From the NCBI RefSeq assembly GCF_017356035.1, contig NZ_JAFIQX010000004.1, forward strand, positions 558,001-622,000: DNA of 64,000 nt, in the 5' to 3' direction. Of the stretch, positions 1 to 64,000 are shown in pieces; within the stretch, counting starts at the first letter, position 1, and each line of letters begins with the position of its first letter. The notes below the pieces were generated by a model. It saw only the letters and a program-made list of their open reading frames with translations. It was not told the origin of the DNA and did no database searches. A program made the position numbers and the translations under genes. The stretch is from Longitalea luteola. Lineage in GTDB: Bacteria > Bacteroidota > Bacteroidia > Chitinophagales > Chitinophagaceae.

Positions 1-1267
1 GCAGGGAGCTCACATGACCGATCCCAATCAGTTCATCTGCCCGGCCCGCCAACGCCCGGTAGTAAACCAGGATGGTATACATATTCTCTGTATCCCAGAA
101 ATTACCTTCGGTGTACTCGTATGAAGCCGCCCTTTTTTTATCATGCTGATCGATCGTCACATAATTGTAATTGTAATACCCCTGTTTCAGGAAAAGCGTT
201 TTTTCATACGCCCTGGTCTCGTTATTAAAAGTCATTTTTGCGCTGTCGTTCAGATTGTAGTTGGTCAGCTGCCCGATCAGGTAGAGATCGCGGTTGGCAA
301 AGGGTACGTTATCGGGTGGTATATACGTAAAATGTACGGTTGCATAGTCGGTTTGCCAGTATGGATTAAGGCTTTCCGTAGTTTCAATAGTATACATGCC
401 ATTGATATCCCTGTAATATACAAATCGATGCTGGCTTCTGTCAACATCGGGCTTGACAAAGATCTCGGTTGAGCGGGCATTGTAATTGGCTTTCGCTACG
501 CGGTCGCTCTGCAGGCGGAAACTGCGCAGATCGAGCCAGCGCCATTCCTTACCGCCGGGCATTACGATCTGATCTTCGGTATTGAAGTCAAGTTTTCTGC
601 CAGAGAAAAAAGTAGGTCGCACGTTAACGAGCGCATTATCCCATCGGTTGTTCTGCATGATCACCACCTTTATCTGCTGCAGGTGGTTCATGACCTGTAA
701 CCGGTCGCTCAGGGTAACCTGGAACGGGATCTTTTGCCACGTGCGGAATATTTCGCCATTGAATGGTTGTTGAATTTGTGCAGCTATCGAGGCCTGGTCA
801 TCCACTACCAGGAAACGTTTGGTAAAAGCTACTTTCGACGTATCTCCATTTAAGAATACTTTTAAGATATAATTACCCGAACGCGAAGGAGCGCAGTTAT
901 TATCAGGCACTACCGCCGAATAATGGGTGTACCGGGTAAATGCTACGGATGATATCCGGTAAGTATTTATGCGTTGCCAGGAAAATCCTTTGATAAAATC
1001 GAAACTGCTGAGCATAACCGGCGTCCAGTCGGCATTACACAACTGGTATGTATAGGAGTAGTTTTTAACATTGGCGTCCAGGTCATCGAAATGCAGTTCG
1101 AACCGGTCAGAACTGCCCAGTTTCATGATTGGGTAACCTATCTGGTTGCCGGCAGGGAACAATTGAACCGTTTTAATATTAGGGTAGTTGATGGCTTCTG
1201 TTAACTGCGTTCTTGCTGGAACTGAAATCAGCAGGCCGGCAATAACTGATATGAGGATATTTTTCAT
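1..1267 (-). CDS. DUF5103 / type IX secretion system plug-like protein (C-terminus cut by window edge)
   Basis: The reverse strand encodes an open frame of 422 codons that runs off the left edge. It begins with MKNILISVIAGLLIS, a Sec signal peptide, followed by LTEAINYPNIKTVQLFP, typical of the DUF5103 family, which is associated with gliding/T9SS in Bacteroidota. Further features are RFELHFDDLD and a region rich in beta-strand and aromatic residues (YYRDINGMYTIE). An in-frame ATG three codons upstream (1276) is an alternative start; 1267 places the signal peptide at the N-terminus. It is divergent from the permease at 1414. The family assignment is from recognition; secretion-channel plugging is inference from the family. 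Confidence 0.75.
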   Translation of the reverse strand, partial: MKNILISVIAGLLISVPARTQLTEAINYPNIKTVQLFPAGNQIGYPIMKLGSSDRFELHFDDLDANVKNYSYTYQLCNADWTPVMLSSFDFIKGFSWQRINTYRISSVAFTRYTHYSAVVPDNNCAPSRSGNYILKVFLNGDTSKVAFTKRFLVVDDQASIAAQIQQPFNGEIFRTWQKIPFQVTLSDRLQVMNHLQQIKVVIMQNNRWDNALVNVRPTFFSGRKLDFNTEDQIVMPGGKEWRWLDLRSFRLQSDRVAKANYNARSTEIFVKPDVDRSQHRFVYYRDINGMYTIETTESLNPYWQTDYATVHFTYIPPDNVPFANRDLYLIGQLTNYNLNDSAKMTFNNETRAYEKTLFLKQGYYNYNYVTIDQHDKKRAASYEYTEGNFWDTENMYTILVYYRALAGRADELIGIGHVSSL

Positions 1268-1384
1268 GTTATGCATTTCGTCAGGTATTAGATGTGCCGC
1301 ATTTTGAAAACGTTGCACAGCGCTAAAGCATACAATGTTACCATAAAATATCAAAAAACTTTCGTCGTTCTTAGGATGAGGGGT

Positions 1385-1392
1385 TATTTTTG
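1385..1392 (+). promoter_or_regulatory. Bacteroidota-type -7 element for the permease gene
   Basis: TATTTTTG matches the TAnnTTTG -7 consensus of Bacteroidota primary-sigma promoters. It lies 21 bp before the TTG start at 1414. No clean -33 TTG was seen at the expected distance (TTTCG near 1361 is the nearest). Confidence 0.4.
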
Positions 1393-1413
1393 ATGGACTA
1401 AAAATCATGCCGG

Positions 1414-2643
1414 TTGAATATTGCCGCTTTTATAGCACGTAGAATTGCCTTTAATCAGCAGAAATCGTTTTCCCGCTTTGTAATCCGGTTATCAATTGGA
1501 GCTACTGTGATCAGCGTTACCGTAATGATACTTACGTTAACCTTTGCCAGCGGGTTCCAGAAAACGATCAGCCAGAAAGTGTTTAGTTTCTGGGGCCATA
1601 TCCGTATTCAAAGCTATTATTCAGCACGCGTTGCCATTGCCGAAGAAACACCCATTCAGCGCAGTGATTCGGTGACTGATCTTAAAAAATTATATCCCGC
1701 CATAAAAACCGTTCAGGCATTTGCTACCAAAAATGCCATTTTAAAAACGGCTGAGACCATCGAAGGGGTATTATTCAAAGGAGTAGAAAAGGATTATGAC
1801 TTCGGCAACCTGGAGAAGTTCAAAGTAAAAGGCCGCTGGCTGAACTTTACCGACAGCGGTTACAGTAACGAGATCATGCTATCGGCGTATACAGCCAACC
1901 TGTTAAAATTAGATACCAATGACCAGGTGCTGATCTATTTTATTCAACCCGGCGCTCCTCCCCGCCCCCGCAAATTAACTGTGGCCGGCATCTTTAAAAC
2001 GGGCATTGAAGAATATGATAAACTGATCGCCATCGGTGACCTGAAACTGATACAACGGTTGAACGACTGGCATGCCGACCTCATAGGTGGTTATGAGATT
2101 TTCCTGCACGATTATAACCGTATGGATGAAGTGAGTGATGCCATCGTTCCTGACATTCCGGTGGGACTGCAAAGCAATACAATAAAATATATTTATCCCA
2201 GTATTTTCGACTGGCTGGCCCTGCAAAATAAAACCATCCTGATCGTGCTCGCGATCATGATCGGCATAGCGCTCCTGAATTTGATAACCTGCCTGCTGAT
2301 CCTGGTGCTCGAGCGCACCCGCATGATCGGCCTACTAAAAGCCCTGGGCGCCCGAAATCATACGGTGAGAAGCGTATTCCTGTATCACGGCGCCATTATC
2401 ACCTTCTTTGGTTTATTACTGGGCAATATCTGCGGATTATTTATCGCCTGGCTGCAACAAAAGACCGGCTTCATTAAATTACCTGAAGACGCCTATTATA
2501 TCTCAGAAGCAGCGGTAGATATCGTATGGTGGCAGATCGCAGCGGTAAACACCGGCACATTCATTGTTTGTTTCCTGGTGTTGCTTATTCCAACGATTAT
2601 AATTAAGCGAGTACAACCAATTAAAGCTATTCAATTTAGATAG
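1414..2643 (+). CDS. ABC transporter permease, FtsX/LolC-E type
   Basis: This 409-aa protein has one N-terminal membrane segment after ARRIAFNQQKSFSRF. A large periplasmic MacB-PCD-like domain follows (about residues 45-265), then three C-terminal membrane helices (about 275-405), the layout of lipoprotein-releasing LolC/LolE permeases. The only usable start is TTG at 1414: an in-frame stop lies at 1399-1401 and no ATG intervenes. Family members extract lipoproteins from the inner membrane with the ATPase LolD, but no ATPase gene is adjacent, so it must pair with a remote one. The stop codon abuts a heptamer repeat array. Confidence 0.85.
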   Translation: MNIAAFIARRIAFNQQKSFSRFVIRLSIGATVISVTVMILTLTFASGFQKTISQKVFSFWGHIRIQSYYSARVAIAEETPIQRSDSVTDLKKLYPAIKTVQAFATKNAILKTAETIEGVLFKGVEKDYDFGNLEKFKVKGRWLNFTDSGYSNEIMLSAYTANLLKLDTNDQVLIYFIQPGAPPRPRKLTVAGIFKTGIEEYDKLIAIGDLKLIQRLNDWHADLIGGYEIFLHDYNRMDEVSDAIVPDIPVGLQSNTIKYIYPSIFDWLALQNKTILIVLAIMIGIALLNLITCLLILVLERTRMIGLLKALGARNHTVRSVFLYHGAIITFFGLLLGNICGLFIAWLQQKTGFIKLPEDAYYISEAAVDIVWWQIAAVNTGTFIVCFLVLLIPTIIIKRVQPIKAIQFR

Positions 2644-2644
2644 C

Positions 2645-2766
2645 GTTTGTTGTTTGTGGTTTGTTGTTTGTAGTTTGTCGTTGCTCAATGACAGGGCGCC
2701 CGCGAATAACCGGATGCTTCGAATCAGGCGTAACCACAAACCACAAACCACAAACCATAAACTAAC
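2645..2766. repeat. Inverted heptamer array (word GTTTGTN / AACCACA)
   Basis: Five in-phase heptamers GTTTGTN occupy 2645-2679, starting 1 bp after the permease stop. Five complementary heptamers (AACCACA, AACCATA, AACTAAC) occupy 2732-2766 and overlap the ubiD-like stop codon. The arms can pair across a 52-nt spacer. The element fills the gap between two convergent genes and could act as a bidirectional terminator. Confidence 0.8.
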
Positions 2767-4684
2767 TTACGATTGCTTCTTCCCCATACATCTGGTCTTT
2801 GAACTTTAAGGATGGCGAAGGAATAAATTCACCGAGGCCCAGCGTATTCCATTTTTCATCGACTGAAGCAATGGTTTTATCATCGGCTACGATAATGTTG
2901 GGCCAGTCGCGCTGAAAATCGTCGAGCTCTTTTGTTTTAATGGTACCATCGAAGCCCATGCAGGCCCAGGTTTTACCAGGGATCTGGCGGGCAGGCTGCT
3001 GTACCAGAACGCTATCCCGGCGGGGATCGAGGTTGTTACAGAACCGCCATAAGGCAACCGGCAGGTCATTGGCATCTACCGTATGCTCTACATACAAGAC
3101 CATTTTAATGCCTTCGATCATACCGGTAGCGCATAACTGCTGATGCAGTTCGCGGATATGCAATTTGCGGTTCTTTTCAACAGAAATGATCAAACAGGGA
3201 ATATGTATGGCCGGCAGCGCATCATTGATGCCCTTTATTTCCGGGAATTGTTGCTGCAACAGCTTTTTATCGAACCTGGTGCTTAATACCGGAAACTCAA
3301 ATGCCGGATCGGTTTCTTCATCGAATTTCCGCGTTCCATCGATACACATTTTGCCGCCAAAGCCCAGCTTGCTGCAACTGTGGTCCAGCACATCCATAGG
3401 TCCCTGTGACAGGTAGATATCGGTGGCCGGATTCAGATTGGCAAATACGTATTGCGCCAGCTTTTCGTAATCCTGGATTTTGACGCCTTCGTCGGCAAGC
3501 ACCAGGATCTTGTTGAACATCATTTGACCGGCGCCCCACATGGCATTCATTACTTTTTGTCCCTGACCGGCATATTCTTTATTGATCTTGGTGATCACCA
3601 GATTGTGAAAAACCCCCTCGATAGGCATATCCATATCAACGATCTCAGGCACCATGGTCATTTTAATAGGCGCCAGGAAAATGCGTTCGGTAGCTTTGCC
3701 CAGCCAGGCATCTTCCTGCGGCGGAATTCCAACAATAGTAGCCGGGTACACCGGATTCTTTTTGTGGGTAATAGCGGTAATATGAAAGCGCGGATACCAG
3801 TCGGGCAATGAATAATAGCCGGTATGATCGCCAAACGGTCCCTCCCAGATCAGTTCATCATTGGGGTCTACATACCCTTCAATCACAAAATCAGCGTCGG
3901 CAGGCACTTCTATTTCGGGCTGGGTAATACATTTAACCAGTTCTACTTTTTTCTTACGCAGAAAACCGGCCAGCATATATTCATCTACATTCTCCGGCAG
4001 CGGTGCTGTTGCAGAATATGCATATACGGGGTCGCCACCCAATGCTACAGCCACCGGCATTCTTTTGCCAAGCTTTTTGTATTCATTGAAATGGCGGGCG
4101 CTAACTTTATGCTTGTGCCAGTGCATGCCCGTTAAGGCAGGTCCAAACACCTGCATACGGTACATGCCCACATTGCGGGTATTGGTGTTGGGATCTTTCG
4201 TATGAATAACAGGCAGGGTCACGAACGGACCGCCATCTTTTGGCCAGCAGGTAATCACCGGCAGTTTCGAGATATCCGGTTGCGGCATGATCACTTCCTG
4301 GCAGGCTCCCCGACCGCTTTTTACTTTTGGCATCCAGGAGGCAAACTGCGACAATTTGGGCAGCACTTTCAATTTATCGATGATACTTTCTTTGGGCGAA
4401 GCAAGTAAGTGAAACAAGCTTTCAATTTCGCGCGCTACATCGTCGAGTTGTTGAACCCCCAACGCCAGGCACATTCTTTTTTCACTGCCATAGGCATTCA
4501 TGAGCACAGGAAAATCGTAGCCGGTGTTTTCAAACAACAGGGCTTTGCCACCGCCCGTAGTTTTACTAATTCTATCGGTAATTTCTGCTATTTCCAATTT
4601 CGGGTCTACATAGGATTTGATACGCACCAGTTCACCTGCCTGCTCCAACGTATCAATAAAATGCTGCTGATTTCTATATGACAT
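2762..4684 (-). CDS. UbiD family decarboxylase (possibly menaquinone pathway)
   Basis: This 640-aa protein belongs to the prenylated-FMN-dependent UbiD (de)carboxylase family. It shows EGPFGDHTGYY, the region carrying catalytic acidic residues, plus GKATERIFLAPIK and SCSKLGFGGKMCIDGT. It is longer than E. coli UbiD (about 490 aa), as is usual for the Bacteroidota form. Because Bacteroidota make menaquinone rather than ubiquinone, a role in menaquinone (futalosine-type) decarboxylation is plausible but not shown here. No flavin prenyltransferase (ubiX) gene is in the window. The ATG at 4684 is the first in frame. The product should be cytosolic; no signal peptide is seen. Confidence 0.85.
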   Translation of the reverse strand: MSYRNQQHFIDTLEQAGELVRIKSYVDPKLEIAEITDRISKTTGGGKALLFENTGYDFPVLMNAYGSEKRMCLALGVQQLDDVAREIESLFHLLASPKESIIDKLKVLPKLSQFASWMPKVKSGRGACQEVIMPQPDISKLPVITCWPKDGGPFVTLPVIHTKDPNTNTRNVGMYRMQVFGPALTGMHWHKHKVSARHFNEYKKLGKRMPVAVALGGDPVYAYSATAPLPENVDEYMLAGFLRKKKVELVKCITQPEIEVPADADFVIEGYVDPNDELIWEGPFGDHTGYYSLPDWYPRFHITAITHKKNPVYPATIVGIPPQEDAWLGKATERIFLAPIKMTMVPEIVDMDMPIEGVFHNLVITKINKEYAGQGQKVMNAMWGAGQMMFNKILVLADEGVKIQDYEKLAQYVFANLNPATDIYLSQGPMDVLDHSCSKLGFGGKMCIDGTRKFDEETDPAFEFPVLSTRFDKKLLQQQFPEIKGINDALPAIHIPCLIISVEKNRKLHIRELHQQLCATGMIEGIKMVLYVEHTVDANDLPVALWRFCNNLDPRRDSVLVQQPARQIPGKTWACMGFDGTIKTKELDDFQRDWPNIIVADDKTIASVDEKWNTLGLGEFIPSPSLKFKDQMYGEEAIVS

Positions 4685-4700
4685 GGCGCAAAGGTAAGCT

Positions 4701-4860
4701 GCTAATGTGATAATTTGCTAATGTGCTGATTTGCTAATTTGCCAGTAAGTAAAAGAGAGAATGATTAACAAGAAATGACAAAGCCCGGAAGAAAGTGGCA
4801 CCCAATTTCTTCCAGGCTTTCCATTGGCTTATTATTACATTAGCTAATGAGCAAATTGCC
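4701..4860. repeat. Octamer array with inverted arm
   Basis: Five in-phase octamers of type GCTAATGT/GATAATTT lie at 4701-4740. A shorter complementary arm, including ACATTAGC, lies at 4836-4860 next to the DUF6089 stop codon. Confidence 0.65.
4781..4819 (-). terminator. Hairpin downstream of the DUF6089 gene
   Basis: AAGCC-C-GGAAGAAA (4781-4794) pairs with TTTCTTCC-A-GGCTT (4806-4819): 13 bp with one mismatch and an 11-nt loop. On the minus strand it follows the 4862 stop. The T-run is weak, so intrinsic termination is likely but not certain. Confidence 0.5.
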
Positions 4861-4861
4861 T

Positions 4862-5737
4862 TTACAGCACTTTCGGACATCCCAATTGGTTCCTACCGCC
4901 CCGATAGCGGCCGCCAAATGCTTTGCCGCTGCCACCATTACGGGAACCCAGCCCAACGTACAGCGTGAAGCCGGTAAAATAATACCAGTCCTTATATTTT
5001 GAACCACCGCGTACCGAACCTTCAGCGGGATATGTTGTTGCATTGTCTTTTAATTCATCACCCCGGTAGGCCATGTCAATCGCTTTCGATCCCCTTGCCT
5101 GGCCAAGCGCAATCTGGTCGACATAGGTTTTACTTACGTCATCCAGGTAATCCGTAAAGGTTTTACGTAAGGTCACTTCGTATGACAGCACCGTATTATC
5201 ACTGATCCTGAATTTTAATCCCACCCCTACCGGAATGGCAAACTGGGTGAGTTTATAAGGTTTGCGATCGGGATATTCCGCCAGGCCCTGGCCTTCGGTG
5301 CTGAGCGGTTTCAGGAAAACTTTATTGCCCAGGGTATCGTATGCATATGGGTTGAAATGAAACACCGTTAAACCACTGTATATATATGGAGAGATCTTTC
5401 TTTCTTCCAGGTTCAGCAGGGTGTATTCTAACAGTAAACTACCTTCATTGATCTTTGAAACATAGCTCAGGTTGCGTGCCCGTAACATGGGATCGCTGCT
5501 CTTTTTATCATCCCCTTCAATAGTGCCGTGATTATACGCCAGGCGCAGAGCCAGGTGTGGCGAAAGATCGTATTTGAGACCCGCGCCAAAAGCAAAATTT
5601 GATTGTTCTAAAGTAAACTGGTGGTCTTGTAAATCGCCCGCATAATTGGAAAGTCCGCCGAATAGGGTAACGTGAAAGCGTTGTTGAGACACAGCTATAA
5701 CCGGGCAAAAAATGCTTAATAGCAAAAGTTTTCGCAT
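4862..5737 (-). CDS. DUF6089-like outer-membrane beta-barrel protein
   Basis: The 291-aa product has a signal peptide (MRKLLLLSIFCPVIAVSQ). It continues FHVTLFGGLSNYAGDLQ, then alternating amphipathic strands typical of a small outer-membrane barrel, such as AFGAGLKYDLSPHLALR and VGVGLKFRISDNTVLS. It ends with strand-forming YYFTGFTLYVGLGS and a short basic glycine-rich tail. This layout matches the DUF6089 family of Bacteroidota; no biochemical function is known to me. It lies upstream of the UbiD gene on the same strand but is separated from it by a probable terminator and a repeat array. Confidence 0.7.
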   Translation of the reverse strand: MRKLLLLSIFCPVIAVSQQRFHVTLFGGLSNYAGDLQDHQFTLEQSNFAFGAGLKYDLSPHLALRLAYNHGTIEGDDKKSSDPMLRARNLSYVSKINEGSLLLEYTLLNLEERKISPYIYSGLTVFHFNPYAYDTLGNKVFLKPLSTEGQGLAEYPDRKPYKLTQFAIPVGVGLKFRISDNTVLSYEVTLRKTFTDYLDDVSKTYVDQIALGQARGSKAIDMAYRGDELKDNATTYPAEGSVRGGSKYKDWYYFTGFTLYVGLGSRNGGSGKAFGGRYRGGRNQLGCPKVL

Positions 5738-5863
5738 GCAAATGGTTTTAATGAATGTTCAGAGTAGTTTCCCGGGATAGCGGATCGCGTGAATTATTAT
5801 CGTAAAGGGTAGATACGGTAAATTTTGATCGGGGGTTGGTAAGCAAGATTCAAGCCAAAACTT

Positions 5864-5910
5864 AATGTGATAATTTGATAATGTGAGAATGTGAGAATTG
5901 AAATACAGGC
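5864..5910. repeat. Octamer array (AATGTGAT type) with GAAATACAG motif
   Basis: Four in-phase octamers (AATGTGAT, AATTTGAT, AATGTGAG twice) lie at 5864-5895, followed by GAAATACAGGC at 5900-5910. The same nonamer is found at three other octamer elements in this window. Confidence 0.7.
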
Positions 5911-6031
5911 TTTGCGAACTGGCGATGTGTTAGAAATTACGGGTGTCTTACCGTAGCCTCAGGCGCTAGGTGCCGGAAAACAGGTTTGTGGACCTTCAGG
6001 GCGTTATTACATGAACTGATTAGCTAATTGG

Positions 6032-6673
6032 TTATTCAAACACCAGGGAGCCAAAAAACTGGCGTAAATGGAAATTAGGCTGTGGCCATTGGATGTTCGA
6101 CCAGGTTACAAAATGTGGTTCGGGCAGTTCATCGCCGCATTTGTAGAAGTTAGCAACACAGTTCCGGCCCTTTAAAGATTGTATGTTGTGGAAGTAGAAA
6201 GCAGTTACGGGGATCAGCAGTGTCAATTCCCAGCCAATGACTTCGCCGCTTTGGTCATTAGTAAGTACAGATTTGTACTTTATTTGCTGACTAATATCAT
6301 GCGGTAATAAAGTACGGTTCAGCCTATCTTCGCCATAACCTATTAAATGTGCCCCTATGCAATTGAATTCAAAATTATAATAGGCCGGTTCATCGTCAAA
6401 GCCGATAAAAAACTCTACGCAGCTGTCATTATACACCGGCGAATGATGTGTATTATTAACGGCCCTTATTGTTTTTTCCTTAACAAAATACTTAAGGAAC
6501 ACGGCATCGCTGCCATGCACCATGGAGAACTGCACCTGAGGATGGTAGGGATACTCTGCCCACGGAGCATACACCAGTTCCTGCCTGGGTGTGCCATCGA
6601 GCACATGCGAAACATCACGTAAAGGCGTATACTGATTTATATTAGTCAGATAAGGGACTCGCAGCGAATTCAT
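6032..6673 (-). CDS. Carbohydrate-binding family 9-like (CBM9-type) protein
   Basis: This 213-aa protein has no obvious signal peptide and matches the CBM9-like/DOMON beta-sandwich pattern: an early W-x-E-Y segment (APWAEYPYHPQVQF), DAVFLKYFVKEKTIRA, the core NDSCVEFFIGFD, and a strand series ending GWELTLLIPVTAFY. In other proteins these domains bind sugars or haem; here the domain stands alone, as is common in Bacteroidota. It is transcribed alone on the minus strand between repeat-containing gaps. The ligand cannot be judged from sequence. The ATG at 6673 gives MNSLRVPYL directly before the domain. Confidence 0.7.
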   Translation of the reverse strand: MNSLRVPYLTNINQYTPLRDVSHVLDGTPRQELVYAPWAEYPYHPQVQFSMVHGSDAVFLKYFVKEKTIRAVNNTHHSPVYNDSCVEFFIGFDDEPAYYNFEFNCIGAHLIGYGEDRLNRTLLPHDISQQIKYKSVLTNDQSGEVIGWELTLLIPVTAFYFHNIQSLKGRNCVANFYKCGDELPEPHFVTWSNIQWPQPNFHLRQFFGSLVFE

Positions 6674-6783
6674 ACACTATGGTAGCTTCTTTTTTTATAA
6701 AAAGAAGGCGAAAAATTACTCCATAGCATTGATTTGGAAAACTAAAATTGCGCAAACGATTGATACGGTCAATTTACAGATGT

Positions 6784-6867
6784 ACTAATATGCTAATTAT
6801 AATGCTCCTTCGCATAAGCCTGTATTTCATTAGCACATTAGCATATTAGCTAATTAGCACATTGGCA
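6784..6867. repeat. Octamer inverted array (CATTAGCA) with apex GCCTGTATTTC
   Basis: A degenerate left arm (6784-6805) pairs with five in-phase octamers of type CATTAGCA at 6828-6867. CTGTATTTC (6820-6828) is the reverse complement of the GAAATACAG motif seen at 5900. It lies downstream of fabF. Confidence 0.7.
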
Positions 6868-6916
6868 TCCTACATTCTCTGGTCCCGCTTCATCACTCAC
6901 CTTTCCTACTAACAAT

Positions 6917-8158
6917 TTATACTCTCCTAAACACAACTATCCCATTATGCCCGCCAAAACCAAATGTATTGCTCATAGCCACATCCACTTTCTTTTCGAG
7001 TGGTTGTTGAAGCACGATCTGCACACCGGCTGGTAATTCCGGATCGAGTTGATCGGTATTGATAGTGGGTGCAATTACGCCTTCGTTTATACTTGCAATT
7101 GAGGCGATGGCTTCAATGGCGCCGGCGGCTCCCAGTAAATGTCCGGTCATGGACTTGGTAGCGCTGAGATGTACAGCAGAAAGATCGTTGCCAAACAATT
7201 TCGTGATAGCAGCTATCTCACTCAGGTCACCCACCGGTGTTGACGTAGCATGCATATTTACATAATCTACTTTACCCGGGGCAATGCCGGCATCCTGTAA
7301 GGCAAGCCGCATGGCGTGAGAAGCGCCCAGTCCTTCCGGATGTGTAGCTGTCATATGCCAGGCATCGGCTGTCATAGCGGCGCCGGCTACTTCTGCATAT
7401 ATTTTTGCGCCCCTTTTGCGGGCGTGCTCATAGTCTTCCAGCACCAGGGCTCCTGCTCCCTCGCCCATTACAAAACCATCCCTGTTCACATCGAATGGCC
7501 GCGATGCCGTTTGCGGATCATCATTGCGGGTAGACATGGCTTTCATGGCGCAAAAACCGCCTACTGATGCTTCTGTGATGGGTGCTTCGGAGCCGCCGGT
7601 AATAATCACTTTGGCTTTGCCAAGCCTGATGTAATTGAGCGCATCCATAATAGCGGTATTCGAGGTGGCGCAGGCCGATACCGTTGTATAATTAATGCCC
7701 ATCAGGCGGTATTTGATCGAGATCATGCCCGAAGCCATATTGGCAATGAGCTTCGGCACAAAAAAAGGATTGAACCGGGGATTGCGATCTCCATCTATAT
7801 ATTCAGCGACCTGCTCTTCAAAGGTTTGCATACCACCTTGTCCTGAACCCCAGATAACACCGGTATCAAATGGGTCCATGGATGGCAGATCGAGCCCAGA
7901 ATCTTTGATGGCCTGATCCGCTGCTACGAGCGCAAATTGCGTAAACAGGTCTGTTTTGCGCAGCTCGCTTTTATCGAGAAAGGCCGCTGCATTAAAGTCT
8001 TTCAGCTCGCAGGCAAAGCGGGTCCTGAACCGTTCTGCATTGAACCGGGTAATGGGTGCGGCGCCGCTTTTTCCTGCCAATAAATTTCTGGTAAAGGTCG
8101 ATACATCGTTGCCGATGGGTGTAAGCGCTCCCATACCGGTAACAACTACTCTGTTCAT
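6917..8158 (-). CDS. fabF: 3-oxoacyl-[ACP] synthase II (KAS II)
   Basis: The 413-aa condensing enzyme elongates acyl-ACP with malonyl-ACP in fatty-acid synthesis. It starts MNRVVVTGMGALTPIG, the canonical FabF N-terminus. The active-site cysteine lies in VSACATSN, and the two catalytic histidines in MHATSTPVGD and GHLLGAAGA. The frame stays open for 42 codons upstream of 8158, but that stretch is heptamer repeat (encoding LPIVDCRLSIADCR), so 8158 is the start. No acpP or other fab gene is adjacent. A -7-like box on the minus strand at 8505-8512 would give a leader of about 340 nt containing both repeat arrays. Confidence 0.93.
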   Translation of the reverse strand: MNRVVVTGMGALTPIGNDVSTFTRNLLAGKSGAAPITRFNAERFRTRFACELKDFNAAAFLDKSELRKTDLFTQFALVAADQAIKDSGLDLPSMDPFDTGVIWGSGQGGMQTFEEQVAEYIDGDRNPRFNPFFVPKLIANMASGMISIKYRLMGINYTTVSACATSNTAIMDALNYIRLGKAKVIITGGSEAPITEASVGGFCAMKAMSTRNDDPQTASRPFDVNRDGFVMGEGAGALVLEDYEHARKRGAKIYAEVAGAAMTADAWHMTATHPEGLGASHAMRLALQDAGIAPGKVDYVNMHATSTPVGDLSEIAAITKLFGNDLSAVHLSATKSMTGHLLGAAGAIEAIASIASINEGVIAPTINTDQLDPELPAGVQIVLQQPLEKKVDVAMSNTFGFGGHNGIVVFRRV

Positions 8159-8183
8159 AGATTTTAATTTTAGATCATGGCGG

Positions 8184-8279
8184 AATCGGCAATCGTGAAT
8201 CGGCAATCGACAATCGGCAATCGACAATCGGCAATCGACAATCGGCAATCGAGAATCAAGAATCGTATCGACAATCGTC
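8184..8279. repeat. Heptamer array, word AATCGNN
   Basis: Eleven heptamers run in strict phase at 8184-8260. Most are AATCG plus GC, AC, TG or AG, and one is AATCAAG. A 12-nt irregular unit and one further heptamer follow, ending at 8279. It sits between the fabF start codon and the 8335 array, an exception to the usual 3'-end location. Confidence 0.9.
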
Positions 8280-8334
8280 AACAATACCGTTTAAGCAAAT
8301 TTTCATGCCTTCCGCCTTAAGCACTCAGCCTTTA

Positions 8335-8474
8335 GCGTTTCGCGTTTTGCGTTTTTCGTTGAGCGTTCAGCGTTGAGCGTTTTGCGTTTCGCGTTGAGCG
8401 TTTTGCGTTTTGCGTTCAGCGTTTTGCGTTTTGCGTTGAGCGTTTTGCGTTCAGCGTTTCGCGTTTTGCGTTTT
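8335..8474. repeat. Heptamer array, word GCGTTNN, exactly 20 units
   Basis: The 140 bp divide into 20 consecutive heptamers without an indel. Each is GCGTT plus TT (10 copies), GA (4), CA (3) or TC (3); unit 4 has T for the first G. It lies between divergent fabF and hxlR. Because 7 is not a multiple of 3, the frames crossing it encode 7-residue peptide repeats that are not real proteins. Confidence 0.95.
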
Positions 8475-8483
8475 CGCCATCTA

Positions 8484-8537
8484 CTTGCAAATTGCAAGCA
8501 GTGGCAAAGATACGGCAAACTGCTTTATATTTGCAAG
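8484..8537. promoter_or_regulatory. Probable HxlR operator (three TTGCAAG half-sites) and divergent promoter
   Basis: CTTGCAA-A-TTGCAAG (8484-8498) is a perfect 7-bp palindrome with a 1-bp centre. A third TTGCAAG at 8531-8537 overlaps the -7 box TATATTTG (8526-8533) of the hxlR-type gene. On the minus strand TATCTTTG (8512-8505), with TTG at 8536-8534, forms a candidate promoter towards fabF. The layout fits autorepression with possible control of fabF. Confidence 0.55.
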
Positions 8538-8556
8538 TGGTTTTAAATTTAACAGT

Positions 8557-8982
8557 ATGCGGTCTGATTGCCCATTGAATTATGGTATAGAGATCTTCGG
8601 TGATAAGTGGACCCTGCTTATCATCCGCGACCTCATGTTCTTCGGCAAGCGGTATTATAACGAATTCTTACAGTCGGCCGAAGGCATTGCCACCAATATG
8701 CTGGCCGACCGGCTGGCGATGCTGGAAAAAGAAAAGATCATCCGTAAAGAAAAAGACAGCCAGCACAAGCAGAAGATCATTTACAGTCTGACAGAAAAAG
8801 GGATCGACCTGCTGCCCATCATCCTGAGCATTGGATTATGGTCTGAAAAGTACGCAACGATCACCCTTAACCCCAACCGCGATGTTATTTTGAGTGATGC
8901 GAGGAAGAGTGTACCTAAAGGGGTTGAAAAAATGAAGAAGAAATTAATTTCCGTGCACGGTGTAAAGTTGAAAACTTCATAG
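8557..8982 (+). CDS. HxlR-type winged-helix transcriptional regulator
   Basis: The 141-aa protein carries the full HxlR signature: CPLNYGIEIFGDKWTLLIIR at the N-terminus, with the family's conserved Cys, then the winged helix FLQSAEGIATNMLADRL and EKDSQHKQKIIYSLTEKGI. HxlR proteins are small dimeric regulators that often use the N-terminal cysteine to sense electrophiles or redox change. ATG 8557 is chosen because upstream codons lie in promoter DNA: TATATTTG at 8526-8533 is 23 bp before it. It has no same-strand partner. Divergent fabF is the nearest possible target besides itself. Confidence 0.9.
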   Translation: MRSDCPLNYGIEIFGDKWTLLIIRDLMFFGKRYYNEFLQSAEGIATNMLADRLAMLEKEKIIRKEKDSQHKQKIIYSLTEKGIDLLPIILSIGLWSEKYATITLNPNRDVILSDARKSVPKGVEKMKKKLISVHGVKLKTS

Positions 8983-9018
8983 CGTTCCAAATGACAGACA
9001 ATCTCCATCAACTAGTAG

Positions 9019-9072
9019 CTGGTAGTAAATGGCAAGCAGGATCCCTAAGCCCTACTCACCATTTACTACCAG
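9019..9072. terminator. Inverted repeat between convergent hxlR and S10 peptidase genes
   Basis: CTGGTAGTAAATGG (9019-9032) pairs perfectly with CCATTTACTACCAG (9059-9072) across 26 nt. The same heptamer words (CTAGTAG, TAAATGG, CTGGTAG) recur at 33157-33184. No T-run follows, so its role as a terminator is inference. Confidence 0.5.
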
Positions 9073-9078
9073 TTATTG

Positions 9079-9158
9079 CATTATCACATTATCACATTAT
9101 CACATTATCACATTATCACATCATCACATTATCACATCATCACATTATCACATTAGCA
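9079..9158. repeat. Octamer array, word CATTATCA, ten units
   Basis: Ten octamers in phase: seven CATTATCA, two CATCATCA and a final CATTAGCA. It ends 2 bp before the stop codon of the S10 peptidase gene. Confidence 0.92.
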
Positions 9159-9160
9159 TT

Positions 9161-10699
9161 TTAGTATTTCGCCGGTTTGTCGCCGGGGATCGCTTTTAAA
9201 ATAAAGTCCCGCAAATGCTGATTGGCCGTAGCCAGGTCTTCTTTGCGCAGGTACATCATGTGTCCGCTACGATAGCCTTCCCATGACAGGCGTCCTTTTA
9301 ATTTACCCCCTGCATCTATCTGCCACAGGTTGTATTTCGCATTGAAATAATCACAGGCCCCGTCATAATAGCCCGACTGTACAAATACATGCAAAAAAGG
9401 ATTCATGGCCATCGCCTGGCGCAGGTTCTCCCCGGTGAGGTCATTAGAGCGGTCCCACGGGCGAACAGGGCCGAACATATAATACTTCAGATCGGTTTTA
9501 TACCGCAGCTCATCGCGCAGGTACATATTGATCGCCGGTGTAAATGCATGCAGCCAGTGGCTAAGCTCCGCGTTATAATCGGGCGCTGTACCGGCATCTT
9601 TTTTATCAATGCCCAGGTAACGGCTGTCGAGCCGGCCTACGGTGTACCCTTTGTCGCGCAGCAACTCTTTCCAGAATGCGGAGGGGGCTATCTCGAGATT
9701 GTTCTGCATAATGAATTGTTGGGACACTCCCGCATACCGTGCCATTTTAGCGGCAATGGCGTTTCTGTCGGCATCAGCCAGACTGCCCCCTTTTGCCAGT
9801 GCAGGGATCAGCTCATTAACCGTAAACGTTTCTACTTCGGGCAGCATGGCGGTGAGGTCTTTGCTTTGCAGGTCGGCGGGGAGTTTCTTATGATACCAGG
9901 CGGTGGCGGCATAATAAGGCAGGCGCAAGGCTATATCTACCGGGCCGGTACGTTCAATACCAAGGTTTGTTGGCGAAACCAATATCACCCCGTTCAGGTA
10001 CATCCATTGGTTATTCTGCAGTTCCAGTGCCAGTCCGCTTACCCGCGTGGTGCCATAACTTTCGCCGATCAGGAATTTAGGCGAAGCCCAGCGTTTGTAG
10101 CGGCTTACAAAAGTATTGATCCAGCCGGCGAGGTATTTGATATCGGCGTTCACTCCAAAAAAGGTTGAACCCGGAATAGCTGCATCAGCAGGGCGTGAAA
10201 AGCCAGTGTTCACCGGGTCAACATAAACGATATCGGCCACATCGAGTATGGAATGTGGATTATCCCTTAATCCGTACGGTTGTATGGGATAACCTTCGTC
10301 ATCGATCTTCAGCATACGAGGGCCGGTGTAACCGATCTCCATCCATACAGAAGAAGTACCGGGTCCTCCGTTGAACGAGATCACCAGCGGGCGGGTACTC
10401 AGGTCTCTTACATCGCTTCGTTCGTAATACGTATAGAACACGCCGGCGAGCGGTTTGCCCTGTTCATCCCATACCGGCAGGGAACCGGCCGTTGCAGTAT
10501 AGGGCACACGCTGGCCCTTTATGGTAATCGTATTGGAGGTGGTCACACTGCTGTCCAATGCCAGCCGCACCGTGTGATCCTTTTCGCCAGGTTTCTCCGC
10601 TTTTGGCGGCTGTGGGCCTGCTTCGGCCTTTTTCTGCGCCTGCAGGGAAAGTACAGACACGCAGGTACAGCAAAAAAGAATACATAGTTTTTTTCTCAT
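9161..10699 (-). CDS. Peptidase S10 (serine carboxypeptidase-like), exported
   Basis: The 512-aa protein begins with a signal peptide (LCILFCCTCVSVLSLQAQ) and a Pro/Lys-rich linker. S10 hallmarks follow: NGGPGTSS (about residue 110) and catalytic Ser214 in GESYGTTR. The probable Asp lies near YYDGACDY and the His in YRSGHMMY, completing the triad. S10 enzymes remove C-terminal residues and work at acidic pH in eukaryotes; bacterial members are periplasmic or secreted. It is monocistronic on the minus strand, facing the HxlR gene. Substrate specificity cannot be inferred. The ATG at 10699 directly precedes the signal peptide. Confidence 0.88.
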   Translation of the reverse strand: MRKKLCILFCCTCVSVLSLQAQKKAEAGPQPPKAEKPGEKDHTVRLALDSSVTTSNTITIKGQRVPYTATAGSLPVWDEQGKPLAGVFYTYYERSDVRDLSTRPLVISFNGGPGTSSVWMEIGYTGPRMLKIDDEGYPIQPYGLRDNPHSILDVADIVYVDPVNTGFSRPADAAIPGSTFFGVNADIKYLAGWINTFVSRYKRWASPKFLIGESYGTTRVSGLALELQNNQWMYLNGVILVSPTNLGIERTGPVDIALRLPYYAATAWYHKKLPADLQSKDLTAMLPEVETFTVNELIPALAKGGSLADADRNAIAAKMARYAGVSQQFIMQNNLEIAPSAFWKELLRDKGYTVGRLDSRYLGIDKKDAGTAPDYNAELSHWLHAFTPAINMYLRDELRYKTDLKYYMFGPVRPWDRSNDLTGENLRQAMAMNPFLHVFVQSGYYDGACDYFNAKYNLWQIDAGGKLKGRLSWEGYRSGHMMYLRKEDLATANQHLRDFILKAIPGDKPAKY

Positions 10700-10807
10700 G
10701 ATGATGTAGTTGTTCTAATTGAAGTTATCAAAATTAACCGTTTAGCCCGCAAAAGGATGGGCAAATACACAGGTGGTCAATATGTATGAATTAGCCGGCC
10801 TTTCCCT

Positions 10808-10815
10808 TATATTTG
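10808..10815 (+). promoter_or_regulatory. -7 promoter element of the Fe-S protein gene
   Basis: TATATTTG exactly matches TAnnTTTG. Transcription would begin near 10820, which supports the start codon at 10839 and excludes the in-frame ATGs at 10773 and 10782 upstream of the box. Confidence 0.5.
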
Positions 10816-10838
10816 AGGCACATAAACCGGTATACCAC

Positions 10839-11621
10839 ATGCAAGTACGCACTGTTGCTGAAATGATCGCCGCCGGCACGCCGCCGGATATACTTTTTTG
10901 GGTTGGCTGTTCAGGAAGTTTCGATCAGCGGGCGCAAAAGATCACGAAGGCCTTCGCTACCATACTCACAAAAGTGGGGATCAATTTTGCCGTGCTGGGT
11001 AAAGAAGAATGCTGTACGGGTGACCCAGCCCGCCGGGCCGGCAATGAATTCATGTTCCAGATGATGGCTTATCAGAACATTCAAATACTGAATGGTTACG
11101 GTATCAAAAAAATTGTAACGGCCTGTCCGCACTGTTTTAACATCCTTAAAAACGAATACCCTGAGCTGGGTGGTAATTACGAAGTGATCCACCACACTAC
11201 CTTTTTACAGCAGTTGATCGATGAGGGCAGGATCATCTTAAAAGAAGGCGGTTCTTTCAAAGGCAAGCGTATTACCTACCATGATAGTTGTTACCTGGGG
11301 CGGGCCAATGATATTTATGAAGCGCCCCGCAAAGTACTGGAAGCGCTGGATGCTGAACTGGTAGAAATGAAACGCTGCCGCAGTAAGGGACTGTGTTGCG
11401 GAGCAGGTGGCGCGCAAATGTTCAAAGAAGAAGAAAAAGGCAATCTGCGCATCAACCAGGAACGTATACAGGAAGCGCTGGAAACAAAGGCACAGATCGT
11501 AGCTGCCGCCTGTCCGTTTTGCAATACCATGCTCACCGATGGCGTGAAGCAAAAAGAGCAGGAAGAGTCGGTAAAAGTGTTTGATGTTGCTGAACTGATA
11601 GCGGCGAGTATGGAAAGCTAA
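10839..11621 (+). CDS. (Fe-S)-binding protein with two CCG domains
   Basis: The 260-aa protein has two cysteine-rich CCG-type domains as in heterodisulfide reductase HdrB, GlpC and LutA. The first runs from FWVGCSGSF through GKEECCTGDPARRAGNE to VTACPHCFN. The second runs from YHDSCYLGR through GLCCGAGGAQMF to AAACPFCNT. These CX(n)CCGX(n)CXXC motifs bind Fe-S clusters in electron-transfer oxidoreductases. In Bacteroidota such a protein is usually paired with an adjacent ferredoxin/FAD partner, but none is present here. Start 10839 (MQVRTVAEMIAAG) is preferred over 10773 because a promoter-like TATATTTG lies between them. The stop codon runs into an octamer array. Confidence 0.85.
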   Translation: MQVRTVAEMIAAGTPPDILFWVGCSGSFDQRAQKITKAFATILTKVGINFAVLGKEECCTGDPARRAGNEFMFQMMAYQNIQILNGYGIKKIVTACPHCFNILKNEYPELGGNYEVIHHTTFLQQLIDEGRIILKEGGSFKGKRITYHDSCYLGRANDIYEAPRKVLEALDAELVEMKRCRSKGLCCGAGGAQMFKEEEKGNLRINQERIQEALETKAQIVAAACPFCNTMLTDGVKQKEQEESVKVFDVAELIAASMES

Positions 11622-11659
11622 TGTGATAATGTGATAATGTGATGATGTGATGATGTTAT
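11620..11659. repeat. Octamer array, word AATGTGAT, five units
   Basis: Three AATGTGAT, then GATGTGAT and GATGTTAT, in strict phase. The first unit begins inside the TAA stop codon of the Fe-S protein gene. Confidence 0.85.
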
Positions 11660-12043
11660 AATTAATACACTTAAATAAATTCAAATATTCATCTTCAGTT
11701 TTTGTAACATTTTATAATGCTTAACTACCTATAGCTGTCGGCGATCTGTAAGAAATGTAGCCGGTCACAGAATCACTTTATTATTATCAGTAATATCAAA
11801 ACAACATTAGGTCAGGTGATATTACAATAAAGCCTAATCCAGTGCGTTTTGAATACGCATGTGTATATTTGTAGAGTTTACCATTGCATCTACATAACCA
11901 GAAAGGCATTTAATCAGGAAAAAAGAAGTTGTTGATAAATACCCGTATTTATTATACAGCTTGTTATTCTATAAACCTTGGGATTAATTGTAGAAATACA
12001 TTTTAATCTCTTTTAAGAGACCTTAAGTAAACCCTTATCATCC
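11660..12043. other. Intergenic leader region of the ABC/OmpA operon
   Basis: This stretch of about 380 bp has no convincing reading frame. TATATTTG at 11864-11871 is a possible -7 promoter element for the downstream operon, giving a leader of about 170 nt. TTTTG 12 bp upstream of the box is too close to be a normal -33 element. Nothing else was recognised. Confidence 0.35.
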
Positions 12044-12757
12044 ATGATTAAAAACTGGAAAAGCCTGTTTGTAAAAGAGACCGGATCCGAAAATGAAAAA
12101 AAAGATTCCCCTAAAAAAGATACTACCACAGAATCTTTTTCATTTCCCGTTACGGATACTTCTTCGTTTAACGCCAGTTCAGTGTCGGGAGCTGCTACAC
12201 CTCCTCCATCTTCTATTGATCCTTCTGTACAGGAAGTGCTTGATGTGTATGAGTCGGGCCTTGATTCCATTAACATGCCCGGGTACGATTTCTATGAGTT
12301 TTATAAAGCGATCACCAGCATAGGACAGGCCAACGAAAATACCTATCAGCTGGCTTATCAAATGGCTAAGTCGCTCGACAAAACCATTACGCCTCAAAAG
12401 CTGATGACCGATGCCGAGTTCTATATAAGCAAAATAAATGAGGTGCACGGGCAGTATGTTACGCAGGGAAACCAAAAACTAAATTCCCTGCAGGAAAAAA
12501 AGAGTGCCGATAAAGATAAACTGCAGCGTGAAATAGATGCCGGTTCTACCCGTCTTTCACAACTCACGGCCGAATTGCAGCAGTTGGAAACAGAGCTCAA
12601 TCAAAAGAAAACTGCGCTCACCAAAACAGATGAAAGTTTCTATCCCCAGGAGAAAACGATCCGCGAAAAATTAATGGCCAACGATATGGCCCGGAAAGTA
12701 AGCATCGACAAGCTCAATATCATCAAAGAAGGGATCCTGAAATACATTAAAGCCTAA
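12044..12757 (+). CDS. Cytoplasmic coiled-coil protein, first gene of ABC/OmpA operon
   Basis: I do not recognise a named family for this 237-aa protein. It has no signal peptide or membrane segment. Residues 1-65 are polar and low-complexity (Ser/Thr/Pro-rich, charged). About 70-150 form a helical domain containing GYDFYEFYKAI. About 150-215 are a heptad-rich coiled coil (LTAELQQLETELNQKKTAL). It ends with KLNIIKEGILKYIKA. It starts an operon of five same-strand genes with gaps of 21, 23, 71 and 1 bp. The context suggests a cytosolic partner of the membrane coiled-coil protein encoded next. Confidence 0.75.
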   Translation: MIKNWKSLFVKETGSENEKKDSPKKDTTTESFSFPVTDTSSFNASSVSGAATPPPSSIDPSVQEVLDVYESGLDSINMPGYDFYEFYKAITSIGQANENTYQLAYQMAKSLDKTITPQKLMTDAEFYISKINEVHGQYVTQGNQKLNSLQEKKSADKDKLQREIDAGSTRLSQLTAELQQLETELNQKKTALTKTDESFYPQEKTIREKLMANDMARKVSIDKLNIIKEGILKYIKA

Positions 12758-12778
12758 TAAACTCTTAAACCAACACGA

Positions 12779-13888
12779 ATGTCTACCGAATCCAATAAGG
12801 TGCTTGAGCTGCCTATCCTCAAGCATTTTGAAAAAAGCCAGATCACTTTCAACCCTAAAAACTGGCGTAAAGGAGAAAAAGGGATTGCCACTGTAATAGC
12901 CCTGGTATTGCTTGGCACTATTGCCTGGGGGTTATATAAATTTATTCTGCCCATCGTATTTACCTGGGTAGGCCAGGCATTGGGCGCCATTGCAGCTGCT
13001 GTATTGGTGATCGCATTTTTTATTCTGTTGCCGGTGATCGTTAAAGCGCTGAAACGGCTGGCCAGAACTCTTCATAAAATGCTCATCAAATACGATCCCT
13101 TTGGTGAACTGGAAGAACAAAAAGAGAAAATGATCAACAACCGGGTGCAGTTCAAAGAAGCGAAGGCCAAGATCAAGGCTATTAAATCGAATATGGAAAA
13201 CGAATCGATAAAAGCCGAAAAAGAAGCGAAAGAATACCAGGAAAAAGTGTTGGCTTTACAATCGAAAGCAGAAGGCACAAAGAATAAAATGCAGGAAATG
13301 GAAGGCCGGATGGGTGCAGCCGCCAAAGATTCGGATGAATACGTGGAACTGCAAACGAACATCATGAAAACGCTGAGTGAAGCGCAGCGGGTGAGCCATA
13401 TGTTGAATCAAAGCACCGGACTGGTACGGAAATATGGCAGCCGGGCACATGTGATCGGTAAGTTAGACCGTAAGCTGAATATGGTTGATACCGCCATGGA
13501 AATAAAGATCGCCGATTTTGAGGTGAGCATTGACATGCTTAAGAAAGAATACGCTTTTGCCCAGGCGGCCAAGGATGCTACCGAGCAGGCGAAATCTGCC
13601 ATGCTGTTCACCAAGGGCTGGGAACTGGAATATGCGCTGGATGTTGTTACCAATACCATCGAGCTCGACCTGGCCACCACCAAGGAGAACCTGCTCGATC
13701 TTGACTCCCTTACCAGCCAGTACTCAATGGATAGCGACGAACTGTATTCCAAGCTCGATAAACTGGCCGATCAGATCAAGACCGACAACTATACTATTCC
13801 TGAATCAAAAAAATACGCTAACCCCAATTATAAATTATCCCAGGAAGATAAGATGGAAAGCAAAGGCTTCGGGGATATTTTCAATTAA
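12779..13888 (+). CDS. Inner-membrane coiled-coil protein of ABC/OmpA operon
   Basis: This 369-aa protein has two adjacent membrane helices (about residues 38-60 and 63-88), followed by the basic segment VKALKRLARTLHKMLIKYDP. A long charged coiled coil extends from about 100 to 215, and a second helical region to about 335. It ends with KMESKGFGDIFN. The arrangement resembles PspA-like or 'microtubule-binding-like' coiled-coil proteins but is not diagnostic of either. By the positive-inside rule the coiled coil should face the cytoplasm, so it could meet the ATPase and the protein of the preceding gene. Function is unknown; the operon position is the main clue. Confidence 0.75.
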   Translation: MSTESNKVLELPILKHFEKSQITFNPKNWRKGEKGIATVIALVLLGTIAWGLYKFILPIVFTWVGQALGAIAAAVLVIAFFILLPVIVKALKRLARTLHKMLIKYDPFGELEEQKEKMINNRVQFKEAKAKIKAIKSNMENESIKAEKEAKEYQEKVLALQSKAEGTKNKMQEMEGRMGAAAKDSDEYVELQTNIMKTLSEAQRVSHMLNQSTGLVRKYGSRAHVIGKLDRKLNMVDTAMEIKIADFEVSIDMLKKEYAFAQAAKDATEQAKSAMLFTKGWELEYALDVVTNTIELDLATTKENLLDLDSLTSQYSMDSDELYSKLDKLADQIKTDNYTIPESKKYANPNYKLSQEDKMESKGFGDIFN

Positions 13889-13911
13889 TTTAACCAACAC
13901 CTGAACAACAC

Positions 13912-15708
13912 ATGAAATGGTCTAACCTAACCTTTTTTTCAAAGGCCCTGATCACATTAGTAGTAGCCGGCGCTATAGGTAGCGCTGTTTACTTTTTGAG
14001 CCCAGGCTTGCGTGTAGACGAATCAAAATCGCTTGGCAAACTGGATGTTTCTGACAAAGACGTGAACAACGTAGTTACATCAGCTGAATTGCCGCTGCCT
14101 GAAGCAGAACCTTCTTCGGCAATAGCATCAAAACCACTGATCCGTATAGCCGGTTATGCCTGGAATGCACAGTCTGGTATCATTGTAGCCAATGGCGGTT
14201 CCAAAACCACCAGGGGTTCGCTGATGGAGAAAAACGGTATCAATCTCGAACTGATCCGCCAGGACTGGTTGTCTGAATTGCGCAACCAGCAAATGAAATT
14301 CATTGAAGAGTTCGACAAAGGAAATAATACACCAAAAGAAGGCGTTGCCGCTATCATGATCATGGGTGATGGCGCTCCGTTCTATATCAGTTCTGCCCAA
14401 CAGGCACTCGATGATAAATACGGCGCCGGCAAATACCAGTTGCAGGTACTGGGTGCTATCGGTTTAAGTTACGGTGAAGACAAAGTGATCGGCCCGCCCA
14501 GTTGGAAAATGAACCCCCAGTCAATGAAGGGCGCTCTTATTTCAACCGTAATTGGTGATGGCGACTGGGTAGTAGCTGTAAACTATGCTTTTGCCAATGG
14601 TCTGAAAGTTAATCCGGACCCCGCCACCTATGACGCGGAAGCGGTGAACTTTGTAGCTGCTGAAAACGACGATTACATTGAAGCGTCAAAAGCGCTCATT
14701 AAATCGCAAACGCAGGATTATACCGTTCCCCTCAAAGAAGTGAAAAGCGGTAAACTCACCGGCAAAACCATCAACAAAAAAATTGATGGCTGCGCTACCT
14801 GGACACCTGGCGATAAAATGGTATTCGATGCCCTCAACGGTTTTACCGATGTTGTTTCTACCAAGGAGTTCAACAACCAGATGCCGACGACGGTGATCGG
14901 CCTGAAACAGTGGGCAGATGCCAATAAATCGCTTGTAGCCGATCTCTTTAAAGCTACTTTCCTGGCCACCAACCAGATGAAACAATACGACAGCTGGCGT
15001 AAAAAAGCAGCCGAAACTGCCGCTGCGAATTTCAAACAGGAAAATGGTGATTACTGGTATAATATGTTCAAAGGCCAGCAGGGAGAAAAAGGCGGCATTT
15101 CCTATAACATGGGAGGTTCGCGCGTTTTCAACCTGGCCGATTGTAACCAGTATTTCGGTACCACCGATGGTGTAAACCGCTATAAAGCCGTTTACGACCA
15201 GGTGTCGCGTTACCTGAAAGAACTGAACCCCGGCGGTTTTAACCAGAATGTAAAGCGTATAGTGCCTTATGACGAGGCGGTGAACATTTCTTACCTGAAA
15301 GGCATTACCAATATTGATGCAGGTGCTACCTATACCGCCGACTACACTAAAAAAGCTACCAGTGTAATGGCCTCCGGTGAGTGGCGCATCAATTTCGAAT
15401 CAGGAAGAGCAACCATCCGCCCGGAAGCAAAAGATGTGCTGGAACAGATCTATAACCTGCTGGTACAGGCGGAAGATTCTAAGCTGGAACTGGTAGGTCA
15501 CACGGATAACACCGGCACACAGGACGGCAATTACGCCTTATCAACTGCCCGTGCTGAAGCTGTAAAGAATTTCCTGATCCAAAAAGGGATCCCATCCAGC
15601 CGCTTTCAAAAAATTGATGGTAAAGGCCAGGATGAGCCTGTTGCCGACAATACCACAGCTGCCGGTAAAGCTAAGAACCGCAGGGTGGTGATCGCACTGC
15701 TTAAATAA
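13912..15708 (+). CDS. Inner-membrane-anchored substrate-binding-like / OmpA fusion protein
   Basis: The 598-aa product has an N-terminal membrane anchor (ALITLVVAGAIGSAVYFL) without a lipobox. Residues about 65-440 resemble a periplasmic binding protein of the NMT1/TauA-phosphate type: LIRIAGYAWNAQSGIIVANG, AAIMIMGDGAPFY, GLKQWADANKSLVADL. A C-terminal OmpA peptidoglycan-binding domain spans about 485-598, with INFESGRATIRPEA, VGHTDNTG and KNRRVVIALL. The protein could thus be fixed both to the inner membrane and to the cell wall. The permease and ATPase encoded next are of the matching importer class. Known binding proteins of this class are soluble or lipid-anchored, so this fusion is odd. 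The ligand is not predictable. Confidence 0.85.
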   Translation: MKWSNLTFFSKALITLVVAGAIGSAVYFLSPGLRVDESKSLGKLDVSDKDVNNVVTSAELPLPEAEPSSAIASKPLIRIAGYAWNAQSGIIVANGGSKTTRGSLMEKNGINLELIRQDWLSELRNQQMKFIEEFDKGNNTPKEGVAAIMIMGDGAPFYISSAQQALDDKYGAGKYQLQVLGAIGLSYGEDKVIGPPSWKMNPQSMKGALISTVIGDGDWVVAVNYAFANGLKVNPDPATYDAEAVNFVAAENDDYIEASKALIKSQTQDYTVPLKEVKSGKLTGKTINKKIDGCATWTPGDKMVFDALNGFTDVVSTKEFNNQMPTTVIGLKQWADANKSLVADLFKATFLATNQMKQYDSWRKKAAETAAANFKQENGDYWYNMFKGQQGEKGGISYNMGGSRVFNLADCNQYFGTTDGVNRYKAVYDQVSRYLKELNPGGFNQNVKRIVPYDEAVNISYLKGITNIDAGATYTADYTKKATSVMASGEWRINFESGRATIRPEAKDVLEQIYNLLVQAEDSKLELVGHTDNTGTQDGNYALSTARAEAVKNFLIQKGIPSSRFQKIDGKGQDEPVADNTTAAGKAKNRRVVIALLK

Positions 15709-15722
15709 ACTTGATTATGTAT

Positions 15723-15750
15723 AAGGGTGGGTTGCGGCCCACCCTTTTTT
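15723..15750 (+). terminator. Intrinsic terminator/attenuator inside the ABC operon
   Basis: AAGGGTGGG (15723-15731) and CCCACCCTT (15738-15746) form a 9-bp stem with a 6-nt loop, followed by T to 15750. It lies between the OmpA-fusion gene and the permease gene, so it would lower expression of the two ABC genes relative to the first three. Confidence 0.8.
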
Positions 15751-15779
15751 CATAGGCCCCTTCTCACCAAAAATATCTT

Positions 15780-16556
15780 ATGAAACTTAAAAGCTGGTTC
15801 AGGCCGTTTGAAACGATCGCTCATAAAGAGCGGTACATCATTTTCGCGGTATGGATAGTGCTGCTTATAACCTACTGGATCTTTTCTACCTCAGGCAGCA
15901 AACATCTGTTCCCTACGCCCGCACAGGTATGGGATGGTTTTGTTTCTCTTTACCAGGAAGGCCTGGTAGTTCATGTAGGCAGCTCACTGGCGCTTTGCCT
16001 GCAAGCCACTATATATTCCATACTGGTGTCTTTAATACTCGTTTATATTTCTCCCCTGCCCTTTTTACAACCACTGGCGAATACGTTGAGTAAATTAAGG
16101 TACCTGCCGCTTACCGGTATTACTTTTTACCTGGCGATGCTCGTGAGCAGTGCACGTACGATGCAGATAAGCGTACTGGTGATCTTCATGAGCCTGTACT
16201 TTATTACGTCTTTGTTGGCAGTTTTGAAAGACGTGCCCGTTGATGAAATTGATCATGCGCGATCGCTTAAATGCACCCGTTGGGAGGTATTGTGGGAGGT
16301 GATCATTAAAGGACGCCTGGATTATGTGATCGATGTATTGCGCCAGAACCTGGCCATGACCTGGATGATGCTCGTAACCGTTGAATCGATATTAGTGGCT
16401 GCCGGCGGACTCGGCGTGCTGATCAAGAACAGTGACAAATTCATGAACCATGGCCGCATCGTAGCATTACAGCTCGTGATCCTGCTGGTGGGCCTGTTAC
16501 TCGACTGGTTCCTTCGCGCAACCCGTAAATCTTTATTCAAGTATTCAACCTTCTGA
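15780..16556 (+). CDS. ABC transporter permease, NitT/TauT (SsuC-like) type
   Basis: The 258-aa polytopic protein has about six membrane helices. The cytoplasmic EAA loop is recognisable around PVDEIDHARSLKCTRWEVLW, and the protein ends with a helix and FLRATRKSLFKYSTF. The family (TauC/SsuC/ThiX-like) imports small anions or vitamins with a periplasmic binding protein. Here the predicted binding protein is the OmpA fusion upstream and the ATPase follows 1 bp downstream. The product should form a homodimeric channel in the inner membrane. A terminator-like hairpin lies 30 bp upstream of the start. Confidence 0.88.
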   Translation: MKLKSWFRPFETIAHKERYIIFAVWIVLLITYWIFSTSGSKHLFPTPAQVWDGFVSLYQEGLVVHVGSSLALCLQATIYSILVSLILVYISPLPFLQPLANTLSKLRYLPLTGITFYLAMLVSSARTMQISVLVIFMSLYFITSLLAVLKDVPVDEIDHARSLKCTRWEVLWEVIIKGRLDYVIDVLRQNLAMTWMMLVTVESILVAAGGLGVLIKNSDKFMNHGRIVALQLVILLVGLLLDWFLRATRKSLFKYSTF

Positions 16557-16557
16557 T

Positions 16558-17415
16558 ATGGAAACCGCCACCCAAGCCTATGAACAAAAAGGCGTCATTC
16601 TGCATGTAGAGAACCTGAGTGTTTCCTATGGCGACAGAACGATCATCCGCGACATAAATATTACCGAAAAAGATACCGTACGCGCCAATCGGCAACAGGG
16701 ACAGATCATTGCTTTCCTGGGGCGGTCGGGCCGTGGAAAAAGTACCCTGTTCCGTGCGCTCACCGGTTTGGAAAAACCCACTACCGGCCGCGTCTTGATC
16801 CCTGATCTGAGTAAACCCATTAATAACGGACAGCAACCTGCCAAACAGGTACAGGAAGGCGACGTAGGTTTTGTAAACCAGAAATACACCCTGTTCAGGC
16901 ATAAAACCGTTTACAATACCCTGCTGTTTGCCTTGCGCAAAACCACTTTGTCGAAAGAAGAAAAACATGACAAGATCATGCATTACATAAAAGACTGGGG
17001 TCTGGAGACGTGTAAAGACCAGTATCCGAATTTTTTATCGGGTGGTCAGCGGCAGCGGACGGCTATATTGGAGCAGCTGCTGAGCTCAGGACAGTATATG
17101 GTGCTCGATGAACCGTTCTCTGGTTTGGATATCGGGAATATCATGAGCGTAAAAAAAGCATTTCAACTCATTAATGAAAGTCATGAACTGAACACGATCA
17201 TGTTCAGTACGCACGATATTGAACTGGCGGTAGAGCTGGCCGATTCTATTTATATTCTGGGGTACAAACAGGAAGAGAACCGTCAGTTAGGCAATATCGC
17301 CACCATCTTACATCATTTCGACCTTAAGCAAATGGGGATTGCCTGGCAGGATGGGTTTACAGCCCAGCACCTGGACTGCGTAAAGCAGGTGAAGGAGATC
17401 ATGCTGAAAAGCTGA
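16558..17415 (+). CDS. ABC transporter ATP-binding protein, NitT/TauT type
   Basis: The 285-aa ATPase has Walker A GRSGRGKST (about residues 59-67), the Q-loop near VGFVNQKYTLF, signature LSGGQRQR, Walker B YMVLDEPF, and the switch His in FSTHD. Walker A has GRGKS where GSGKS or GCGKS is typical, a mild deviation. Residues after about 235 form a short C-terminal extension. It is almost fused to the permease gene (1-bp gap) and ends the operon at a strong hairpin. It should energise the permease of the preceding gene; the transported species is unknown, and a non-transport (mechanotransmission) role is possible. Confidence 0.92.
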   Translation: METATQAYEQKGVILHVENLSVSYGDRTIIRDINITEKDTVRANRQQGQIIAFLGRSGRGKSTLFRALTGLEKPTTGRVLIPDLSKPINNGQQPAKQVQEGDVGFVNQKYTLFRHKTVYNTLLFALRKTTLSKEEKHDKIMHYIKDWGLETCKDQYPNFLSGGQRQRTAILEQLLSSGQYMVLDEPFSGLDIGNIMSVKKAFQLINESHELNTIMFSTHDIELAVELADSIYILGYKQEENRQLGNIATILHHFDLKQMGIAWQDGFTAQHLDCVKQVKEIMLKS

Positions 17416-17427
17416 GGAGCCTAAAGT

Positions 17428-17460
17428 AAGTGTGGCACACCTTCGAGGTGTGCCACACTT
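17428..17460. terminator. Strong bidirectional hairpin terminator
   Basis: A perfect 15-bp stem (17428-17442 with 17446-17460) closes a 3-nt loop. AAGTGTGGCACACCT is the left arm. It lies between the convergent ABC operon and TonB receptor gene, 13 bp after one stop and 18 bp from the other. Confidence 0.88.
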
Positions 17461-17478
17461 TAAACAAGCTCTTATTTA

Positions 17479-20394
17479 TCAAAACACATTATAGCCGAAA
17501 CTCACATAGTACAAACCGCCTACACTGGGATTACCAAAAGCACTTGTATAATAGTTATTCAGCAGATTGGTAGCGCCGAGTTTGATCAGACTTTTGATCT
17601 TTGGCAAACGATAGCTGATCTGTGCATCCAGTGAACCGAACGAATCAACATCACCGGTACCAAAGGTTCCTTCCCACAGCATATTATCCTGCCAGCGATA
17701 CAGTATATTAAAGCCCCAGTTGCTGCCATTCAGTTTTTCATTACCCAGGGTAACGTTGAAACGCAGCTTGGGTGTATTGAAGAAAGTAACGAGCCCTGAA
17801 TCTACATCCTGCAGCTGATCGCCCGAAACGTTTATGCCAAACTGATATCCTTTCTTAAAATTATAATTTACACTTACCCCCCAGCCTATGGCTTTTACCA
17901 CATTTTCAGAGTTGAAGATAAACGAGTAGTTATCGGTCGTAAACGGACTTAACAACATTTGTTTATTTACGCTGCCTCCTACAGATCTTCCCACAGCCTT
18001 ACGGCCTAAAAAGTCCTGGTACCGGCTGTAATAACCATATGCATCAACCAACAGGCTTGGTGTAAGCAAACCGCGGTAACCGATCTCATACGAATTGGCG
18101 ATCTCAGGCTTCAGCGTTCCAAATTCAGCGACCTCCAGGTCATTCTGATTGCCAGTGGTCCTGTATTTGGTTATACTTTCGGCAGTATAGGCCGGACTGT
18201 TCCCGAAATTGTAATACGTAAAAAAGTCGGGCAAACCGCCTATTAATACACTTGCGGGCGTACGGAGGTTTATCCATTGGTCCTGGGTGGAAGGAAAACG
18301 ATAGGCCTGCTGATACGATAAACGGAAGCTGTTGTCTTTTGCCACTTTTATCAATGCGGTTGCCCGTGGTGTAAAGCGGCCGTCGAAGTTTTCGTTTTTG
18401 TCGTAGCGGCCCGATACGGTTAATTTAAGGCGATCATCGATTACCCATTTTGATACCTGCGCATACCCTCCCATTTCATTAATACCTATAGAGCCGGTAG
18501 TGTCGGCAAAAATGGTTCCGGCCGAATTCAACACATAGCGGCGGAAGCTGGCGCCTACCAATACTTCAGCAAATTTTATGTCGTCGGAAAAATTATACTG
18601 TCCTTCAACATGATACATATCGGAAGCATCCTCAAATTTAGCGCCGCCTTTACTGATGGACTTATTCACTGCATTATCAAATGCTGCTTTGAATTCAGGC
18701 GTTCCTGGTACATATCGCCCCGAATCCGCATAACCTCTGGCCAGGCCGTGGGCCGTTGCATTGGGAATTACTGCTCCACCGGTATTGGGCAAGATCCCTA
18801 ACCGGGCTGCCCCATAAACAGCTGAATATTGCTGGAACCAGGTGGCATCCGATTTCCATTCCCTGTTAATAGCTACAGCAGCTGTGGTAGCCGTATAGGC
18901 ATCGCCGGAATTCTCCTGAATGGTATAGCCCCTTACGAACCAGTTCTTCCCTTTAACTTCCAGTTTATACTGGCCCATTTTAAGGTTCTTGATGCTGTAG
19001 CGGTCGGCCCCGGTGTATACGGTGGTGCCGGTTCCCCAGTTACCCATCAAAATGGCTTCTATATTTTCGGTTACTTTAAAGTGCAGCGCGCCTGATACTT
19101 TTACGTTGTAAGTGTCATAATCAACCAGGGTGTTCTCTTCATATCCCGTACGGCTGACGGTCTGTGCACCAAAGGTACCCCTGTAAGGGTTATTGGCCAC
19201 GCCGCTGGTCGGTATCAGGAATGGGAGGTATTGCGCCAAAGGCGCCAAAAGGGGATTTCCCTGCCACGTAGTAGCAATTTGCTGGGGCGTCATACCGCCG
19301 GCGATCATAGCGTCGAGCCCTGCCAGGGCGGGCGCTGCAGATGGATTGGCAGCTACCTGAGACCGTACTACCTGTGCAAATGCATTCATGCTGGCGCTGG
19401 CTTCATCACCAAACACATTTACGCCATCATAATTGGGATCAGAAGTACGGTCGCCATCTTTTAACGAACTGAACACGTTATTGCGTTGCAGGTTCCGGTA
19501 GTCGGTAGCCTGCCAGTCATCGGCTTTTATGAACTGACCTGAAATTCTGAAAGCAAACCGCTCAGAGATCTTTTTGGCGTAGCGGAGCGACCAGTCGTAA
19601 TACGGTGTGGCATTGTCCTGAGCGGGATCGTCGAAGTGCATATACCCGTGTTTTACCTGGAAGCTTAATCCCTGGTTCTTCCATGGGCTCTTGCTGGTCA
19701 TCAGCAGCGTACCATTCATTCCGCCGGAACCATACAGCGCCGAAGAAGCGCCCTGCAACAGTTCTACGTTGTCAACGTCCAGCTCGGTAAGCCCTATGAT
19801 ATTGCCTACGCTGAAATTCAAACCGGGCGCCTGGTTATCCATACCATCTACCAATTGGTTGAACCGCAGGTTTCCGCTGCCGTTAAAACCGCGCGTACTG
19901 ATGGTTCGGAAAGTAAGGCTGGATGTGGTAAGGTCTACACCTTTCAGGTTGGCAACCTGATCATAATAATTGGGAGCCGCCGCCGCCCTTATGGCGCCTA
20001 CGTTCATGCGTTCGATAGACACGGGCGATTCAAGAATGCGTTCGGCCACGCGGCTGGCAGAAATGACCACTTCAGTACCCAGACTACTACCAGGCTCCAG
20101 GTCTACATCGATATTTCCCGCACTGGATACAGCTACTTCCTTTGAAACAAAACCTACGGATGAGAATACGAGTGTGAGGGGAAGTGCGTGTGAAGTACTA
20201 AGCTTGAAATTACCTCTTTCGTCGGTAAAGGTTCCGGCACTGGTGCCTTTGATTGATACGGTAACGAAGGGAACGGATTCTTTGTTTGTATTATTCCGGA
20301 CAGTGCCCGAAATAACAGTGGTTTGAGCATTGGCAGCAATCGTAAATAAAAAGAGCAAGGATAAAGCTGCCAGGCAACGAGGGCATTTACTCAT
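17479..20394 (-). CDS. TonB-dependent receptor with carboxypeptidase-regulatory-like domain
   Basis: The 971-aa outer-membrane receptor begins with a signal peptide ending ANAQ. A CarboxypepD_reg-like domain follows (about 25-110; VISGTVRNNTNKESVPFVTV). The TonB plug spans about 115-240 (VVISASRVAERILESPVSIE, STRGFNGSGNLRFNQLVDG, NVELLQGASSALYGSGGMNG), and a 22-strand-type barrel ends in FGYNVF, a normal terminal Phe. There is no SusD partner next door, so it is not a classic SusCD glycan pair. DNRLKLTVSGRYDKNENFDGR-like strands are typical of barrels importing siderophores or vitamins; the substrate is unresolved. Confidence 0.92.
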   Translation of the reverse strand: MSKCPRCLAALSLLFLFTIAANAQTTVISGTVRNNTNKESVPFVTVSIKGTSAGTFTDERGNFKLSTSHALPLTLVFSSVGFVSKEVAVSSAGNIDVDLEPGSSLGTEVVISASRVAERILESPVSIERMNVGAIRAAAAPNYYDQVANLKGVDLTTSSLTFRTISTRGFNGSGNLRFNQLVDGMDNQAPGLNFSVGNIIGLTELDVDNVELLQGASSALYGSGGMNGTLLMTSKSPWKNQGLSFQVKHGYMHFDDPAQDNATPYYDWSLRYAKKISERFAFRISGQFIKADDWQATDYRNLQRNNVFSSLKDGDRTSDPNYDGVNVFGDEASASMNAFAQVVRSQVAANPSAAPALAGLDAMIAGGMTPQQIATTWQGNPLLAPLAQYLPFLIPTSGVANNPYRGTFGAQTVSRTGYEENTLVDYDTYNVKVSGALHFKVTENIEAILMGNWGTGTTVYTGADRYSIKNLKMGQYKLEVKGKNWFVRGYTIQENSGDAYTATTAAVAINREWKSDATWFQQYSAVYGAARLGILPNTGGAVIPNATAHGLARGYADSGRYVPGTPEFKAAFDNAVNKSISKGGAKFEDASDMYHVEGQYNFSDDIKFAEVLVGASFRRYVLNSAGTIFADTTGSIGINEMGGYAQVSKWVIDDRLKLTVSGRYDKNENFDGRFTPRATALIKVAKDNSFRLSYQQAYRFPSTQDQWINLRTPASVLIGGLPDFFTYYNFGNSPAYTAESITKYRTTGNQNDLEVAEFGTLKPEIANSYEIGYRGLLTPSLLVDAYGYYSRYQDFLGRKAVGRSVGGSVNKQMLLSPFTTDNYSFIFNSENVVKAIGWGVSVNYNFKKGYQFGINVSGDQLQDVDSGLVTFFNTPKLRFNVTLGNEKLNGSNWGFNILYRWQDNMLWEGTFGTGDVDSFGSLDAQISYRLPKIKSLIKLGATNLLNNYYTSAFGNPSVGGLYYVSFGYNVF

Positions 20395-20539
20395 AGCATG
20401 GAGTTTTTATGGTTATTGAGCAAAATACGACTTGTAATTTTCAACAGAAAATTTTATTTAATCACATCTTGTTGATTTTGTTGATATTTCGGGAATTCTT
20501 TTTTTTCATGATTTTCCACATCGCTGGTATCTTCGGCCC

Positions 20540-21469
20540 ATGAAATCATTACAATTTCCGCAGCAGACCAATTTTTACAGAGGCAAGGTTAGAGATGTAT
20601 ATACCATTGACGATCAGTGGCTCGTAATGATTGCCAGTGACCGGATCTCGGCTTTTGATGTGATATTGCCCCGCCCCATCCCTTATAAAGGACAAGTATT
20701 AAATCAGATTGCTGCATATATGCTGCAGGCGACCCGCGACATTTGTGCCAACTGGTTAGTATCGGTACCGGCACCCAATGTATCGATCGGAAAAAAATGC
20801 GTACCATTCAAAATTGAAATGGTGGTGCGAGGAAATTTAACCGGTCATGCCTGGCGCACCTACGCCAGCGGTAAACGCGAATTATGCGGCGTACCATTAC
20901 CGGAAGGCATGAAAGAAAATGATTATTTCCCATCTCCCATTATAACGCCCAGCACCAAGGCAGAAGCCGGACATGATGAAGATATTTCGAAAGAACAAAT
21001 AATTGCCACCGGCCTGGCTACCGCCGAAGAATGGGCTATACTTGAAGACTATACGCTGAAATTATTTGCCCGCGGTAAAGAAATTGCCGCGAAACGCGGA
21101 TTGATATTAGTAGATACAAAATATGAATTTGGCAGGATCGGCGATACCATTTACCTGATGGATGAGATCCATACACCCGACAGCAGCCGCTATTTTTATG
21201 CCGATGGCTTTGAAGAAAGACAAAGATCAGGTGAACGGCAGCAGCAGCTGAGCAAGGAGTTTGTGCGCGAATGGCTCATTGCCAATAATTTTATGGGCAA
21301 GGAAGGGCAAACCGTTCCCGAAATGACCGAAGAATGGATCAATACCATTTCTAAAAGATATATTGAGCTTTATGAAAAGGTTATTGGGGAGAAGTTTGTT
21401 CCGCAAGACCTTTCGGAAGAAGAAACAGCCAGCCGTATAACGGGTGAACTTGCCCGGTTGAAAAGTTAA
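20540..21469 (+). CDS. purC: Phosphoribosylaminoimidazole-succinocarboxamide synthase (SAICAR synthetase)
   Basis: The 309-aa enzyme ligates aspartate to CAIR in purine synthesis. Its sequence shows the ATP-binding N-terminus [39 protein letters not shown], and the core [31 protein letters not shown] and [30 protein letters not shown] follows. The length matches the longer bacterial/plant-type PurC. It is monocistronic, with a terminator directly downstream. A TATCTTCG box just upstream (around 20528) is one mismatch from the -7 consensus but very close to the start codon. Confidence 0.95.
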
Positions 21470-21491
21470 TTGACTTATCTAACGTATATTA

Positions 21492-21522
21492 AAAATCCCT
21501 GGTCTGGAACCAGGGATTTTTT
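21492..21522. terminator. purC: Intrinsic terminator after purC
   Basis: AAAATCCCTGGT (21492-21503) pairs with ACCAGGGATTTT (21509-21520): a perfect 12-bp stem with a 5-nt loop and T-run, and an A-run on the other side. It serves purC and probably the convergent small gene at 21534. Confidence 0.9.
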
Positions 21523-21533
21523 CGTTCTTAACA

Positions 21534-21749
21534 TTATGGCTTGCGTTTCTTATCGGCTTTATCGTTCTTCTTATGTTTACTTTTAGCCGCCATCTGAGTT
21601 TGGAGGTCTTCGCTATACGGTGATGCAACACCGTGTTTATCGTTTGCTTTACCTAACGACGTAGAAGGTCCTCCCTTGGCCGCCATATCCCGCTCCTGAT
21701 CCGGATCGTGTGATGCGAATCCCTTCTTATCTGTTTTTTCGTTTGGCAT
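21534..21749 (-). CDS. Small hydrophilic protein with KGG-like stress motif
   Basis: The 71-aa, very charged product contains KKGFASHDPDQERDMAAKGG. This closely resembles the 'KGG' repeat of GsiB-like stress-induced proteins (KRGFASMDPEKQREIASKGG style). It then has a degenerate second copy (HGVASPYSEDLQTQMAAKSK) and a Lys-rich tail. It is probably an intrinsically disordered general-stress or desiccation protein; function is inferred from the motif only. It is convergent with purC and shares its terminator. Confidence 0.65.
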   Translation of the reverse strand: MPNEKTDKKGFASHDPDQERDMAAKGGPSTSLGKANDKHGVASPYSEDLQTQMAAKSKHKKNDKADKKRKP

Positions 21750-21833
21750 GGTTGTATGTTTTTGTTCTTATTAGTGCAAAAATTTTCATGCCATGGGTGG
21801 GGTGCGAATTGCCAGCCTCCGTAACTTCCGGGT

Positions 21834-22946
21834 ATGAAAATGATATGGTATAATATTTTATTGCTTGCGCTTCCTATAATCAGCGATTGCCAAATGAACC
21901 AGTATTTATTGATCGGAACCTACACGCGCGGAAAAAGCGAAGGCTTATATGTTTATAAAATGAATACCGAAACCGGTGATATTAGTTTTGTGAGCAACGC
22001 CAAAGCTGCCAATCCATCATACCTCGATCTTTCGCCCGATGAAAAGTTCGTGTATGCCGTGAATGAAGATGCCAGTGACAAAGGCAGTGTGTCGGTTTTT
22101 GCGTTTGATAAAAGCAATGGCTCACTGAAATACATCGATAAACAAACCAGTGGCGGAGACCACCCTTGTTATGTGGCGGTAAATAAAACGGGCAAATGGG
22201 TGGCCGTGGCCAATTATACCGGCGGCAGTTTTTCTACCCTGCCCATTATGGCTAACGGAACGCTGGGCAGGCCCACCACTGTTCAACATACGGGCAGCAG
22301 CGTAAATAAAGAGCGGCAGGAAAAACCGCATGTACATTCCACCGTTTTCTCACCCGATGATAAATACCTTTTTGTGCCCGACCTGGGCATCGATAAGGTG
22401 ATGATCTATTCCTTTAATGCCGGCAGCGGTAAACCTGAACCGGCTCCTGTACCTTTTGCGGCCGTTCCGCCGGGCAACGGACCACGTCATTTCACCTTTC
22501 ATCCCAATGGTAAATTCGCTTACCTGATCGAGGAAATGGGCGGCGCTGTATCGGCTTATCAGTATAAAGACGGCAAGCTCACTCTGATTCAGCAGCTATC
22601 CACCTATCCGGCCGATTTTACCGGTAAGAAATGGTCGGCCGATATTCATGTTTCGCCCGATGGCAAATTTCTCTACGCCTCCAATCGCACGCCTTCCAAT
22701 ACCATCGCTATCTTTTCGATTGACAAAAGCGGAAAGCTGAAGTCCATAGGTTATGAATCTACCAAAGGCGATGTGCCACGCAATTTCACAATCGATCCTT
22801 CCGGAAACTTTTTACTGGTGGCTAACCAGGAATCCGACAACATCGTGATCTTCCGGCGCAACAAAAAGACCGGCCTGTTGACCGATACCGGCAAACGCAT
22901 TGAAGTGGGAAACCCGGTTTGTTTGAAATGGGCAGGAGCCAATTAG
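21834..22946 (+). CDS. Lactonase family protein (6-phosphogluconolactonase-like beta-propeller)
   Basis: The 370-aa protein has a hydrophobic signal-like N-terminus (MIWYNILLLALPIIS). A seven-bladed propeller typical of the YbhE/Pgl lactonase family follows, with YLLIGTYTRGKSEGLYVYKM, NPSYLDLSPDEKFVYAVNE, GDHPCYVAVN, KPHVHSTVFSPDDKYLFVPD, GNGPRHFTFHPNGKFAYLIE and DIHVSPDGKFLYASNRT. These residues include the conserved His and Arg of the active face. Cytosolic homologues hydrolyse 6-phosphogluconolactone. A signal peptide here suggests a periplasmic variant acting on another lactone. It is monocistronic, followed by three different repeat arrays. Confidence 0.85.
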   Translation: MKMIWYNILLLALPIISDCQMNQYLLIGTYTRGKSEGLYVYKMNTETGDISFVSNAKAANPSYLDLSPDEKFVYAVNEDASDKGSVSVFAFDKSNGSLKYIDKQTSGGDHPCYVAVNKTGKWVAVANYTGGSFSTLPIMANGTLGRPTTVQHTGSSVNKERQEKPHVHSTVFSPDDKYLFVPDLGIDKVMIYSFNAGSGKPEPAPVPFAAVPPGNGPRHFTFHPNGKFAYLIEEMGGAVSAYQYKDGKLTLIQQLSTYPADFTGKKWSADIHVSPDGKFLYASNRTPSNTIAIFSIDKSGKLKSIGYESTKGDVPRNFTIDPSGNFLLVANQESDNIVIFRRNKKTGLLTDTGKRIEVGNPVCLKWAGAN

Positions 22947-22947
22947 C

Positions 22948-23004
22948 AATGTGATGATATGATGTGATGATGTGATAATGTGATGATGTGATAATGAAAT
23001 ACAG
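22948..23004. repeat. Octamer array (AATGTGAT/GATGTGAT) with GAAATACAG
   Basis: Octamers run from 22948, 1 bp after the lactonase stop, with one 5-nt irregularity at 22956-22960. They end in GAAATACAG (22996-23004). Confidence 0.75.
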
Positions 23005-23034
23005 ACAATGAGCAGTAGACAATTGGCAACGATA

Positions 23035-23174
23035 AAGGCAAAAGGCGCAAGGCTGAAGGCTCAGGGCAAAAGGCTCAAGGCTCAGGGCAAAAGGCTCAAG
23101 GCTGAAGGCTCAAGGCTGAAGGCTCAGGGCAAAAGGCTCAGGGCAAAAGGCTCAAGGCTGAAGGCTCAAGGCTG
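23035..23174. repeat. Heptamer array, word AAGGCNN, exactly 20 units
   Basis: The 140 bp consist of 20 heptamers in strict phase: AAGGC plus TC, TG, GC or AA, with AGGGCAA as a recurrent variant. A degenerate 21st unit follows. The same word builds the 63415 array. Confidence 0.95.
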
Positions 23175-23220
23175 AAGGAAATGGCGGGTGGTTGGTTATT
23201 GGTTTTGAATGTCGCGAGAT

Positions 23221-23283
23221 ATTCACCATTCACCATTCACCATTGACCATTCACCATTGACCATTCACCATTGACCATTCACC
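23221..23283. repeat. Heptamer array, word ATTSACC, nine units
   Basis: Nine in-phase units alternate ATTCACC and ATTGACC, then ATTCAAT. It lies 12 bp from the trhO stop codon and is the third distinct word in one 350-bp gap between convergent genes. Confidence 0.93.
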
Positions 23284-23294
23284 ATTCAATGCGC

Positions 23295-24329
23295 TCACTC
23301 TCCCAATTTAGGTCTGAGTCTGTGCCGCGATTTATTGAAAATGTTCCGGCCTTTGTCAATGCCTTTGCGAAGTTCTTTTCTTTGTTCTTCAGGTAAATGA
23401 ATAAAATCCTGGCAGTCCTTGCTGCAGCAGCCTTCATATTGCTGGCGGCAGTTTTCGCATTGAATAAACAACAGGTGACATCCGTCATTGGCGCAATTCA
23501 CATGTGTATCGGCCGGTTGGCCGCACTGGTGGCATTTGGCAATCACATCGGGCGTAATGCGCTCCCCCAGCCTGTTATCGAACACAAAGTTCTTCCCGAT
23601 AAATTTGCTGTCGAGCCCTTTTTCCCTGATCTGCTGGGCATAATTGATGATGCCGCCTTCGAGGTGAAACACATTTTTAAACCCGTTATGCAGCATGTAC
23701 GCACTCGCTTTCTCACAACGGATGCCGCCCGTGCAGTACATAATGATATTTTTGTCTTTCTGATCTTTCAGCATGTCAACCGCCATGGGTAACTGCTCGC
23801 GGAAGGTATCGCTTGGCACTTCCAGGGCTTTTACAAAATGACCAACTTCATATTCATAATGGTTGCGCATGTCAACAACGATGGTCTCGGGGTCGTTCAG
23901 CAGGGAATTCATCTGCTCGGCATTTACATACTTTCCCTTGTTGTTCATGTTGAAGGTTTCGTCGGTAATGCCATCGGCCACGATCTTGTCGCGCACCTTT
24001 ATCTTCAGCACCCAGAACGATTTGCCGTCATCGTCTACCGCAATATTCAGGCGCAGACCGTTCAACGGTTCTATGGAATACAAATAGCTCTTAAAGGCTT
24101 CGAAATTGCTTTCCGGTACACTGATCTGGGCATTGATGCCTTCATGCGCCACATAAATGCGGCCAAACACTTTCAGGGCATCCAAATGTTTGTATAGCTC
24201 ATTGCGGAATTGCTCAGGATCGGCGATGGGAAAATACTGGTAAAAAGAAATGGTAGTACGGGGTTCGGTTTCCTGGTACAAGCGTTCTTTCAACTCCTTC
24301 TGGGAGACGCGGTTATGTAAAATTGCCAT
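23295..24329 (-). CDS. trhO: tRNA uridine-34 hydroxylase, rhodanese-fold
   Basis: The 344-aa protein matches TrhO/YceA. It has an N-terminal acylphosphatase-like domain ([35 protein letters not shown]). The rhodanese domain (about 125-225) has [13 protein letters not shown] and active-site loop [12 protein letters not shown] Cys-rich C-terminus follows (CHQCGQ, CQNC-like pairs in [18 protein letters not shown]). TrhO makes 5-hydroxyuridine at tRNA position 34, oxygen-dependent in E. coli. The -7-like box CAAATATA at 24381-24388 (TATATTTG on the minus strand) gives a short leader. It is monocistronic. Confidence 0.92.
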
Positions 24330-24380
24330 AATTTAATTTTTGCGACCGCTTGCAGGGCAGTCAAAAATTTTTAAACGGTG

Positions 24381-24388
24381 CAAATATA
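24381..24388 (-). promoter_or_regulatory. -7 promoter element of trhO
   Basis: On the minus strand this reads TATATTTG, an exact TAnnTTTG match, 52 bp upstream of the trhO start. No clear -33 TTG was seen. Confidence 0.45.
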
Positions 24389-24437
24389 CAAAACGTTCTG
24401 TTTGCGGTAATAGTGAAGATTAAGCTTAAATTGTTTG

Positions 24438-24580
24438 TGTTTGGGGTTTATGGTTTGTCGTTTGTTGTTCATTCATTCGACATCTCCGGATACATTCTTC
24501 TTTCCTAAAATTCAGGCTGTTGAGAGAACAAGGTGATGTAAAAGCGCGGCAGCAACTACAAACCATAAACTATAAACATA
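24438..24580. repeat. Inverted heptamer array (GGTTTGT / AACCATA)
   Basis: The left arm, about five NGTTTNN-type heptamers, spans 24438-24472. The right arm AACTACA, AACCATA, AACTATA lies at 24554-24574 and continues degenerately to 24580. It lies downstream of the DUF5686 gene. The same word family is used at 2645, 36148 and 45849. Confidence 0.75.
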
Positions 24581-24602
24581 AACGATTGAATAAACGGTAA
24601 AC

Positions 24603-27068
24603 CTACAACTTCCCAAACCCTCTAATCCCCAACCTGACCCCGGTAGTTACGACATGTCCTTTCTCCACGCCCCACACCCAGTCGAACCTGGCTATTTTCA
24701 GCAGGTTCTCGAAGCCGGCAAATACCTCTACATACTCTTTGTCGCTATCGGCATACAGGGCATTGGCGCCCATTACCAGGTACCAGTTGATCTTGCGGAA
24801 TAAGGGTATCTTATTGGTAAGGAGACCATTGAAATGATGTTCTATATGGCTTTGCGCATAAATGCGGTTCTTGTTGCTGTATTTGTAATACGGTAATAAC
24901 TGGAATCCGTTCAGGTATTCAACGGAGGCCAGGATCTGGTTGCCGTTAAAATGCGTGTAATCGATCACCTGCACGCTGTCGCGCCGCATAAAGCCGCCCA
25001 GGGCCATTTTATAGCGGAAATTGCCACCCAGGTTCATATTCACACTTTGGCTCACTTCAAACCGCCATTTGGCGTAATCGATATCGCTGCCCAGCCATTT
25101 GTGTATGCCCTGCGAGTAATTGAACGTCAGCAGCGGATACCTGGAACCCACATTCACGATCCGTTCGGGAAACTCGATATATTTCGTTCCGGGCAACCAG
25201 CTGATGCCTACATTTCCGATAAATGCCTGGTGGCGGGCAAAGTTCTGCTGCATGATCTCGATGGGGAAATTCGGTGTGAACGTAACGCCTTTGCGATCGC
25301 CGAAGGAATAGCTTGACGTATTCTCCAACGGAATGCGGTCTTCGTATTTCAGACCACCGAAAACCGTGATGCCACTGCCTACATCTTTTGAAAAGTGAAA
25401 ACGTGCAAACCAGGCTTCATAGAACTTGGCATAGTTACGCTCGAACAACCAGCTGCGGATCGTATTACTCAGCTGGCTGATGGGATTGGCATTATTGATC
25501 TGGTATACCCATTTTCCGCCGCTCAGTGAAAAGGAAGAAAAATATTTATTACCATGCGTATAGGTAAAACTGCTGGCTGCATTAAGATGATGATTACTGA
25601 ACCCGTACCTGATGGCCGGCTCTATACTGAGGGCCCTTCTTGAGCCGGGAATGGTATCGAGCTTTTTGGTATAACGCCCCCCGAGATTAACTAACCAGCC
25701 TTCTACGGTATTGTAGGCTGCTGTTTGTAAAAGCGGGTTGAAGTACCAGGTTTCGCGCCTTTTTTCGCGGTAAAAACTCTGCCCGGTAGCTACCATCGCA
25801 AACAAGTGCGGTTTGTTCCTGCGCCGATCTATCGAATCCAGGTAATGCGGGTCTTTATGCGCTTTCTCCAGACTGTCCTTCCGGTGATAATCGGCTATTT
25901 CTTCGGCCTGTAAGGGTACAGGCCTGATAGAATCCCAGAAAGCTGCCGGCTTTTTATTGGAACCTTCATAGATCTTCAGGTATGTATTGTTAAAGAACCT
26001 GCGGTCGAAAGAAGGTGTTGTATTGAAGCTGGAATACACATTTACAAAGCTGCCGAACGCATCAAAACCCAGCAATTTTACAGCTGGGTACAACACCTGA
26101 GTTTTGATCACCCATACATCATTATTATATGGAACATACAATTGTTCGATATTCAGCGAGTCGATCAGTTCCATCTGGGAGGACTTGGTGAGCCGCAGCT
26201 GCAAACTGTGGATGCGCCAGTCGCCTTCGGTGATATTGATGTATCCGCTGAACAAAGGCTCGTAGCGCCGTTTGGGCGTTACCTTAATGCGATTGATCTC
26301 GCGGCCATCTTCTACAAAACTTCCTTCGTAATGATAGCGATAGAAATTCAGCGCACTGCTGGCGATGGGAGAAACAAATCCACGCGGATTCAGGTTACGG
26401 CCTACCGAAATATTGTTCTCATAAAAAGAAACGATCTGAGGGGTACTTAAACCAAAGTCATCACTGCGGCCGCTTACTTTGGTGGAAAGCACTTCAATCT
26501 TGCTCTTGCGTGGCTTTTCTACGGAATACCGTGCTATGGTTTCGGATAAAAAAAGCATTTTGCGCTGACTGGTATCGCCGTCTTCGAAATCAATTTTCTC
26601 ACCCAGGAATTTTCTGGGATAGGCGCGCAGCTGCAGCTGTCCTTTTATATACACTTCGCATTGAAAGGCATTGAGCTGGTTGAGGTAATAGGGTCTTTTT
26701 TTAATGGCCTGGCGAATGATCTCATAAGCCGGATCTTCAGCGCCGGGCCGAACCACCACTTCCTTTAAACTTAATTGTTGAATGGAAAGCTGAAAATCGA
26801 GTGTGTGGTCTTCAGCTCCTATTGTTACGGTTTTTTCCTGGCGGGTATAGCCTACATACTGTGCAATGATGGTATACGTGCCTGGATCGAGCTGCAGAAA
26901 ATAATCACCTTGTTTATTGGCTGTGGTGCCCAGTGTGGTGCCTTTTACCAGAATTGAAGCATAAACCAGTGCCTGTCCGTTTTCATCCGTGACCTTACCG
27001 CTGATGCGGCCAGCCTGCGCTGAAGTATAGCAAACAATAAAGAGGTTAATGAAGGTCAAAATTCTCAT
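24603..27068 (-). CDS. DUF5686 protein with carboxypeptidase-regulatory-like N-terminus
   Basis: The 821-aa envelope protein has a signal peptide ending AQAG. A CarboxypepD_reg-like beta-sandwich follows (about 20-108; RISGKVTDENGQALVYASIL). The linker LKEVVVRPGAEDPAYEIIRQ leads into the long DUF5686 domain. The second half has barrel-like strands and ends RLGIRGFGKL. Such proteins are common, function-unassigned outer-membrane components of Bacteroidota; the N-terminal domain is shared with TonB receptors. It is monocistronic, with no SusCD-type neighbours. DUF5686 is assigned from overall layout and the EVVVRPGAEDPAYEII motif. Confidence 0.82.
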   Translation of the reverse strand: MRILTFINLFIVCYTSAQAGRISGKVTDENGQALVYASILVKGTTLGTTANKQGDYFLQLDPGTYTIIAQYVGYTRQEKTVTIGAEDHTLDFQLSIQQLSLKEVVVRPGAEDPAYEIIRQAIKKRPYYLNQLNAFQCEVYIKGQLQLRAYPRKFLGEKIDFEDGDTSQRKMLFLSETIARYSVEKPRKSKIEVLSTKVSGRSDDFGLSTPQIVSFYENNISVGRNLNPRGFVSPIASSALNFYRYHYEGSFVEDGREINRIKVTPKRRYEPLFSGYINITEGDWRIHSLQLRLTKSSQMELIDSLNIEQLYVPYNNDVWVIKTQVLYPAVKLLGFDAFGSFVNVYSSFNTTPSFDRRFFNNTYLKIYEGSNKKPAAFWDSIRPVPLQAEEIADYHRKDSLEKAHKDPHYLDSIDRRRNKPHLFAMVATGQSFYREKRRETWYFNPLLQTAAYNTVEGWLVNLGGRYTKKLDTIPGSRRALSIEPAIRYGFSNHHLNAASSFTYTHGNKYFSSFSLSGGKWVYQINNANPISQLSNTIRSWLFERNYAKFYEAWFARFHFSKDVGSGITVFGGLKYEDRIPLENTSSYSFGDRKGVTFTPNFPIEIMQQNFARHQAFIGNVGISWLPGTKYIEFPERIVNVGSRYPLLTFNYSQGIHKWLGSDIDYAKWRFEVSQSVNMNLGGNFRYKMALGGFMRRDSVQVIDYTHFNGNQILASVEYLNGFQLLPYYKYSNKNRIYAQSHIEHHFNGLLTNKIPLFRKINWYLVMGANALYADSDKEYVEVFAGFENLLKIARFDWVWGVEKGHVVTTGVRLGIRGFGKL

Positions 27069-27177
27069 AATCGCGACGAACGCGAAAATAAGGCCAATTG
27101 TTGATTAGCGTTGAAGTAAAATGGTTAAAACGGCCATATAATAGATAAGCCGGTCAAATTACTATATGAAATAGTAA

Positions 27178-27654
27178 TTACCCGCTTTTAGGTATAGAAT
27201 CAATCACAACGGTCTTTGCTACGAGATCGCCGACGCGCTGTTTTTTTCTGGTAATTCCTGATACTATCATCCCGGTTATTCCGCATCCAGGAAAATGATC
27301 TACAAAATCGAACAGATGCTTAACGAGGCATCTTTTCCAATTGAGCCGGGAACCGTCTTCATGTAATGTTCTTAACCGCAACAATATCTTGCCAATAGTT
27401 TGACCGTTGTTAAAAATTTCTATCCCCGGCAAGAATACCAGCCAGCACAGCAACAGTACCAGGTTTCCATTTATTTTATGAAAAGTGTAACTTCTATACG
27501 AGCCGTCCGGATACAGTTGTCGTTCACCAAAAATAACGGCTATAATAGCAGATACTATAAGTACGAGAAAGAGATCGATAAAACAGGCAGCCCACCGCCT
27601 AAATATGGAAGCCAATTTGGGCTGTTGATCAGGGTCTGTTAAAATGTCCTGCAT
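27178..27654 (-). CDS. RDD family membrane protein
   Basis: The 158-aa protein (ATG 27654) has the RDD signature: FRRWAACFIDLFLVLIVSAI with the R..A..ID element, then two more membrane helices (NLVLLLCWLVFLPGIEIFNN) and the motif NGQTIGKILLRLRTLHEDGS. The C-terminal GDLVAKTVVIDS is typical. RDD proteins are poorly characterised; some are proposed Na+/H+ antiporters or partners of membrane complexes. A TTG nine codons upstream could extend it. It lies 33 bp downstream of the small membrane protein gene on the same strand, probably in one transcript. Confidence 0.85.
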   Translation of the reverse strand: MQDILTDPDQQPKLASIFRRWAACFIDLFLVLIVSAIIAVIFGERQLYPDGSYRSYTFHKINGNLVLLLCWLVFLPGIEIFNNGQTIGKILLRLRTLHEDGSRLNWKRCLVKHLFDFVDHFPGCGITGMIVSGITRKKQRVGDLVAKTVVIDSIPKSG

Positions 27655-27687
27655 AGAGTAAGGGTAATTTTTCAGCCGCAAATATAA

Positions 27688-28059
27688 CTAGTATTCGCTC
27701 CTGTATTTCCTTTCGTTCAGGTACCGCCGCAAAAAGCTTCCCGACAAAGCGGCCAATCCGCCAATGATGGCGCCTACCAATGCCGCTATCAATATCAATA
27801 ATGCAGAAGAACCACCCAGCGGAAAAAGGGTGGCCATACGTGCAGACAAAATGCTGTCATTCTGGGCGTCGATCCACCAGATGAGTAAACCCCAGAGTAA
27901 TAAAATGCTTACAAAACCTGCCAGCCAGGCCATCACCGGCTTTAGATCCATCATGACCGCCACTCCAAAAGCCACCAGCGCTATACTCCACCAAGGCAGG
28001 TAAAAACCGGCGGCGAAACTTGCAACGATAGTTAGTATTATAGAAACCGAGAACTTCAT
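27688..28059 (-). CDS. Small polytopic membrane protein (unknown)
   Basis: The 123-aa protein is almost entirely hydrophobic. Three to four predicted helices include VSIILTIVASFAAGFYLP, AWLAGFVSILLLWGLLIWW and SALLILIAALVGAIIGGLAA, with a basic cytoplasmic tail RRYLNERKYRSEY. I do not recognise a family. It precedes the RDD gene on the same strand and may be co-transcribed with it. The ATG at 28059 is the first in frame. Confidence 0.7.
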   Translation of the reverse strand: MKFSVSIILTIVASFAAGFYLPWWSIALVAFGVAVMMDLKPVMAWLAGFVSILLLWGLLIWWIDAQNDSILSARMATLFPLGGSSALLILIAALVGAIIGGLAALSGSFLRRYLNERKYRSEY

Positions 28060-28102
28060 TTAATTGATTGATTGAATTATTAATTATGCGCCCCAACCTT
28101 TT

Positions 28103-28215
28103 AATGTGATAATTCGATAATTTGATAATTTGCTAATGTGCTAATTTGCTAATGTGCTATTCGTGTCGTCGCGGCTTTATTTTCATTAGCACATTAGCAC
28201 ATCAGCTAATTAGCT
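28103..28215. repeat. Octamer inverted array (AATTTGCT / CATTAGCA)
   Basis: Seven in-phase octamers lie at 28103-28158 and four complementary octamers at 28184-28215, separated by a 25-nt GC-containing spacer. The right arm overlaps the penicillin-acylase stop codon, so the hairpin would lie at the 3' end of that transcript. Confidence 0.85.
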
Positions 28216-30664
28216 AATTGGTAAAGTTCATCGTAAAAAGTATCCGTTTATCCTTCACTTCCTTTTCATCCATCACCCACAACTTATAGTATTTTCCTAC
28301 CGTCCAGTCATCGATAAAATTATCGTAGTACCTGCTGCCGGGGTTACCGCTTTGTCCGCCGGGGTAAATGCCCCAGGCTTCTGTTTTATCCGTTAATTCA
28401 ACGATCATACGCCAGCTCGGACCATGAAACTGCCGGGTTGCATTGATGATGTTTGGTCCGCCACCGGTGATCAGGTGAAAACGGCTTAGTTGCGGCAGCC
28501 GCATCAAATGGCGAATACCTGCATCTTTGTATTTCCCCCAGTTCAGGGTGCCTTGTTTATCGGCCGTTGAAATAAGCGGTACTGATTTTTTAAAAGCCGC
28601 TGTTACTGCATCCTGCACAGTTTCAACCGGCGCTGTGCTCACATTGTCGGCAAATTTGAAATCGGCAATGGAAAGACATTTTAAAAGCGTTGCTTCGTCG
28701 GGCATAATAACCGGCCGGGTGGCAATATCCAGCTCATCCTCCCACACTTCTCTCTTCAGGTTGTCGAACCATAATTGAAAAATAGCGGGCGCTTTTTCGG
28801 TAGCATCGTTTCGTAAATTCCAGCCGCGTAAAATATCGAGGTATTTTTTCTGCTCCGCATCTAATTTAGTTTCATCCACATGGGCCATCAATACCGGCAA
28901 GGCATACTCTGCAAACACATTGTAGTTATCCGTCTGCATTTTCTTCATATCATCGATGGTGATATTGTTCATCTGCTGCAGGTAGCGGTTAATGATAATA
29001 CCGCGGTAAATGGGAAAACTTCCACCCAGGTAATAAGGATAGGAAGTATCAGCTGCTGCCTGGTTGGCGCTGCTTACAAAACCACGGGCGGCAATGGTGT
29101 CGTGCGGATTCTCATCCTGTTTTATGGAGCCCTGCCACAAATAAGAGGTGTCGATCCCCGGCATTATAAAATCGCCCTGGCGCCGCCACTTGGCCGGAAA
29201 TTTTCCCTGCTGCCAGATGGCTACCGCACCGCTCTTGGAAGCGAACACGAAGTTTTGTCCCGGGCAGTCAAAATAGCTAATGGCCGCTTTGTAATCGGCG
29301 TAATTGTTCATGCGATTCAGCAGGTAAAATGTCTTCAGCTCATTCGAAGGATCGTGCGCTTTCCATCGTACGGCATAACTGTTATGGGTAGAAGCACCTT
29401 CACCGCCCGAAAAAGAATTATCGTATTGTACGGGTCCGAAGACCGTATAAGCTACTGTATCATAAAAGGGTTGTTGCCCTTTTATCCTGAAGGTATCGAC
29501 ACGCAGGTCGGTTTGCCGCCAGCGGCCGTTGAATTCGTATTCCTGTTTGGTCTTGTCTTTGAAATGGACATTAAAATAATCTTTCACGTCACGACCCGCA
29601 TTGGTAACTCCCCAGGAGCAGCTGTCGTTAAACCCGATGATCACCGCCGGTGAGCCCGGAAACGTAACGCCATACACGTTATGCTGCGGGGTATGCAATT
29701 GCATTTCAAACCAAAGTGATGGCAGGTTCAGTCCGAGATGCGGATCGTTGCACAAAATAGGCCGGCCGCTTTTTGTTTTCGTACCATTCACCACCCAGTT
29801 GTTACTGCCATTGTCTTTATCGGGTTTGTTTACCGGTGTTATATTGATGCTTGAAAAAGTATTCCATTTAAAATATAATGAATCGGCCGAGGCAGGTATT
29901 TGCGGACGAACAGCCGGCGCCGGAAAGGGTGTGCCTTTGGGCACTATAGGATCCAGGGAGTCCTGCATAACCGGATATAACAGCTCAAAATCTTCCCGGC
30001 TCAATACATTGCGAACATTGGTATATTCCAGATCATTTTCAGCACCGGTGAGGTCATAGCTCATGTATTTAAGAAAAAGCGCTGTTTTTAAATTGCTCCA
30101 GTGTTCGGGCACATAGTTCAGGAGCCTGTATTCGAGCGGCAGTTCATTGGCAGGCAGATGATCGATGTAGGCATTTACCCCTGCAGTATAGGCATCGAGC
30201 AGCTTTTTGGTATCGGCGTCCCTTTCCATACTGTCGAGCGAACGCCTTGCTCCGTAACACATACCCAGGCGGCGCATATTGCGATCATTATCCAGGTAAG
30301 CGTCCTTAGGACCGGCACCCAGTACTTCAGTCAAACGGCCGGCAGCTGCATGGGTTTGAAACTCCATTTGCCAGAGCCGGTATTTGGCATGAATGTATCC
30401 CTGTACGAAATACAGATCGTCGTCATTTTGCGCAAACACATGCGGCACCATTCTGTCGTCGAAGTACACCTGCACTTTGTCTTTTAACTGCGGAAAATGA
30501 AGATCCAGGTTGGGATGGGCATTAACGGGCTCTGCATTCTGCCAGAAGCCGGTTTGCGGACTGAGAAAACTACCCAGCGGCGGAATGCTGTCTATAGGTA
30601 TACTTAGTGTAATGATCAAACCTATAGTGATAACTACGGTAACAATAAATGGAATAATGCGCAT
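28214..30664 (-). CDS. Penicillin acylase family protein (Ntn hydrolase)
   Basis: The 816-aa precursor starts with a membrane/signal segment (IIPFIVTVVITIGLIITL). The alpha-chain region contains VYFDDRMVPHVFAQNDDDLYF. The autoproteolytic site is at Gly286-Ser287 (KDNGSNNWVVNG); Ser287 would be the N-terminal nucleophile of the beta chain. NDPHLGLNLPSLWFEM and INATRQFHGPSWRMIVE are further family signatures. Members hydrolyse amide bonds of beta-lactams or acyl-homoserine lactones, and the native substrate often differs. A quorum-quenching or acyl-amide scavenging role is possible but not indicated by neighbours. It is monocistronic. Confidence 0.9.
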   Translation of the reverse strand: MRIIPFIVTVVITIGLIITLSIPIDSIPPLGSFLSPQTGFWQNAEPVNAHPNLDLHFPQLKDKVQVYFDDRMVPHVFAQNDDDLYFVQGYIHAKYRLWQMEFQTHAAAGRLTEVLGAGPKDAYLDNDRNMRRLGMCYGARRSLDSMERDADTKKLLDAYTAGVNAYIDHLPANELPLEYRLLNYVPEHWSNLKTALFLKYMSYDLTGAENDLEYTNVRNVLSREDFELLYPVMQDSLDPIVPKGTPFPAPAVRPQIPASADSLYFKWNTFSSINITPVNKPDKDNGSNNWVVNGTKTKSGRPILCNDPHLGLNLPSLWFEMQLHTPQHNVYGVTFPGSPAVIIGFNDSCSWGVTNAGRDVKDYFNVHFKDKTKQEYEFNGRWRQTDLRVDTFRIKGQQPFYDTVAYTVFGPVQYDNSFSGGEGASTHNSYAVRWKAHDPSNELKTFYLLNRMNNYADYKAAISYFDCPGQNFVFASKSGAVAIWQQGKFPAKWRRQGDFIMPGIDTSYLWQGSIKQDENPHDTIAARGFVSSANQAAADTSYPYYLGGSFPIYRGIIINRYLQQMNNITIDDMKKMQTDNYNVFAEYALPVLMAHVDETKLDAEQKKYLDILRGWNLRNDATEKAPAIFQLWFDNLKREVWEDELDIATRPVIMPDEATLLKCLSIADFKFADNVSTAPVETVQDAVTAAFKKSVPLISTADKQGTLNWGKYKDAGIRHLMRLPQLSRFHLITGGGPNIINATRQFHGPSWRMIVELTDKTEAWGIYPGGQSGNPGSRYYDNFIDDWTVGKYYKLWVMDEKEVKDKRILFTMNFTN

Positions 30665-30947
30665 AAAGCTAATTCACATCATGGGGTTAGAAGGTTTTTT
30701 AAAAGTAGTGCATTTTTTTGAAATCACTCGACGGTTAAATGCTTACCGCACCGGATGGCCTTCGGTTGGGGCCCGATGGTTGCAAACCCGTTTTGCCAAA
30801 ACGGTTTTCGGATAAATAAATGAATGCCCCCGCCGAACAACGGTGTTGGCGGGGCAGAGAATTACCACAAAGTTGTATTGTGTAAAACATTACTTATGCT
30901 GAATTTTGTATTGAGATCAAGCAATTGAGGCGTTAAAATTGAAGCAG

Positions 30948-31031
30948 ATGGAAGCGCAGGATTATCAATGGAAAAAAAGAGTGCTGGCCTTATTATTTGC
31001 CGCACTGTTGTTAATGGCCGTATTTGTATAG
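30948..31031 (+). CDS. Possible 27-aa single-pass membrane peptide
   Basis: ATG 30948 to TAG 31029-31031 encodes a peptide starting MEAQDYQWKKR, then an uninterrupted hydrophobic stretch of about 16 residues rich in Leu and Ala, ending AVFV. A positive patch before a membrane helix is typical of small bacterial membrane proteins. About 85 bp downstream lies a clear intrinsic terminator (31118-31144), indicating that this otherwise gene-free region is transcribed. No homology is recognised; it could also be chance. Confidence 0.4.
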   Translation: MEAQDYQWKKRVLALLFAALLLMAVFV

Positions 31032-31117
31032 CAATTATACATAAAAGTTGTTCGCAGTTCAGTAGTCATCAGCAATCGTTTAGTTCATCAACCTTAGAGG
31101 TTACAGTCCGTGGTACC

Positions 31118-31144
31118 AGCCCCGCCCAAAGCGGGGCTTTTTTT
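31118..31144 (+). terminator. Intrinsic terminator in gene-poor region
   Basis: AGCCCCGC (31118-31125) pairs with GCGGGGCT (31131-31138), with a 5-nt loop followed by seven T (31138-31144). No large gene ends here on the plus strand, so it implies a small transcript, perhaps from 30948. Confidence 0.85.
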
Positions 31145-31181
31145 GTTGAAAAATCAGGTTTTGAAAGAGTAGTTTTATTTA

Positions 31182-31313
31182 TCAAGCAAAGAATAGCTGG
31201 TGCGCTCCGCCCGTCAGGCTGAGCCAACGATGGTCATTCATTTCCGCCGTATACCCAACCAAACTCTGTCTTAAGGAATTATCCGGCAGGTACAGCTCAA
31301 TACCGCCGGTCAT
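31182..31313 (-). pseudogene. Short orphan reading frame, possibly a gene remnant
   Basis: The reverse strand has a 43-codon ATG frame with protein-like composition: ELYLPDNSLRQSLVG, NDHRWLSLTGGAHQLFF. The frame is open about ten codons further upstream. It ends in TGA without a recognisable domain. It may be the 3' remnant of a lost gene or a very small gene. Evidence is composition only. Confidence 0.2.
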
Positions 31314-31393
31314 AACAGAATACGTAATTCTTGAAATTTTAGTAACTTACTTATCAGTTCTTTTAGTTATTCGTCACCTAAATATTGTTTGCT

Positions 31394-31873
31394 ATGAAAA
31401 AGACAGCCTTTTATGCCATGGCAATGCTGTTGGTTCCATGGCTGTCCTGTACCGATAACCCGGTGCAGAACCTTGCAAATCCTCCTTCAGGTACGAAAGC
31501 CAGGATGATACTCCCGCCTGTGCATGATACTGTTCTGCAAAGTGGCAGAAGGAATATTTACCTTGCCGGGCACCGCAACCAACCCGGATTCTTTATTGAA
31601 CGTTATATTTTCCCGCCCGGTTATAAAGGCATGCCGCATGTGCACAATTCCGACCTGCATGTTACTATACTCAGCGGTTCTGCGCATATTGTAATGGATA
31701 AGGTTTTTGATACCACCGTGAATGCCATGGCTTATGGCCCCGGAAGTTATGTGATCATCAAAGCAGATCAACCCCATTATGAATGGTTCACTGAAGAATG
31801 TACGATGCAGGTGGCAGGCATAGGGCCTAATGAGACCTATTATATTCCGGAAGCTGAAACCAAGAAGCAATAA
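31394..31873 (+). CDS. Cupin-domain lipoprotein
   Basis: Starting at ATG 31394, the 159-aa protein has a lipoprotein signal with lipobox-like PWLSC. A single cupin beta-barrel follows: IYLAGHRNQPGFFIERYIFP, then HVHNSDLHVTILSGSAHIVM (motif 1, with His residues for a metal), and GSYVIIKADQPHYEW (motif 2, with His). Cupins bind metals for dioxygenase, isomerase or sensing roles; the substrate is unknown. A periplasmic location is inferred from the lipobox. An in-frame ATG three codons upstream (31385) is less likely. The stop runs directly into a heptamer array. Confidence 0.8.
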   Translation: MKKTAFYAMAMLLVPWLSCTDNPVQNLANPPSGTKARMILPPVHDTVLQSGRRNIYLAGHRNQPGFFIERYIFPPGYKGMPHVHNSDLHVTILSGSAHIVMDKVFDTTVNAMAYGPGSYVIIKADQPHYEWFTEECTMQVAGIGPNETYYIPEAETKKQ

Positions 31874-32021
31874 GTTGCAGGTTGCAGGTTCCAGGTCACA
31901 CGGGCTGTTACCAGTTCCTGGTTTCCGGTTACCAGCTTCCAATTACCGGATCATTGTTAAAATCCCAGATCGCAGCATTCAAAAAAACGATCCTTTGCAA
32001 CCTGTAACATGCAACTTGTAA
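31874..32021. repeat. Heptamer arrays (GTTGCAG, GTTACCA) with inverted arm
   Basis: Four heptamers start right after the cupin stop (31874-31901). Six more of type GTTACCA/GTTCCTG follow at 31907-31948, and complementary TTTGCAA, CCTGTAA-type heptamers at 31994-32021. It fills the gap before the convergent bioF-like gene. Confidence 0.85.
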
Positions 32022-32044
32022 CATATTCTTTTGACTACCGACAT

Positions 32045-33148
32045 TCAGGATTTCAGAATACGAACCAATAGAAGCATCTCCTCAAACGTATTGAAGGCAT
32101 GCAGTACTATGCGTAACCGTTCTTTTCCCGCCGGAACCGTAGGATATAAAATGGGGCGCACATCCAGCCCTGCCGCCTGCAGTGCAGCGGCTACTGCCTT
32201 AACCTGATCGTTACCAGGGATGATCACTATTTGTATGGGTGTGTCGGAAACCAGTTTTTCCCAGGGCATCGCTGCCTGCTGAAACGTGGCGATCAGTTGT
32301 CGCAGGTGCGCTCTTTCCGCATGCATTTCGGGAAATAACGTATAGGCACAACGGATGGCAGCCACACTGGCTTCGGGCAAAGCCGTACTATAAATAAATG
32401 AGCGGGAAAAATTCACCAGGTAATTCCGCAGTTGTTCACTGCCCAGAATAATAGCGCCATGGCAGCCTACTGCCTTGCCAAATGTATGAATGCGGGCAAA
32501 ACAGGCTGCCGACAGACCCAGTTGTTGTACCAGTCCCTCCCCTTTTGCACCCACCACACCGGTGGCATGCGCTTCATCTACGATCAGGTGCGCGCCATAT
32601 TGTTTACACAGGGCGCTGATAGCTGTCAGCGGCGCCATATCGCCATCCATGGAGAATACCGACTCGGTGACCACGAAAATGGTACCGGTAGCGGCCCGCA
32701 GTCTTTTTTCCAGGTCGGCCAGGTCATTATGCCGGAAGGAAAAGGATTGGGCGAAGCTCAACCGAATGCCATCGCGCAGCGAAGCATGGCTGAGAAAATC
32801 GTAGATGATGGTGTCGCCGCGCTGGGGCACACAACTCAATAGTCCCAGGTTGGCATCATATCCAGAATTAAAGATCAGTCCGGCCGCGGCGTCATGAAAG
32901 GCCGCCAGTTTTTTTTCTGTTTCTTCTACCAGTGCATAATTACCGGCCAGCAGCCGGGAGCCTGTGGAGCCATGCCGGTAGGCGGTACCGTCTTGTTCCT
33001 TCAGTTTTTTTTCGATCAGCTGCTTTTGCACAATACCGAGGTAATCGTTCGAGCAGAAATCTGTTTTGCCATCGGGCAACCTAAGCCGGCGGAAAGCATT
33101 CTGCTGCTGCCGCTCGTTGAGTTTTTTGAGGAGGAAGTCGTCGTTCAT
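32045..33148 (-). CDS. bioF: 8-amino-7-oxononanoate synthase-like PLP enzyme
   Basis: The 367-aa alpha-oxoamine synthase family protein has FCSNDYLGI, HGSTGSRLLAGNYALVEETE, LIVDEAHATGVVGAKGEGL and the PLP lysine in HTFGKAVGCHGA. These match BioF, which condenses pimeloyl-ACP/CoA with alanine in biotin synthesis. Related KBL and serine palmitoyltransferase share the fold, but the short length (367) and TGSRLLAG favour BioF. No other bio genes are in the window. It is monocistronic on the minus strand. The symbol is given as most likely, not certain. Confidence 0.82.
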   Translation of the reverse strand: MNDDFLLKKLNERQQQNAFRRLRLPDGKTDFCSNDYLGIVQKQLIEKKLKEQDGTAYRHGSTGSRLLAGNYALVEETEKKLAAFHDAAAGLIFNSGYDANLGLLSCVPQRGDTIIYDFLSHASLRDGIRLSFAQSFSFRHNDLADLEKRLRAATGTIFVVTESVFSMDGDMAPLTAISALCKQYGAHLIVDEAHATGVVGAKGEGLVQQLGLSAACFARIHTFGKAVGCHGAIILGSEQLRNYLVNFSRSFIYSTALPEASVAAIRCAYTLFPEMHAERAHLRQLIATFQQAAMPWEKLVSDTPIQIVIIPGNDQVKAVAAALQAAGLDVRPILYPTVPAGKERLRIVLHAFNTFEEMLLLVRILKS

Positions 33149-33156
33149 AATTAAAA

Positions 33157-33296
33157 CTAGTGGCTAGTAGTAAATGGCTGGTAGGACTTTTATTCGAAGC
33201 TCACAATTAATCGCCTTGTTGATTTTATTCCAAAATTATCCTTTTCCGCCTGCCTTTCCCCCTACTCGCCACTCGCTATTTACTACCCGTCAGCCG
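33157..33296. repeat. Heptamer inverted block (CTAGTAG TAAATGG / CTATTTA CTACCCG)
   Basis: Four heptamers at 33157-33184 and five complementary ones at 33262-33296 lie between divergent bioF-like and miaE genes. The words are the same as at 9019-9072, showing that vocabularies are reused. Confidence 0.7.
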
Positions 33297-33337
33297 AAGC
33301 AAATATATCGTACTTACATGTTAACTTTGTGCACTTT

Positions 33338-33946
33338 ATGAGCACTACCAACGAAACAAAGAATATATTGGGGTTGCACCTGCCTACTGATCCCCGGTGG
33401 GTGAACCTGGCCGAAATGTCACTGGAACATATTCTCACCGATCATGCCTATTGTGAGCAAAAAGCGGCTACCAGCTGTATTTCGCTGATCCAGCGCTACA
33501 GCGATAAAGAAAAACTGGTGAACGAACTGGCGCCCATTGTTACGGAAGAATGGGGTCATTTCAGACTGGTGCTGGCTGAACTGCAAAAGCGCAACCTGAA
33601 ACTGGGGAAACAGCGGAAAGATGAATATGTAAACCAGTTATTACAGTTTGAAATAAAAGGCGCCACCGAAGAACAACGCCTGCTGGATAAACTATTGATC
33701 TGCGCGCTGATCGAAGCCCGCAGCTGCGAACGCTTCAAACGCCTCAGCGAAGGGCTCGATGATGAGTACCTGCGTAATTTTTACCGCCGTTTTATGGAAA
33801 GCGAAGCGGGCCATTATCACCTGTTCATTGAACTGGCAGAAACCTATGTTGAAAAGACCAAAGTGCGCAAACGCTGGCAGGAATGGCTCGCGTATGAAGC
33901 GGAGTTAATGCAAAAACTGGAAGTGCGGGGTGATCGAATGCATTAA
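33338..33946 (+). CDS. miaE: tRNA-(ms2io6A37) hydroxylase-like ferritin-fold protein
   Basis: The 202-aa four-helix di-iron protein has ligand motifs typical of MiaE: SLEHILTDHAYCEQKAA, IVTEEWGHFRLVL (E..H), LLICALIEARSCERF, and MESEAGHYHLFIELAE (E..H). MiaE hydroxylates the isopentenyl side chain of ms2i6A at tRNA position 37 using O2. ATG 33338 is preferred over the in-frame GTG at 33329. It is monocistronic, and the stop is followed by a near-symmetrical octamer hairpin. Confidence 0.85.
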   Translation: MSTTNETKNILGLHLPTDPRWVNLAEMSLEHILTDHAYCEQKAATSCISLIQRYSDKEKLVNELAPIVTEEWGHFRLVLAELQKRNLKLGKQRKDEYVNQLLQFEIKGATEEQRLLDKLLICALIEARSCERFKRLSEGLDDEYLRNFYRRFMESEAGHYHLFIELAETYVEKTKVRKRWQEWLAYEAELMQKLEVRGDRMH

Positions 33947-33948
33947 TT

Positions 33949-34043
33949 AATGTGATAATTAGATAATGTGATAATTTGATAATGAAATACAGCCGCGACG
34001 CGGCATTATCACATTATCAAATCTGCTAATTATCACATTGCAT
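33949..34043. repeat. Symmetrical octamer hairpin, 5 + 5 units
   Basis: Five octamers (AATGTGAT type, last AATGAAAT) lie at 33949-33988. A 15-nt spacer holds the GC palindrome GCCGCGACGCGGC (33992-34004) and part of GAAATACAG. Five complementary octamers follow at 34004-34043. It lies between the convergent miaE and SMUG2-like genes and overlaps the latter's stop codon. Confidence 0.9.
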
Positions 34044-34728
34044 TTAACTTCTCGATATACAACTTAACAAAGTCATCTATCTTTTTCCTCCGATACTGCA
34101 TTACCCACCGTGGATGCGGCAACGGAATGATCTCTTTAAAGAACTGATGTTTTGCATTCAGCTTCTGAAAGATCTTGTAATTGGTGCCCTCGCCCAGGCA
34201 ATAACATACCTCCCGCGTGGTAGCAATAGTTTCTAACTGCTCATTGATGCACTGTATAATATACGGTTCACTGTCTTTCAGCAACTCTTTATCATCATAA
34301 TAATTCAGGTTAACGCCATTCTTCGTAAAACCCAGCGGCGACAAAGCCGTAATTAAGAAATCGCCATAAAACGCCTGCGGGCCGCCATAAGCGTCAATCA
34401 CGGCATAAATAAAATGCGATGACAGCTCCGCTTTTTTCGGCAGGTCATTTTCGATACCCAGTACCTCTTTCAGTTTTATAGGATCGGTAAAAGGAACACC
34501 TGTTATGCCACCGCCAAAGCGCCCCGGATTGATGCCGAAAATGAATGTGCGCGGCTGTTGATCATTGTAATATTTATGATAAAACGACTCTGCCAATTGC
34601 CAGGCGGCCGCATCGGTAAATGGGTTCATGATCTCCACGCCAGCAGGTAATTTAAGCTTCGGCGCCAGATTTTTGTAAAATTTCAGGATAGCATACGATT
34701 GCGTAAGTTTTTCAGCGGCGGTCTTCAT
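34033..34728 (-). CDS. SMUG2-type uracil-DNA glycosylase family protein
   Basis: The 231-aa protein belongs to the uracil-DNA glycosylase superfamily. Motif 1 is GINPGRFGGGITGVPFTDP (about residues 66-84), where the G-I-N-P-G segment positions the water-activating Asn. Motif 2 near the C-terminus is PLPHPRWVMQYRRK, with His and the DNA-intercalation loop. These features match SMUG2 of Bacteroidota, which removes uracil or xanthine from DNA in base-excision repair. It has no signal peptide. Its last codons are embedded in an octamer repeat. It is divergent from the GH109-type gene. Confidence 0.8.
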   Translation of the reverse strand: MKTAAEKLTQSYAILKFYKNLAPKLKLPAGVEIMNPFTDAAAWQLAESFYHKYYNDQQPRTFIFGINPGRFGGGITGVPFTDPIKLKEVLGIENDLPKKAELSSHFIYAVIDAYGGPQAFYGDFLITALSPLGFTKNGVNLNYYDDKELLKDSEPYIIQCINEQLETIATTREVCYCLGEGTNYKIFQKLNAKHQFFKEIIPLPHPRWVMQYRRKKIDDFVKLYIEKLNAM

Positions 34729-34779
34729 GTTCGCTTATTTGGTATTTTGGCATTTCCAAACTATATGTAAAAATAAGCT

Positions 34780-36132
34780 ATGAACCGTAGATCATTCGTC
34801 AAAAATACCGGTCTGGCTGCAGCCGGTTTCGCCATATTACCAACAGCTCAATCATTTGCTGCGCCTGAGCCTGCCGTTAAACTGGGCTTTATTGGCGTAG
34901 GCCTGCGCGGACAAAGGCACCTCGACAATGCCCTTCGGCGTAAAGATGTACAGGTAGTAGCCATTTGTGATATCGATGAACGGATGCTCGAAATGTCGGG
35001 CCAACTGTTTAAAAAAGCAGGCAAGCCAATGGCCAAGGTTTTCAAAGGCGATCCCAATGCCTGGAAAAAGCTGCTGGAATTAAAAGAACTCGACGCGGTC
35101 ATCATCTCTACTCCCTGGGAATGGCATGCGCCGATGATCATTGGCAGCCTGGAAGCAGGTATAAAATATGTAGGCACCGAAGTGATGCTGGGCATTACAC
35201 TGCAGGATCACTGGGACGTGGTAAAAGCAGCCGAACACCACAATGCCCAGGTTATGATGCTGGAGAACGTTTGTTACCGCCGCGATGTAATGGCCGTATT
35301 GAATATGGTGCGGCAGGGATTGTTCGGCGAGATCATTCACCTGCAGGGTGGTTACCAGCACGATCTGCGGAATGTGAAATTCAATGACGGACAAAAGCCT
35401 TATGGCGGCGGTGTTGAGTTTGGTGAAAAAGCGTTTTCTGAAGGCCGCTGGAGAACGGAACACTCTATACACCGTAACGGCGACTTATACCCCACCCACG
35501 GTATTGGCCCGGTAGCAGAAATGATCAATATAAACCGCGGCAACCGCTTTGTGTCGCTGTCTTCTTTTGCTACCAAAGCTCGCGGACTGCATGAATATAT
35601 TGTGAAAAACGGCGGTGAACAACACCCGAATGCAAAAGTGGCATTCAAACTGGGTGATGTGGTAACAACCATGATCCGTTGCGCCAATGGCGAAACCATC
35701 CTCCTGCAACACGATACCAACCTGCCCCGCCCTTATTCACTGGGCTTCCGCGTACAGGGCACAAAAGGCATCTGGATGGATGTGAACCATTCACTGTACA
35801 TCGAAGGCGTGAGCAAAACCAATGATAAGTGGGAAGATGCCAAAGCCTACCTCGATCAATACGATCATCCCTTATGGAAACGCTGGGGCGCTTCTTCGGA
35901 AGGCGCCGGCCACGGGGGCATGGACTTCTTTGTATTGCACGCTTTTGTTGAATCAATAAAACGGAAGACTGTAACACCAATGGATGTGTATGATGCCGCT
36001 GCCTGGAGCGCTATCACACCGCTGAGCGAGCGAAGCATTGAGCTGGGTAATGAAACCGTTGAGTTTCCCGACTTTACCAGCGGGCAATGGATGTTCAGGA
36101 AGAACAATTTTGCATTGAATGACGAATACTAA
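34780..36132 (+). CDS. Gfo/Idh/MocA family protein, GH109-type (Tat signal)
   Basis: The 450-aa protein begins with a twin-arginine signal (MNRRSFVKNTGLAAAGFAIL). The Rossmann NAD-binding motif GFIGVGLRGQRHL and AICDID follow, then EVMLGITLQDHWDVV and the C-terminal alpha/beta domain. The motif GDLYPTHGIGPVAEMININR is typical of GH109 alpha-N-acetylgalactosaminidases, which use bound NAD in an elimination/redox glycosidase cycle. A periplasmic glycosidase is therefore more likely than a soluble sugar dehydrogenase. No other carbohydrate-locus genes are adjacent. It is monocistronic. Confidence 0.83.
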   Translation: MNRRSFVKNTGLAAAGFAILPTAQSFAAPEPAVKLGFIGVGLRGQRHLDNALRRKDVQVVAICDIDERMLEMSGQLFKKAGKPMAKVFKGDPNAWKKLLELKELDAVIISTPWEWHAPMIIGSLEAGIKYVGTEVMLGITLQDHWDVVKAAEHHNAQVMMLENVCYRRDVMAVLNMVRQGLFGEIIHLQGGYQHDLRNVKFNDGQKPYGGGVEFGEKAFSEGRWRTEHSIHRNGDLYPTHGIGPVAEMININRGNRFVSLSSFATKARGLHEYIVKNGGEQHPNAKVAFKLGDVVTTMIRCANGETILLQHDTNLPRPYSLGFRVQGTKGIWMDVNHSLYIEGVSKTNDKWEDAKAYLDQYDHPLWKRWGASSEGAGHGGMDFFVLHAFVESIKRKTVTPMDVYDAAAWSAITPLSERSIELGNETVEFPDFTSGQWMFRKNNFALNDEY

Positions 36133-36147
36133 TAGATCGTTGCTTCA

Positions 36148-36255
36148 GTTTGTAGTTTGTGGTTTGTAGTTTGTGGTTGCTGCCGCGCTTTGAGGTTCGA
36201 AATTAAATTGGAAGTTCTGTATGAAGGAATAACAAACCATAAACCACAAACCATA
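36148..36255. repeat. Inverted heptamer array (GTTTGTR / AACCAYA)
   Basis: Four heptamers GTTTGTA/G lie at 36148-36175 and three AACCATA/AACCACA at 36235-36255, between convergent genes. It uses the same word family as 2645-2766. Confidence 0.85.
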
Positions 36256-36284
36256 AACGTTTACAAGTATTCCCGTTACACTGT

Positions 36285-37289
36285 TCATTGCAGGAAGTAT
36301 CTGATATCTTCATCCAAATTAAGGAACGGGTATTTTCTTTGCAGCTCCTGCGCCTTTTCGAGATGTGCTTTTAAAAATCTCTTATGCGCTTCGGTGGAAG
36401 GCTGAAAAGGTTTGTGTTTGCGGGCGATCACGATCTTCTTTATTTCTTCTGCCAGCTGCTGCGCTTTTTCATCAACAAAATGGCGCATGAATTTATCGAG
36501 CACAAATTGGGTGGCCTGGTAATTGGGATGCACCATATCGATATCATAAAAACGGTAATCGCGCAATACATCTATTACCAGTTCATAAGCCGGGAAATAA
36601 TACAGCCTGTCAAATTTATTAACGAGGTGATGCACCACTTCGATCAAACGCGCTTTACTGCGGTTATTATCAATCACCCCATCGCGTATATGCCGTACAG
36701 GACTAACAGTGAAGATCACCTTTAGACCGGGATTGAACTGGAACAACTGGTGTAAACAGTTGTCGAGCATGGTGGTTGTTTCTTCAATGGTAAGCAGGTG
36801 TTTATTAAACCATCCTGCCGGTGTTCGGTGGTTATTGGCTACAGCTCCCCGTACAGCGCCCCGCCGGAATGAAGCTGGCACCTGCTCAGTGAGCCGGTAT
36901 GAAAAAGAAGTGCCTAATGTAATGATCAGCCAGTTGGCCGTTTTTAAATAGGCATGCGCCTCCTGCTGCGAAGCGTTGATCCCCCGCAGGCATTCCTGCA
37001 GATCGGTTTTGGAAAAACGGCTATGGTGCTGCCAGCTTTGCCAAACCTCATTATAATAAAATAGTTCCTCGGTTTGATACTGCTTATTCTGAATATAAGA
37101 AACCAGGCTGCTCGCCACACTGGCGGGGTCGAACAAGATCCCGTTGGGATTTTGCAATACGCCGAATTTAAGCTCGTCGAGCTTTTCGCCAATATGCTCC
37201 GTAAAACACGAGCCCATTAACATGATATTGTCCTGGTAATTAATGGGCGTCGACAAGGTTGGAATTTGAATCGGTATCTGGAGGTCCAT
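36285..37289 (-). CDS. GSCFA domain-containing protein
   Basis: The 334-aa protein starts at ATG 37289 (a GTG two codons upstream is possible). It has the family-defining motif NIMLMGSCFTEHIGEKL near residue 25, where Ser-Cys lie in an SGNH-hydrolase-like first block. LIITLGTSFSYRL and KVIFTVSPVRHIRDG follow, and DMVHPNYQATQFVLDKF is the Asp/His block. GSCFA proteins are Bacteroidota/Alphaproteobacteria proteins of the SGNH esterase-like fold; the substrate is unknown. It is monocistronic and convergent with the GH109-type gene. Confidence 0.85.
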   Translation of the reverse strand: MDLQIPIQIPTLSTPINYQDNIMLMGSCFTEHIGEKLDELKFGVLQNPNGILFDPASVASSLVSYIQNKQYQTEELFYYNEVWQSWQHHSRFSKTDLQECLRGINASQQEAHAYLKTANWLIITLGTSFSYRLTEQVPASFRRGAVRGAVANNHRTPAGWFNKHLLTIEETTTMLDNCLHQLFQFNPGLKVIFTVSPVRHIRDGVIDNNRSKARLIEVVHHLVNKFDRLYYFPAYELVIDVLRDYRFYDIDMVHPNYQATQFVLDKFMRHFVDEKAQQLAEEIKKIVIARKHKPFQPSTEAHKRFLKAHLEKAQELQRKYPFLNLDEDIRYFLQ

Positions 37290-37520
37290 AATCACGTTTA
37301 TCTGGTTAATACATTAAGGAATAAGGTGCCATTTTTCAAAGGAAGCTGATCAACCGGTGACTATTGCATTGTAACAGGTGATGGTTATAGTGAAGGGCGA
37401 TTGCTGCTGCAAATTAAAGCAAGAGAGGATGAAAATACAAATCGTAACATAGCGGCGGGCCGTGCCACGATCTATTTACGCGTTCAGGGAAACCGGGAAA
37501 CGGCGCCCTAAAGGTGAATT

Positions 37521-38393
37521 TCATAAGGTAAATATTTCGTTAGCTAAGGTAACACTTTTAGCCAGCGCTGTTTTATTTAGCCGAGGCAAATTCTCATATT
37601 GTTCTAAATATGATATGAGCCATTCCGTATCAATATTGCCAACCAGCGCATCATTGGCCATGGGACAGCCTCCTATGCCTTTGAGGGCGCCGTCGAACCG
37701 CCGGCAGCCGGCCTGCCAGGCCGCTTCTATTTTAGCAGCGCGGTTGTGCGGCGTACTATGCAGGTGAACGCCTATTTCATGACCTGGTAATTTGTTGATC
37801 ACATAGCTGGTAATGGTATACACCTGTTCCGGTGTTGCCAGGCCCACCGTATCGGCCAGGGAAATAATGGATACACCCAGGCCAGCGATGCGGTTTACCC
37901 AGTCGAAAACGATCTCCGCCGACCAGGGATCCCCATAGGGATTCCCAAATCCCATGGAGATATAAATGACCAGCTGCTTCCTGCTTTGTTCACAAATGCG
38001 TTGGATGTCAGTAACCCGTTGCAGCGATTGTTCAATAGTGCTATTGGTATTTCGCAGCTGAAAGGTCTCTGATACAGAGAATGGAAATCCGAGGTAATCA
38101 ATCTCGTCAAACGCAGCAGCTTCTTCGGCCCCACGCACATTGGCAATGATGGCTAATAATTTTGTTTCGGTTTTAACGGGTGAACTTTTCAGTCCTTTCA
38201 AAACAGCTGCGGTATCGGTCAGCTGCGGTATGGCTTTGGCCGAAACAAAACTGCCAAAATCAAGTGTATGAAAGCCTGCCTGCAACAGGGCGCTCAGATA
38301 CTCTATTTTTTTTTCGGTAGGAATAAATACCGGCCAGCCCTGCATGGCATCCCTTGGACACTCGATGAGATGTATTGGAGGATTCGTACTCAA
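37521..38393 (-). CDS. Hydroxymethylglutaryl-CoA lyase (HMGL-like TIM barrel)
   Basis: The 290-aa protein has IHLIECPRDAMQGWP (metal-binding R-D at the barrel start), LLQAGFHTLDFGSFVS, GFGNPYGDPWSAE and ADTVGLATPEQV. GVHLHSTPHNR provides the metal His pair, and KGIGGCPMANDALVGN carries the catalytic Cys loop. HMG-CoA lyases split HMG-CoA to acetyl-CoA and acetoacetate in leucine breakdown. Only a TTG start is available (38393): the frame is open further upstream but no ATG occurs there, and the next Met lies within the active-site motif. It is monocistronic, with a repeat hairpin upstream. Confidence 0.85.
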   Translation of the reverse strand: MSTNPPIHLIECPRDAMQGWPVFIPTEKKIEYLSALLQAGFHTLDFGSFVSAKAIPQLTDTAAVLKGLKSSPVKTETKLLAIIANVRGAEEAAAFDEIDYLGFPFSVSETFQLRNTNSTIEQSLQRVTDIQRICEQSRKQLVIYISMGFGNPYGDPWSAEIVFDWVNRIAGLGVSIISLADTVGLATPEQVYTITSYVINKLPGHEIGVHLHSTPHNRAAKIEAAWQAGCRRFDGALKGIGGCPMANDALVGNIDTEWLISYLEQYENLPRLNKTALAKSVTLANEIFTL

Positions 38394-38420
38394 TTTATGA
38401 TTTGTTATTATAGGTAGAAG

Positions 38421-38484
38421 TTACAGGTTACACGTTTCAAGTTGCAGGTTTTTCCCTGCAGCGCTGTAACCTGCCACTTGTAAC
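38421..38484. repeat. Inverted heptamer array (TTACAGG / CTGTAAC)
   Basis: Four heptamers of form TTNCANG lie at 38421-38448 and three complementary heptamers at 38464-38484, with a spacer containing CTGCAG. It lies downstream of rlmB. Confidence 0.8.
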
Positions 38485-38493
38485 GCTCGTTTA

Positions 38494-39267
38494 TTAACGA
38501 TTGCCCATTCTGCTTTTCATAGCCTCATATAAAACAATCCCGGTAGCTACAGAAACGTTGAACGATTCAAAATTCCCGGCCATGGGGATCCTGATCTTTT
38601 CATCGCATATTTTCATCAGGGCCGGAAATACGCCGTTCTCTTCATTGCCCATTACAATGCAACAGGGTGCTGAATAATCTACTTCATATAAGAATTTTTC
38701 GGCGGTCATTTCCGTTGCGTATACTTTTATTCCATTCAAATGCAGCGTATCAACCGCCTTCATCAGGCTGTTCACCCGGCAGATATTGATCTTTTCCAAA
38801 GCGCCCGCCGATGATTTCATGGCTTCTTCATTCAATGCCCCTACTCCTTTATCGGGAATAATGATGGCCTGCGCGCCGCAACACACCGCACTGCGGGCAA
38901 TAGCACCAATATTACGTACATCGGTAATACCGTCCAAGATGAGGAACAGCGGCGTTTCTCCATTACCCAGCACATGATCTATCACCTGTTGCAGGTCCAT
39001 ATACTGAACCAGGCCCGCAATGGCTATGCAGCCCTGGTGATTGGCCCTGGTAAATGATTGCAGCTTTTCGGGCGGCACCTGTTGAATAGGAATATTGTGT
39101 TCGCGGGCCAGCTGGCGAATGGTGCCGATCGCATCGCCGCTTACATTTCGCTGAAAGAAAATCTTATCGATGGGCCGGCCCGATTGAATGGCTTCAATAA
39201 TGGGCTGGCGGCCTATGATCAGCTGCGACTTATTAACACCAGGTTTTTTTCTATGAAATCCGTCCAT
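38494..39267 (-). CDS. rlmB: 23S rRNA (guanosine-2'-O-)-methyltransferase
   Basis: The 257-aa SPOUT (TrmH-family) methyltransferase has the L30e-like substrate-binding N-terminus (IIGRQPIIEAIQSGRPIDKI, ANHQGCIAIAG). Knot motifs follow: LDGITDVRNIGAIARSAVCC, CIVMGNEENGVFPAL and IPMAGNFESFNVSVATGIVL. RlmB methylates G2251 of 23S rRNA in the P-loop of the ribosome. Its start overlaps the end of the upstream NUDIX gene by 17 bp, implying translational coupling. Confidence 0.92.
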   Translation of the reverse strand: MDGFHRKKPGVNKSQLIIGRQPIIEAIQSGRPIDKIFFQRNVSGDAIGTIRQLAREHNIPIQQVPPEKLQSFTRANHQGCIAIAGLVQYMDLQQVIDHVLGNGETPLFLILDGITDVRNIGAIARSAVCCGAQAIIIPDKGVGALNEEAMKSSAGALEKINICRVNSLMKAVDTLHLNGIKVYATEMTAEKFLYEVDYSAPCCIVMGNEENGVFPALMKICDEKIRIPMAGNFESFNVSVATGIVLYEAMKSRMGNR

Positions 39268-39811
39268 CTGCCAGCATCAGTTTTACTTTTAAAATAGCGG
39301 CAACCGACATGGAGTCGGTGATCTCGCCCCGTTCCACCATTTGATAGGCTTCTTCAAAAGGGATCTTCTTCACCTGCAATTGTTCGGTTTCTTCCGGACT
39401 GGCCACCTGCTGGCTCAGTTTGCGCGCCAGGTATATGACCGCATATTCATCAGAAACAGAATTGCTCAAATGCATGCCAACAATTTCTGTCCATTCTTCA
39501 GCAACGAGGCCGGTTTCTTCCAATAATTCCCGTTTGGCCGATTCTACAGGGTCAACGCCAAAAGCGCCGCCACCTTCCGGAATTTCCCAGCTATACCGGT
39601 CAATAGTAAAGCGATACTGGCCAACCAGGTAGGTATTCAGCTCTTCATCGAGCGGCAGGGCGCCGGTAGCTATGCTTTTGAAGTGCACCTTGCCATAGAT
39701 ACCTTTTCCACCCGAGGGATTGATAACATCATATTCTGTCAGTTTGATCCACGGATTCTCGTACACTTTCTTTTCCTGTAAGACCTTCCAGGGATTATGT
39801 AATTCATTCAT
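39251..39811 (-). CDS. NUDIX hydrolase (ADP-ribose pyrophosphatase-like)
   Basis: The 186-aa protein has the Nudix box from GGAFGVDPVESAKRELLEET onward (Gx5Ex7REUxEExGU, about residues 84-106), preceded by YSWEIPEGG. This arrangement is typical of ADP-ribose or nucleoside-diphosphate-sugar pyrophosphatases. It has no signal peptide. The 3' end overlaps rlmB by 17 bp on the same strand, so the two form an operon. ADP-ribose as substrate is inference. Confidence 0.88.
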   Translation of the reverse strand: MNELHNPWKVLQEKKVYENPWIKLTEYDVINPSGGKGIYGKVHFKSIATGALPLDEELNTYLVGQYRFTIDRYSWEIPEGGGAFGVDPVESAKRELLEETGLVAEEWTEIVGMHLSNSVSDEYAVIYLARKLSQQVASPEETEQLQVKKIPFEEAYQMVERGEITDSMSVAAILKVKLMLADGRIS

Positions 39812-39893
39812 AGGCCGAAAATATAACTTATGCTACAAAAAAAAGCAATGCCATCCAGTTCGAAGATGCATTGCTAAATAATATGTGTTCTGT

Positions 39894-40184
39894 TTAAAAA
39901 AGTTTACGTGCTGCAACAAATAAAGAAGTCATTCCCACCATGAGCACTATAGTCCATTTTAATTGCTCTTTAAATCCTGGTTCCATACGGGTTTCCAACC
40001 TTTCCTCAATTCTACTTTTGCACGGGTCAGATCTGATTTCGTAGCTAACCTGTCCTTTGCGGCTTCAAATTTTATATCGATTACCTCTTCAATCCCCCTG
40101 CACAAGTACTTTAGCATCCTCACTATTCTTGAAGTGCTTATTCAATAACTCATACATCTTTAATGTCTGCGATGCTGTCACCAT
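39894..40184 (-). pseudogene. Frameshifted coiled-coil tail-anchored small protein (DUF1640-like)
   Basis: Reading from ATG 40184 gives MVTASQTLKMYELLNKHF, then a stop. Continuity resumes in another frame after a C5 run (40094-40098) with IEEVIDIKFEAAKDRLATKS. A second shift near 40003-40014 returns to the first frame for ERLETRMEPGFKEQLKW, a membrane helix and VAARKLF. One +1 and one -1 shift disrupt an otherwise well-formed protein of about 96 aa with a central coiled coil and C-terminal anchor. Similarity to DUF1640/CCDC90-type proteins is by pattern only. Sequencing error in the homopolymer is an alternative for the first shift. Confidence 0.6.
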
Positions 40185-40281
40185 TCTCTCAAGCCTTCAA
40201 CAAATATAATAAAACCCTTCATAAAAGCAAATGCCATTCTGCATAACAGAATGGCATTCATGCACTTATGTAAGTTCAAAA

Positions 40282-41535
40282 TTATCGGATCCCAAAAGCC
40301 TGTTTGATCTTCTTCACATAATCCAGTTTCTCCCAGGTAAACAGTTCTACTTTCTTCTTAACGGTTTTACCATCAGGCGCAGTGAACGTTTTTTCAACGA
40401 TCTCCGGCTGGCGGCCCATGTGACCGTAAGCAGCTGTTTCGCTGTAAATAGGATTACGCAGCTTCAACCGTTGTTCAATGAAGTAAGGGCGCATATCGAA
40501 GATCTGGGCTACGCGTTTTGCAATTTCGCCATCGGTAAGTTCTACCTTGGCTGTGCCATAGGTGTTAATGTACAAACCCATGGGTTGGGCAACACCAATG
40601 GCATAGGAAACCTGTACCAGTACTTCTTCGCATAAGCCGGAAGCTACCAGGTTCTTGGCGATGTGACGGGTAGCATACGCTGCAGAACGGTCAACCTTTG
40701 AAGGATCTTTTCCACTGAAAGCGCCACCACCGTGTGCACCTTTACCACCATACGTATCTACGATGATCTTACGGCCGGTGAGACCTGTATCGCCGTGCGG
40801 ACCACCTATCACGAATTTACCGGTTGGGTTTATGTGATACTTGATCTTATCGTTGAACAGGTGAGCGTATTTTTTGTACTTGGCTTTTACGCGGGGGATG
40901 AGGATGTTGATCACATCTTCCCTGATCTTTTTCGCCATTTTTGATTCTGAATCAAAATCATCGTGCTGGGTGCTCACTACAATGGCGTCAATACGAACGG
41001 GCTTATTATTATCGTCGTACTCGAGCGTAACCTGGCTTTTCGCATCAGGACGCAGGTACTTGATCTGTTTGCCTTCGCGGCGCAGGGCAGCCAGTTCAAT
41101 TAATAATTTATGGGCAATGTCCAATGCCAGCGGCATGTAATCTTCGGTTTCGTTTGTTGCATAACCAAACATCATACCCTGGTCACCGGCGCCTTGTTCT
41201 TCTTTCTTGGTTCTGTCAACACCCTGGTTGATGTCGGCAGACTGTTCGTGAATAGCAGATAATACACCGCAAGAGCTGGCTTCGAACATGTATTCGCTCT
41301 TGGTGTAACCAATTTTGCGGATCACCTCACGCGCAATTTCCTGAACATCGAGATATGCCTTTGACTTAACTTCTCCCGCCAGCACTACCTGACCGGTAGT
41401 AACCAGGGTTTCGCAAGCTACTTTCGACTGCGGGTCAAATGCCAGAAAATTATCAATGAGGGCATCAGATATCTGATCAGCTATTTTGTCAGGATGGCCT
41501 TCCGAAACACTCTCAGAAGTAAATAAGTAAGGCAT
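40282..41535 (-). CDS. metK: S-adenosylmethionine synthetase
   Basis: The 417-aa enzyme makes AdoMet from Met and ATP. It shows [20 protein letters not shown] (ATP-binding), [16 protein letters not shown] (signature 1), [19 protein letters not shown] (P-loop-like signature 2), and [17 protein letters not shown]. The length is slightly above E. coli MetK (384), as usual in Bacteroidota. It is monocistronic. Upstream on the minus strand is TATATTTA, one mismatch from the -7 consensus, giving a leader of about 30 nt; no SAM riboswitch structure is evident in so short a leader. Confidence 0.96.
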
Positions 41536-41595
41536 AGTACTTTTTGTTTGTTGGAATTGAATAGAATATTAATGGGTAAATATATGAGATAAAAA

Positions 41596-41721
41596 TTCTA
41601 AGTTATAAGTTTTAGGTTATAAGTGCTAAGTTTTAATTGCTGAATTGTGTAATTGTTGATTACTTGTGGACATCCGCATACTTGTACTAACTTATTACTT
41701 AATACTTATCGCTTACTACTT
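41596..41721. repeat. Inverted heptamer array (TTATAAG / NNNACTT)
   Basis: Six heptamers (TTCTAAG, TTATAAG and relatives) lie at 41596-41637 and five heptamers ending in CTT at 41687-41721. It lies between metK and the GT5-like gene, next to the latter's stop codon. Confidence 0.75.
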
Positions 41722-41724
41722 TCA

Positions 41725-42537
41725 TCACTTTGTAAGATCGTGGTATAATTGGAGATAGTCAGTCAGGTCAGACTCGGCATTATAGGTGAGCACCTTTTTG
41801 CCTTTTACTTTACCAAACTCTTCCACCAGCTTTTTATCAACCTTGTCGGCGCCAAAGGTAATGGCATCGGCATATGTTGCACCACCGCGCATCATTGAGG
41901 TAGTGGTACCTTCTTTAAAAGGCTCCAGGTCTTTTTCTTTTACAAAAGAACTGATTGAAGCGATCTTCAGGAAATCATCACCCAGTTTTTCTTTATGGGC
42001 ATTGTTGCCAATGGTATAAATGACTTTGCTATGCGAGAACACCGGCTCTTTTTTGTAAGCGGTCTTTTGGTACAGAGGGATCAAACCGGTCATCCAGCCG
42101 CTGCAATGGATGATATCGGGCGGCCAGCCGAATTTCTTTACTGTTTCCAGGGCACCTTTACAGAAGAACACCGTACGCAGGTCATTATCCTCGAACCATT
42201 TTTCGCCTTCGTCGTGGAAAATAAATTTACGTTTGAACAGATCTTCATTGTCAAGGAAGTAAACCTGCAACCGCGCATTGGGTAAAGAAGCTACTTTAAT
42301 TTGAAGAGGATAATCGTCATTACCTACCGAAACATTAATGCCCGACAACCTAACCACTTCATGAAGGCGATGACGTCTTTCGTTGATAACCCCAAACCGG
42401 GGCATGATACAACGCACTTCAAAGCCATTTTCATTTGCCTTTATTGCCAACCGGTTAACCGTTTCGGAGAATTCCGTCAATTCCAGGTAGGGGGACATTT
42501 CGTTAGCAATAAATAAAATTCTTTTCTTTGTCAGCAT
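41725..42537 (-). CDS. Glycogen/starch synthase-like protein, N-terminal domain only
   Basis: The 270-aa protein matches the N-terminal catalytic (GT5) domain of glycogen synthase: KKRILFIANEMSPYLELTEF, VRCIMPRFGVINERRHRLHE, PDIIHCSGWMTGLIPLYQK and MRGGATYADAITF. The whole C-terminal GT-B half, with the KPSRFEPCGL-type nucleotide-sugar site, is absent. The KTGGL loop typical of true synthases is replaced by E-L-T-E-F. It ends normally (HDLTK), so it looks like a stable short form, which I recall being common beside panC in Bacteroidota. Synthase activity is doubtful; a regulatory or accessory role is inference. Confidence 0.82.
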   Translation of the reverse strand: MLTKKRILFIANEMSPYLELTEFSETVNRLAIKANENGFEVRCIMPRFGVINERRHRLHEVVRLSGINVSVGNDDYPLQIKVASLPNARLQVYFLDNEDLFKRKFIFHDEGEKWFEDNDLRTVFFCKGALETVKKFGWPPDIIHCSGWMTGLIPLYQKTAYKKEPVFSHSKVIYTIGNNAHKEKLGDDFLKIASISSFVKEKDLEPFKEGTTTSMMRGGATYADAITFGADKVDKKLVEEFGKVKGKKVLTYNAESDLTDYLQLYHDLTK

Positions 42538-42753
42538 TATAGATAATAGTTAATGAGCTAACTTTTAAAAATCAGGGTGCAAAGTTAAGGTTTTTTTATT
42601 AGTTCTAAGCCAGCCTTTGCTGGCAGACGGCTTCAGAAGCCCGTTATATGTTCCTATACAGGGCGCTGGAACCGCAAATTTTTTGATGAATGATGAATAA
42701 TGGCCTCCATTGAAACAGGAACAGGGCGGCTAAAAAACTTAAAATTTCGTTAA

Positions 42754-43602
42754 ATGATCATTTTTAAATATGCTGAAGCGCTTGCCCGGTATATTCAACA
42801 GCAGAAGCATGCAGGTAAACAAATAGGATTCGTGCCCACCATGGGCGCCCTGCATAACGGCCATATTGCCCTGATCGACCGCTCAAAAAAAGATACAGAT
42901 CTGACTGTCTGCAGCATATTTGTAAATCCGACGCAGTTCAATAATCCAGTCGATTATCAGAAATACCCAAATACCATTGAACAGGACATCATGAAACTGG
43001 AAGCAGCCGGCTGCGACATGTTGTTCCTCCCCTCCATTGCGGAAATGTATCCCAATGGCACCAATAACCTGGAACAATATGACCTGGGTTATCTCGAAAC
43101 TTTACTGGAAGGAAAATACCGCCCGGGGCATTTTCAGGGCGTGTGCCAGGTCATGAACCGGCTGCTGACCATGGTACAGGCGCATAAATTATTTATGGGG
43201 CAGAAAGATTACCAGCAATGTATGGTGGTAAGCCGGCTGCTGCAGTTGATGCAATCGACCACCGAACTGGTCACCTGCCCTACCCTGCGCGAGGCCGATG
43301 GACTGGCCATGAGCAGCCGCAACCTGCGCCTGTCGCCCGAAGAGCGGCAGAAAGCAACCACTATCTTTAAATGCCTTGCCCTTATCAAAGAGGCATACAA
43401 CCAACACATAGCCTGGCCTGTTATAAAAGAAAAAGCAGTACAATTGCTTGCAGCTGCCGGCTTCAGGATCGATTATGTTGAACTGGCCGACGCTAATACG
43501 CTTGAACCCGCCGACACAACAACCGGTAACAAGGTTCCCCGGGTTGCTTTGATAGCAGCGTTCCTGAATGACGTTAGATTAATTGATAATATGTTGGTTT
43601 GA
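42754..43602 (+). CDS. panC: Pantoate--beta-alanine ligase
   Basis: The 282-aa enzyme activates pantoate with ATP and joins it to beta-alanine in pantothenate (CoA) synthesis. It shows GFVPTMGALHNGHIALID (HxGH), SIFVNPTQFNNPVDYQKYP, the pantoate site, GKYRPGHFQGVCQVMNRL, FMGQKDYQQ and MSSRNLRLSPEER (KMSKS-like). It starts a plus-strand run with panD 61 bp downstream, which supplies beta-alanine, a direct pathway pairing. It is divergent from the GT5-like gene. Confidence 0.96.
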   Translation: MIIFKYAEALARYIQQQKHAGKQIGFVPTMGALHNGHIALIDRSKKDTDLTVCSIFVNPTQFNNPVDYQKYPNTIEQDIMKLEAAGCDMLFLPSIAEMYPNGTNNLEQYDLGYLETLLEGKYRPGHFQGVCQVMNRLLTMVQAHKLFMGQKDYQQCMVVSRLLQLMQSTTELVTCPTLREADGLAMSSRNLRLSPEERQKATTIFKCLALIKEAYNQHIAWPVIKEKAVQLLAAAGFRIDYVELADANTLEPADTTTGNKVPRVALIAAFLNDVRLIDNMLV

Positions 43603-43663
43603 TTGTTAACCAATTAATAGTAGCTTGCGCCCGTTTTATAAAATCGAATAACAAAAACAAAAC

Positions 43664-44008
43664 ATGGAGATAGAAATACTGAAGTCCAAAATTCACCGCG
43701 TAACCATTACGGAAGCCAACCTCAATTACGTGGGTAGCCTTACATTGGATGAAGACCTGATGGAAGCTGCCAACATGATCGAATACGAAAAAGTGCAGAT
43801 CGTGAATGTAAATAATGGTACCCGCATTGAAACTTATTTGATCAAAGGAAAACGCGGTTCAGGCGTTTGCTGTTTAAATGGTCCTGCCGCCCGGCAGGGT
43901 GCTGTAGGTGATATTGTGATCGTTATTTCCTACGCTACAATGGATTTTGATAAAGCAAAAACTTTCAAACCCTCAGTTATATTTCCACAAGCCGGAAATA
44001 AGCTGTAA
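43664..44008 (+). CDS. panD: Aspartate 1-decarboxylase (pyruvoyl-dependent)
   Basis: The 114-aa proenzyme makes beta-alanine from aspartate. [20 protein letters not shown] contains the Gly24-Ser25 self-cleavage site that creates the pyruvoyl group. [20 protein letters not shown] and [13 protein letters not shown] are typical of the family. It lies just downstream of panC, so the two cover the beta-alanine branch of pantothenate synthesis. Length and motif positions are standard. Confidence 0.96.
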
Positions 44009-44053
44009 CATATTGCCATTTCAAATAATATCTTCTTTTTCCATTAAGTAAAT

Positions 44054-44123
44054 GTTACAAGTCACAGGTTTCAGGTTACTGGTGCACTGCACCTTGCAAC
44101 TTGCAACCTGAAACCTGTAACTT
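44054..44123. repeat. 70-bp palindromic heptamer array, 5 + 5 units in one phase
   Basis: The 70 bp divide into ten heptamers with no phase break. The first five are of form GTNNCNN and the last five are the complementary GNAACCT type. The dyad centre is GGTGCA-CTGCACC. It forms a near-continuous hairpin between panD and the flippase-like gene, ending 20 bp before ATG 44144. Confidence 0.9.
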
Positions 44124-44143
44124 TGGAAAACAATCGCCCCTTT

Positions 44144-45166
44144 ATGAATAAAAAGATCCTGAGCATATTACAATATCTCCTTTTCCTCGGGCTCAGCATT
44201 TTTTTGGTATGGTGGTCAATTAAAGATATCTCTGACAGTGACTGGGTAAAAATCAAAGACGCCTTTCGCAACGCGAACTACCTGCTTATTTTGCCGGTTA
44301 TGTGTACTTTGTTGTTGAGCCATTATAGCAGAGCCATGCGATGGAAGATCCTGATGGAGCCGCTCGGTTATAAACCCAGGGTCTTTAATACGTATATGGC
44401 GGTGTTGATAGGCTATATGGCCAACCTGGCCGTTCCGCGTTTGGGCGAGGTGTTAAAATGTACGATTCTGGCCCGGTATGAAAAGGTGCCGGCCGATAAA
44501 CTCGTGGGTACCATTGTAGCAGAGCGGGCTTTCGATGTTTTGTGCCTCGCGCTGGTTATCATCATCACCCTGCTTACCCAGGCCGATCTGATCGGCGGAT
44601 ATATCAATGATGCATTGAACGATATCCTTGCGTCCAAAACAGGTTCATTTTCTTCTACCCGGATCATTATACTGCTTGTCATCCTGCTCGTGGCTGTTTT
44701 CTCCGCTATCATTGTATTTAAAAAGTTCGGCCATATCAAATTCATTCAAAAGATAAAAACAATTTTTTCAGGCATCTGGCATGGCATTACGAGCGTGCGC
44801 TACCTGAAAAATAAAGGCTGGTTCGTTGTTCATACCATAGTGATCTGGAGCATGTACCTGCTGAGCGTACAGATCGGTTTCTGGGCCATGAGAGAAACGT
44901 CGATGTTTGGCATTCCCCAGGCGTTATCGGTACTGACCATGGGCAGCCTTGCGATGATCGTGCCGGTACCCGGCGGCGGTCTTGGTGTATATCCCCTGTT
45001 TGTTGAAAAAACATTGAAGGCTTATGCACTGGTGGGCTCCATAGGTTTTGCATTTGGGCAGCTCATGTGGTCGGTACAATTCTTTTTTGCATTGATCAGC
45101 GGATTTATCGCCCTTACTCTATTACCCTATTTTAATAAAAGAAACCCAGTTCATGAGAAAAGCTGA
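44144..45166 (+). CDS. LPG-synthase-TM / flippase-like membrane protein (UPF0104)
   Basis: The 340-aa polytopic protein begins MNKKILSILQYLLFLGLSIF and continues with VMCTLLLSHYSRAMRWKILM, VFNTYMAVLIGYMANLAVPR-type and LGEVLKCTILARYEKVPADK motifs. PVPGGGLGVYPLFVEKTL near the C-terminus is the conserved GGxG element. This is the lysylphosphatidylglycerol-synthase TM region family; several members act as lipid flippases or modify membrane lipids. ATG 44144 is used because the upstream in-frame TTG (44123) lies in the repeat. It overlaps the rfaE2 gene by 14 bp, suggesting an operon. Confidence 0.85.
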   Translation: MNKKILSILQYLLFLGLSIFLVWWSIKDISDSDWVKIKDAFRNANYLLILPVMCTLLLSHYSRAMRWKILMEPLGYKPRVFNTYMAVLIGYMANLAVPRLGEVLKCTILARYEKVPADKLVGTIVAERAFDVLCLALVIIITLLTQADLIGGYINDALNDILASKTGSFSSTRIIILLVILLVAVFSAIIVFKKFGHIKFIQKIKTIFSGIWHGITSVRYLKNKGWFVVHTIVIWSMYLLSVQIGFWAMRETSMFGIPQALSVLTMGSLAMIVPVPGGGLGVYPLFVEKTLKAYALVGSIGFAFGQLMWSVQFFFALISGFIALTLLPYFNKRNPVHEKS

Positions 45167-45641
45167 TGTCATCACTACCCGGATATGCACCCTGAATGAA
45201 GCATTGCACAGACTGGGTCAATGGCGCATAACCGGAAAAACAGTGGCATTTACCAACGGGGTATTTGATATCCTGCATCGAGGTCATATCTTCTCGCTTT
45301 CACAGGCAGCTGCTGAAGCCGATTATCTGGTAGTAGGTTTGAATTCCGACGCCAGCACCAAACGTTTAAAGGGCGATAGCCGCCCGGTAAATGATGAGCA
45401 GTCGAGAGCCCTGGTATTGGCGGGCCTCATCATGGTAGACATGGTTGTTATTTTTGAAGAGGATACTCCGCTGAACCTCATTACGACGCTTAAACCGGAT
45501 GTATTGGTGAAAGGCGGCGATTATACCCTTGAACAGATCGTAGGCGCTAAAGAAGTAATAGCGGCTGGGGGTAAAGTAATTATCAATCCAATTGTAGAAG
45601 GCTTTTCAACGACGGGCATCATTCAGAGAATGAGTTCATAG
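45153..45641 (+). CDS. rfaE2: Heptose-1-phosphate adenylyltransferase (HldE C-terminal domain type)
   Basis: The 162-aa nucleotidyltransferase has FTNGVFDILHRGHIFSLSQA (HxGH motif), YLVVGLNSDASTKRLKGDSR and PVNDEQSRALVLAGL, with VLVKGGDYTLEQIVGA and FSTTGIIQRM near the end. RfaE2 forms ADP-D-glycero-beta-D-manno-heptose for LPS core. As a stand-alone domain it lacks the kinase half of E. coli HldE, which must be elsewhere. It overlaps the flippase-like gene by 14 bp. Its last three codons and stop are part of the heptamer word AGTTCAT. Confidence 0.92.
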   Translation: MRKADVITTRICTLNEALHRLGQWRITGKTVAFTNGVFDILHRGHIFSLSQAAAEADYLVVGLNSDASTKRLKGDSRPVNDEQSRALVLAGLIMVDMVVIFEEDTPLNLITTLKPDVLVKGGDYTLEQIVGAKEVIAAGGKVIINPIVEGFSTTGIIQRMSS

Positions 45642-45681
45642 TTCATAGTTTACAGTTCACAGTTTAAAGTTTAAAGTTCAT
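45633..45681. repeat. Heptamer array, word AGTTYAN, overlapping the rfaE2 C-terminus
   Basis: Seven in-phase heptamers (AGTTCAT, AGTTTAC, AGTTTAA and so on). The first unit begins inside the rfaE2 coding sequence, six bases before its TAG. Confidence 0.85.
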
Positions 45682-45721
45682 AGACAGTTACTCAATTATT
45701 TAGTTGCTACGTTATTATAAG

Positions 45722-45801
45722 TAACTGAATAACTTACGAACTGAATAACTTACGAACTGAATAACTTACGAACTGAATAACTCAGGAACTGAATAACCAA
45801 A
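45722..45801. repeat. Octamer array (GAACTGAA-TAACTTAC), ten units
   Basis: Ten in-phase octamers alternate in two types to give a 16-bp super-repeat over 80 bp. It is the second of three word families in the 247-bp gap between rfaE2 and the DUF4294 gene. Confidence 0.9.
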
Positions 45802-45848
45802 AAGCAGAGGTCTGAAAAACAATTATGAGCTGAGGAATTTGAACAAAC

Positions 45849-45890
45849 ACAAACGACAAACGACAAACTACAAACCACAAACTACAAACT
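45849..45890. repeat. Heptamer array, word ACAAACN
   Basis: Six in-phase heptamers run into the stop codon of the DUF4294 gene. They are the reverse complement of the GTTTGTN family at 2645 and 36148. Confidence 0.88.
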
Positions 45891-46530
45891 ACATTCTGTG
45901 TAGTCGTTCCACTTCCTGCACGATCATTTCCATTTCACGCTCGTCGCCATTGGGATTGTAGGGCTGTTTGAGATTGCTGCCGAATACAAAGGCCACCGTT
46001 TGCCAGGCCCTGGCAGTAAACCCACCTTTATATTCCTTGATGATGTTGTAGCAGTTGTTACCGGTTTGCCGGTTGATGAGTTTCATTAATACTTTTCCCT
46101 GGTAGATAGAAAGTTCGCTCAACGGTTCAGCAAACTGCTTTTTCAATTCTTTTTCCCGGGAATGTATATATTTCCTTTTTTCCTTGTCGGGCATTTTGGC
46201 AATGCGGGCATTGATGTCGTTCATGATGGCGCCTGCCCGGCGGGCGTATGGATAGCAAACATAAACCGCATTGCGCAACCGCGTCCATTCCTGCCTTCTT
46301 TTCAATAAATGCTTTGGATAGGGAACCTGTACCCGGAAATATTCGAGGGTTTGCACCGGCACATATTCGCCGCCGTGGATCTCTGCAGGAACGGGGATCG
46401 TATCGTTGGGACCTAACTGTGGTAAGGGAATGGAATCGGGAGCCGTTTGGCCAAATGCTGAACCCATAGTTACAGCTACGAGCGCCAAAACCGCCACAAA
46501 ACCTTTGAATATTTTCCAATTTGCAGTCAT
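45889..46530 (-). CDS. DUF4294 domain-containing exported protein
   Basis: The 213-aa protein (ATG 46530) has a signal segment (FKGFVAVLALVAVTMGSAFG). A Pro-rich stretch (DSIPLPQLGPNDTIPVPAEI) follows, then the DUF4294 core: VYVCYPYARRAGAIMNDINA, KREKELKKQF-like basic helix, GKVLMKLINRQTGNNCYNII and AWQTVAFVFGSNLKQPYNPN. The function of the family is unknown to me. It is periplasmic by prediction. It is convergent with rfaE2 across three repeat arrays. Confidence 0.8.
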   Translation of the reverse strand: MTANWKIFKGFVAVLALVAVTMGSAFGQTAPDSIPLPQLGPNDTIPVPAEIHGGEYVPVQTLEYFRVQVPYPKHLLKRRQEWTRLRNAVYVCYPYARRAGAIMNDINARIAKMPDKEKRKYIHSREKELKKQFAEPLSELSIYQGKVLMKLINRQTGNNCYNIIKEYKGGFTARAWQTVAFVFGSNLKQPYNPNGDEREMEMIVQEVERLHRM

Positions 46531-46760
46531 TCCAACGTTACTAATATAGTACAAAAATATCTGTAATTATAATTCCGAAAGACACGAAATGTAACCCATG
46601 TTGCTGCCTCACGATTCTTAAATAAATATTAAGACCTCAGATTAAAATTACAATACGGAAACTGCAAAGGGATGAGTTGGGTGCTATTGGTTTAATTAAA
46701 TAAGACTAACTACTTATAACGAACGGATAGATTCTTTTTATAATAAGTTACACGAGCTAC

Positions 46761-46846
46761 AGTTTATAGTTTATAGTTCAAAGTTTACAGTTTTCCGGCT
46801 TTGGAAGTCATAACTGTAAACTTTGAACTTAAAACTTTGAACTTAT
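46761..46846. repeat. Symmetrical heptamer hairpin, 5 + 5 units (AGTTTAT / AACTTTG)
   Basis: Five heptamers lie at 46761-46795, a 16-nt spacer follows, then five complementary heptamers at 46812-46846 overlapping the ccmF-like stop codon. It would form the 3' hairpin of the cytochrome-maturation transcript. Confidence 0.9.
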
Positions 46847-49263
46847 AACAACTTTACTCTGCGGATAATACTTATTACAAAACCTGCTATCATCAGAATG
46901 ACTCCCAGCCAAACGAGATTAATGAAGGGGAACTGCAGTACTTTCAGGGCCAGGAACGGCGTCAGGCGCGAAGATTCCTTCACACTGATCTCGAGATGTT
47001 TGTCATCGGCAATACGAGTGAGGCCAATGGCCAGCCCCTCCGAATACAATGTATCTATAATATATTGAGCGCCATTATTCTGAACGTAAAACACCGGTTT
47101 GGCCTTCAGCTTTTGCTGGTCCTTGGTGATCACCGTTAGGTTGGCCATGATAGCTGTATCCCTGCTGGTGAACTTGTGCTTTTCATCATTCGGATTTACA
47201 GTTACACTGTCAAGGATCATAAAACCTTCGGAATAATAGACGGTATCGCCGGTCTTTATGACATGATTTTTGAATTGCGATGTATCAGACCCTTCCTCCA
47301 ATGAGCTCGCATGGTTCACATAGCTGAAAATATCCTTATCCCAGTAATGACGCGAATCGGGGTTGTTCGACATCCCTTCCTGTCCCTTGGTATTTTTGAT
47401 GAGGTCGGGATATAAGGTGAATTTGTCGGAACCGTCTTTTCGCTCCATATCAACCTGGAAGTAGGTAATGTTGCCGTTCTCATTCACCGAGTCTTTAACA
47501 TAAGTGGCCCAGAACTTACCCATATCGGTCTTTACACCGCGGAAAAGGGTCAGGTTCTCAAAGCCCTCTTTCGGCCGGTCAGGACCGAAGTTCAGCGGGT
47601 TAAAGGTATTCACTGACACCACTTCCTTTTTAGAAGAAGAGATCAGGATACCAACCAGCATCAGGCCGAAGCCCAGGTGCGCTACAGAAGCGCCCGCGGC
47701 CTTCAGTTTGCCGTTCAGGCCTATAAAAATATAGGCGGTATTGGCAATTACGGCATACACGGAAGCAAACAGGGCCAGGTGAATGGCTGCCAGGAAGCCT
47801 AATCCGTATTTATTATAATTGATATTACCGAAATAACTGATCGAAGCCGATACCAGCACGGAGATGACTGTAGCCCACAACACCTTTTTGACGAAATATG
47901 CCTTTGCCGTGTTCTTGTACTTGAGGTACTGGCCGATGGCAGTCAACACGCCCACCACAATGGCCACAAAGATCTGGATACGGTTGTAAGGAAACTCTTT
48001 GTCTTCGCCGATCACGAGGCTGGTGCCGAATAGTTTATTAATAATTGGGAAAGAAGTAGGAACAATGATTGCCATGGCCGACAGGAACAGAACCAGCGAA
48101 CCGATGAACATCCAGAATTCCCGGCTGTTGAATTCCTCTTCCCTGGCAATATGCGGGATCCTTTTATACCGCACGATCAGCAGGGCCAGCGCCGGAACAA
48201 TAAAGGTGAACAGCCAGGCACGCAGCTGCCAGTTCATTCCCGAGTCAACGAAAGCATGTACCGAGGTATCCTGCAGATCGCCGCTGCGGGTAAGATAGGT
48301 GCTGTACATTACCAGCAGAAAACTGAGTATAAAGAATACATGGGTAGCCCGTAGGGAATGCCCGGTGGAATTGTAAATAAGCTGGGTATGAATACCCGCA
48401 ATCATGATCAGCCAGGGCACCAGGGAGGCGTTCTCAACGGGGTCCCAGGCCCAATAACCACCAAAGGTGAGAGATTCATATGCCCAGGCGCCGCCCATCA
48501 TAATACCCAGCCCAAAGATGGCTCCGGAAAATAATGACCAGGGTAAGGCCTGCTTTGTCCAGCCGCCAAAATCTTTTTTCCATAAACCGGCGATGGAGAA
48601 GGCAAAAGGCACCAGGGTGCTGGCGTAACCCAGGAACAGCACCGGGGGGTGGATCACCATCCAGTAGTTCTGCAACAACTGGTTGAGACCGTTTCCATTA
48701 TGTATTTTAGGCTGGCTCAGGTAATCGGCCGCAGCAAAGATGGGTGCATCCTGAAACTGATGCCGGGTGAGTAAGAAGGGACTGCTTCCTACCCGTACAT
48801 CGAAAACATACACACCCAGGACCATGGTAGCCAGGCAAAGCTGGGCAAAACTGATCACCGTCATTACCGGCGCTTCCCATTTTTTGGCCGTACGGATCAA
48901 TACCATCCCTATTAAGGCATGCCATACCGCCCACAACAGGAAAGCACCCTCCTGCCCTTCCCAGATACTGCTCAGCAGGTACTTGGGCTTCAGGGACCGG
49001 TCGGAGTGGTTCCAGGCGTAAAAATATTCGTGATAATGATTGGCAATGATGAAAAATAACAGGCCGAAAACAGCCAGTATAGAACCGGCATCGATCAAAA
49101 ACGCAATACGCGCCAGCTTTTTCCAGCCATCGTGGTCTTGGGGGGTGGTAGCATTTGAAGCCTTGAAATAGGCAATAGTGGCTACTAAAGACGCTACCAG
49201 GGAAAGCACAACCAGGAAATGTCCCAACTGACCGGGTAACAGGTGTTCACCGATATACTTCAT
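46843..49263 (-). CDS. ccmF: Cytochrome c assembly protein, CcmF/CcsA-type haem lyase
   Basis: The 806-aa polytopic membrane protein has the haem-handling WWD-like motif FGGYWAWDPVENASLVPW. Conserved His residues lie in WHALIGMVLIRT and VIHPPVLFLGYA, and a large periplasmic insert lies in the C-terminal third before a last helix. CcmF is the core of the system I haem lyase that attaches haem to apocytochrome c. The ccmE-like gene is 9 bp upstream, so the pair forms an operon. Other ccm genes are not in the window. The symbol is by family; the Bacteroidota version combines CcmF and CcsA features. Confidence 0.9.
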   Translation of the reverse strand: MKYIGEHLLPGQLGHFLVVLSLVASLVATIAYFKASNATTPQDHDGWKKLARIAFLIDAGSILAVFGLLFFIIANHYHEYFYAWNHSDRSLKPKYLLSSIWEGQEGAFLLWAVWHALIGMVLIRTAKKWEAPVMTVISFAQLCLATMVLGVYVFDVRVGSSPFLLTRHQFQDAPIFAAADYLSQPKIHNGNGLNQLLQNYWMVIHPPVLFLGYASTLVPFAFSIAGLWKKDFGGWTKQALPWSLFSGAIFGLGIMMGGAWAYESLTFGGYWAWDPVENASLVPWLIMIAGIHTQLIYNSTGHSLRATHVFFILSFLLVMYSTYLTRSGDLQDTSVHAFVDSGMNWQLRAWLFTFIVPALALLIVRYKRIPHIAREEEFNSREFWMFIGSLVLFLSAMAIIVPTSFPIINKLFGTSLVIGEDKEFPYNRIQIFVAIVVGVLTAIGQYLKYKNTAKAYFVKKVLWATVISVLVSASISYFGNINYNKYGLGFLAAIHLALFASVYAVIANTAYIFIGLNGKLKAAGASVAHLGFGLMLVGILISSSKKEVVSVNTFNPLNFGPDRPKEGFENLTLFRGVKTDMGKFWATYVKDSVNENGNITYFQVDMERKDGSDKFTLYPDLIKNTKGQEGMSNNPDSRHYWDKDIFSYVNHASSLEEGSDTSQFKNHVIKTGDTVYYSEGFMILDSVTVNPNDEKHKFTSRDTAIMANLTVITKDQQKLKAKPVFYVQNNGAQYIIDTLYSEGLAIGLTRIADDKHLEISVKESSRLTPFLALKVLQFPFINLVWLGVILMIAGFVISIIRRVKLL

Positions 49264-49272
49264 TACAGCTTT

Positions 49273-49692
49273 TTAATTTTGAGTCAGATTGTTCTGTGCA
49301 GCCTTGGGATCGTCTTTATACTTTGAAGGACATTTAATAAGGATACCGTCTTTACTGGTAATTTCAAATACATCGCCTTGCATTTTTCCTTTCAGCACAA
49401 TACGATCACTTTTCTCCATGTCAAAAGGCTTTTCGAAATAATAACGCACCTGCGCCCTGTTTCCCAGCGAATCGATCACATAGAACCGGGTAAGGTTGGG
49501 ATCTTTGGCGGGATCGTATTCGATAGGCGTTGCCACCGATTTATCGAGTTTGGCAATAACCGTCACTGTTTTTCCTTCTTTCTGACGGGCGGAGGCCAGG
49601 GTTTCATAGGTGGAGAGGTCGGCCATAAAGCTTAAGAGGATCATTATGCAGACCGCAATGCCCACAAGAATAACAATATGGATCTTTTTCAT
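49273..49692 (-). CDS. ccmE: Cytochrome c maturation protein CcmE (CxxxY variant)
   Basis: The 139-aa haem chaperone has an N-terminal membrane anchor (IHIVILVGIAVCIMILLSFM). An OB-fold domain follows with FYVIDSLGNRAQVRYY and VLKGKMQGDVFEITSKDG, then the C-terminal haem-attachment motif CPSKY. In E. coli the haem ligand is His in HxxxY. Here the position is Cys (CxxxY), as described for the alternative CcmE branch of some delta-proteobacteria and archaea. It lies 9 bp upstream of ccmF. Confidence 0.85.
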   Translation of the reverse strand: MKKIHIVILVGIAVCIMILLSFMADLSTYETLASARQKEGKTVTVIAKLDKSVATPIEYDPAKDPNLTRFYVIDSLGNRAQVRYYFEKPFDMEKSDRIVLKGKMQGDVFEITSKDGILIKCPSKYKDDPKAAQNNLTQN

Positions 49693-50094
49693 CTGAAATG
49701 TTTATCGTAACGCCTTGAAGACGTGGCACAATTGTTTATGCACCGCAAAGTTAGTTCAAAAACATATTGAGGGATGGATAGATTTAATTTATAAGGTAAT
49801 TGATAAATCTTTAACATTTCAAGAGATTGTCACCGGTTTCCGGGCACCTGATTCGGGAAGGTTAGTTCTCAGGTAAATATGAGCATACGCCTGGCTTAGC
49901 CGGTAACTGGTAACCCGGCAACTGGTAACCGGCAACTGGTAACCGGCAACTGGTAACCGGCAACTGGTAACCAACCCGTAAGCGGGCAGCCATTCCTAAC
50001 AAACGTAAGCTTGTTAGCTATAATTTTTTTGCGGCCTCCGGTTCCTGTGTTACCTTGCATCCCGTTTTTTTTAGCGTAGTATGATATATGATAT
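49693..50094. other. Divergent intergenic region ccmE / arginase-family gene
   Basis: About 400 bp without a gene. It holds the GGTAACC heptamer array at 49902-49972. TATGATATATGATATATG just before 50095 is a short direct repeat that includes the start codon. Nothing else was recognised. Confidence 0.5.
49902..49972. repeat. Heptamer array, alternating GGCAACT / GGTAACC, ten units
   Basis: Ten units in near-perfect phase (unit 2 has one extra C). The last eight alternate strictly to give a 14-bp super-repeat. Confidence 0.93.
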
Positions 50095-51141
50095 ATGACA
50101 GACCTATCTCATTTTGATCCTAACGCGGCGAGCAACCCCAATAACAACATATTCGGACTACCCTTCACTGAAGAAGACGCCCGTTTAGTTATATTACCTG
50201 TTCCCTGGGAAGTAACAGTAAGCTATAATGCCGGTACTGCCCGGGCAGCCGATCATATATTTAAGGCAAGTATGCAGGTTGATCTTTTTGACCCTGACAC
50301 CAAGGAATCGTGGCGACAGGGTTTTTTTATGCGCTCTCCGGACAAAAAGATCCTGCTGAAAAGCGATTACCTGCGTAAGGAAGCAGAACTGTATATCGAC
50401 TATATTTCCAAAGGGGAAGTACTGGAGAAGAATTTCTTCATGTGCAAATCGTTGAAAGAAATAAATGAAGGCGGAAAGTTCCTGAACAACTGGGTGTATG
50501 AGCAAACAAAACAGCTGATCAACAGGAATAAACTGGTTGCCCTGCTCGGCGGTGACCACAGTATTGTATTAGGTTTTATTAAGGCAATGGCTGAAAAGCA
50601 TGGTGATATTGGTGTACTGCAAATTGATGCGCATTGCGACCTGCGTGCATCGTATGAGCTCTTTACGTACAGCCATGCCAGTGTTATGTACAATGCGCTC
50701 AACGAAATTCCTTCGCTTACGCATCTCGTGCAGATGGGCGCCCGGGACTATTGCCAGGAAGAATGGGAATACATTAAAAACAATCCTGGCCGCGTAACCA
50801 CCTATTTTGATAAAGACATTAAAGAACGGCAGTTTGAAGGAGAAACCTGGAAACAGATCACCGATGAGATCGTAAACAAATTACCAGAAAAAGTACTGGT
50901 AAGTTTTGATGTTGATGGGCTCGATCCTAAATTGTGTCCCAATACCGGCACACCAGTACAGGGTGGATTTGAAACCGAACAGATCTTCTACCTGCTAAAA
51001 AAGATAGTCCAGAGCGGTCGTAAATTCATCGGTTTCGACCTGGTTGAAATAGGCGTAGGCGACAACAATGAGTGGGATGCCAATGTGGGCGCGCATATTT
51101 TATGGAGATTAGCGAACCTGCTGGTGGCCAGCAACCAATAG
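50095..51141 (+). CDS. Arginase/agmatinase/formimidoylglutamase family protein
   Basis: The 348-aa ureohydrolase-fold enzyme has all Mn-binding motifs: LLGGDHSIVLG, VLQIDAHCDLR and VSFDVDGLDPKLCP. The N-terminal segment IFGLPFTEEDARLVILPVPW is typical of the agmatinase-like group. The family hydrolyses guanidino or formimino substrates (agmatine, arginine, formimidoyl-glutamate); TGTPVQGGFETEQ and the absence of hut genes leave the substrate open. A membrane-protein gene starts 8 bp downstream, and an ALDH7-type dehydrogenase gene follows. Confidence 0.87.
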   Translation: MTDLSHFDPNAASNPNNNIFGLPFTEEDARLVILPVPWEVTVSYNAGTARAADHIFKASMQVDLFDPDTKESWRQGFFMRSPDKKILLKSDYLRKEAELYIDYISKGEVLEKNFFMCKSLKEINEGGKFLNNWVYEQTKQLINRNKLVALLGGDHSIVLGFIKAMAEKHGDIGVLQIDAHCDLRASYELFTYSHASVMYNALNEIPSLTHLVQMGARDYCQEEWEYIKNNPGRVTTYFDKDIKERQFEGETWKQITDEIVNKLPEKVLVSFDVDGLDPKLCPNTGTPVQGGFETEQIFYLLKKIVQSGRKFIGFDLVEIGVGDNNEWDANVGAHILWRLANLLVASNQ

Positions 51142-51149
51142 ACCTGCCT

Positions 51150-51698
51150 ATGGTATACCAATATGTTGTAACCCTCAAAAATCAAAGTAACCGGTATATT
51201 GATATACTGGGATTAATTCTGAGCCTTTTTTCTATTGTTTGTTTTACCCTGGAATCGTTCAGCACTAGCAAAGCCTACCTGTTGGGCAGTATAGCCGTGC
51301 TCGGTTTCGTTGTATGGAACCTTATTCAATCGGCTAAGAAAAGAAAAGTGTATTACAGCCGTGCGCTGCTTATAGCCGCCCTGGTATGGATGAAAATGCC
51401 TTATTTTCAGTGGCTGGTGTTTGTATTCATTATTCTTGCCTTACTCGAATACCAGGCTAAATATTCCATAGAGATCGGTTTCTCCGATAACCAGATCGTT
51501 ATTAACTCGCTCTTTAAAAAAAGATACGACTGGAAACAGTTCAGCAATATTGTGCTGAAAGACGGATTGCTCACACTCGACTTTACCAATAACCGCATTT
51601 TACAACGCGAAGTGGAAGACGATGAAGAGGACGATGCCGATGAAGATGAGTTTAACGAATACTGCAGAAAACAATTAGCTAATTCGATAGTTAGCTAA
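51150..51698 (+). CDS. Membrane protein of unknown function
   Basis: The 182-aa protein (ATG 51150, 8 bp after the preceding stop) has about four membrane helices, including YIDILGLILSLFSIVCFTL, AYLLGSIAVLGFVVWNLI and FQWLVFVFIILALLEY. A soluble beta-rich PH-like tail follows (IGFSDNQIVINSLFKKRYDW, LTLDFTNNRIL) and ends in a strikingly acidic stretch of consecutive Asp/Glu. I do not recognise a family. Tight spacing implies co-transcription with the arginase-family gene. Confidence 0.75.
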   Translation: MVYQYVVTLKNQSNRYIDILGLILSLFSIVCFTLESFSTSKAYLLGSIAVLGFVVWNLIQSAKKRKVYYSRALLIAALVWMKMPYFQWLVFVFIILALLEYQAKYSIEIGFSDNQIVINSLFKKRYDWKQFSNIVLKDGLLTLDFTNNRILQREVEDDEEDDADEDEFNEYCRKQLANSIVS

Positions 51699-51758
51699 TG
51701 TGTTTACGAAAATGCAGTCACCGTCATTCCTCCTTGGCTGCTACTTGCCAGTTTTCCC

Positions 51759-51766
51759 TACATTTG
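51759..51766 (+). promoter_or_regulatory. Possible -7 element for the ALDH7 gene
   Basis: TACATTTG matches TAnnTTTG, with TTG at 51734-51736 (22-bp gap) as a possible -33. If used, the message would begin about at 51772 and be nearly leaderless. Confidence 0.3.
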
Positions 51767-51772
51767 TTGAAA

Positions 51773-53305
51773 ATGCACCATATGGATCTTCTCGCCCCAT
51801 TAAAAATAACGAAACAGAACGCCGGTGTTTCAACAGGTATATCAACGCTGCCCGCCCATGGTGCGGTCATAGAATCCTTTTCTCCGGTGGATGGTAAACT
51901 GATCGCAACCGTACAAACTGCCGACAAAAGTGATTATGACCTGGTGGTAGCCAAAGCACAGGAAGCTTTCCTGGAATGGCGCACCTGGCCTGCGCCCAAA
52001 CGGGGCGACATCGTGCGCGAGATCGGCGACGCGTTGCGGGTCAATAAAGAACCGCTGGGCAGACTGGTATCGTATGAAATGGGTAAAAGCCTGCAGGAAG
52101 GGCTTGGCGAAGTGCAGGAAATGATCGACATCTGCGATTTTGCCGTGGGACTGTCGCGTCAGTTATACGGATTATCCATGCACAGCGAACGCCCGGCACA
52201 CCGCATGTACGAACAATGGCATCCGCTGGGTATTGTGGGCATTATTTCCGCCTTTAATTTTCCTGTAGCGGTATGGAGCTGGAACAGCATGTTGGCCTGG
52301 ATTTGCGGCGATGTGTGCATCTGGAAACCTTCAGAAAAAACACCGTTATGCGCAGTTGCCTGTCATAATATTATCCAGGAAGTACTGGTACGCAATAAAG
52401 TGCCTGACGGCATAAACGGATTGGTCATTGGCGGCCGCGAAGTGGGTGAATGGTTGTCGGCCGACACCCGTATTCCGCTCGTATCGGCTACCGGTTCAAC
52501 GCGCATGGGCAAAGCTGTAGGGGCTACTGTTGGCGCACGCCTGGGCAGGGCCCTGCTCGAGCTAGGCGGCAATAATGCCATCATAATTTCGAAACATGCC
52601 GACCTGGATATCGCCATCCGCGGAGCCGTCTTTGGCGCTGTAGGCACTGCCGGTCAGCGTTGCACGACCACGCGGCGCCTGATCATCCACGATGAAGTAT
52701 ACGACCTGGTAAAAGATAAACTGGTAGCTGCGTATAATCAATTGCGTATTGGCGACCCGCTTGATGAAAACAACCATGTAGGTCCACTGATCGATAAAGA
52801 TGCAGTTATCGGGTATGAAAAAGCACTCGATGCCTGTAAAAAAGAAGGCGGCCGCTTTATTGTTGAAGGCGGCGTTTTAACCGGTAAAGGGTATGAAAGC
52901 GGTTGTTATGTTAAACCCTGCATTGCCGAAGTGGAGCCTCATTACAAGATCGTTGAACAGGAGACATTCGCGCCTATCCTGTATTTAATGAAATACAGTA
53001 CACTCGACGATGCCATTGCCATTCAAAACAGTGTGCCTCAGGGGTTATCGTCCAGTATTATGACGTTGAACCTGCGCGAAGCGGAGCAGTTCCTGTCGGC
53101 AGCCGGCAGCGATTGTGGTATTGCCAATGTCAATATCGGTACTTCGGGAGCAGAAATTGGCGGCGCTTTTGGCGGAGAAAAAGAAACCGGCGGCGGCCGG
53201 GAAAGTGGCAGCGATGCCTGGAAAGCGTATATGCGACGCCAGACGAATACGATCAACTATTCTACACAATTACCCTTAGCGCAGGGCATTAAATTTCATG
53301 TATAG
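51773..53305 (+). CDS. Aldehyde dehydrogenase, ALDH7 (aminoadipate-semialdehyde) type
   Basis: Starting at ATG 51773, the 510-aa protein has HPLGIVGIISAFNFPVAVWS and the NAD-binding WKPSEKTPL. The catalytic Glu lies in LLELGGNNAIII and the nucleophile Cys in GTAGQRCTTTRRL; GGGRESGSDAWKAYMRRQTN is typical of ALDH7/AASADH. This enzyme class oxidises alpha-aminoadipate semialdehyde in lysine breakdown. The frame is open upstream to 51698, but those codons precede a promoter-like box; ATG 51782 is an alternative. No other lysine-degradation gene is adjacent. Confidence 0.88.
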   Translation: MHHMDLLAPLKITKQNAGVSTGISTLPAHGAVIESFSPVDGKLIATVQTADKSDYDLVVAKAQEAFLEWRTWPAPKRGDIVREIGDALRVNKEPLGRLVSYEMGKSLQEGLGEVQEMIDICDFAVGLSRQLYGLSMHSERPAHRMYEQWHPLGIVGIISAFNFPVAVWSWNSMLAWICGDVCIWKPSEKTPLCAVACHNIIQEVLVRNKVPDGINGLVIGGREVGEWLSADTRIPLVSATGSTRMGKAVGATVGARLGRALLELGGNNAIIISKHADLDIAIRGAVFGAVGTAGQRCTTTRRLIIHDEVYDLVKDKLVAAYNQLRIGDPLDENNHVGPLIDKDAVIGYEKALDACKKEGGRFIVEGGVLTGKGYESGCYVKPCIAEVEPHYKIVEQETFAPILYLMKYSTLDDAIAIQNSVPQGLSSSIMTLNLREAEQFLSAAGSDCGIANVNIGTSGAEIGGAFGGEKETGGGRESGSDAWKAYMRRQTNTINYSTQLPLAQGIKFHV

Positions 53306-53366
53306 GCCTCCATATTTAATTTAATGCGTTATTACATATTAAAAAGCTTTCGTTTAAAGGCATAAT

Positions 53367-53472
53367 CCTGATTTCGAGATTTTGAGACATGCCTGCCGGC
53401 AGGCAGGTTTTGGGATCTTGAGATTTCATCCAGATTCTGCCTTTGGTCAAATCTCAAAATCCCGAAATCAGC
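53367..53472. repeat. Inverted repeat with ATTT-heptamer periodicity
   Basis: CTGATTTCGAGATTTTGAG (from 53367) is complementary to the segment ending GAAATCAGC at 53472. Both arms show a 7-bp ATTT spacing. The left part also carries the palindrome CCTGCCGGCAGG. It lies downstream of the ALDH7 gene and could terminate transcription. Confidence 0.7.
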
Positions 53473-53580
53473 AATCGCTAAATTCCTTAACGCGTGCCTC
53501 ATACCTTGATTTCAGGCCTGTAAGCAAACAATATTGACTTACTTATAGCGTTAATTCTTGTCTGTCAAGCTGAAACCGGT

Positions 53581-55095
53581 ATGAAGAAACTTTACTTGCT
53601 GCTTTTATCTACCACTGTTATGCATATAGCCAATTCCCAAATGCGGCTGGGAATAATGGGTGGTCCTCACTCCTCTTCAGTAATTGAAAAGAACTTTATA
53701 CCGGATTGGGATAATACCGTAAAGCCTTACTATACGAAAAGAAGCGGTATGCATATCGGGCTTATGGGTGAAATGTCGCTTGGTTACAGCAATAAATGGT
53801 ATTTCCAGCCTGGTATTTTATACATGACCAAGGGCAGAAAATACCAACGCCTGTATGACACCATCCAGGTGAAAACAGACACCGTCTTTCACAGCAATAC
53901 TTACTACACCAACTATATTGAAGTACCGCTGAATTTTGCGTTAAAACTTCCGCTGAACAAAAGCAGGAGAAGCAACTTCATCATCAGCGCCGGTCCATAC
54001 GTATCGTTTTTTTATAATGGTAAGGAAACATCCGAAACGCGGATCTCCTATGACGATTCATCCATCACTTATTCAAAAGATGAATCAAACATCCAGGTTG
54101 GCAAAGATGATCATAAGGTCACTACGCTGGATCTGGGCGTAAATGCCCGGGTAGGTTTTGAATTTGGAAACCTGTTGCTGACCGGTTTCATCAGCCAGGG
54201 ATTGACCAGTTTTTACGATGCGCCATACAAAGGCAGCTTCAAACACCGGGTTATTGGCGCTTCCATTGGCTTGTGGCTGGGTAAAAAAGTGGTGTTGACG
54301 AATGATAAGGACAAAGACGGGGTGCTCGATAAAGTGGACGGCTGTCCCGATGTGGCAGGTTCACCGAAGGCAGGCGGTTGTCCTGATAAAGACGGCGATG
54401 GCGTGGCAGATGGGGTGGATAAATGTCCGGATGAGCCAGGACTTGCCCGCGATGCAGGCTGTCCCATTCGTGACCGCGACCATGATACCGTTCTTGATCC
54501 TGAAGATAAATGTCCTGACGTACCAGGACTTATGAAATACCAGGGCTGTCCGCCACCCGACACCGACGGCGATGGCATCAACGACGAAAATGATCTTTGT
54601 ATTGACAAACCAGGCCCGGCCGACTTTAATGGTTGCCCCGTGCCCGACAGCGATAGCGATGGCATAAATGACAAAGAGGATAAATGTCCTACTGTGGCCG
54701 GCGTACGGGAAAACAGCGGTTGTCCGGCCATTAAGAAAGAGATCGTTGACCGCGTGAACTATGCGGCCAAGAAGATCTTCTTTGCCACGGGAAGCGACAA
54801 GATCCTGCCGGCTTCCTTCGCCGCCCTGAATAATGTGGTAGCCATTCTGAGGAATGATACTAGCCTTAAACTGGTGGTAGCGGGTTATACGGATAATGTA
54901 GGCAAACCGGCATCGAATTTGATCCTGTCGCAAAAACGCGCTGATGCCGTTAAGAACTACCTGGTTCAAAAAGGGCTTGACGCCAGCAGATTAACAGCTA
55001 TCGGCTATGGCCAGGAAAACCCGGTTGACGATAACAGCAGACCCGAGGGCCGGGCAGCAAATCGACGGGTGGAACTGAAACTATCGCAGCGATAG
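53581..55095 (+). CDS. OmpA-family protein with beta-barrel and thrombospondin type 3 repeats
   Basis: The 504-aa outer-membrane protein has a signal peptide (YLLLLSTTVMHIANSQ) and an N-terminal barrel of about 220 residues ending IGASIGLWLGKKVVL. Five or so calcium-binding TSP3 repeats follow (DKDKDGVLDKVDGCPDVAG and similar). The C-terminal OmpA peptidoglycan-binding domain (about 395-504) has ATGSDKILPASFAAL, VAGYTDNVGKPASN, and RAANRRVELKL. It should link the outer membrane to the cell wall. It is a separate paralogue class from the OmpA fusion at 13.9 kb. Confidence 0.9.
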   Translation: MKKLYLLLLSTTVMHIANSQMRLGIMGGPHSSSVIEKNFIPDWDNTVKPYYTKRSGMHIGLMGEMSLGYSNKWYFQPGILYMTKGRKYQRLYDTIQVKTDTVFHSNTYYTNYIEVPLNFALKLPLNKSRRSNFIISAGPYVSFFYNGKETSETRISYDDSSITYSKDESNIQVGKDDHKVTTLDLGVNARVGFEFGNLLLTGFISQGLTSFYDAPYKGSFKHRVIGASIGLWLGKKVVLTNDKDKDGVLDKVDGCPDVAGSPKAGGCPDKDGDGVADGVDKCPDEPGLARDAGCPIRDRDHDTVLDPEDKCPDVPGLMKYQGCPPPDTDGDGINDENDLCIDKPGPADFNGCPVPDSDSDGINDKEDKCPTVAGVRENSGCPAIKKEIVDRVNYAAKKIFFATGSDKILPASFAALNNVVAILRNDTSLKLVVAGYTDNVGKPASNLILSQKRADAVKNYLVQKGLDASRLTAIGYGQENPVDDNSRPEGRAANRRVELKLSQR

Positions 55096-55440
55096 CAGTT
55101 GAAAGCGGCGCCTGCCCATTGCAAAGCGGGATCTTTTCAAAGTTTGCAAAAGGTTATGAGTTGCGATCCTGCTCGTAATATAATTGTCGCTTAATCTCGA
55201 ACAAATTACCAGCCACTCATGTAAATAAGATACATGTGTGGCTTTTAATTTTATATTTTGTGCCAGGCGGAGAATGAACGTTTGTAAAAGCAGCCGCCTG
55301 AATTTGGGCAATAAACGCAGTTCATTCTCCCGGTTATAGGGTTCATGAAATGTTAAGAATTAGTAAAAAACAAGATATTTGGACCGTATTACCATTAATA
55401 AACTTACGTTACACATCTGTAAAGCAAAAAAAACTTGTAA
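55096..55440. other. Leader region of the S8 protease gene with competing hairpins
   Basis: No gene is seen. GGAGAATGAAC (55269-55279) pairs perfectly with GTTCATTCTCC (55320-55330). The overlapping AGGCGG (55265-55270) can instead pair with CCGCCT (55294-55299). The two stems share bases 55269-55270 and compete. CTATCGCAGCGATAG (55081-55095) at the end of the OmpA gene is a further small palindrome. Confidence 0.4.
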
Positions 55441-57153
55441 ATGAACAAACTGGTAAAAGTAGCAGGATTAGTTACTGCCATGGTGATTGCTGACCAAACG
55501 GCCTTTGCGCAGCAAGAGAAAAGCATAAAAACAGGAGATGTGCCGAAGGGATGGCACCTGCTCGACAAAACCAAGGACGGGTATCACGGGATCAGTCTCG
55601 ATAAAGCCTATGAATTCATCCGTACCAAAAACCTGAAATCAAAGACTGTTGTAGTGGCGGTCATCGATTCGGGTATCGATACGCTGCATGAAGACCTGAA
55701 AGAAGTGCTGTGGGTGAACCCAAAGGAGATCCCGGGCAATAATATCGATGATGACGGCAACGGTTATACTGATGATATCCACGGGTGGAACTTCATAGGC
55801 GGAAAAGACGGCAAGAACGTAAAACAGGACTCTTATGAAGGCGCCCGCGTTTACCATATGTACAAGGAGAAGTTCGCCGGTAAGAGCATAGACACCGCTA
55901 CGCTGTCGGCCGAAGAAAAAGATGAGTACAAAATGTGGCTGAAATCGAAAAAGAAGATCGAAGGGGAAGGCGCCGATGAAGGCGTTGACCTGGGAATGCT
56001 GAAAAGAGCGTTGAGCAGCGCACAGAAAAGCGACAGCATCATGCGTAAAGCGCTGAAAAAAGAAACTTATACCGGCTCCGATGTAGATACTTTCACGGCT
56101 GTTTCATCAAACGAAAAAACGGCTAAAGGCAGCCTGTTGTATTTATTCAAAGCCAACCAGATGATGGAAACCACCAACAAGGAATTCCTGGAAGGTTTTG
56201 AAGAGTTTGTAAGCGGTGAAGAAAGAAAGGCAGAGGCCAAGGAAAAAGCGCCTCAAAATTACCGCGGCGATATCACCAAAGACAATGAGGCCGATATCAA
56301 CGACCGCAACTATGGTAATCCCGATGTAATGGCTTCTACCCCATTCCATGGTACGCACGTGGCCGGTATCATCGGCGCTGTGCGCAACAATGGTAAAGGT
56401 ATGGATGGCGTTGCCGACAATGTACGCATCATGATGATCCGCGCCGTACCCGATGGCGACGAGCATGATAAAGATATTGCCCTGGCAATTCGCTATGCAA
56501 CTGACAATGGCGCCAAGATCGTGAACATGAGCTTCGGTAAAGATTTCTCGCCCCAGAAAAAATGGGTAGACGAAGCCGTTAAATATGCAGAAAGCAAAGG
56601 CGTATTACTGGTACATGCAGCTGGTAACGATGCCAAAAACATAGATACCGCTGACAATTTCCCGAATGCTTATATGAAAGGAAGCAATGAAAAAGCCTCT
56701 AACTGGATCACGGTAGGCGCCAGTGGCGATCCGAAATCCGGTGGCTTTACAGCCTCTTTTTCCAACTATGGCAAACAACAGGTAGATGTATTTGCACCCG
56801 GTGTCAAGATCTACTCAAGCATTCCTGGAGGCAACACCTACGGCAATGCCCAGGGTACGAGCATGGCCTGCCCGGTAGTAGCCGGCACAGCCGCCTTCCT
56901 GCTGCAATACTTCCCTTACCTTACGCCGCAGCAATTAAAATATTGCATTATGAAATCGGCCCAGGTGCCCGACGCCAAGGTTAGAAAACCCGGTACTGAG
57001 GAAATGGTTGCTTTAACTGACCTGAGCGAAAGCGGTGGTATTATCAATGCCTACGAAGCCGCTAAAGTAGCTGCTACATTGGATCCTTCCGGCAAAAAAG
57101 CTTCGCCCAAAAAATCTTCTGCCAAACCAACGCTGAAGAACAAAAAAGGATAA
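55441..57153 (+). CDS. Subtilisin-like S8 family serine peptidase, exported
   Basis: The 570-aa protein has a signal peptide (VKVAGLVTAMVIADQTAFAQ). The subtilase triad is Asp76 in VVVAVIDSGIDTLHEDL, His303 in PFHGTHVAGI, and Ser474 in GTSMACPVVAG. A large charged helical insert of about 200 residues (about 105-290, rich in Lys/Glu) separates the Asp and His motifs, which is unusual for compact subtilisins but seen in Bacteroidota members. The C-terminal tail is Lys/Ser-rich (KKASPKKSSAKPTLKNKKG). It is monocistronic, with a terminator-like hairpin at 57184. Confidence 0.92.
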   Translation: MNKLVKVAGLVTAMVIADQTAFAQQEKSIKTGDVPKGWHLLDKTKDGYHGISLDKAYEFIRTKNLKSKTVVVAVIDSGIDTLHEDLKEVLWVNPKEIPGNNIDDDGNGYTDDIHGWNFIGGKDGKNVKQDSYEGARVYHMYKEKFAGKSIDTATLSAEEKDEYKMWLKSKKKIEGEGADEGVDLGMLKRALSSAQKSDSIMRKALKKETYTGSDVDTFTAVSSNEKTAKGSLLYLFKANQMMETTNKEFLEGFEEFVSGEERKAEAKEKAPQNYRGDITKDNEADINDRNYGNPDVMASTPFHGTHVAGIIGAVRNNGKGMDGVADNVRIMMIRAVPDGDEHDKDIALAIRYATDNGAKIVNMSFGKDFSPQKKWVDEAVKYAESKGVLLVHAAGNDAKNIDTADNFPNAYMKGSNEKASNWITVGASGDPKSGGFTASFSNYGKQQVDVFAPGVKIYSSIPGGNTYGNAQGTSMACPVVAGTAAFLLQYFPYLTPQQLKYCIMKSAQVPDAKVRKPGTEEMVALTDLSESGGIINAYEAAKVAATLDPSGKKASPKKSSAKPTLKNKKG

Positions 57154-57165
57154 GCTTACTTAGAT

Positions 57166-57193
57166 AGTTACAGGGTACAGGTTACAGGGTAAA
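57166..57193. repeat. Heptamer array, word GGNTACA
   Basis: Four in-phase heptamers (AGTTACA, GGGTACA, GGTTACA, GGGTAAA) lie just after the S8 protease gene. Confidence 0.75.
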
Positions 57194-57220
57194 ACCGGTA
57201 ATTTGTACCCTGTTTATTTT
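57184..57220 (+). terminator. Terminator-like hairpin after S8 protease gene
   Basis: ACAGGGTA (57184-57191) pairs with TACCCTGT (57206-57213), followed by TTATTTT. The left arm is built from the heptamer array, a case where array and terminator coincide. Confidence 0.7.
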
Positions 57221-57221
57221 A

Positions 57222-57345
57222 GTTACCGGTCGCCGGTTACCGCGAAAAGGCACCCTTTAATCAGCGCCTGCACATGCGACCAATGCCGGAAAAATAGTAA
57301 GCCTCGAAATAATGTCCTGGCGACCGGCGCAAGGTAACCGGTAAC
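57222..57345. repeat. Inverted heptamers GTTACCG / CGGTAAC
   Basis: Three heptamers lie at 57222-57242 and four complementary ones at 57318-57345. It lies in the gap upstream of the DinB gene. Confidence 0.75.
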
Positions 57346-57429
57346 ACATTCGGATATTCTGAAACATTCTAACTTTGTACACCTGTAACCTGGAACATGT
57401 ATTTTAAGTATTTTTAGAAAAAAGAAAGT

Positions 57430-58002
57430 ATGTTGCGTAAAAGCGAAATAACTGTACCTGATTTTTACAAAACCTATATCAATGCCCTGCAGGAAGAAGA
57501 ACTGCAGGAGGCCCTTGCCAACAACACCCGCCGTTTTAGAAAACTGCTTAAACAGATCCCGCATAATAAGATCAACTATGCGTATGCGGAAGGCAAATGG
57601 ACGATCAAGGAACTGCTGCAACATATCATCGATGCTGAACGGGTATTCATTTACCGGGCCCTTACATTTGCCCGCCGCGACCCGGCTCCCCTGCCCGGCT
57701 TCGATGAAAACAACTGGGCCATTACTGCCAAAGCCCCCAAACGCAAATGGAACGAACTGGTAGAAGAATTCAAATTGCTCCGTAATGCCAATGAGATCTT
57801 CCTGAACTCACTCGACAACGATCAATTGTTACAGACCGGTTCTGCCAATAACAGTACGATCAGTGTGGCGGGACTGGCGTTTGTTTGTGCAGGCCATGTT
57901 GCTCATCATATGCGTATTATCAGGGAAAGATACCTGGATGAACAATCCGGCGATAAAGTGAAAGTGAACGGTATTAAAAAGAAGAAAAAGAAGAAACAAT
58001 AA
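57430..58002 (+). CDS. DinB family protein
   Basis: The 190-aa four-helix protein has a DinB/YfiT-like metal site: the first His in LLQHIIDAERVFIYRALTFA and the others in CAGHVAHHMRIIRERYL, 90 residues later. KWTIKELLQHIIDAE is the usual DinB start. It ends with a run of nine Lys/Gln residues (KKKKKKKQ). DinB-type proteins include thiol transferases (bacillithiol, mycothiol); the role here is unknown. It is convergent with the DUF2520-type gene. Confidence 0.85.
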   Translation: MLRKSEITVPDFYKTYINALQEEELQEALANNTRRFRKLLKQIPHNKINYAYAEGKWTIKELLQHIIDAERVFIYRALTFARRDPAPLPGFDENNWAITAKAPKRKWNELVEEFKLLRNANEIFLNSLDNDQLLQTGSANNSTISVAGLAFVCAGHVAHHMRIIRERYLDEQSGDKVKVNGIKKKKKKKQ

Positions 58003-58018
58003 TGAATGTGATAACTGG

Positions 58019-58786
58019 TTAACTCTCCCCATACATTTTCCTGATGCTGTCGGTAAAGAGGGTGTACATTACTTTCAGTGAAGGATGCGTTTGTAACAGC
58101 TCGAGGTGTTTTTGAATGGTGGCCTGGTCGTTGCGAATGGCCGGACCCGTTTGTACAGCAGCCGGCTCATGTTCATGTAACCGGTCGGCTACCGCAGTGA
58201 TCAGGGGCAACAACATGGTAAAATCAACCTGTTCCTGCAAACAATAGGCTTTTGCCAGGGCATATAAATGATTCGTGAAATTGCTTACCATGACGGCTGC
58301 AAGATGCAGTTTCAACCGCTGTTCGTCATTGGCCTGCTGCACCTGGTTCGAAACAGTGCCGGCAAATTCAGTGATCAGGGTAAGATCATCCTCCGTATTG
58401 CCATCAACCAGGAAGGGGATATCGGGCAGTTCATTCAGTTCGCTGCGCAGGCTTTGCAGCGGATACAAAACGCCATAGTTTTTACTGCAGGAACTCAAGA
58501 CGTCTTTTGATACCGCCCCGGCTGTATGTACAACCAATTTATTATTTACCTGTAGTTCTGCAGCAACAGCAGCAATGGCGGAATCACTTACGGCTATTAC
58601 ATACAGATCGGCTGATGGATCGGTGTGTTTCAGATCATGGGTAAAGGAAGCTGAAAGCATATCGGCCAGTTCCTCAGCGTGCAATCGATCTCTGCCATAC
58701 ACCTGTATGATCTCGTGCTCTGCCGCTAAAAATCTTTTTCCCAATATGGTGGCAACGTTTCCTGTACCGATTATTACTATTCTCAA
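58019..58786 (-). CDS. Rossmann-like / DUF2520 domain protein
   Basis: The 255-aa protein begins with NAD(P)-binding RIVIIGTGNVATILGKRF. LYVIAVSDSAIAAVAAEL, LVVHTAGAVSKDVL and YGVLYPLQSL follow. The C-terminal helical DUF2520 half is QRLKLHLAAVMVSNFTNHLY. The fold resembles NADP-dependent F420/ketopantoate-type reductases; the substrate is unknown. The only suitable start is TTG at 58786. The pcm gene lies downstream on the opposite side of a repeat region, on the same strand. Confidence 0.82.
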   Translation of the reverse strand: MRIVIIGTGNVATILGKRFLAAEHEIIQVYGRDRLHAEELADMLSASFTHDLKHTDPSADLYVIAVSDSAIAAVAAELQVNNKLVVHTAGAVSKDVLSSCSKNYGVLYPLQSLRSELNELPDIPFLVDGNTEDDLTLITEFAGTVSNQVQQANDEQRLKLHLAAVMVSNFTNHLYALAKAYCLQEQVDFTMLLPLITAVADRLHEHEPAAVQTGPAIRNDQATIQKHLELLQTHPSLKVMYTLFTDSIRKMYGES

Positions 58787-58823
58787 TGCTTTGTTTTACG
58801 TTTTTGTTCTTGATGCTGAACTG

Positions 58824-58858
58824 CAGTTGCCAGTCACCGGTTACCAGTGTCAGATTCC
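58824..58858. repeat. Heptamer array (CAGTTGC type)
   Basis: Five heptamers in phase (CAGTTGC, CAGTCAC, CGGTTAC and relatives). It lies between pcm and the DUF2520-type gene. Confidence 0.7.
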
Positions 58859-58879
58859 AGGGCTTATGCCCGTTGTTTA

Positions 58880-58919
58880 CATTATTACATTATCACATCA
58901 TCACATTATCACATTGCCA
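58880..58919. repeat. Octamer array (CATTATCA), five units
   Basis: Five in-phase octamers end 6 bp before the pcm stop codon. The same word occurs at 9079 and 34004. Confidence 0.85.
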
Positions 58920-58925
58920 CGTGGA

Positions 58926-59582
58926 TCATTGGTTCTTCCCTTCTACCATGGGCACAAACGAAAAATTATCAAAATACTCTTCCGTTATGCTTCCATCGCG
59001 TTGTTTCGTAATGCGTAACATACGTTGAATATGCCCCTCGCCTACCGGTATCACCATTTTACCACCCACTTTTAACTGATCTATTAATTTAGGCGGAATA
59101 TACGGCGCTGCTGCAGTAACGATCACCTTGTCGAATGGTGCATAAGTGGGCAGGCCTTCATAGCCGTCACCGTAAAAATATTTGATGTTGGGGTATTTAC
59201 TTCTCAGGATAAAACCACGGTGTTCTTCAAACAGTTTTTTCTGCCGCTCTATAGTATATACCTGTGCGTTCATTTCGCCCAGAATGATGGCCTGGTAACC
59301 GCTGCCGGTACCAATCTCCAGCACTTTTTCGTAAGGCTTTATTTCGAGCAACTGGGTTTGATAAGCAACAGTGTAAGGTTGAGAAATGGTTTGTCCCTCA
59401 GCAATGGGAAACGCCCGGTCTTCATAGGCAACGCGGTCTAAAGCTGAATCCAGAAAGTAATGCCGGGGAACCTGTAGAATGGCTGTTAGCACCCGCTCAT
59501 CGGTAATGCCTTTCTGCTTTAATTGGTCAACCAGTTGTTTACGCAGCCCTTTATGCCGGTAGGTGTCTTCAAACGTTCTCAT
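58926..59582 (-). CDS. pcm: Protein-L-isoaspartate O-methyltransferase
   Basis: The 218-aa methyltransferase (ATG 59582; a GTG three codons upstream is possible) repairs isoaspartyl residues. It has VPRHYFLDSALDRVAYEDRA and PIAEGQTISQPYTVAYQTQL, the family motif, and the AdoMet site VLEIGTGSGYQAIIL. VTAAAPYIPPKLIDQLKVGG and MVIPVGEGHIQRM follow. Motifs and length agree with bacterial Pcm. It is cytosolic. It is the downstream gene of a minus-strand pair with the aldo/keto reductase, separated by a repeat. Confidence 0.92.
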   Translation of the reverse strand: MRTFEDTYRHKGLRKQLVDQLKQKGITDERVLTAILQVPRHYFLDSALDRVAYEDRAFPIAEGQTISQPYTVAYQTQLLEIKPYEKVLEIGTGSGYQAIILGEMNAQVYTIERQKKLFEEHRGFILRSKYPNIKYFYGDGYEGLPTYAPFDKVIVTAAAPYIPPKLIDQLKVGGKMVIPVGEGHIQRMLRITKQRDGSITEEYFDNFSFVPMVEGKNQ

Positions 59583-59659
59583 AAACGGCACAAAGATAGT
59601 TCAATTGTGGTTAGCTCGGGCCTTCTGTTTAAGATGAAAATGAACTGGTTATAGTTTGT

Positions 59660-59715
59660 GTTACCAGTCACCGGGTTCCGGTTTCCAGGCATCCGGCGAC
59701 TGGTAACTGGTAATT
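59660..59715. repeat. Heptamer array (GTTACCA ... GGTAACT), eight units, palindromic
   Basis: Eight heptamers in one phase. The first half (GTTACCA, GTCACCG) is complementary to the second (GGCGACT, GGTAACT), so it folds on itself like 44054-44123. It ends at the aldo/keto-reductase stop codon. Confidence 0.85.
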
Positions 59716-60608
59716 TATAATTCTCCCCGTGAAGCTGCATACAGCTCATACCAATCCTGGTGATCGAGGTCAATGGTAAAGGCATTGGCAATATTGCGGA
59801 TGCGTTGCTCACTAATGGTTCCAACTAATGGCAGCGCGCCCAATTTAACCAGCCAGGCAACGGCTAAGGACTCTATATCAGCATTGTATTTTTTGCCGAT
59901 CGTTTCCAGTCTCGAACGCACTTTTACGGCCTGCGCGTCGGTGCCATTGGCAATGCGGCCTGCAGCGAGGGGTGCTGAAGCGAGCGGACGCATATACCGC
60001 TGTTTGATATAATCGAGCTGCCCATTGTCGAGCGCCGATGTGTTCAGCAGGTTCAGTTCAATATGATTGGTTACAATAGGCGTTTTTAACAACGAAGCCA
60101 GTAACTGGTGTTGAAACACGGTGAAATTGACTACCCCAACGTTCTTCACCTTACCCGAATCTTTCAGGCGTTGCAATGCCAGTGCAGTTTCTTCCACGTT
60201 CGACAGCGGATCGAGGTGATTGAGCAGAAAGATATCGATGTAATCGGTTTTCAGTTTCCGCAGGGAATTGTCTACACTTTTAAGTATATGATCTTTGGAA
60301 GTGTTATAATGGTTGATGCGCACGCCAGGCAGGCCGGCATGTGGGGTAACCAGTCCACATTTGGAAAATAAAACAATATCTTCTCTTTTGAACGATTTGC
60401 GGCTGATCAGTTTGCCAAACAGTTCCTCGCACTGGTAGTCGCCGTAAATATCAGCATGATCAAAGGTATTAATCCCCAGTTCCAGACAGAGATTAACGAT
60501 CTTTTCCATGGTGTCGGCAGCATCGTTCTTTACTTCATTCCATCTGTAAAAACCATAAATGGCCGGTGATACTTTAGGGCCCGAATCACTGAGATAAATT
60601 TTTTGCAT
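59715..60608 (-). CDS. Aldo/keto reductase
   Basis: The 297-aa TIM-barrel oxidoreductase starts at ATG 60608 (MQKIYLSDSGPKVSPAIYGF). It has GINTFDHADIYGDYQCEELF (catalytic Asp/Tyr), VLFSKCG (the Lys), and DIFLLNHLDPL (the His), completing the tetrad. PLVGTISEQRIRNIANAFTI is the NADPH-binding segment. It resembles the YdhF-type group. Physiological substrate unknown. Upstream in-frame codons to 60662 have no typical start support. Confidence 0.9.
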   Translation of the reverse strand: MQKIYLSDSGPKVSPAIYGFYRWNEVKNDAADTMEKIVNLCLELGINTFDHADIYGDYQCEELFGKLISRKSFKREDIVLFSKCGLVTPHAGLPGVRINHYNTSKDHILKSVDNSLRKLKTDYIDIFLLNHLDPLSNVEETALALQRLKDSGKVKNVGVVNFTVFQHQLLASLLKTPIVTNHIELNLLNTSALDNGQLDYIKQRYMRPLASAPLAAGRIANGTDAQAVKVRSRLETIGKKYNADIESLAVAWLVKLGALPLVGTISEQRIRNIANAFTIDLDHQDWYELYAASRGEL

Positions 60609-60848
60609 GCAGCTTACTGTTTTCTGTTTTACAATAATCGGGATTAAATTAATACAATACAAACTTTAGCCTTCACAAGTTTGTGCCATTCAATCTGCTG
60701 CCTGCAAATGGGGAAATGGCAAAAAAGGAAGTTTTTTTGTTAATAAGTAGCAGGAGCGCTTATTTTGTGTCCTTTACAAAAATCAATAAAACACCTCTAT
60801 TTTGCCCATTATTCCGGTCAATCTGTATATCCGTTAAAAAACAACTCA

Positions 60849-61565
60849 ATGAAATTATTTCTTATCAGATACACCAAGATCGCATTCCTCAGGCTGCGAT
60901 TGCATGTTATTTTCAATATTTTCTCCAGCCTGTTATCAAACCTGTATCACCTGACAAAATTATCTGCGTGGGCAAGCAGGAACAGAAAGATCGGATATAA
61001 TGATTTTCCCTGCAAATGGGATTATGAGAAAAGATATGGTCTTTATAAATGGGTAATTGAAAAAGAGAACCTTCAACAGCAGCCTATTAACTACCTGGAA
61101 TTCGGAGTTGCTCAGGGGCATTCCTTCAAATGGTTCTTACAGCAAAATACGCTTGTTGAAAGCCGTTTTTATGGATTTGATACGTTTACCGGGTTACCCG
61201 AAGATTATGGTCCGTACAAAAAAGGACATTTCGATAACAAGAACGAAGTACCTGTGATCAACGATTCAAGAGGGAAATTTTTTCAGGGCTTGTTTCAACA
61301 GACTGTTCCTGGCTTTTTGAAAGAATTAAACAATAATAACAGGAATGTTATTATGCTGGATGCAGATCTATATTCCGCTACTCTGTATGTGCTGAGCACC
61401 CTGGCGCCTTTTCTGAAAAAGGGAGATATCGTTTTCTTTGATGAATTTGCTGTACCAACGCACGAATTCAAAGCATATTTTGATTTTGTACAGTCATACT
61501 ATACCAATCTCGAACTTATAGGCGCCGCGAATAATTATTATTTTACAGCATTCAGGGTCAATTAA
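60849..61565 (+). CDS. Class I SAM-dependent methyltransferase-like protein (TylF-like)
   Basis: The 238-aa protein (ATG 60849, MKLFLIRYTKIAFLRLRLHV) has a basic, hydrophobic N-terminus of about 45 residues. A Rossmann methyltransferase domain follows: NYLEFGVAQGHSFKWFLQQ (glycine loop), FYGFDTFTGLPEDYGPYK, VIMLDADLYSATLYVLSTL (acidic metal-binding) and VFFDEFAVPTHEFKAYFDF. This matches the TylF/MycF-like or macrocin O-methyltransferase group often found in glycan or natural-product loci. Here it stands alone. It is more AT-rich than its neighbours, hinting at acquisition by transfer (inference). Confidence 0.78.
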   Translation: MKLFLIRYTKIAFLRLRLHVIFNIFSSLLSNLYHLTKLSAWASRNRKIGYNDFPCKWDYEKRYGLYKWVIEKENLQQQPINYLEFGVAQGHSFKWFLQQNTLVESRFYGFDTFTGLPEDYGPYKKGHFDNKNEVPVINDSRGKFFQGLFQQTVPGFLKELNNNNRNVIMLDADLYSATLYVLSTLAPFLKKGDIVFFDEFAVPTHEFKAYFDFVQSYYTNLELIGAANNYYFTAFRVN

Positions 61566-61584
61566 TGTAACCGAAATATTTATG

Positions 61585-61624
61585 AAGAGGCCGTCTCAAA
61601 CAATAATTTTGAGACGGCCTCTTT
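61585..61624. terminator. Strong intrinsic terminator after methyltransferase gene
   Basis: AAGAGGCCGTCTCAAA (61585-61600) pairs with TTTGAGACGGCCTCTT (61608-61623), a perfect 16-bp stem with a 7-nt loop and T-run. Confidence 0.92.
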
Positions 61625-61727
61625 TATTGAGAACCTGTCTTATAAGGTTTTATAAACTACTTCCATAAACGTACATGACCGGCCGATACCTGTGCAGTCA
61701 TTTAATTCTAAGCCGGTTCAAACCCCT

Positions 61728-62945
61728 TTAAACGCCCAGGAAACTCTCTTCGGGGATAACATCTTCCTCAACTATGTCATTGGCTGAAGCAGTTGCAGGT
61801 TCGCTTACCTGCTCCCGTTTCTTAACGAACACATAGGTGAGCGCCAGCGCTACCAGTAATAACAGGATGCTGATCCAGATCACCTGGTGAATGCCGAACT
61901 GCGTAATGACGATGCCGCCGAGGAAAGTGCCGAGGGTTACGCCTGCATTCCCAAACGACACCATCAAACTGGCTGCCAGTTCAGGCGCTTCCGGCGCTTC
62001 TGACGTTGAGCGGGTTTGACCGATCAAAAACCCGCCGGTATGAATGAAACCCCAGATACCCACGATGGCGGTCATGGGAATAAATAAACCGCCGAAAACA
62101 TAGGCCAGTATATGCACCCCGATCAGTGACAACAAAAAGAACCGGGTGGTCAACAATACGTTTTTGCTTAATGCCAGTCCGGTGACCCAGTTACCGGCAA
62201 TACCGGTGGCGCCGAATAACAACAGCATAATGCTGATCTGGGTCCCATTCATCCTGCTGATCTTACCCAGGTATTCGGCCAGGTAACTATAGGTGGCGAA
62301 AATGCCGGCGATCATGATCATGGTTGCCACCAGGTTCACCCACATTTGCCCTTTACGTAAAATTACCAGCTGGCTTTTGATCGATTGTTTTTCTGTAACG
62401 GGCATGGATGGTACAAAAGCTGCCAGCGCTGCAAAAGCAATCAGGTTTATAACGCCCGATACGATGAAGGCTGCTTGCCAGTTGATCAACTCAGCTACAT
62501 AAGTGGTAAGAGGCACGCCGAGTACGGTGGCTATACTTAAACCTGCCAGCACCACTGACACCGCTTTGGGTGCATCTTTTGGTTCTACCTGTTTAGACGC
62601 TGCCACTGTTGCCACCGCCCAGAATACCGGGTGCAGAAAGGCCGGCAGTATACGGGCGATCATCAATACCGTAAAATTGGGCGCTACAGCCGACAGGATA
62701 TTCGACAACACAAATGTGAAGAGCACCAGGCTCATCATCCATTTTCTGTTAAATCTGGATGTTAACAACACACCAAAGGGACCCGTTAAGGCAATGGTCA
62801 ATGCAAACCCGCTCAATAGCCAGCCGGCTGTGTCGATGGAAACGTTAAAGTGTTTGGCAATGGCGGGCATAATGCCGATGATGCCGAATTCGGTAGTGAT
62901 AATGCCGAAAGCGCCCAGGGCCATAATGTAAATAGACTTCTTCAT
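61728..62945 (-). CDS. MFS transporter (AraJ-like, DHA family)
   Basis: The 405-aa protein has 12 predicted helices. Conserved MFS loops are LLTSRFNRKWMMSL (after helix 2) and PAFLHPVFWAVATVAAS (helix 4); WLLSGFALTIALTGPFGVLL is typical of AraJ/sugar- or drug-efflux members. ATG 62945 (MKKSIYIMALGAFG) is preferred over 62957, which overlaps the putative operator. It lies downstream of the arsR-type gene on the same strand (gap about 100 bp), with a matching operator in the gap. This suggests a regulated efflux unit; substrate unknown. Confidence 0.88.
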   Translation of the reverse strand: MKKSIYIMALGAFGIITTEFGIIGIMPAIAKHFNVSIDTAGWLLSGFALTIALTGPFGVLLTSRFNRKWMMSLVLFTFVLSNILSAVAPNFTVLMIARILPAFLHPVFWAVATVAASKQVEPKDAPKAVSVVLAGLSIATVLGVPLTTYVAELINWQAAFIVSGVINLIAFAALAAFVPSMPVTEKQSIKSQLVILRKGQMWVNLVATMIMIAGIFATYSYLAEYLGKISRMNGTQISIMLLLFGATGIAGNWVTGLALSKNVLLTTRFFLLSLIGVHILAYVFGGLFIPMTAIVGIWGFIHTGGFLIGQTRSTSEAPEAPELAASLMVSFGNAGVTLGTFLGGIVITQFGIHQVIWISILLLLVALALTYVFVKKREQVSEPATASANDIVEEDVIPEESFLGV

Positions 62946-62953
62946 AAATTTAA

Positions 62954-62973
62954 ACATTCAAATGTTTCGATAT
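62954..62973. promoter_or_regulatory. Putative ArsR-type operator between arsR-like and MFS genes
   Basis: ACATTCAAATGTTTCGATAT is 16/20 identical to the palindrome upstream of the regulator at 63364-63383. It lies just before the MFS start and overlaps the alternative ATG 62957. Confidence 0.5.
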
Positions 62974-63047
62974 ATTAGTCAATAGTGATCCTGTAGCAAG
63001 CCGGTTATGGTTTGCCAACCTTCATTCATTAAAAATTATTGTTAACG

Positions 63048-63323
63048 CTACCCTTCCAGGGAGCTTAAAAAGGCAATGTACTCGTTGAGCACTGGTTTGT
63101 TCAGCACGTATTTGAGGTTGCGGCCTTCTTTTTCAGGCAGCAAGAGATCTGCATCTACGAGTTGTTTCAGGTGGTGTGATATAGATGGCTGGGCAAGGTC
63201 CAGCATGTCATGTATTTCTGCACAGTATAAACATTCCCGCCTTTTCCTGAACTGTTGCAGGATCTGGATGCGGCTGGGATCGCTTATCGCCCGGGAAATC
63301 TTCTCTATTTTTTTACTATCCAT
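63048..63323 (-). CDS. ArsR-family winged-helix repressor
   Basis: The 91-aa protein starts at ATG 63323 (MDSKKIEKISRAISDPSRIQ). The ArsR/SmtB fold is clear: SDPSRIQILQQFRKRRECLY, recognition region LAQPSISHHLKQLVDADLLL and wing EKEGRNLKYVLNKP. A Cys pair in CLYCAEI, at the position of the alpha-3 metal site (CVC in ArsR), could bind arsenite, heavy metals or react with thiols. It is followed on the same strand by the MFS gene, its likely target. The in-frame TTG at 63335 is less likely. Confidence 0.9.
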   Translation of the reverse strand: MDSKKIEKISRAISDPSRIQILQQFRKRRECLYCAEIHDMLDLAQPSISHHLKQLVDADLLLPEKEGRNLKYVLNKPVLNEYIAFLSSLEG

Positions 63324-63363
63324 ACTAGCTCCCAATTGAATTGCGGGACAAATATAAATAGAT

Positions 63364-63383
63364 ACATCTAAATATTTCGATGT
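63364..63383. promoter_or_regulatory. ArsR-type operator palindrome upstream of the regulator gene
   Basis: ACATCTAAATATTTCGATGT is palindromic at 18 of 20 positions and lies about 40 bp before the arsR-type start. A second copy precedes the MFS gene, consistent with autoregulation. Confidence 0.6.
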
Positions 63384-63414
63384 TTTTTTTTAGGGGAAGA
63401 AGATTTTAACAAAA

Positions 63415-63505
63415 AAGGCGCAAGGCTAAAGGCGCAAGGCTGAAGCCTAAAGGCTGAAGGCTGAAGGCGAAAGGCTAAAGGCTGAAGGCGCAAGGCTGAA
63501 GGCGC
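63415..63505. repeat. Heptamer array, word AAGGCNN, 13 units
   Basis: Thirteen heptamers in phase (AAGGC plus GC, TA, TG, GA; one AAGCCTA). It uses the same word as 23035-23174, 40 kb away. It lies upstream of the arsR-type gene. Confidence 0.93.
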
Positions 63506-63570
63506 AAACGCTTCCCGGCTTAGGAAGTTGGGGTATAGATTATTATGAACCGTGCGTTGCTCCCCCTTTA

Positions 63571-63601
63571 GGGGGCCGGGGGGTGTCTGGGGGGCTGGGG
63601 G
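63571..63601. other. G-quadruplex-like tract
   Basis: Four G runs of 5, 6, 6 and 5 are separated by 2, 5 and 2 nt. CCCCCTTTAGGGGG just upstream can form a hairpin with the first run. Nothing coding is seen between 63506 and 63766. Confidence 0.6.
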
Positions 63602-63766
63602 TAAAAATGAAGCCACCGCTGCATATACAGGATGGCTCATTCCCCTCCGGGTTTCCTGTCAGAAGGCGCAGGTAGCTGCCTTAACCACAGCAGCATAATC
63701 CCTCTTCCCGAAAAACCCATGGTATGAAGCAGAGCCTTAACAACATAATGTGTTGATACCACATTT

Positions 63767-64000
63767 CTACTGCCTGTTCTTTTTGTCGTTCAGATATTGC
63801 GTGAACACTATATGATTGATCTTGTGATAATCTACATCGAACAGGGTACTGATGCTAAAGATCTCGTGTACGGTAAGATCGTCTACGTTGGTGACCAGGC
63901 GGGTCATTCTTGGATTATTAGTGCGAAGGTGTCTACCGAGTAAGCTCTTTGGGATGTAATGGAATATTTCTTTAAACTCTTTTATATGTCCGGTCTCGAT
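63767..64000 (-). CDS. Hypothetical protein, C-terminal part (5' end outside window)
   Basis: The reverse strand from the window edge gives 77 codons to TAG 63767-63769, with strong protein-like composition: HIKEFKEIFHYIPKSLLGRH, TNNPRMTRLVTNVDDLTVHE and IFSISTLFDVDYHKINHIVF. The helical pattern with LGRHLRTNNPRMTRLV resembles a compact helix-turn-helix DNA-binding protein, but no family is recognised with confidence. Confidence 0.6.
   Translation of the reverse strand: METGHIKEFKEIFHYIPKSLLGRHLRTNNPRMTRLVTNVDDLTVHEIFSISTLFDVDYHKINHIVFTQYLNDKKNRQ

Follow-up and report, generated by a model that had tools for sequence, protein, structure and literature searches.

Tandem arrays of heptanucleotides are known from scattered bacteria and have no settled function. 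Heterocystous cyanobacteria, for example, carry heptad arrays, the STRR heptanucleotides, and in some of these small dispersed repeats are embedded. Among known systems, the closest to the elements described here are the heptad pairs of Xanthomonas and Nostoc and the P6b stem, likewise made of heptads, in the tRNA-Leu intron of Nostoc. The former, with the words GGGANTN or GGGGA(C/T)T, were described as intergenic, with fixed and variable positions, and lying closer to the gene on their 5' side (Rehm et al. 2015, PMC4692102); two Xanthomonas have 70 and 75 inverted heptad pairs, few of them at divergent genes, and mostly the same genes flank them in both while the sequence varies. That paper also cites an over-representation of heptamers and a hypothesis of slippage related to the polymerase footprint, and describes the function of its repeats as unsettled. 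In the Nostoc tRNA-Leu group I intron the P6b stem consists of complementary heptads, and the whole stem has been swapped for another repeat class with a similar secondary structure (Kaasalainen et al. 2015, PMC4476775). Intergenic arrays of the heptamer TAACTGA, as direct repeats, were reported also from five Bacteroidetes, in some with other heptamers alongside (MacGregor 2015, PMC4679880). Finally, the REP/BIME sequences are palindromic, lie downstream of genes, mostly in convergent or same-strand gaps, and are thought to act as RNA (PMC3733652).

The arrays studied here lie in a 64,000-nt stretch, the window, of Longitalea luteola contig NZ_JAFIQX010000004.1 (558,001-622,000, forward strand; pieces shown, 2,645-63,505), and are a trait of the soil bacteria of the Niastella/Longitalea group, in which many intergenic gaps hold tandem words of 7 or 8 letters. 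Like the Xanthomonas and Nostoc repeats as described in PMC4692102, they include intergenic heptads with fixed and variable letters and inverted pairs on the 3' side of genes, with few in divergent gaps. However, the latter repeats form one G-rich word family per genome and were studied as quadruplexes, whereas Longitalea has cores and many words, octamers as well as heptamers, with the word replaced in both arms, and is short of ordinary terminators in such gaps. A quadruplex would need four runs of GGG on the same strand, and these are found in one of 216 arrays of the contig and in none of the 32 of the window (at least one GGG run in 54 and 4, respectively). The arrays share with P6b, as reported, a stem of complementary heptads in which the repeat class is replaced with the structure remaining similar, but P6b is one intron locus with two classes and the Longitalea arrays occupy many intergenic loci behind genes. 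In its main genome TAACTGA is reported mostly just ahead of start codons and as direct repeats, while the Longitalea arrays are often inverted and behind genes. REP/BIME units differ in being 20-40 bp long, with a GTAG or CGTC tag and often accompanied by RAYT transposases (PMC3733652), and a term search of the text of that paper returned no mention of heptamers. The literature searched, with most subscription journals outside its reach, held nothing on such elements in Chitinophagaceae, and Rfam 15 at the gathering score gave no match in the window.

Tandem Repeats Finder (TRF; 74 rows in the window, overlapping periods counted) located arrays of period 7 or 8 (also 14, 16, 21 and 28) at the places listed in an earlier note made from the sequence: GTTTGTN at 2645, AATCGNN at 8184, GCGTTNN at 8331, CATTATCA at 9079, AAGGCNN at 23049 and 63414, ATTSACC at 23221, AGTTYAN at 45633 and GGNAACN at 49902. 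The 653-kb contig that includes the window was analysed by lag over 137,036 bp of intergenic DNA in 400 segments: strongly periodic stretches cover 1.47% of the sequence at lag 7 and 0.75% at lag 8, and the signal returns at multiples (lags 14, 16, 21, 24, 28, 35, 42 and 49), against at most 0.08% at each of the remaining lags from 2 to 30. Coding sequence has 0.01% at lag 7, none at lag 8 and 0.02-0.04% at lags 14, 21, 28 and 42; first-order Markov copies have none. A looser detector, applied to the same contig, found 135 intergenic arrays of period 7 and 81 of period 8, and 0 to 6 at periods 4-6 and 9-13; its controls gave three of each period in genes and, in five Markov replicates pooled, 7 and 10. 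Its list for the window has 22 arrays of period 7 and 10 of period 8, 32 in all, spread over 21 gaps; this is a lower bound, as an alternating 14-mer at 49900-49972 found by TRF is missing from it. Within 101 of the 113 period-7 arrays with at least four units, 4 to 6 of the 7 columns reach a consensus of 80% or more. Thus the earlier note's count of about 30 arrays, its fixed and variable letters, its constant period and the excess of periods 7 and 8 over others that it proposed to look for all hold. Periods 7 and 8 also mark stretches from seven relatives whose genomes were assembled separately, in one case into a single contig of 9,033,684 bp. A survey outside the family, covering 13 stretches of about 20 kb from phylum-mates and from members of other orders and classes, turned up two arrays of period 7 and one of period 8, a sample too small to establish absence. 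The arrays of the window are as follows (strand where assigned; "both" means TRF and the looser detector).

2645-2682, +, GTTTGTN array, 5' arm, in the convergent gap 2644-2761; pairs with 2732-2762, -46 kcal/mol, z -4.57 (TRF)
2732-2762, +, ACAAACC array, 3' arm, reverse complement word; gap compared in eight genomes (TRF, fold)
4700-4746, 8-mer TAATNTGN array (both)
5861-5902, 8-mer TAATGTGA array, then GAAATACAG core (both)
6823-6867, 8-mer CATTAGCA array with TATTTCATTA core, the reverse complement of TAATGAAATA (looser detector)
8184-8281, AATCGNN array in a divergent gap (both)
8331-8474, GCGTTNN array, not complementary to the adjoining AATCG array (both)
9071-9160, 8-mer CATTATCA array in a convergent gap (both)
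11619-11664, 8-mer TAATGTGA array immediately behind a + strand gene (both)
22948-23001, 8-mer GATGATGTGATAAT array with TAATGAAATACAG core at its end (both)
23034-23180, AAGGCNN arrays (both)
23217-23291, ATTSACC array (both)
24433-24583, -, GTTTGT-family element, two arms flanking a core with GTTGCTGCCGCGC on the - strand; R1 match 24446-24576, - strand, 58.4 bits; fold z -2.22, 3 of 200 shuffles equally good
28101-28219, 8-mer TAATNTGN / CATTAGCA hairpin, convergent genes on either side; fold -34.6 kcal/mol, z -4.08 (both)
31874-32024, GTTGCAG and TGCAACC paired arrays, convergent genes on either side; fold z -3.20, centroid without arm pairing (both)
33948-34033, 8-mer TAATGTGA array, TAATGAAATACAG core, GC inner hairpin and CATTATCA array; fold -30.1 kcal/mol, z -5.35
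36143-36261, +, GTTTGT-family element with full conserved core; R1 103.6 bits, a seed member that matches by construction; fold z -4.92
38412-38446, GTTACAG array (both)
41593-41721, TAAGTTA and ACTTATT paired arrays; fold z -0.72, no better than shuffles (both)
44085-44123, TGCAACY array (both)
45633-45893, AGTTYAN array, 16-mer AACTGAATAACTTACG array and ACAAACN array in one convergent gap (both)
46761-46849, -, AGTTTAT / AACTTTG paired arrays; fold -35.7 kcal/mol, z -7.16 (both)
49900-49972, CCGGCAACTGGTAA (GGNAACN) array (TRF alone)
57166-57195, TACAGGG array (both)
58873-58923, 8-mer ACATTATC array (both)
63414-63507, AAGGCNN array (both)

The words had been taken as locus-specific, and the arrays as something other than a dispersed repeat; neither description survives. 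Ten 5-base seeds account for 80% of the 135 period-7 arrays, compared to 36% when the words are column-permuted, so that a small vocabulary is common to many loci, and there are several dispersed families with recurring words, some with conserved cores. Seeds and the permuted control were used because single linkage merges 120 of 125 elements into two clusters, one per period. In some families an asymmetric core is common to different loci and species: the TAATGAAATACAG core has 30 exact copies and its reversed pattern one, and cores are conserved in the GTTTGT family and, judged by eye in three gaps, in the GGTTACC family. With the best 106 candidates per genome scored, model R1 has at E ≤0.01 at least 45, 20, 68, 15, 14, 61 and 30 matches in genomes G000 and G002 to G007, respectively, and at least one in G008; the zeros for G001 and G009 among those candidates are provisional. 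Both strands of an element often match, so there are fewer places than matches, and eight matches are seed sequences. Two other core finders were abandoned: masked all-against-all BLAST of the gaps gave few links (74 paralogous hits), and enriched 9- and 10-mers were mostly A/T-rich words or words present once per genome in all species. Reverse-complementary pairing, the location at 3' ends and the shortage of ordinary terminators had escaped the earlier note.

A good part of the arrays appear to form arms of hairpin elements that are dispersed among the 3' ends of genes. Counted in bins of 10 bases, arrays occupy 17.5, 22.9, 24.6 and 18.9% of the first four 3' of stop codons, and 1.2, 2.8, 4.1 and 4.7% of the first four ahead of starts. 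Among gaps of 40-1500 bp they are found in 93 of 190 convergent, 122 of 301 and 97 of 284 same-strand, and 39 of 210 divergent ones, the last counting against a hairpin. Many consist of an array, a spacer and a reverse-complement array just 3' of stop codons. Of 277 pairs of arrays with the same gap and period, 147 score 12 or more as inverted and 52 as direct, against 23 for random arrays, and 125 of the 189 gaps with such pairs hold an inverted one. Compared to the Xanthomonas and Nostoc pairs, intergenic period-7 words with fixed and variable letters are general and inverted 3'-end pairs partial: the latter were detected in only 125 of the 399 gaps with any loosely detected array, which counts against a hairpin, as do the neighbouring arrays at 8184 and 8331. 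When eight window gaps chosen for visible paired arms were folded, seven beat shuffles (z -2.2 to -7.2) and thus have the stable hairpin of intrinsic terminators; one was no better than shuffles and the centroid of another lacked the arms. At 2645-2762 the variable letters are, by eye, not in mirror order between the arms. Covariation in the GTTTGT model (89.5% of cells paired, 82.3% when shuffled) was rejected as proof, since the sequences had been aligned by fitting them to that model and many elements are represented by both strands.

Orthologous gaps across several species allow a test of what is conserved; the outcome points to the hairpin built of repeats, and to where it lies, rather than to the word. 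In the eight genomes compared, the window's own and those of seven congeners, related species tend to keep arrays at the same gap, spelt with different words, the word replacement that the earlier note had suggested looking for. Convergent gaps often retain arrays while the word of both arms changes together. In 15 convergent orthologous gaps (83 sequences; the gaps are not independent) own arms pair at 11.31, while exchanging arms between species at random gives 8.32 (sd 0.45), with 9.98 as the highest value in 5,000 permutations. Against a hairpin, only 29 of the 83 pair best of all with their own arm, and joint replacement is small outside convergent gaps (7.69 against 7.26, 7.04 against 6.89 and 7.21 against 7.00). 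Six convergent gaps yield 72 species pairs with a hairpin in both members; the words differ in 53 of these pairs and are similar in 19. The two arms of GTTTGT-family elements are correlated in their share of GTTTA words (Spearman 0.62, P 0.005), in 19 elements already selected for pairing; a within-family permutation of arms was discarded because of that pre-selection. The state of a gap is mostly kept: pair 403 has an array in all eight genomes, pair 424 in seven of the eight (its gap in the remaining one being shorter than 40 bp), and pair 397 a terminator in 7 of 7.

Gaps with arrays mostly do without an ordinary transcription stop signal. Terminators consisting of a hairpin plus T-run are present in 44 of 71 convergent gaps without arrays and 13 of 90 with them, the latter being also the extent to which the arrays have a T-run right after a compact hairpin; the direction is the same in 8 of 8 genomes. 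In the window's contig alone the figures are 13 of 23 and 9 of 39 (P 0.013), and under a looser T-run rule the contrast weakens to 13 of 23 against 12 of 39 (P 0.062). Terminators are found in 46 of 74 convergent gaps (62%) without arrays and in 5 of 42 with an inverted pair. Pairing may be beside the point, because convergent gaps with arrays and no inverted pair are also short of terminators (10 of 51). Among 113 orthologous convergent gaps, nine have both array and terminator and 25 neither, which also speaks against a hairpin taking the place of a terminator.

From these comparisons of sequence we give an even chance to a reading in which structure comes first: 3'-end hairpin elements would stand in for ordinary terminators, and would be spread and rebuilt from a small vocabulary. 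A typical element would lie right behind a stop codon, or across the gap separating two convergent genes, and consist of a word of 7 or 8 letters repeated in tandem, some 10-100 bases of spacer or core, and then that word in reverse complement. Its arms could pair in the transcript as short helices, for example with six pairs and one mismatch per heptad. The hairpin might mark the 3' end of the transcript by stopping transcription, alone or with a factor, or by protecting the end, and would thereby replace the usual hairpin-plus-T terminator. Shared cores suggest spread by copying, and the arms may grow by slippage of whole units; pairing would survive such slippage, since arms that slip by a whole unit stay in register. 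In a comparison of the closest two genomes, already strongly diverged, indel lengths do not cluster at 7 or 8 and no unit-wise slippage was seen. Place, pairing and period would be kept, with the word free inside a small vocabulary. More tentatively, it is possible that this lineage replaced many T-run terminators by interchangeable hairpin cassettes in which selection keeps place, pairing and period, not sequence, and whole-unit slippage preserves function. If the terminator reading is true, heptad repeats gain a job, the fixed period has its reason in the register of the arms after a slip, and there are many natural replicates of one structure in differing sequences.

The conservation of asymmetric cores across many loci and several species, together with the R1 matches and the tandem 168-bp copies in G006, could also be the mark of selfish miniature elements akin to REP/REPIN or to the small dispersed repeats of cyanobacteria, an explanation that is conceivable and that we doubt. 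The inverted arrays would be the ends of elements moved by a protein and surviving mainly behind genes, and the loss of terminators a side effect of insertion. However, there is no obvious mover: a search covering Y1_Tnp found one such gene in the genome, and the gaps of its 3.3-kb neighbourhood hold arrays of several words, as do many gaps elsewhere. Neither empty sites nor target duplications were noticed by eye in the orthologous gaps, and insertion alone is inadequate for arrays that stay at the same gaps with a changed word. Cores cluster by species (8 of 26 against 3.7 expected, P 0.045, tandem copies included), but too weakly to establish recent spread, and this weakness counts against such elements.

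It is improbable that the arrays are neutral, produced by slippage during replication that favours steps of 7-8 bases and is tolerated behind genes, with inverted partners arising by hairpin-templated copying. Shared vocabulary and cores, the joint replacement of both arms, the shortage of terminators, and indels that are not in unit steps at the divergence available all speak against it. On its side are the heptamer excess in many bacteria and the footprint hypothesis as cited in PMC4692102, pair 352, where the array is far longer in one of two close species, and the two thirds of array gaps in which no inverted partner was detected. A mechanism that "enforces length but not sequence", in the words of the earlier note, is a fair description of the arrays but not unprecedented, given that heptamer excess and the TAACTGA arrays reported from five Bacteroidetes (PMC4679880); of its interpretation as a whole, the constant period and word replacement stood, and locus-specific words and the denial of dispersal did not.

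Binding sites for a protein, either a chromosome organiser or a block to converging transcription or replication, whose footprint sets the period, are very unlikely: the spacing is fixed, the words are partly fixed and CTCGCGA is commoner in intergenic DNA than overall (0.080 against 0.028 per kb), but many unlike words and two periods would be difficult for one protein, and pairing and 3'-end position are left unexplained. Repeats are frequently misassembled, but an assembly artefact is hardly credible here, with the same two periods in separate assemblies, the single-contig genome included, and different words at the same gap.

Two further features of the arrays were considered and dropped. 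A G/T bias of the gene-proximal arm (near stops, G+T above 0.6 in 110 of 258 arrays and below 0.4 in 30 of 258) is found alike near starts (20 and 7 of 49). Stop codons in every frame, as a cause of periods that are not multiples of 3, would also allow periods 5, 10 and 11, and their enrichment is slight, 7.56 per 100 bases against 6.18 in shuffles and 5.13 on the other strand.

The contig that carries the window at positions 558,001-622,000 (contig 38, 653,214 bp) belongs to a 7.30-Mb genome assembled as 43 contigs, and its genes were predicted with our own simple codon-usage caller, with a threshold that was later relaxed and with some genes missed. A lag analysis revealed a strong tandem signal in the intergenic DNA of this contig at lag 7, lag 8 and multiples of either, with almost none at other lags; this periodicity was almost absent from the genes and absent from Markov copies. 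A looser detector found 135 period-7 and 81 period-8 arrays on the contig versus 0-6 at periods 4-6 and 9-13, and 32 of the contig's arrays fall inside the window, spread over 21 gaps. Both analyses bear out the excess of periods 7 and 8 in intergenic DNA expected by the earlier note, and the same periods predominate in the other Chitinophagaceae that it proposed to scan. Across 80 loci (1.41 Mb) from this family and allied genomes there were 92 period-7 and 33 period-8 arrays, versus counts of 0-9 for periods 4-6 and 0-4 for periods 9-13; the seven Niastella and Longitalea loci contributed 36 and 16 of them, respectively, and 42 of the 80 loci surveyed had no period-7 or period-8 arrays. The trait is patchy across the family Chitinophagaceae.

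The arrays are located just after stop codons and are scarce upstream of starts. When arrays of the same period sharing a gap were compared at one threshold, 147 of 277 pairs aligned in inverted and 52 in direct orientation, while random arrays gave 23. Inverted pairs, the two members of which are referred to as arms, were found in 125 gaps, i.e., 125/189 of those with such array pairs and 125/399 of those with any array. Seven of eight window gaps, picked for their visible arms, folded better than dinucleotide shuffles; the gap at 41595-41725 folded no better than its shuffles, and the centroid structure of that at 31874-32020 lacks arm pairing. The fold of the GTTTGT case is a chain of six-pair helices separated by single mismatches, one helix per heptad. 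Five array-rich loci from other genomes were also inspected; convergent gaps with inverted pairs were seen in Pinibacter (L142, score 22), in genome G018 (L228, score 17) and at L147, where the score of 12 equals the threshold.

The genus set consists of ten genomes of Niastella and Longitalea; G008 is 61% complete, and G005 was assembled as one contig with a length of 9,033,684 bp. A genome size of 9,033,684 bp is reported for Niastella koreensis GR20-10 (PMC3751351). In syntenic blocks of seven relatives, 110 pairs of neighbouring genes were conserved, including 25 in convergent orientation. The window gap 2644-2761 has arrays in 8/8 genomes, with arm pairing scores of 11 to 24 and words that are, depending on the genome, GTTTGT, GTTTAT, the 8-mer AGTTTGTT, AGTTTAA, AGTTCA or GGTTACC; Niastella vici has an AGTTCA-type pair as well. 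The word replacement that the earlier note suggested looking for is thus seen, and at six gaps the words differed in 53 of the 72 genome pairs in which both genomes have a hairpin. In 15 convergent gaps, each with at least three usable sequences (83 sequences), arms from the same genome scored 11.31 versus 8.32 when combined with arms of the same gap from other genomes (sd 0.45; highest value among 5,000 permutations 9.98), although the own arm was the single best partner in only 29 of the 83. The difference was small at same-strand and divergent gaps, where the outer 60 bases were compared in a design best suited to convergent gaps. At convergent gaps the hairpin is often retained while its word changes, both arms being replaced jointly. 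At conserved pair 352, a long TTAGCTGATTTGCTGA run is found in Longitalea arenae versus three to four units in the window's genome.

Arrays and ordinary terminators (a hairpin with a T-run) avoid each other in convergent gaps. A hairpin with a T-run was found in 44/71 array-free versus 13/90 array-bearing convergent gaps of 40-400 bp. The deficit has the same direction in 8/8 genomes, and the single-genome tests were below 0.05 in four of them, Niastella soli, N. yeongjuensis, N. populi and the window's own genome, the last of which gave 0.062 when the T-run was defined more loosely. Among orthologous convergent gaps at least 40 bp long (113 in total), 57 had an array, 22 a terminator, 9 both and 25 neither; the state is constant at some (pair 403, array in 8/8; pair 397, terminator in 7/7) and mixed at others. 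Another count, for which five more stretches of the window's own genome were added, found terminators in 46/74 gaps with no array, 10/51 with an array lacking an inverted pair and 5/42 with an inverted pair, and detected none in shuffled convergent gaps. The 10/51 value either argues against pairing itself having a role or indicates that the detector overlooks inverted partners.

The array words are common to many loci. Ten 5-base seeds, each accepted in both orientations, account for 80% of the contig's 135 period-7 arrays, as compared to 36% when the unit columns of the same arrays were permuted (maximum of 30 runs 40%), and for its 81 period-8 arrays four seeds reach 74% versus 26% in the control (maximum 33%), which contradicts the earlier description of the words as locus-specific. 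Some word families have a core that is asymmetric and conserved; genome-wide there are 30 copies of TAATGAAATACAG versus one of its reversed control. The core of the GTTTGT family, a dispersed element with GTTTGT-word arms, is of the type GGTTGCTGCCGCGCTTTGAGG ... AAATTAATTTTGAACTCGCG ... AAGAACAAC and was found in six species in the blocks analysed. When the best 106 candidates per genome were scored with a model of this family, a rough count in which the two strands of one element are counted separately, seven of the ten genus genomes had 14 to 68 matches each, the 61% complete G008 had one, and N. vici and N. yeongjuensis had none; outside the genus four genomes had 1 to 6 weak matches and the other 25 had no match.

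Several unlike cores have CTCGCGA in common, which in the genomes analysed is present at 0.080 per kb of intergenic DNA versus 0.028 per kb overall. At convergent pairs 393 and 447 there are elements whose two arms differ, one being built of GTGAGTN words and the other of words with TTGCC or CTGCC ends, and CTCGCG opens their core; N. soli has them at both pairs, N. koreensis and N. yeongjuensis at pair 447. Whole GTTTGT-family elements form a tandem series with a 168-bp period in N. populi (L216 1481-2538; G006:C196, about 71.7-72.8 kb), and a comparable series with a 173-bp period is located in N. caeni (G003:C14 46745-47399).

Arrays of the same kind have been described before. Xanthomonas has intergenic GGGANTN heptads, with 70 and 75 inverted pairs, that lie nearer the 5' gene (Rehm et al. 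2015, PMC4692102), where heptamer over-representation and a polymerase-footprint hypothesis are also cited. In the Nostoc tRNA-Leu intron a heptad-built stem was wholly replaced with a similar structure retained (Kaasalainen et al. 2015, PMC4476775), and TAACTGA arrays are known from five Bacteroidetes (MacGregor 2015, PMC4679880). As far as the literature searched shows, three features are new: the many-word vocabulary including octamers, the joint replacement of both arms between orthologous gaps, and the scarcity of ordinary terminators.

The period, the place, the pairing of a good part of the arrays, the joint replacement in convergent gaps and the terminator shortage are evident from the sequences. 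An RNA hairpin would mark the 3' end of the transcript, and its arms would lengthen and be renewed via slippage of whole units, which would be harmless because a one-word slip leaves the arms in register. When the two closest genomes were compared, the lengths of their indels did not cluster at 7 or 8. The elements would spread through copying; species clustering of the cores is weak, and the single Y1_Tnp gene found (L112, G000:C39:257267-257602) provides no obvious mover. The gaps near this gene contain heptad and octad arrays, like many gaps.
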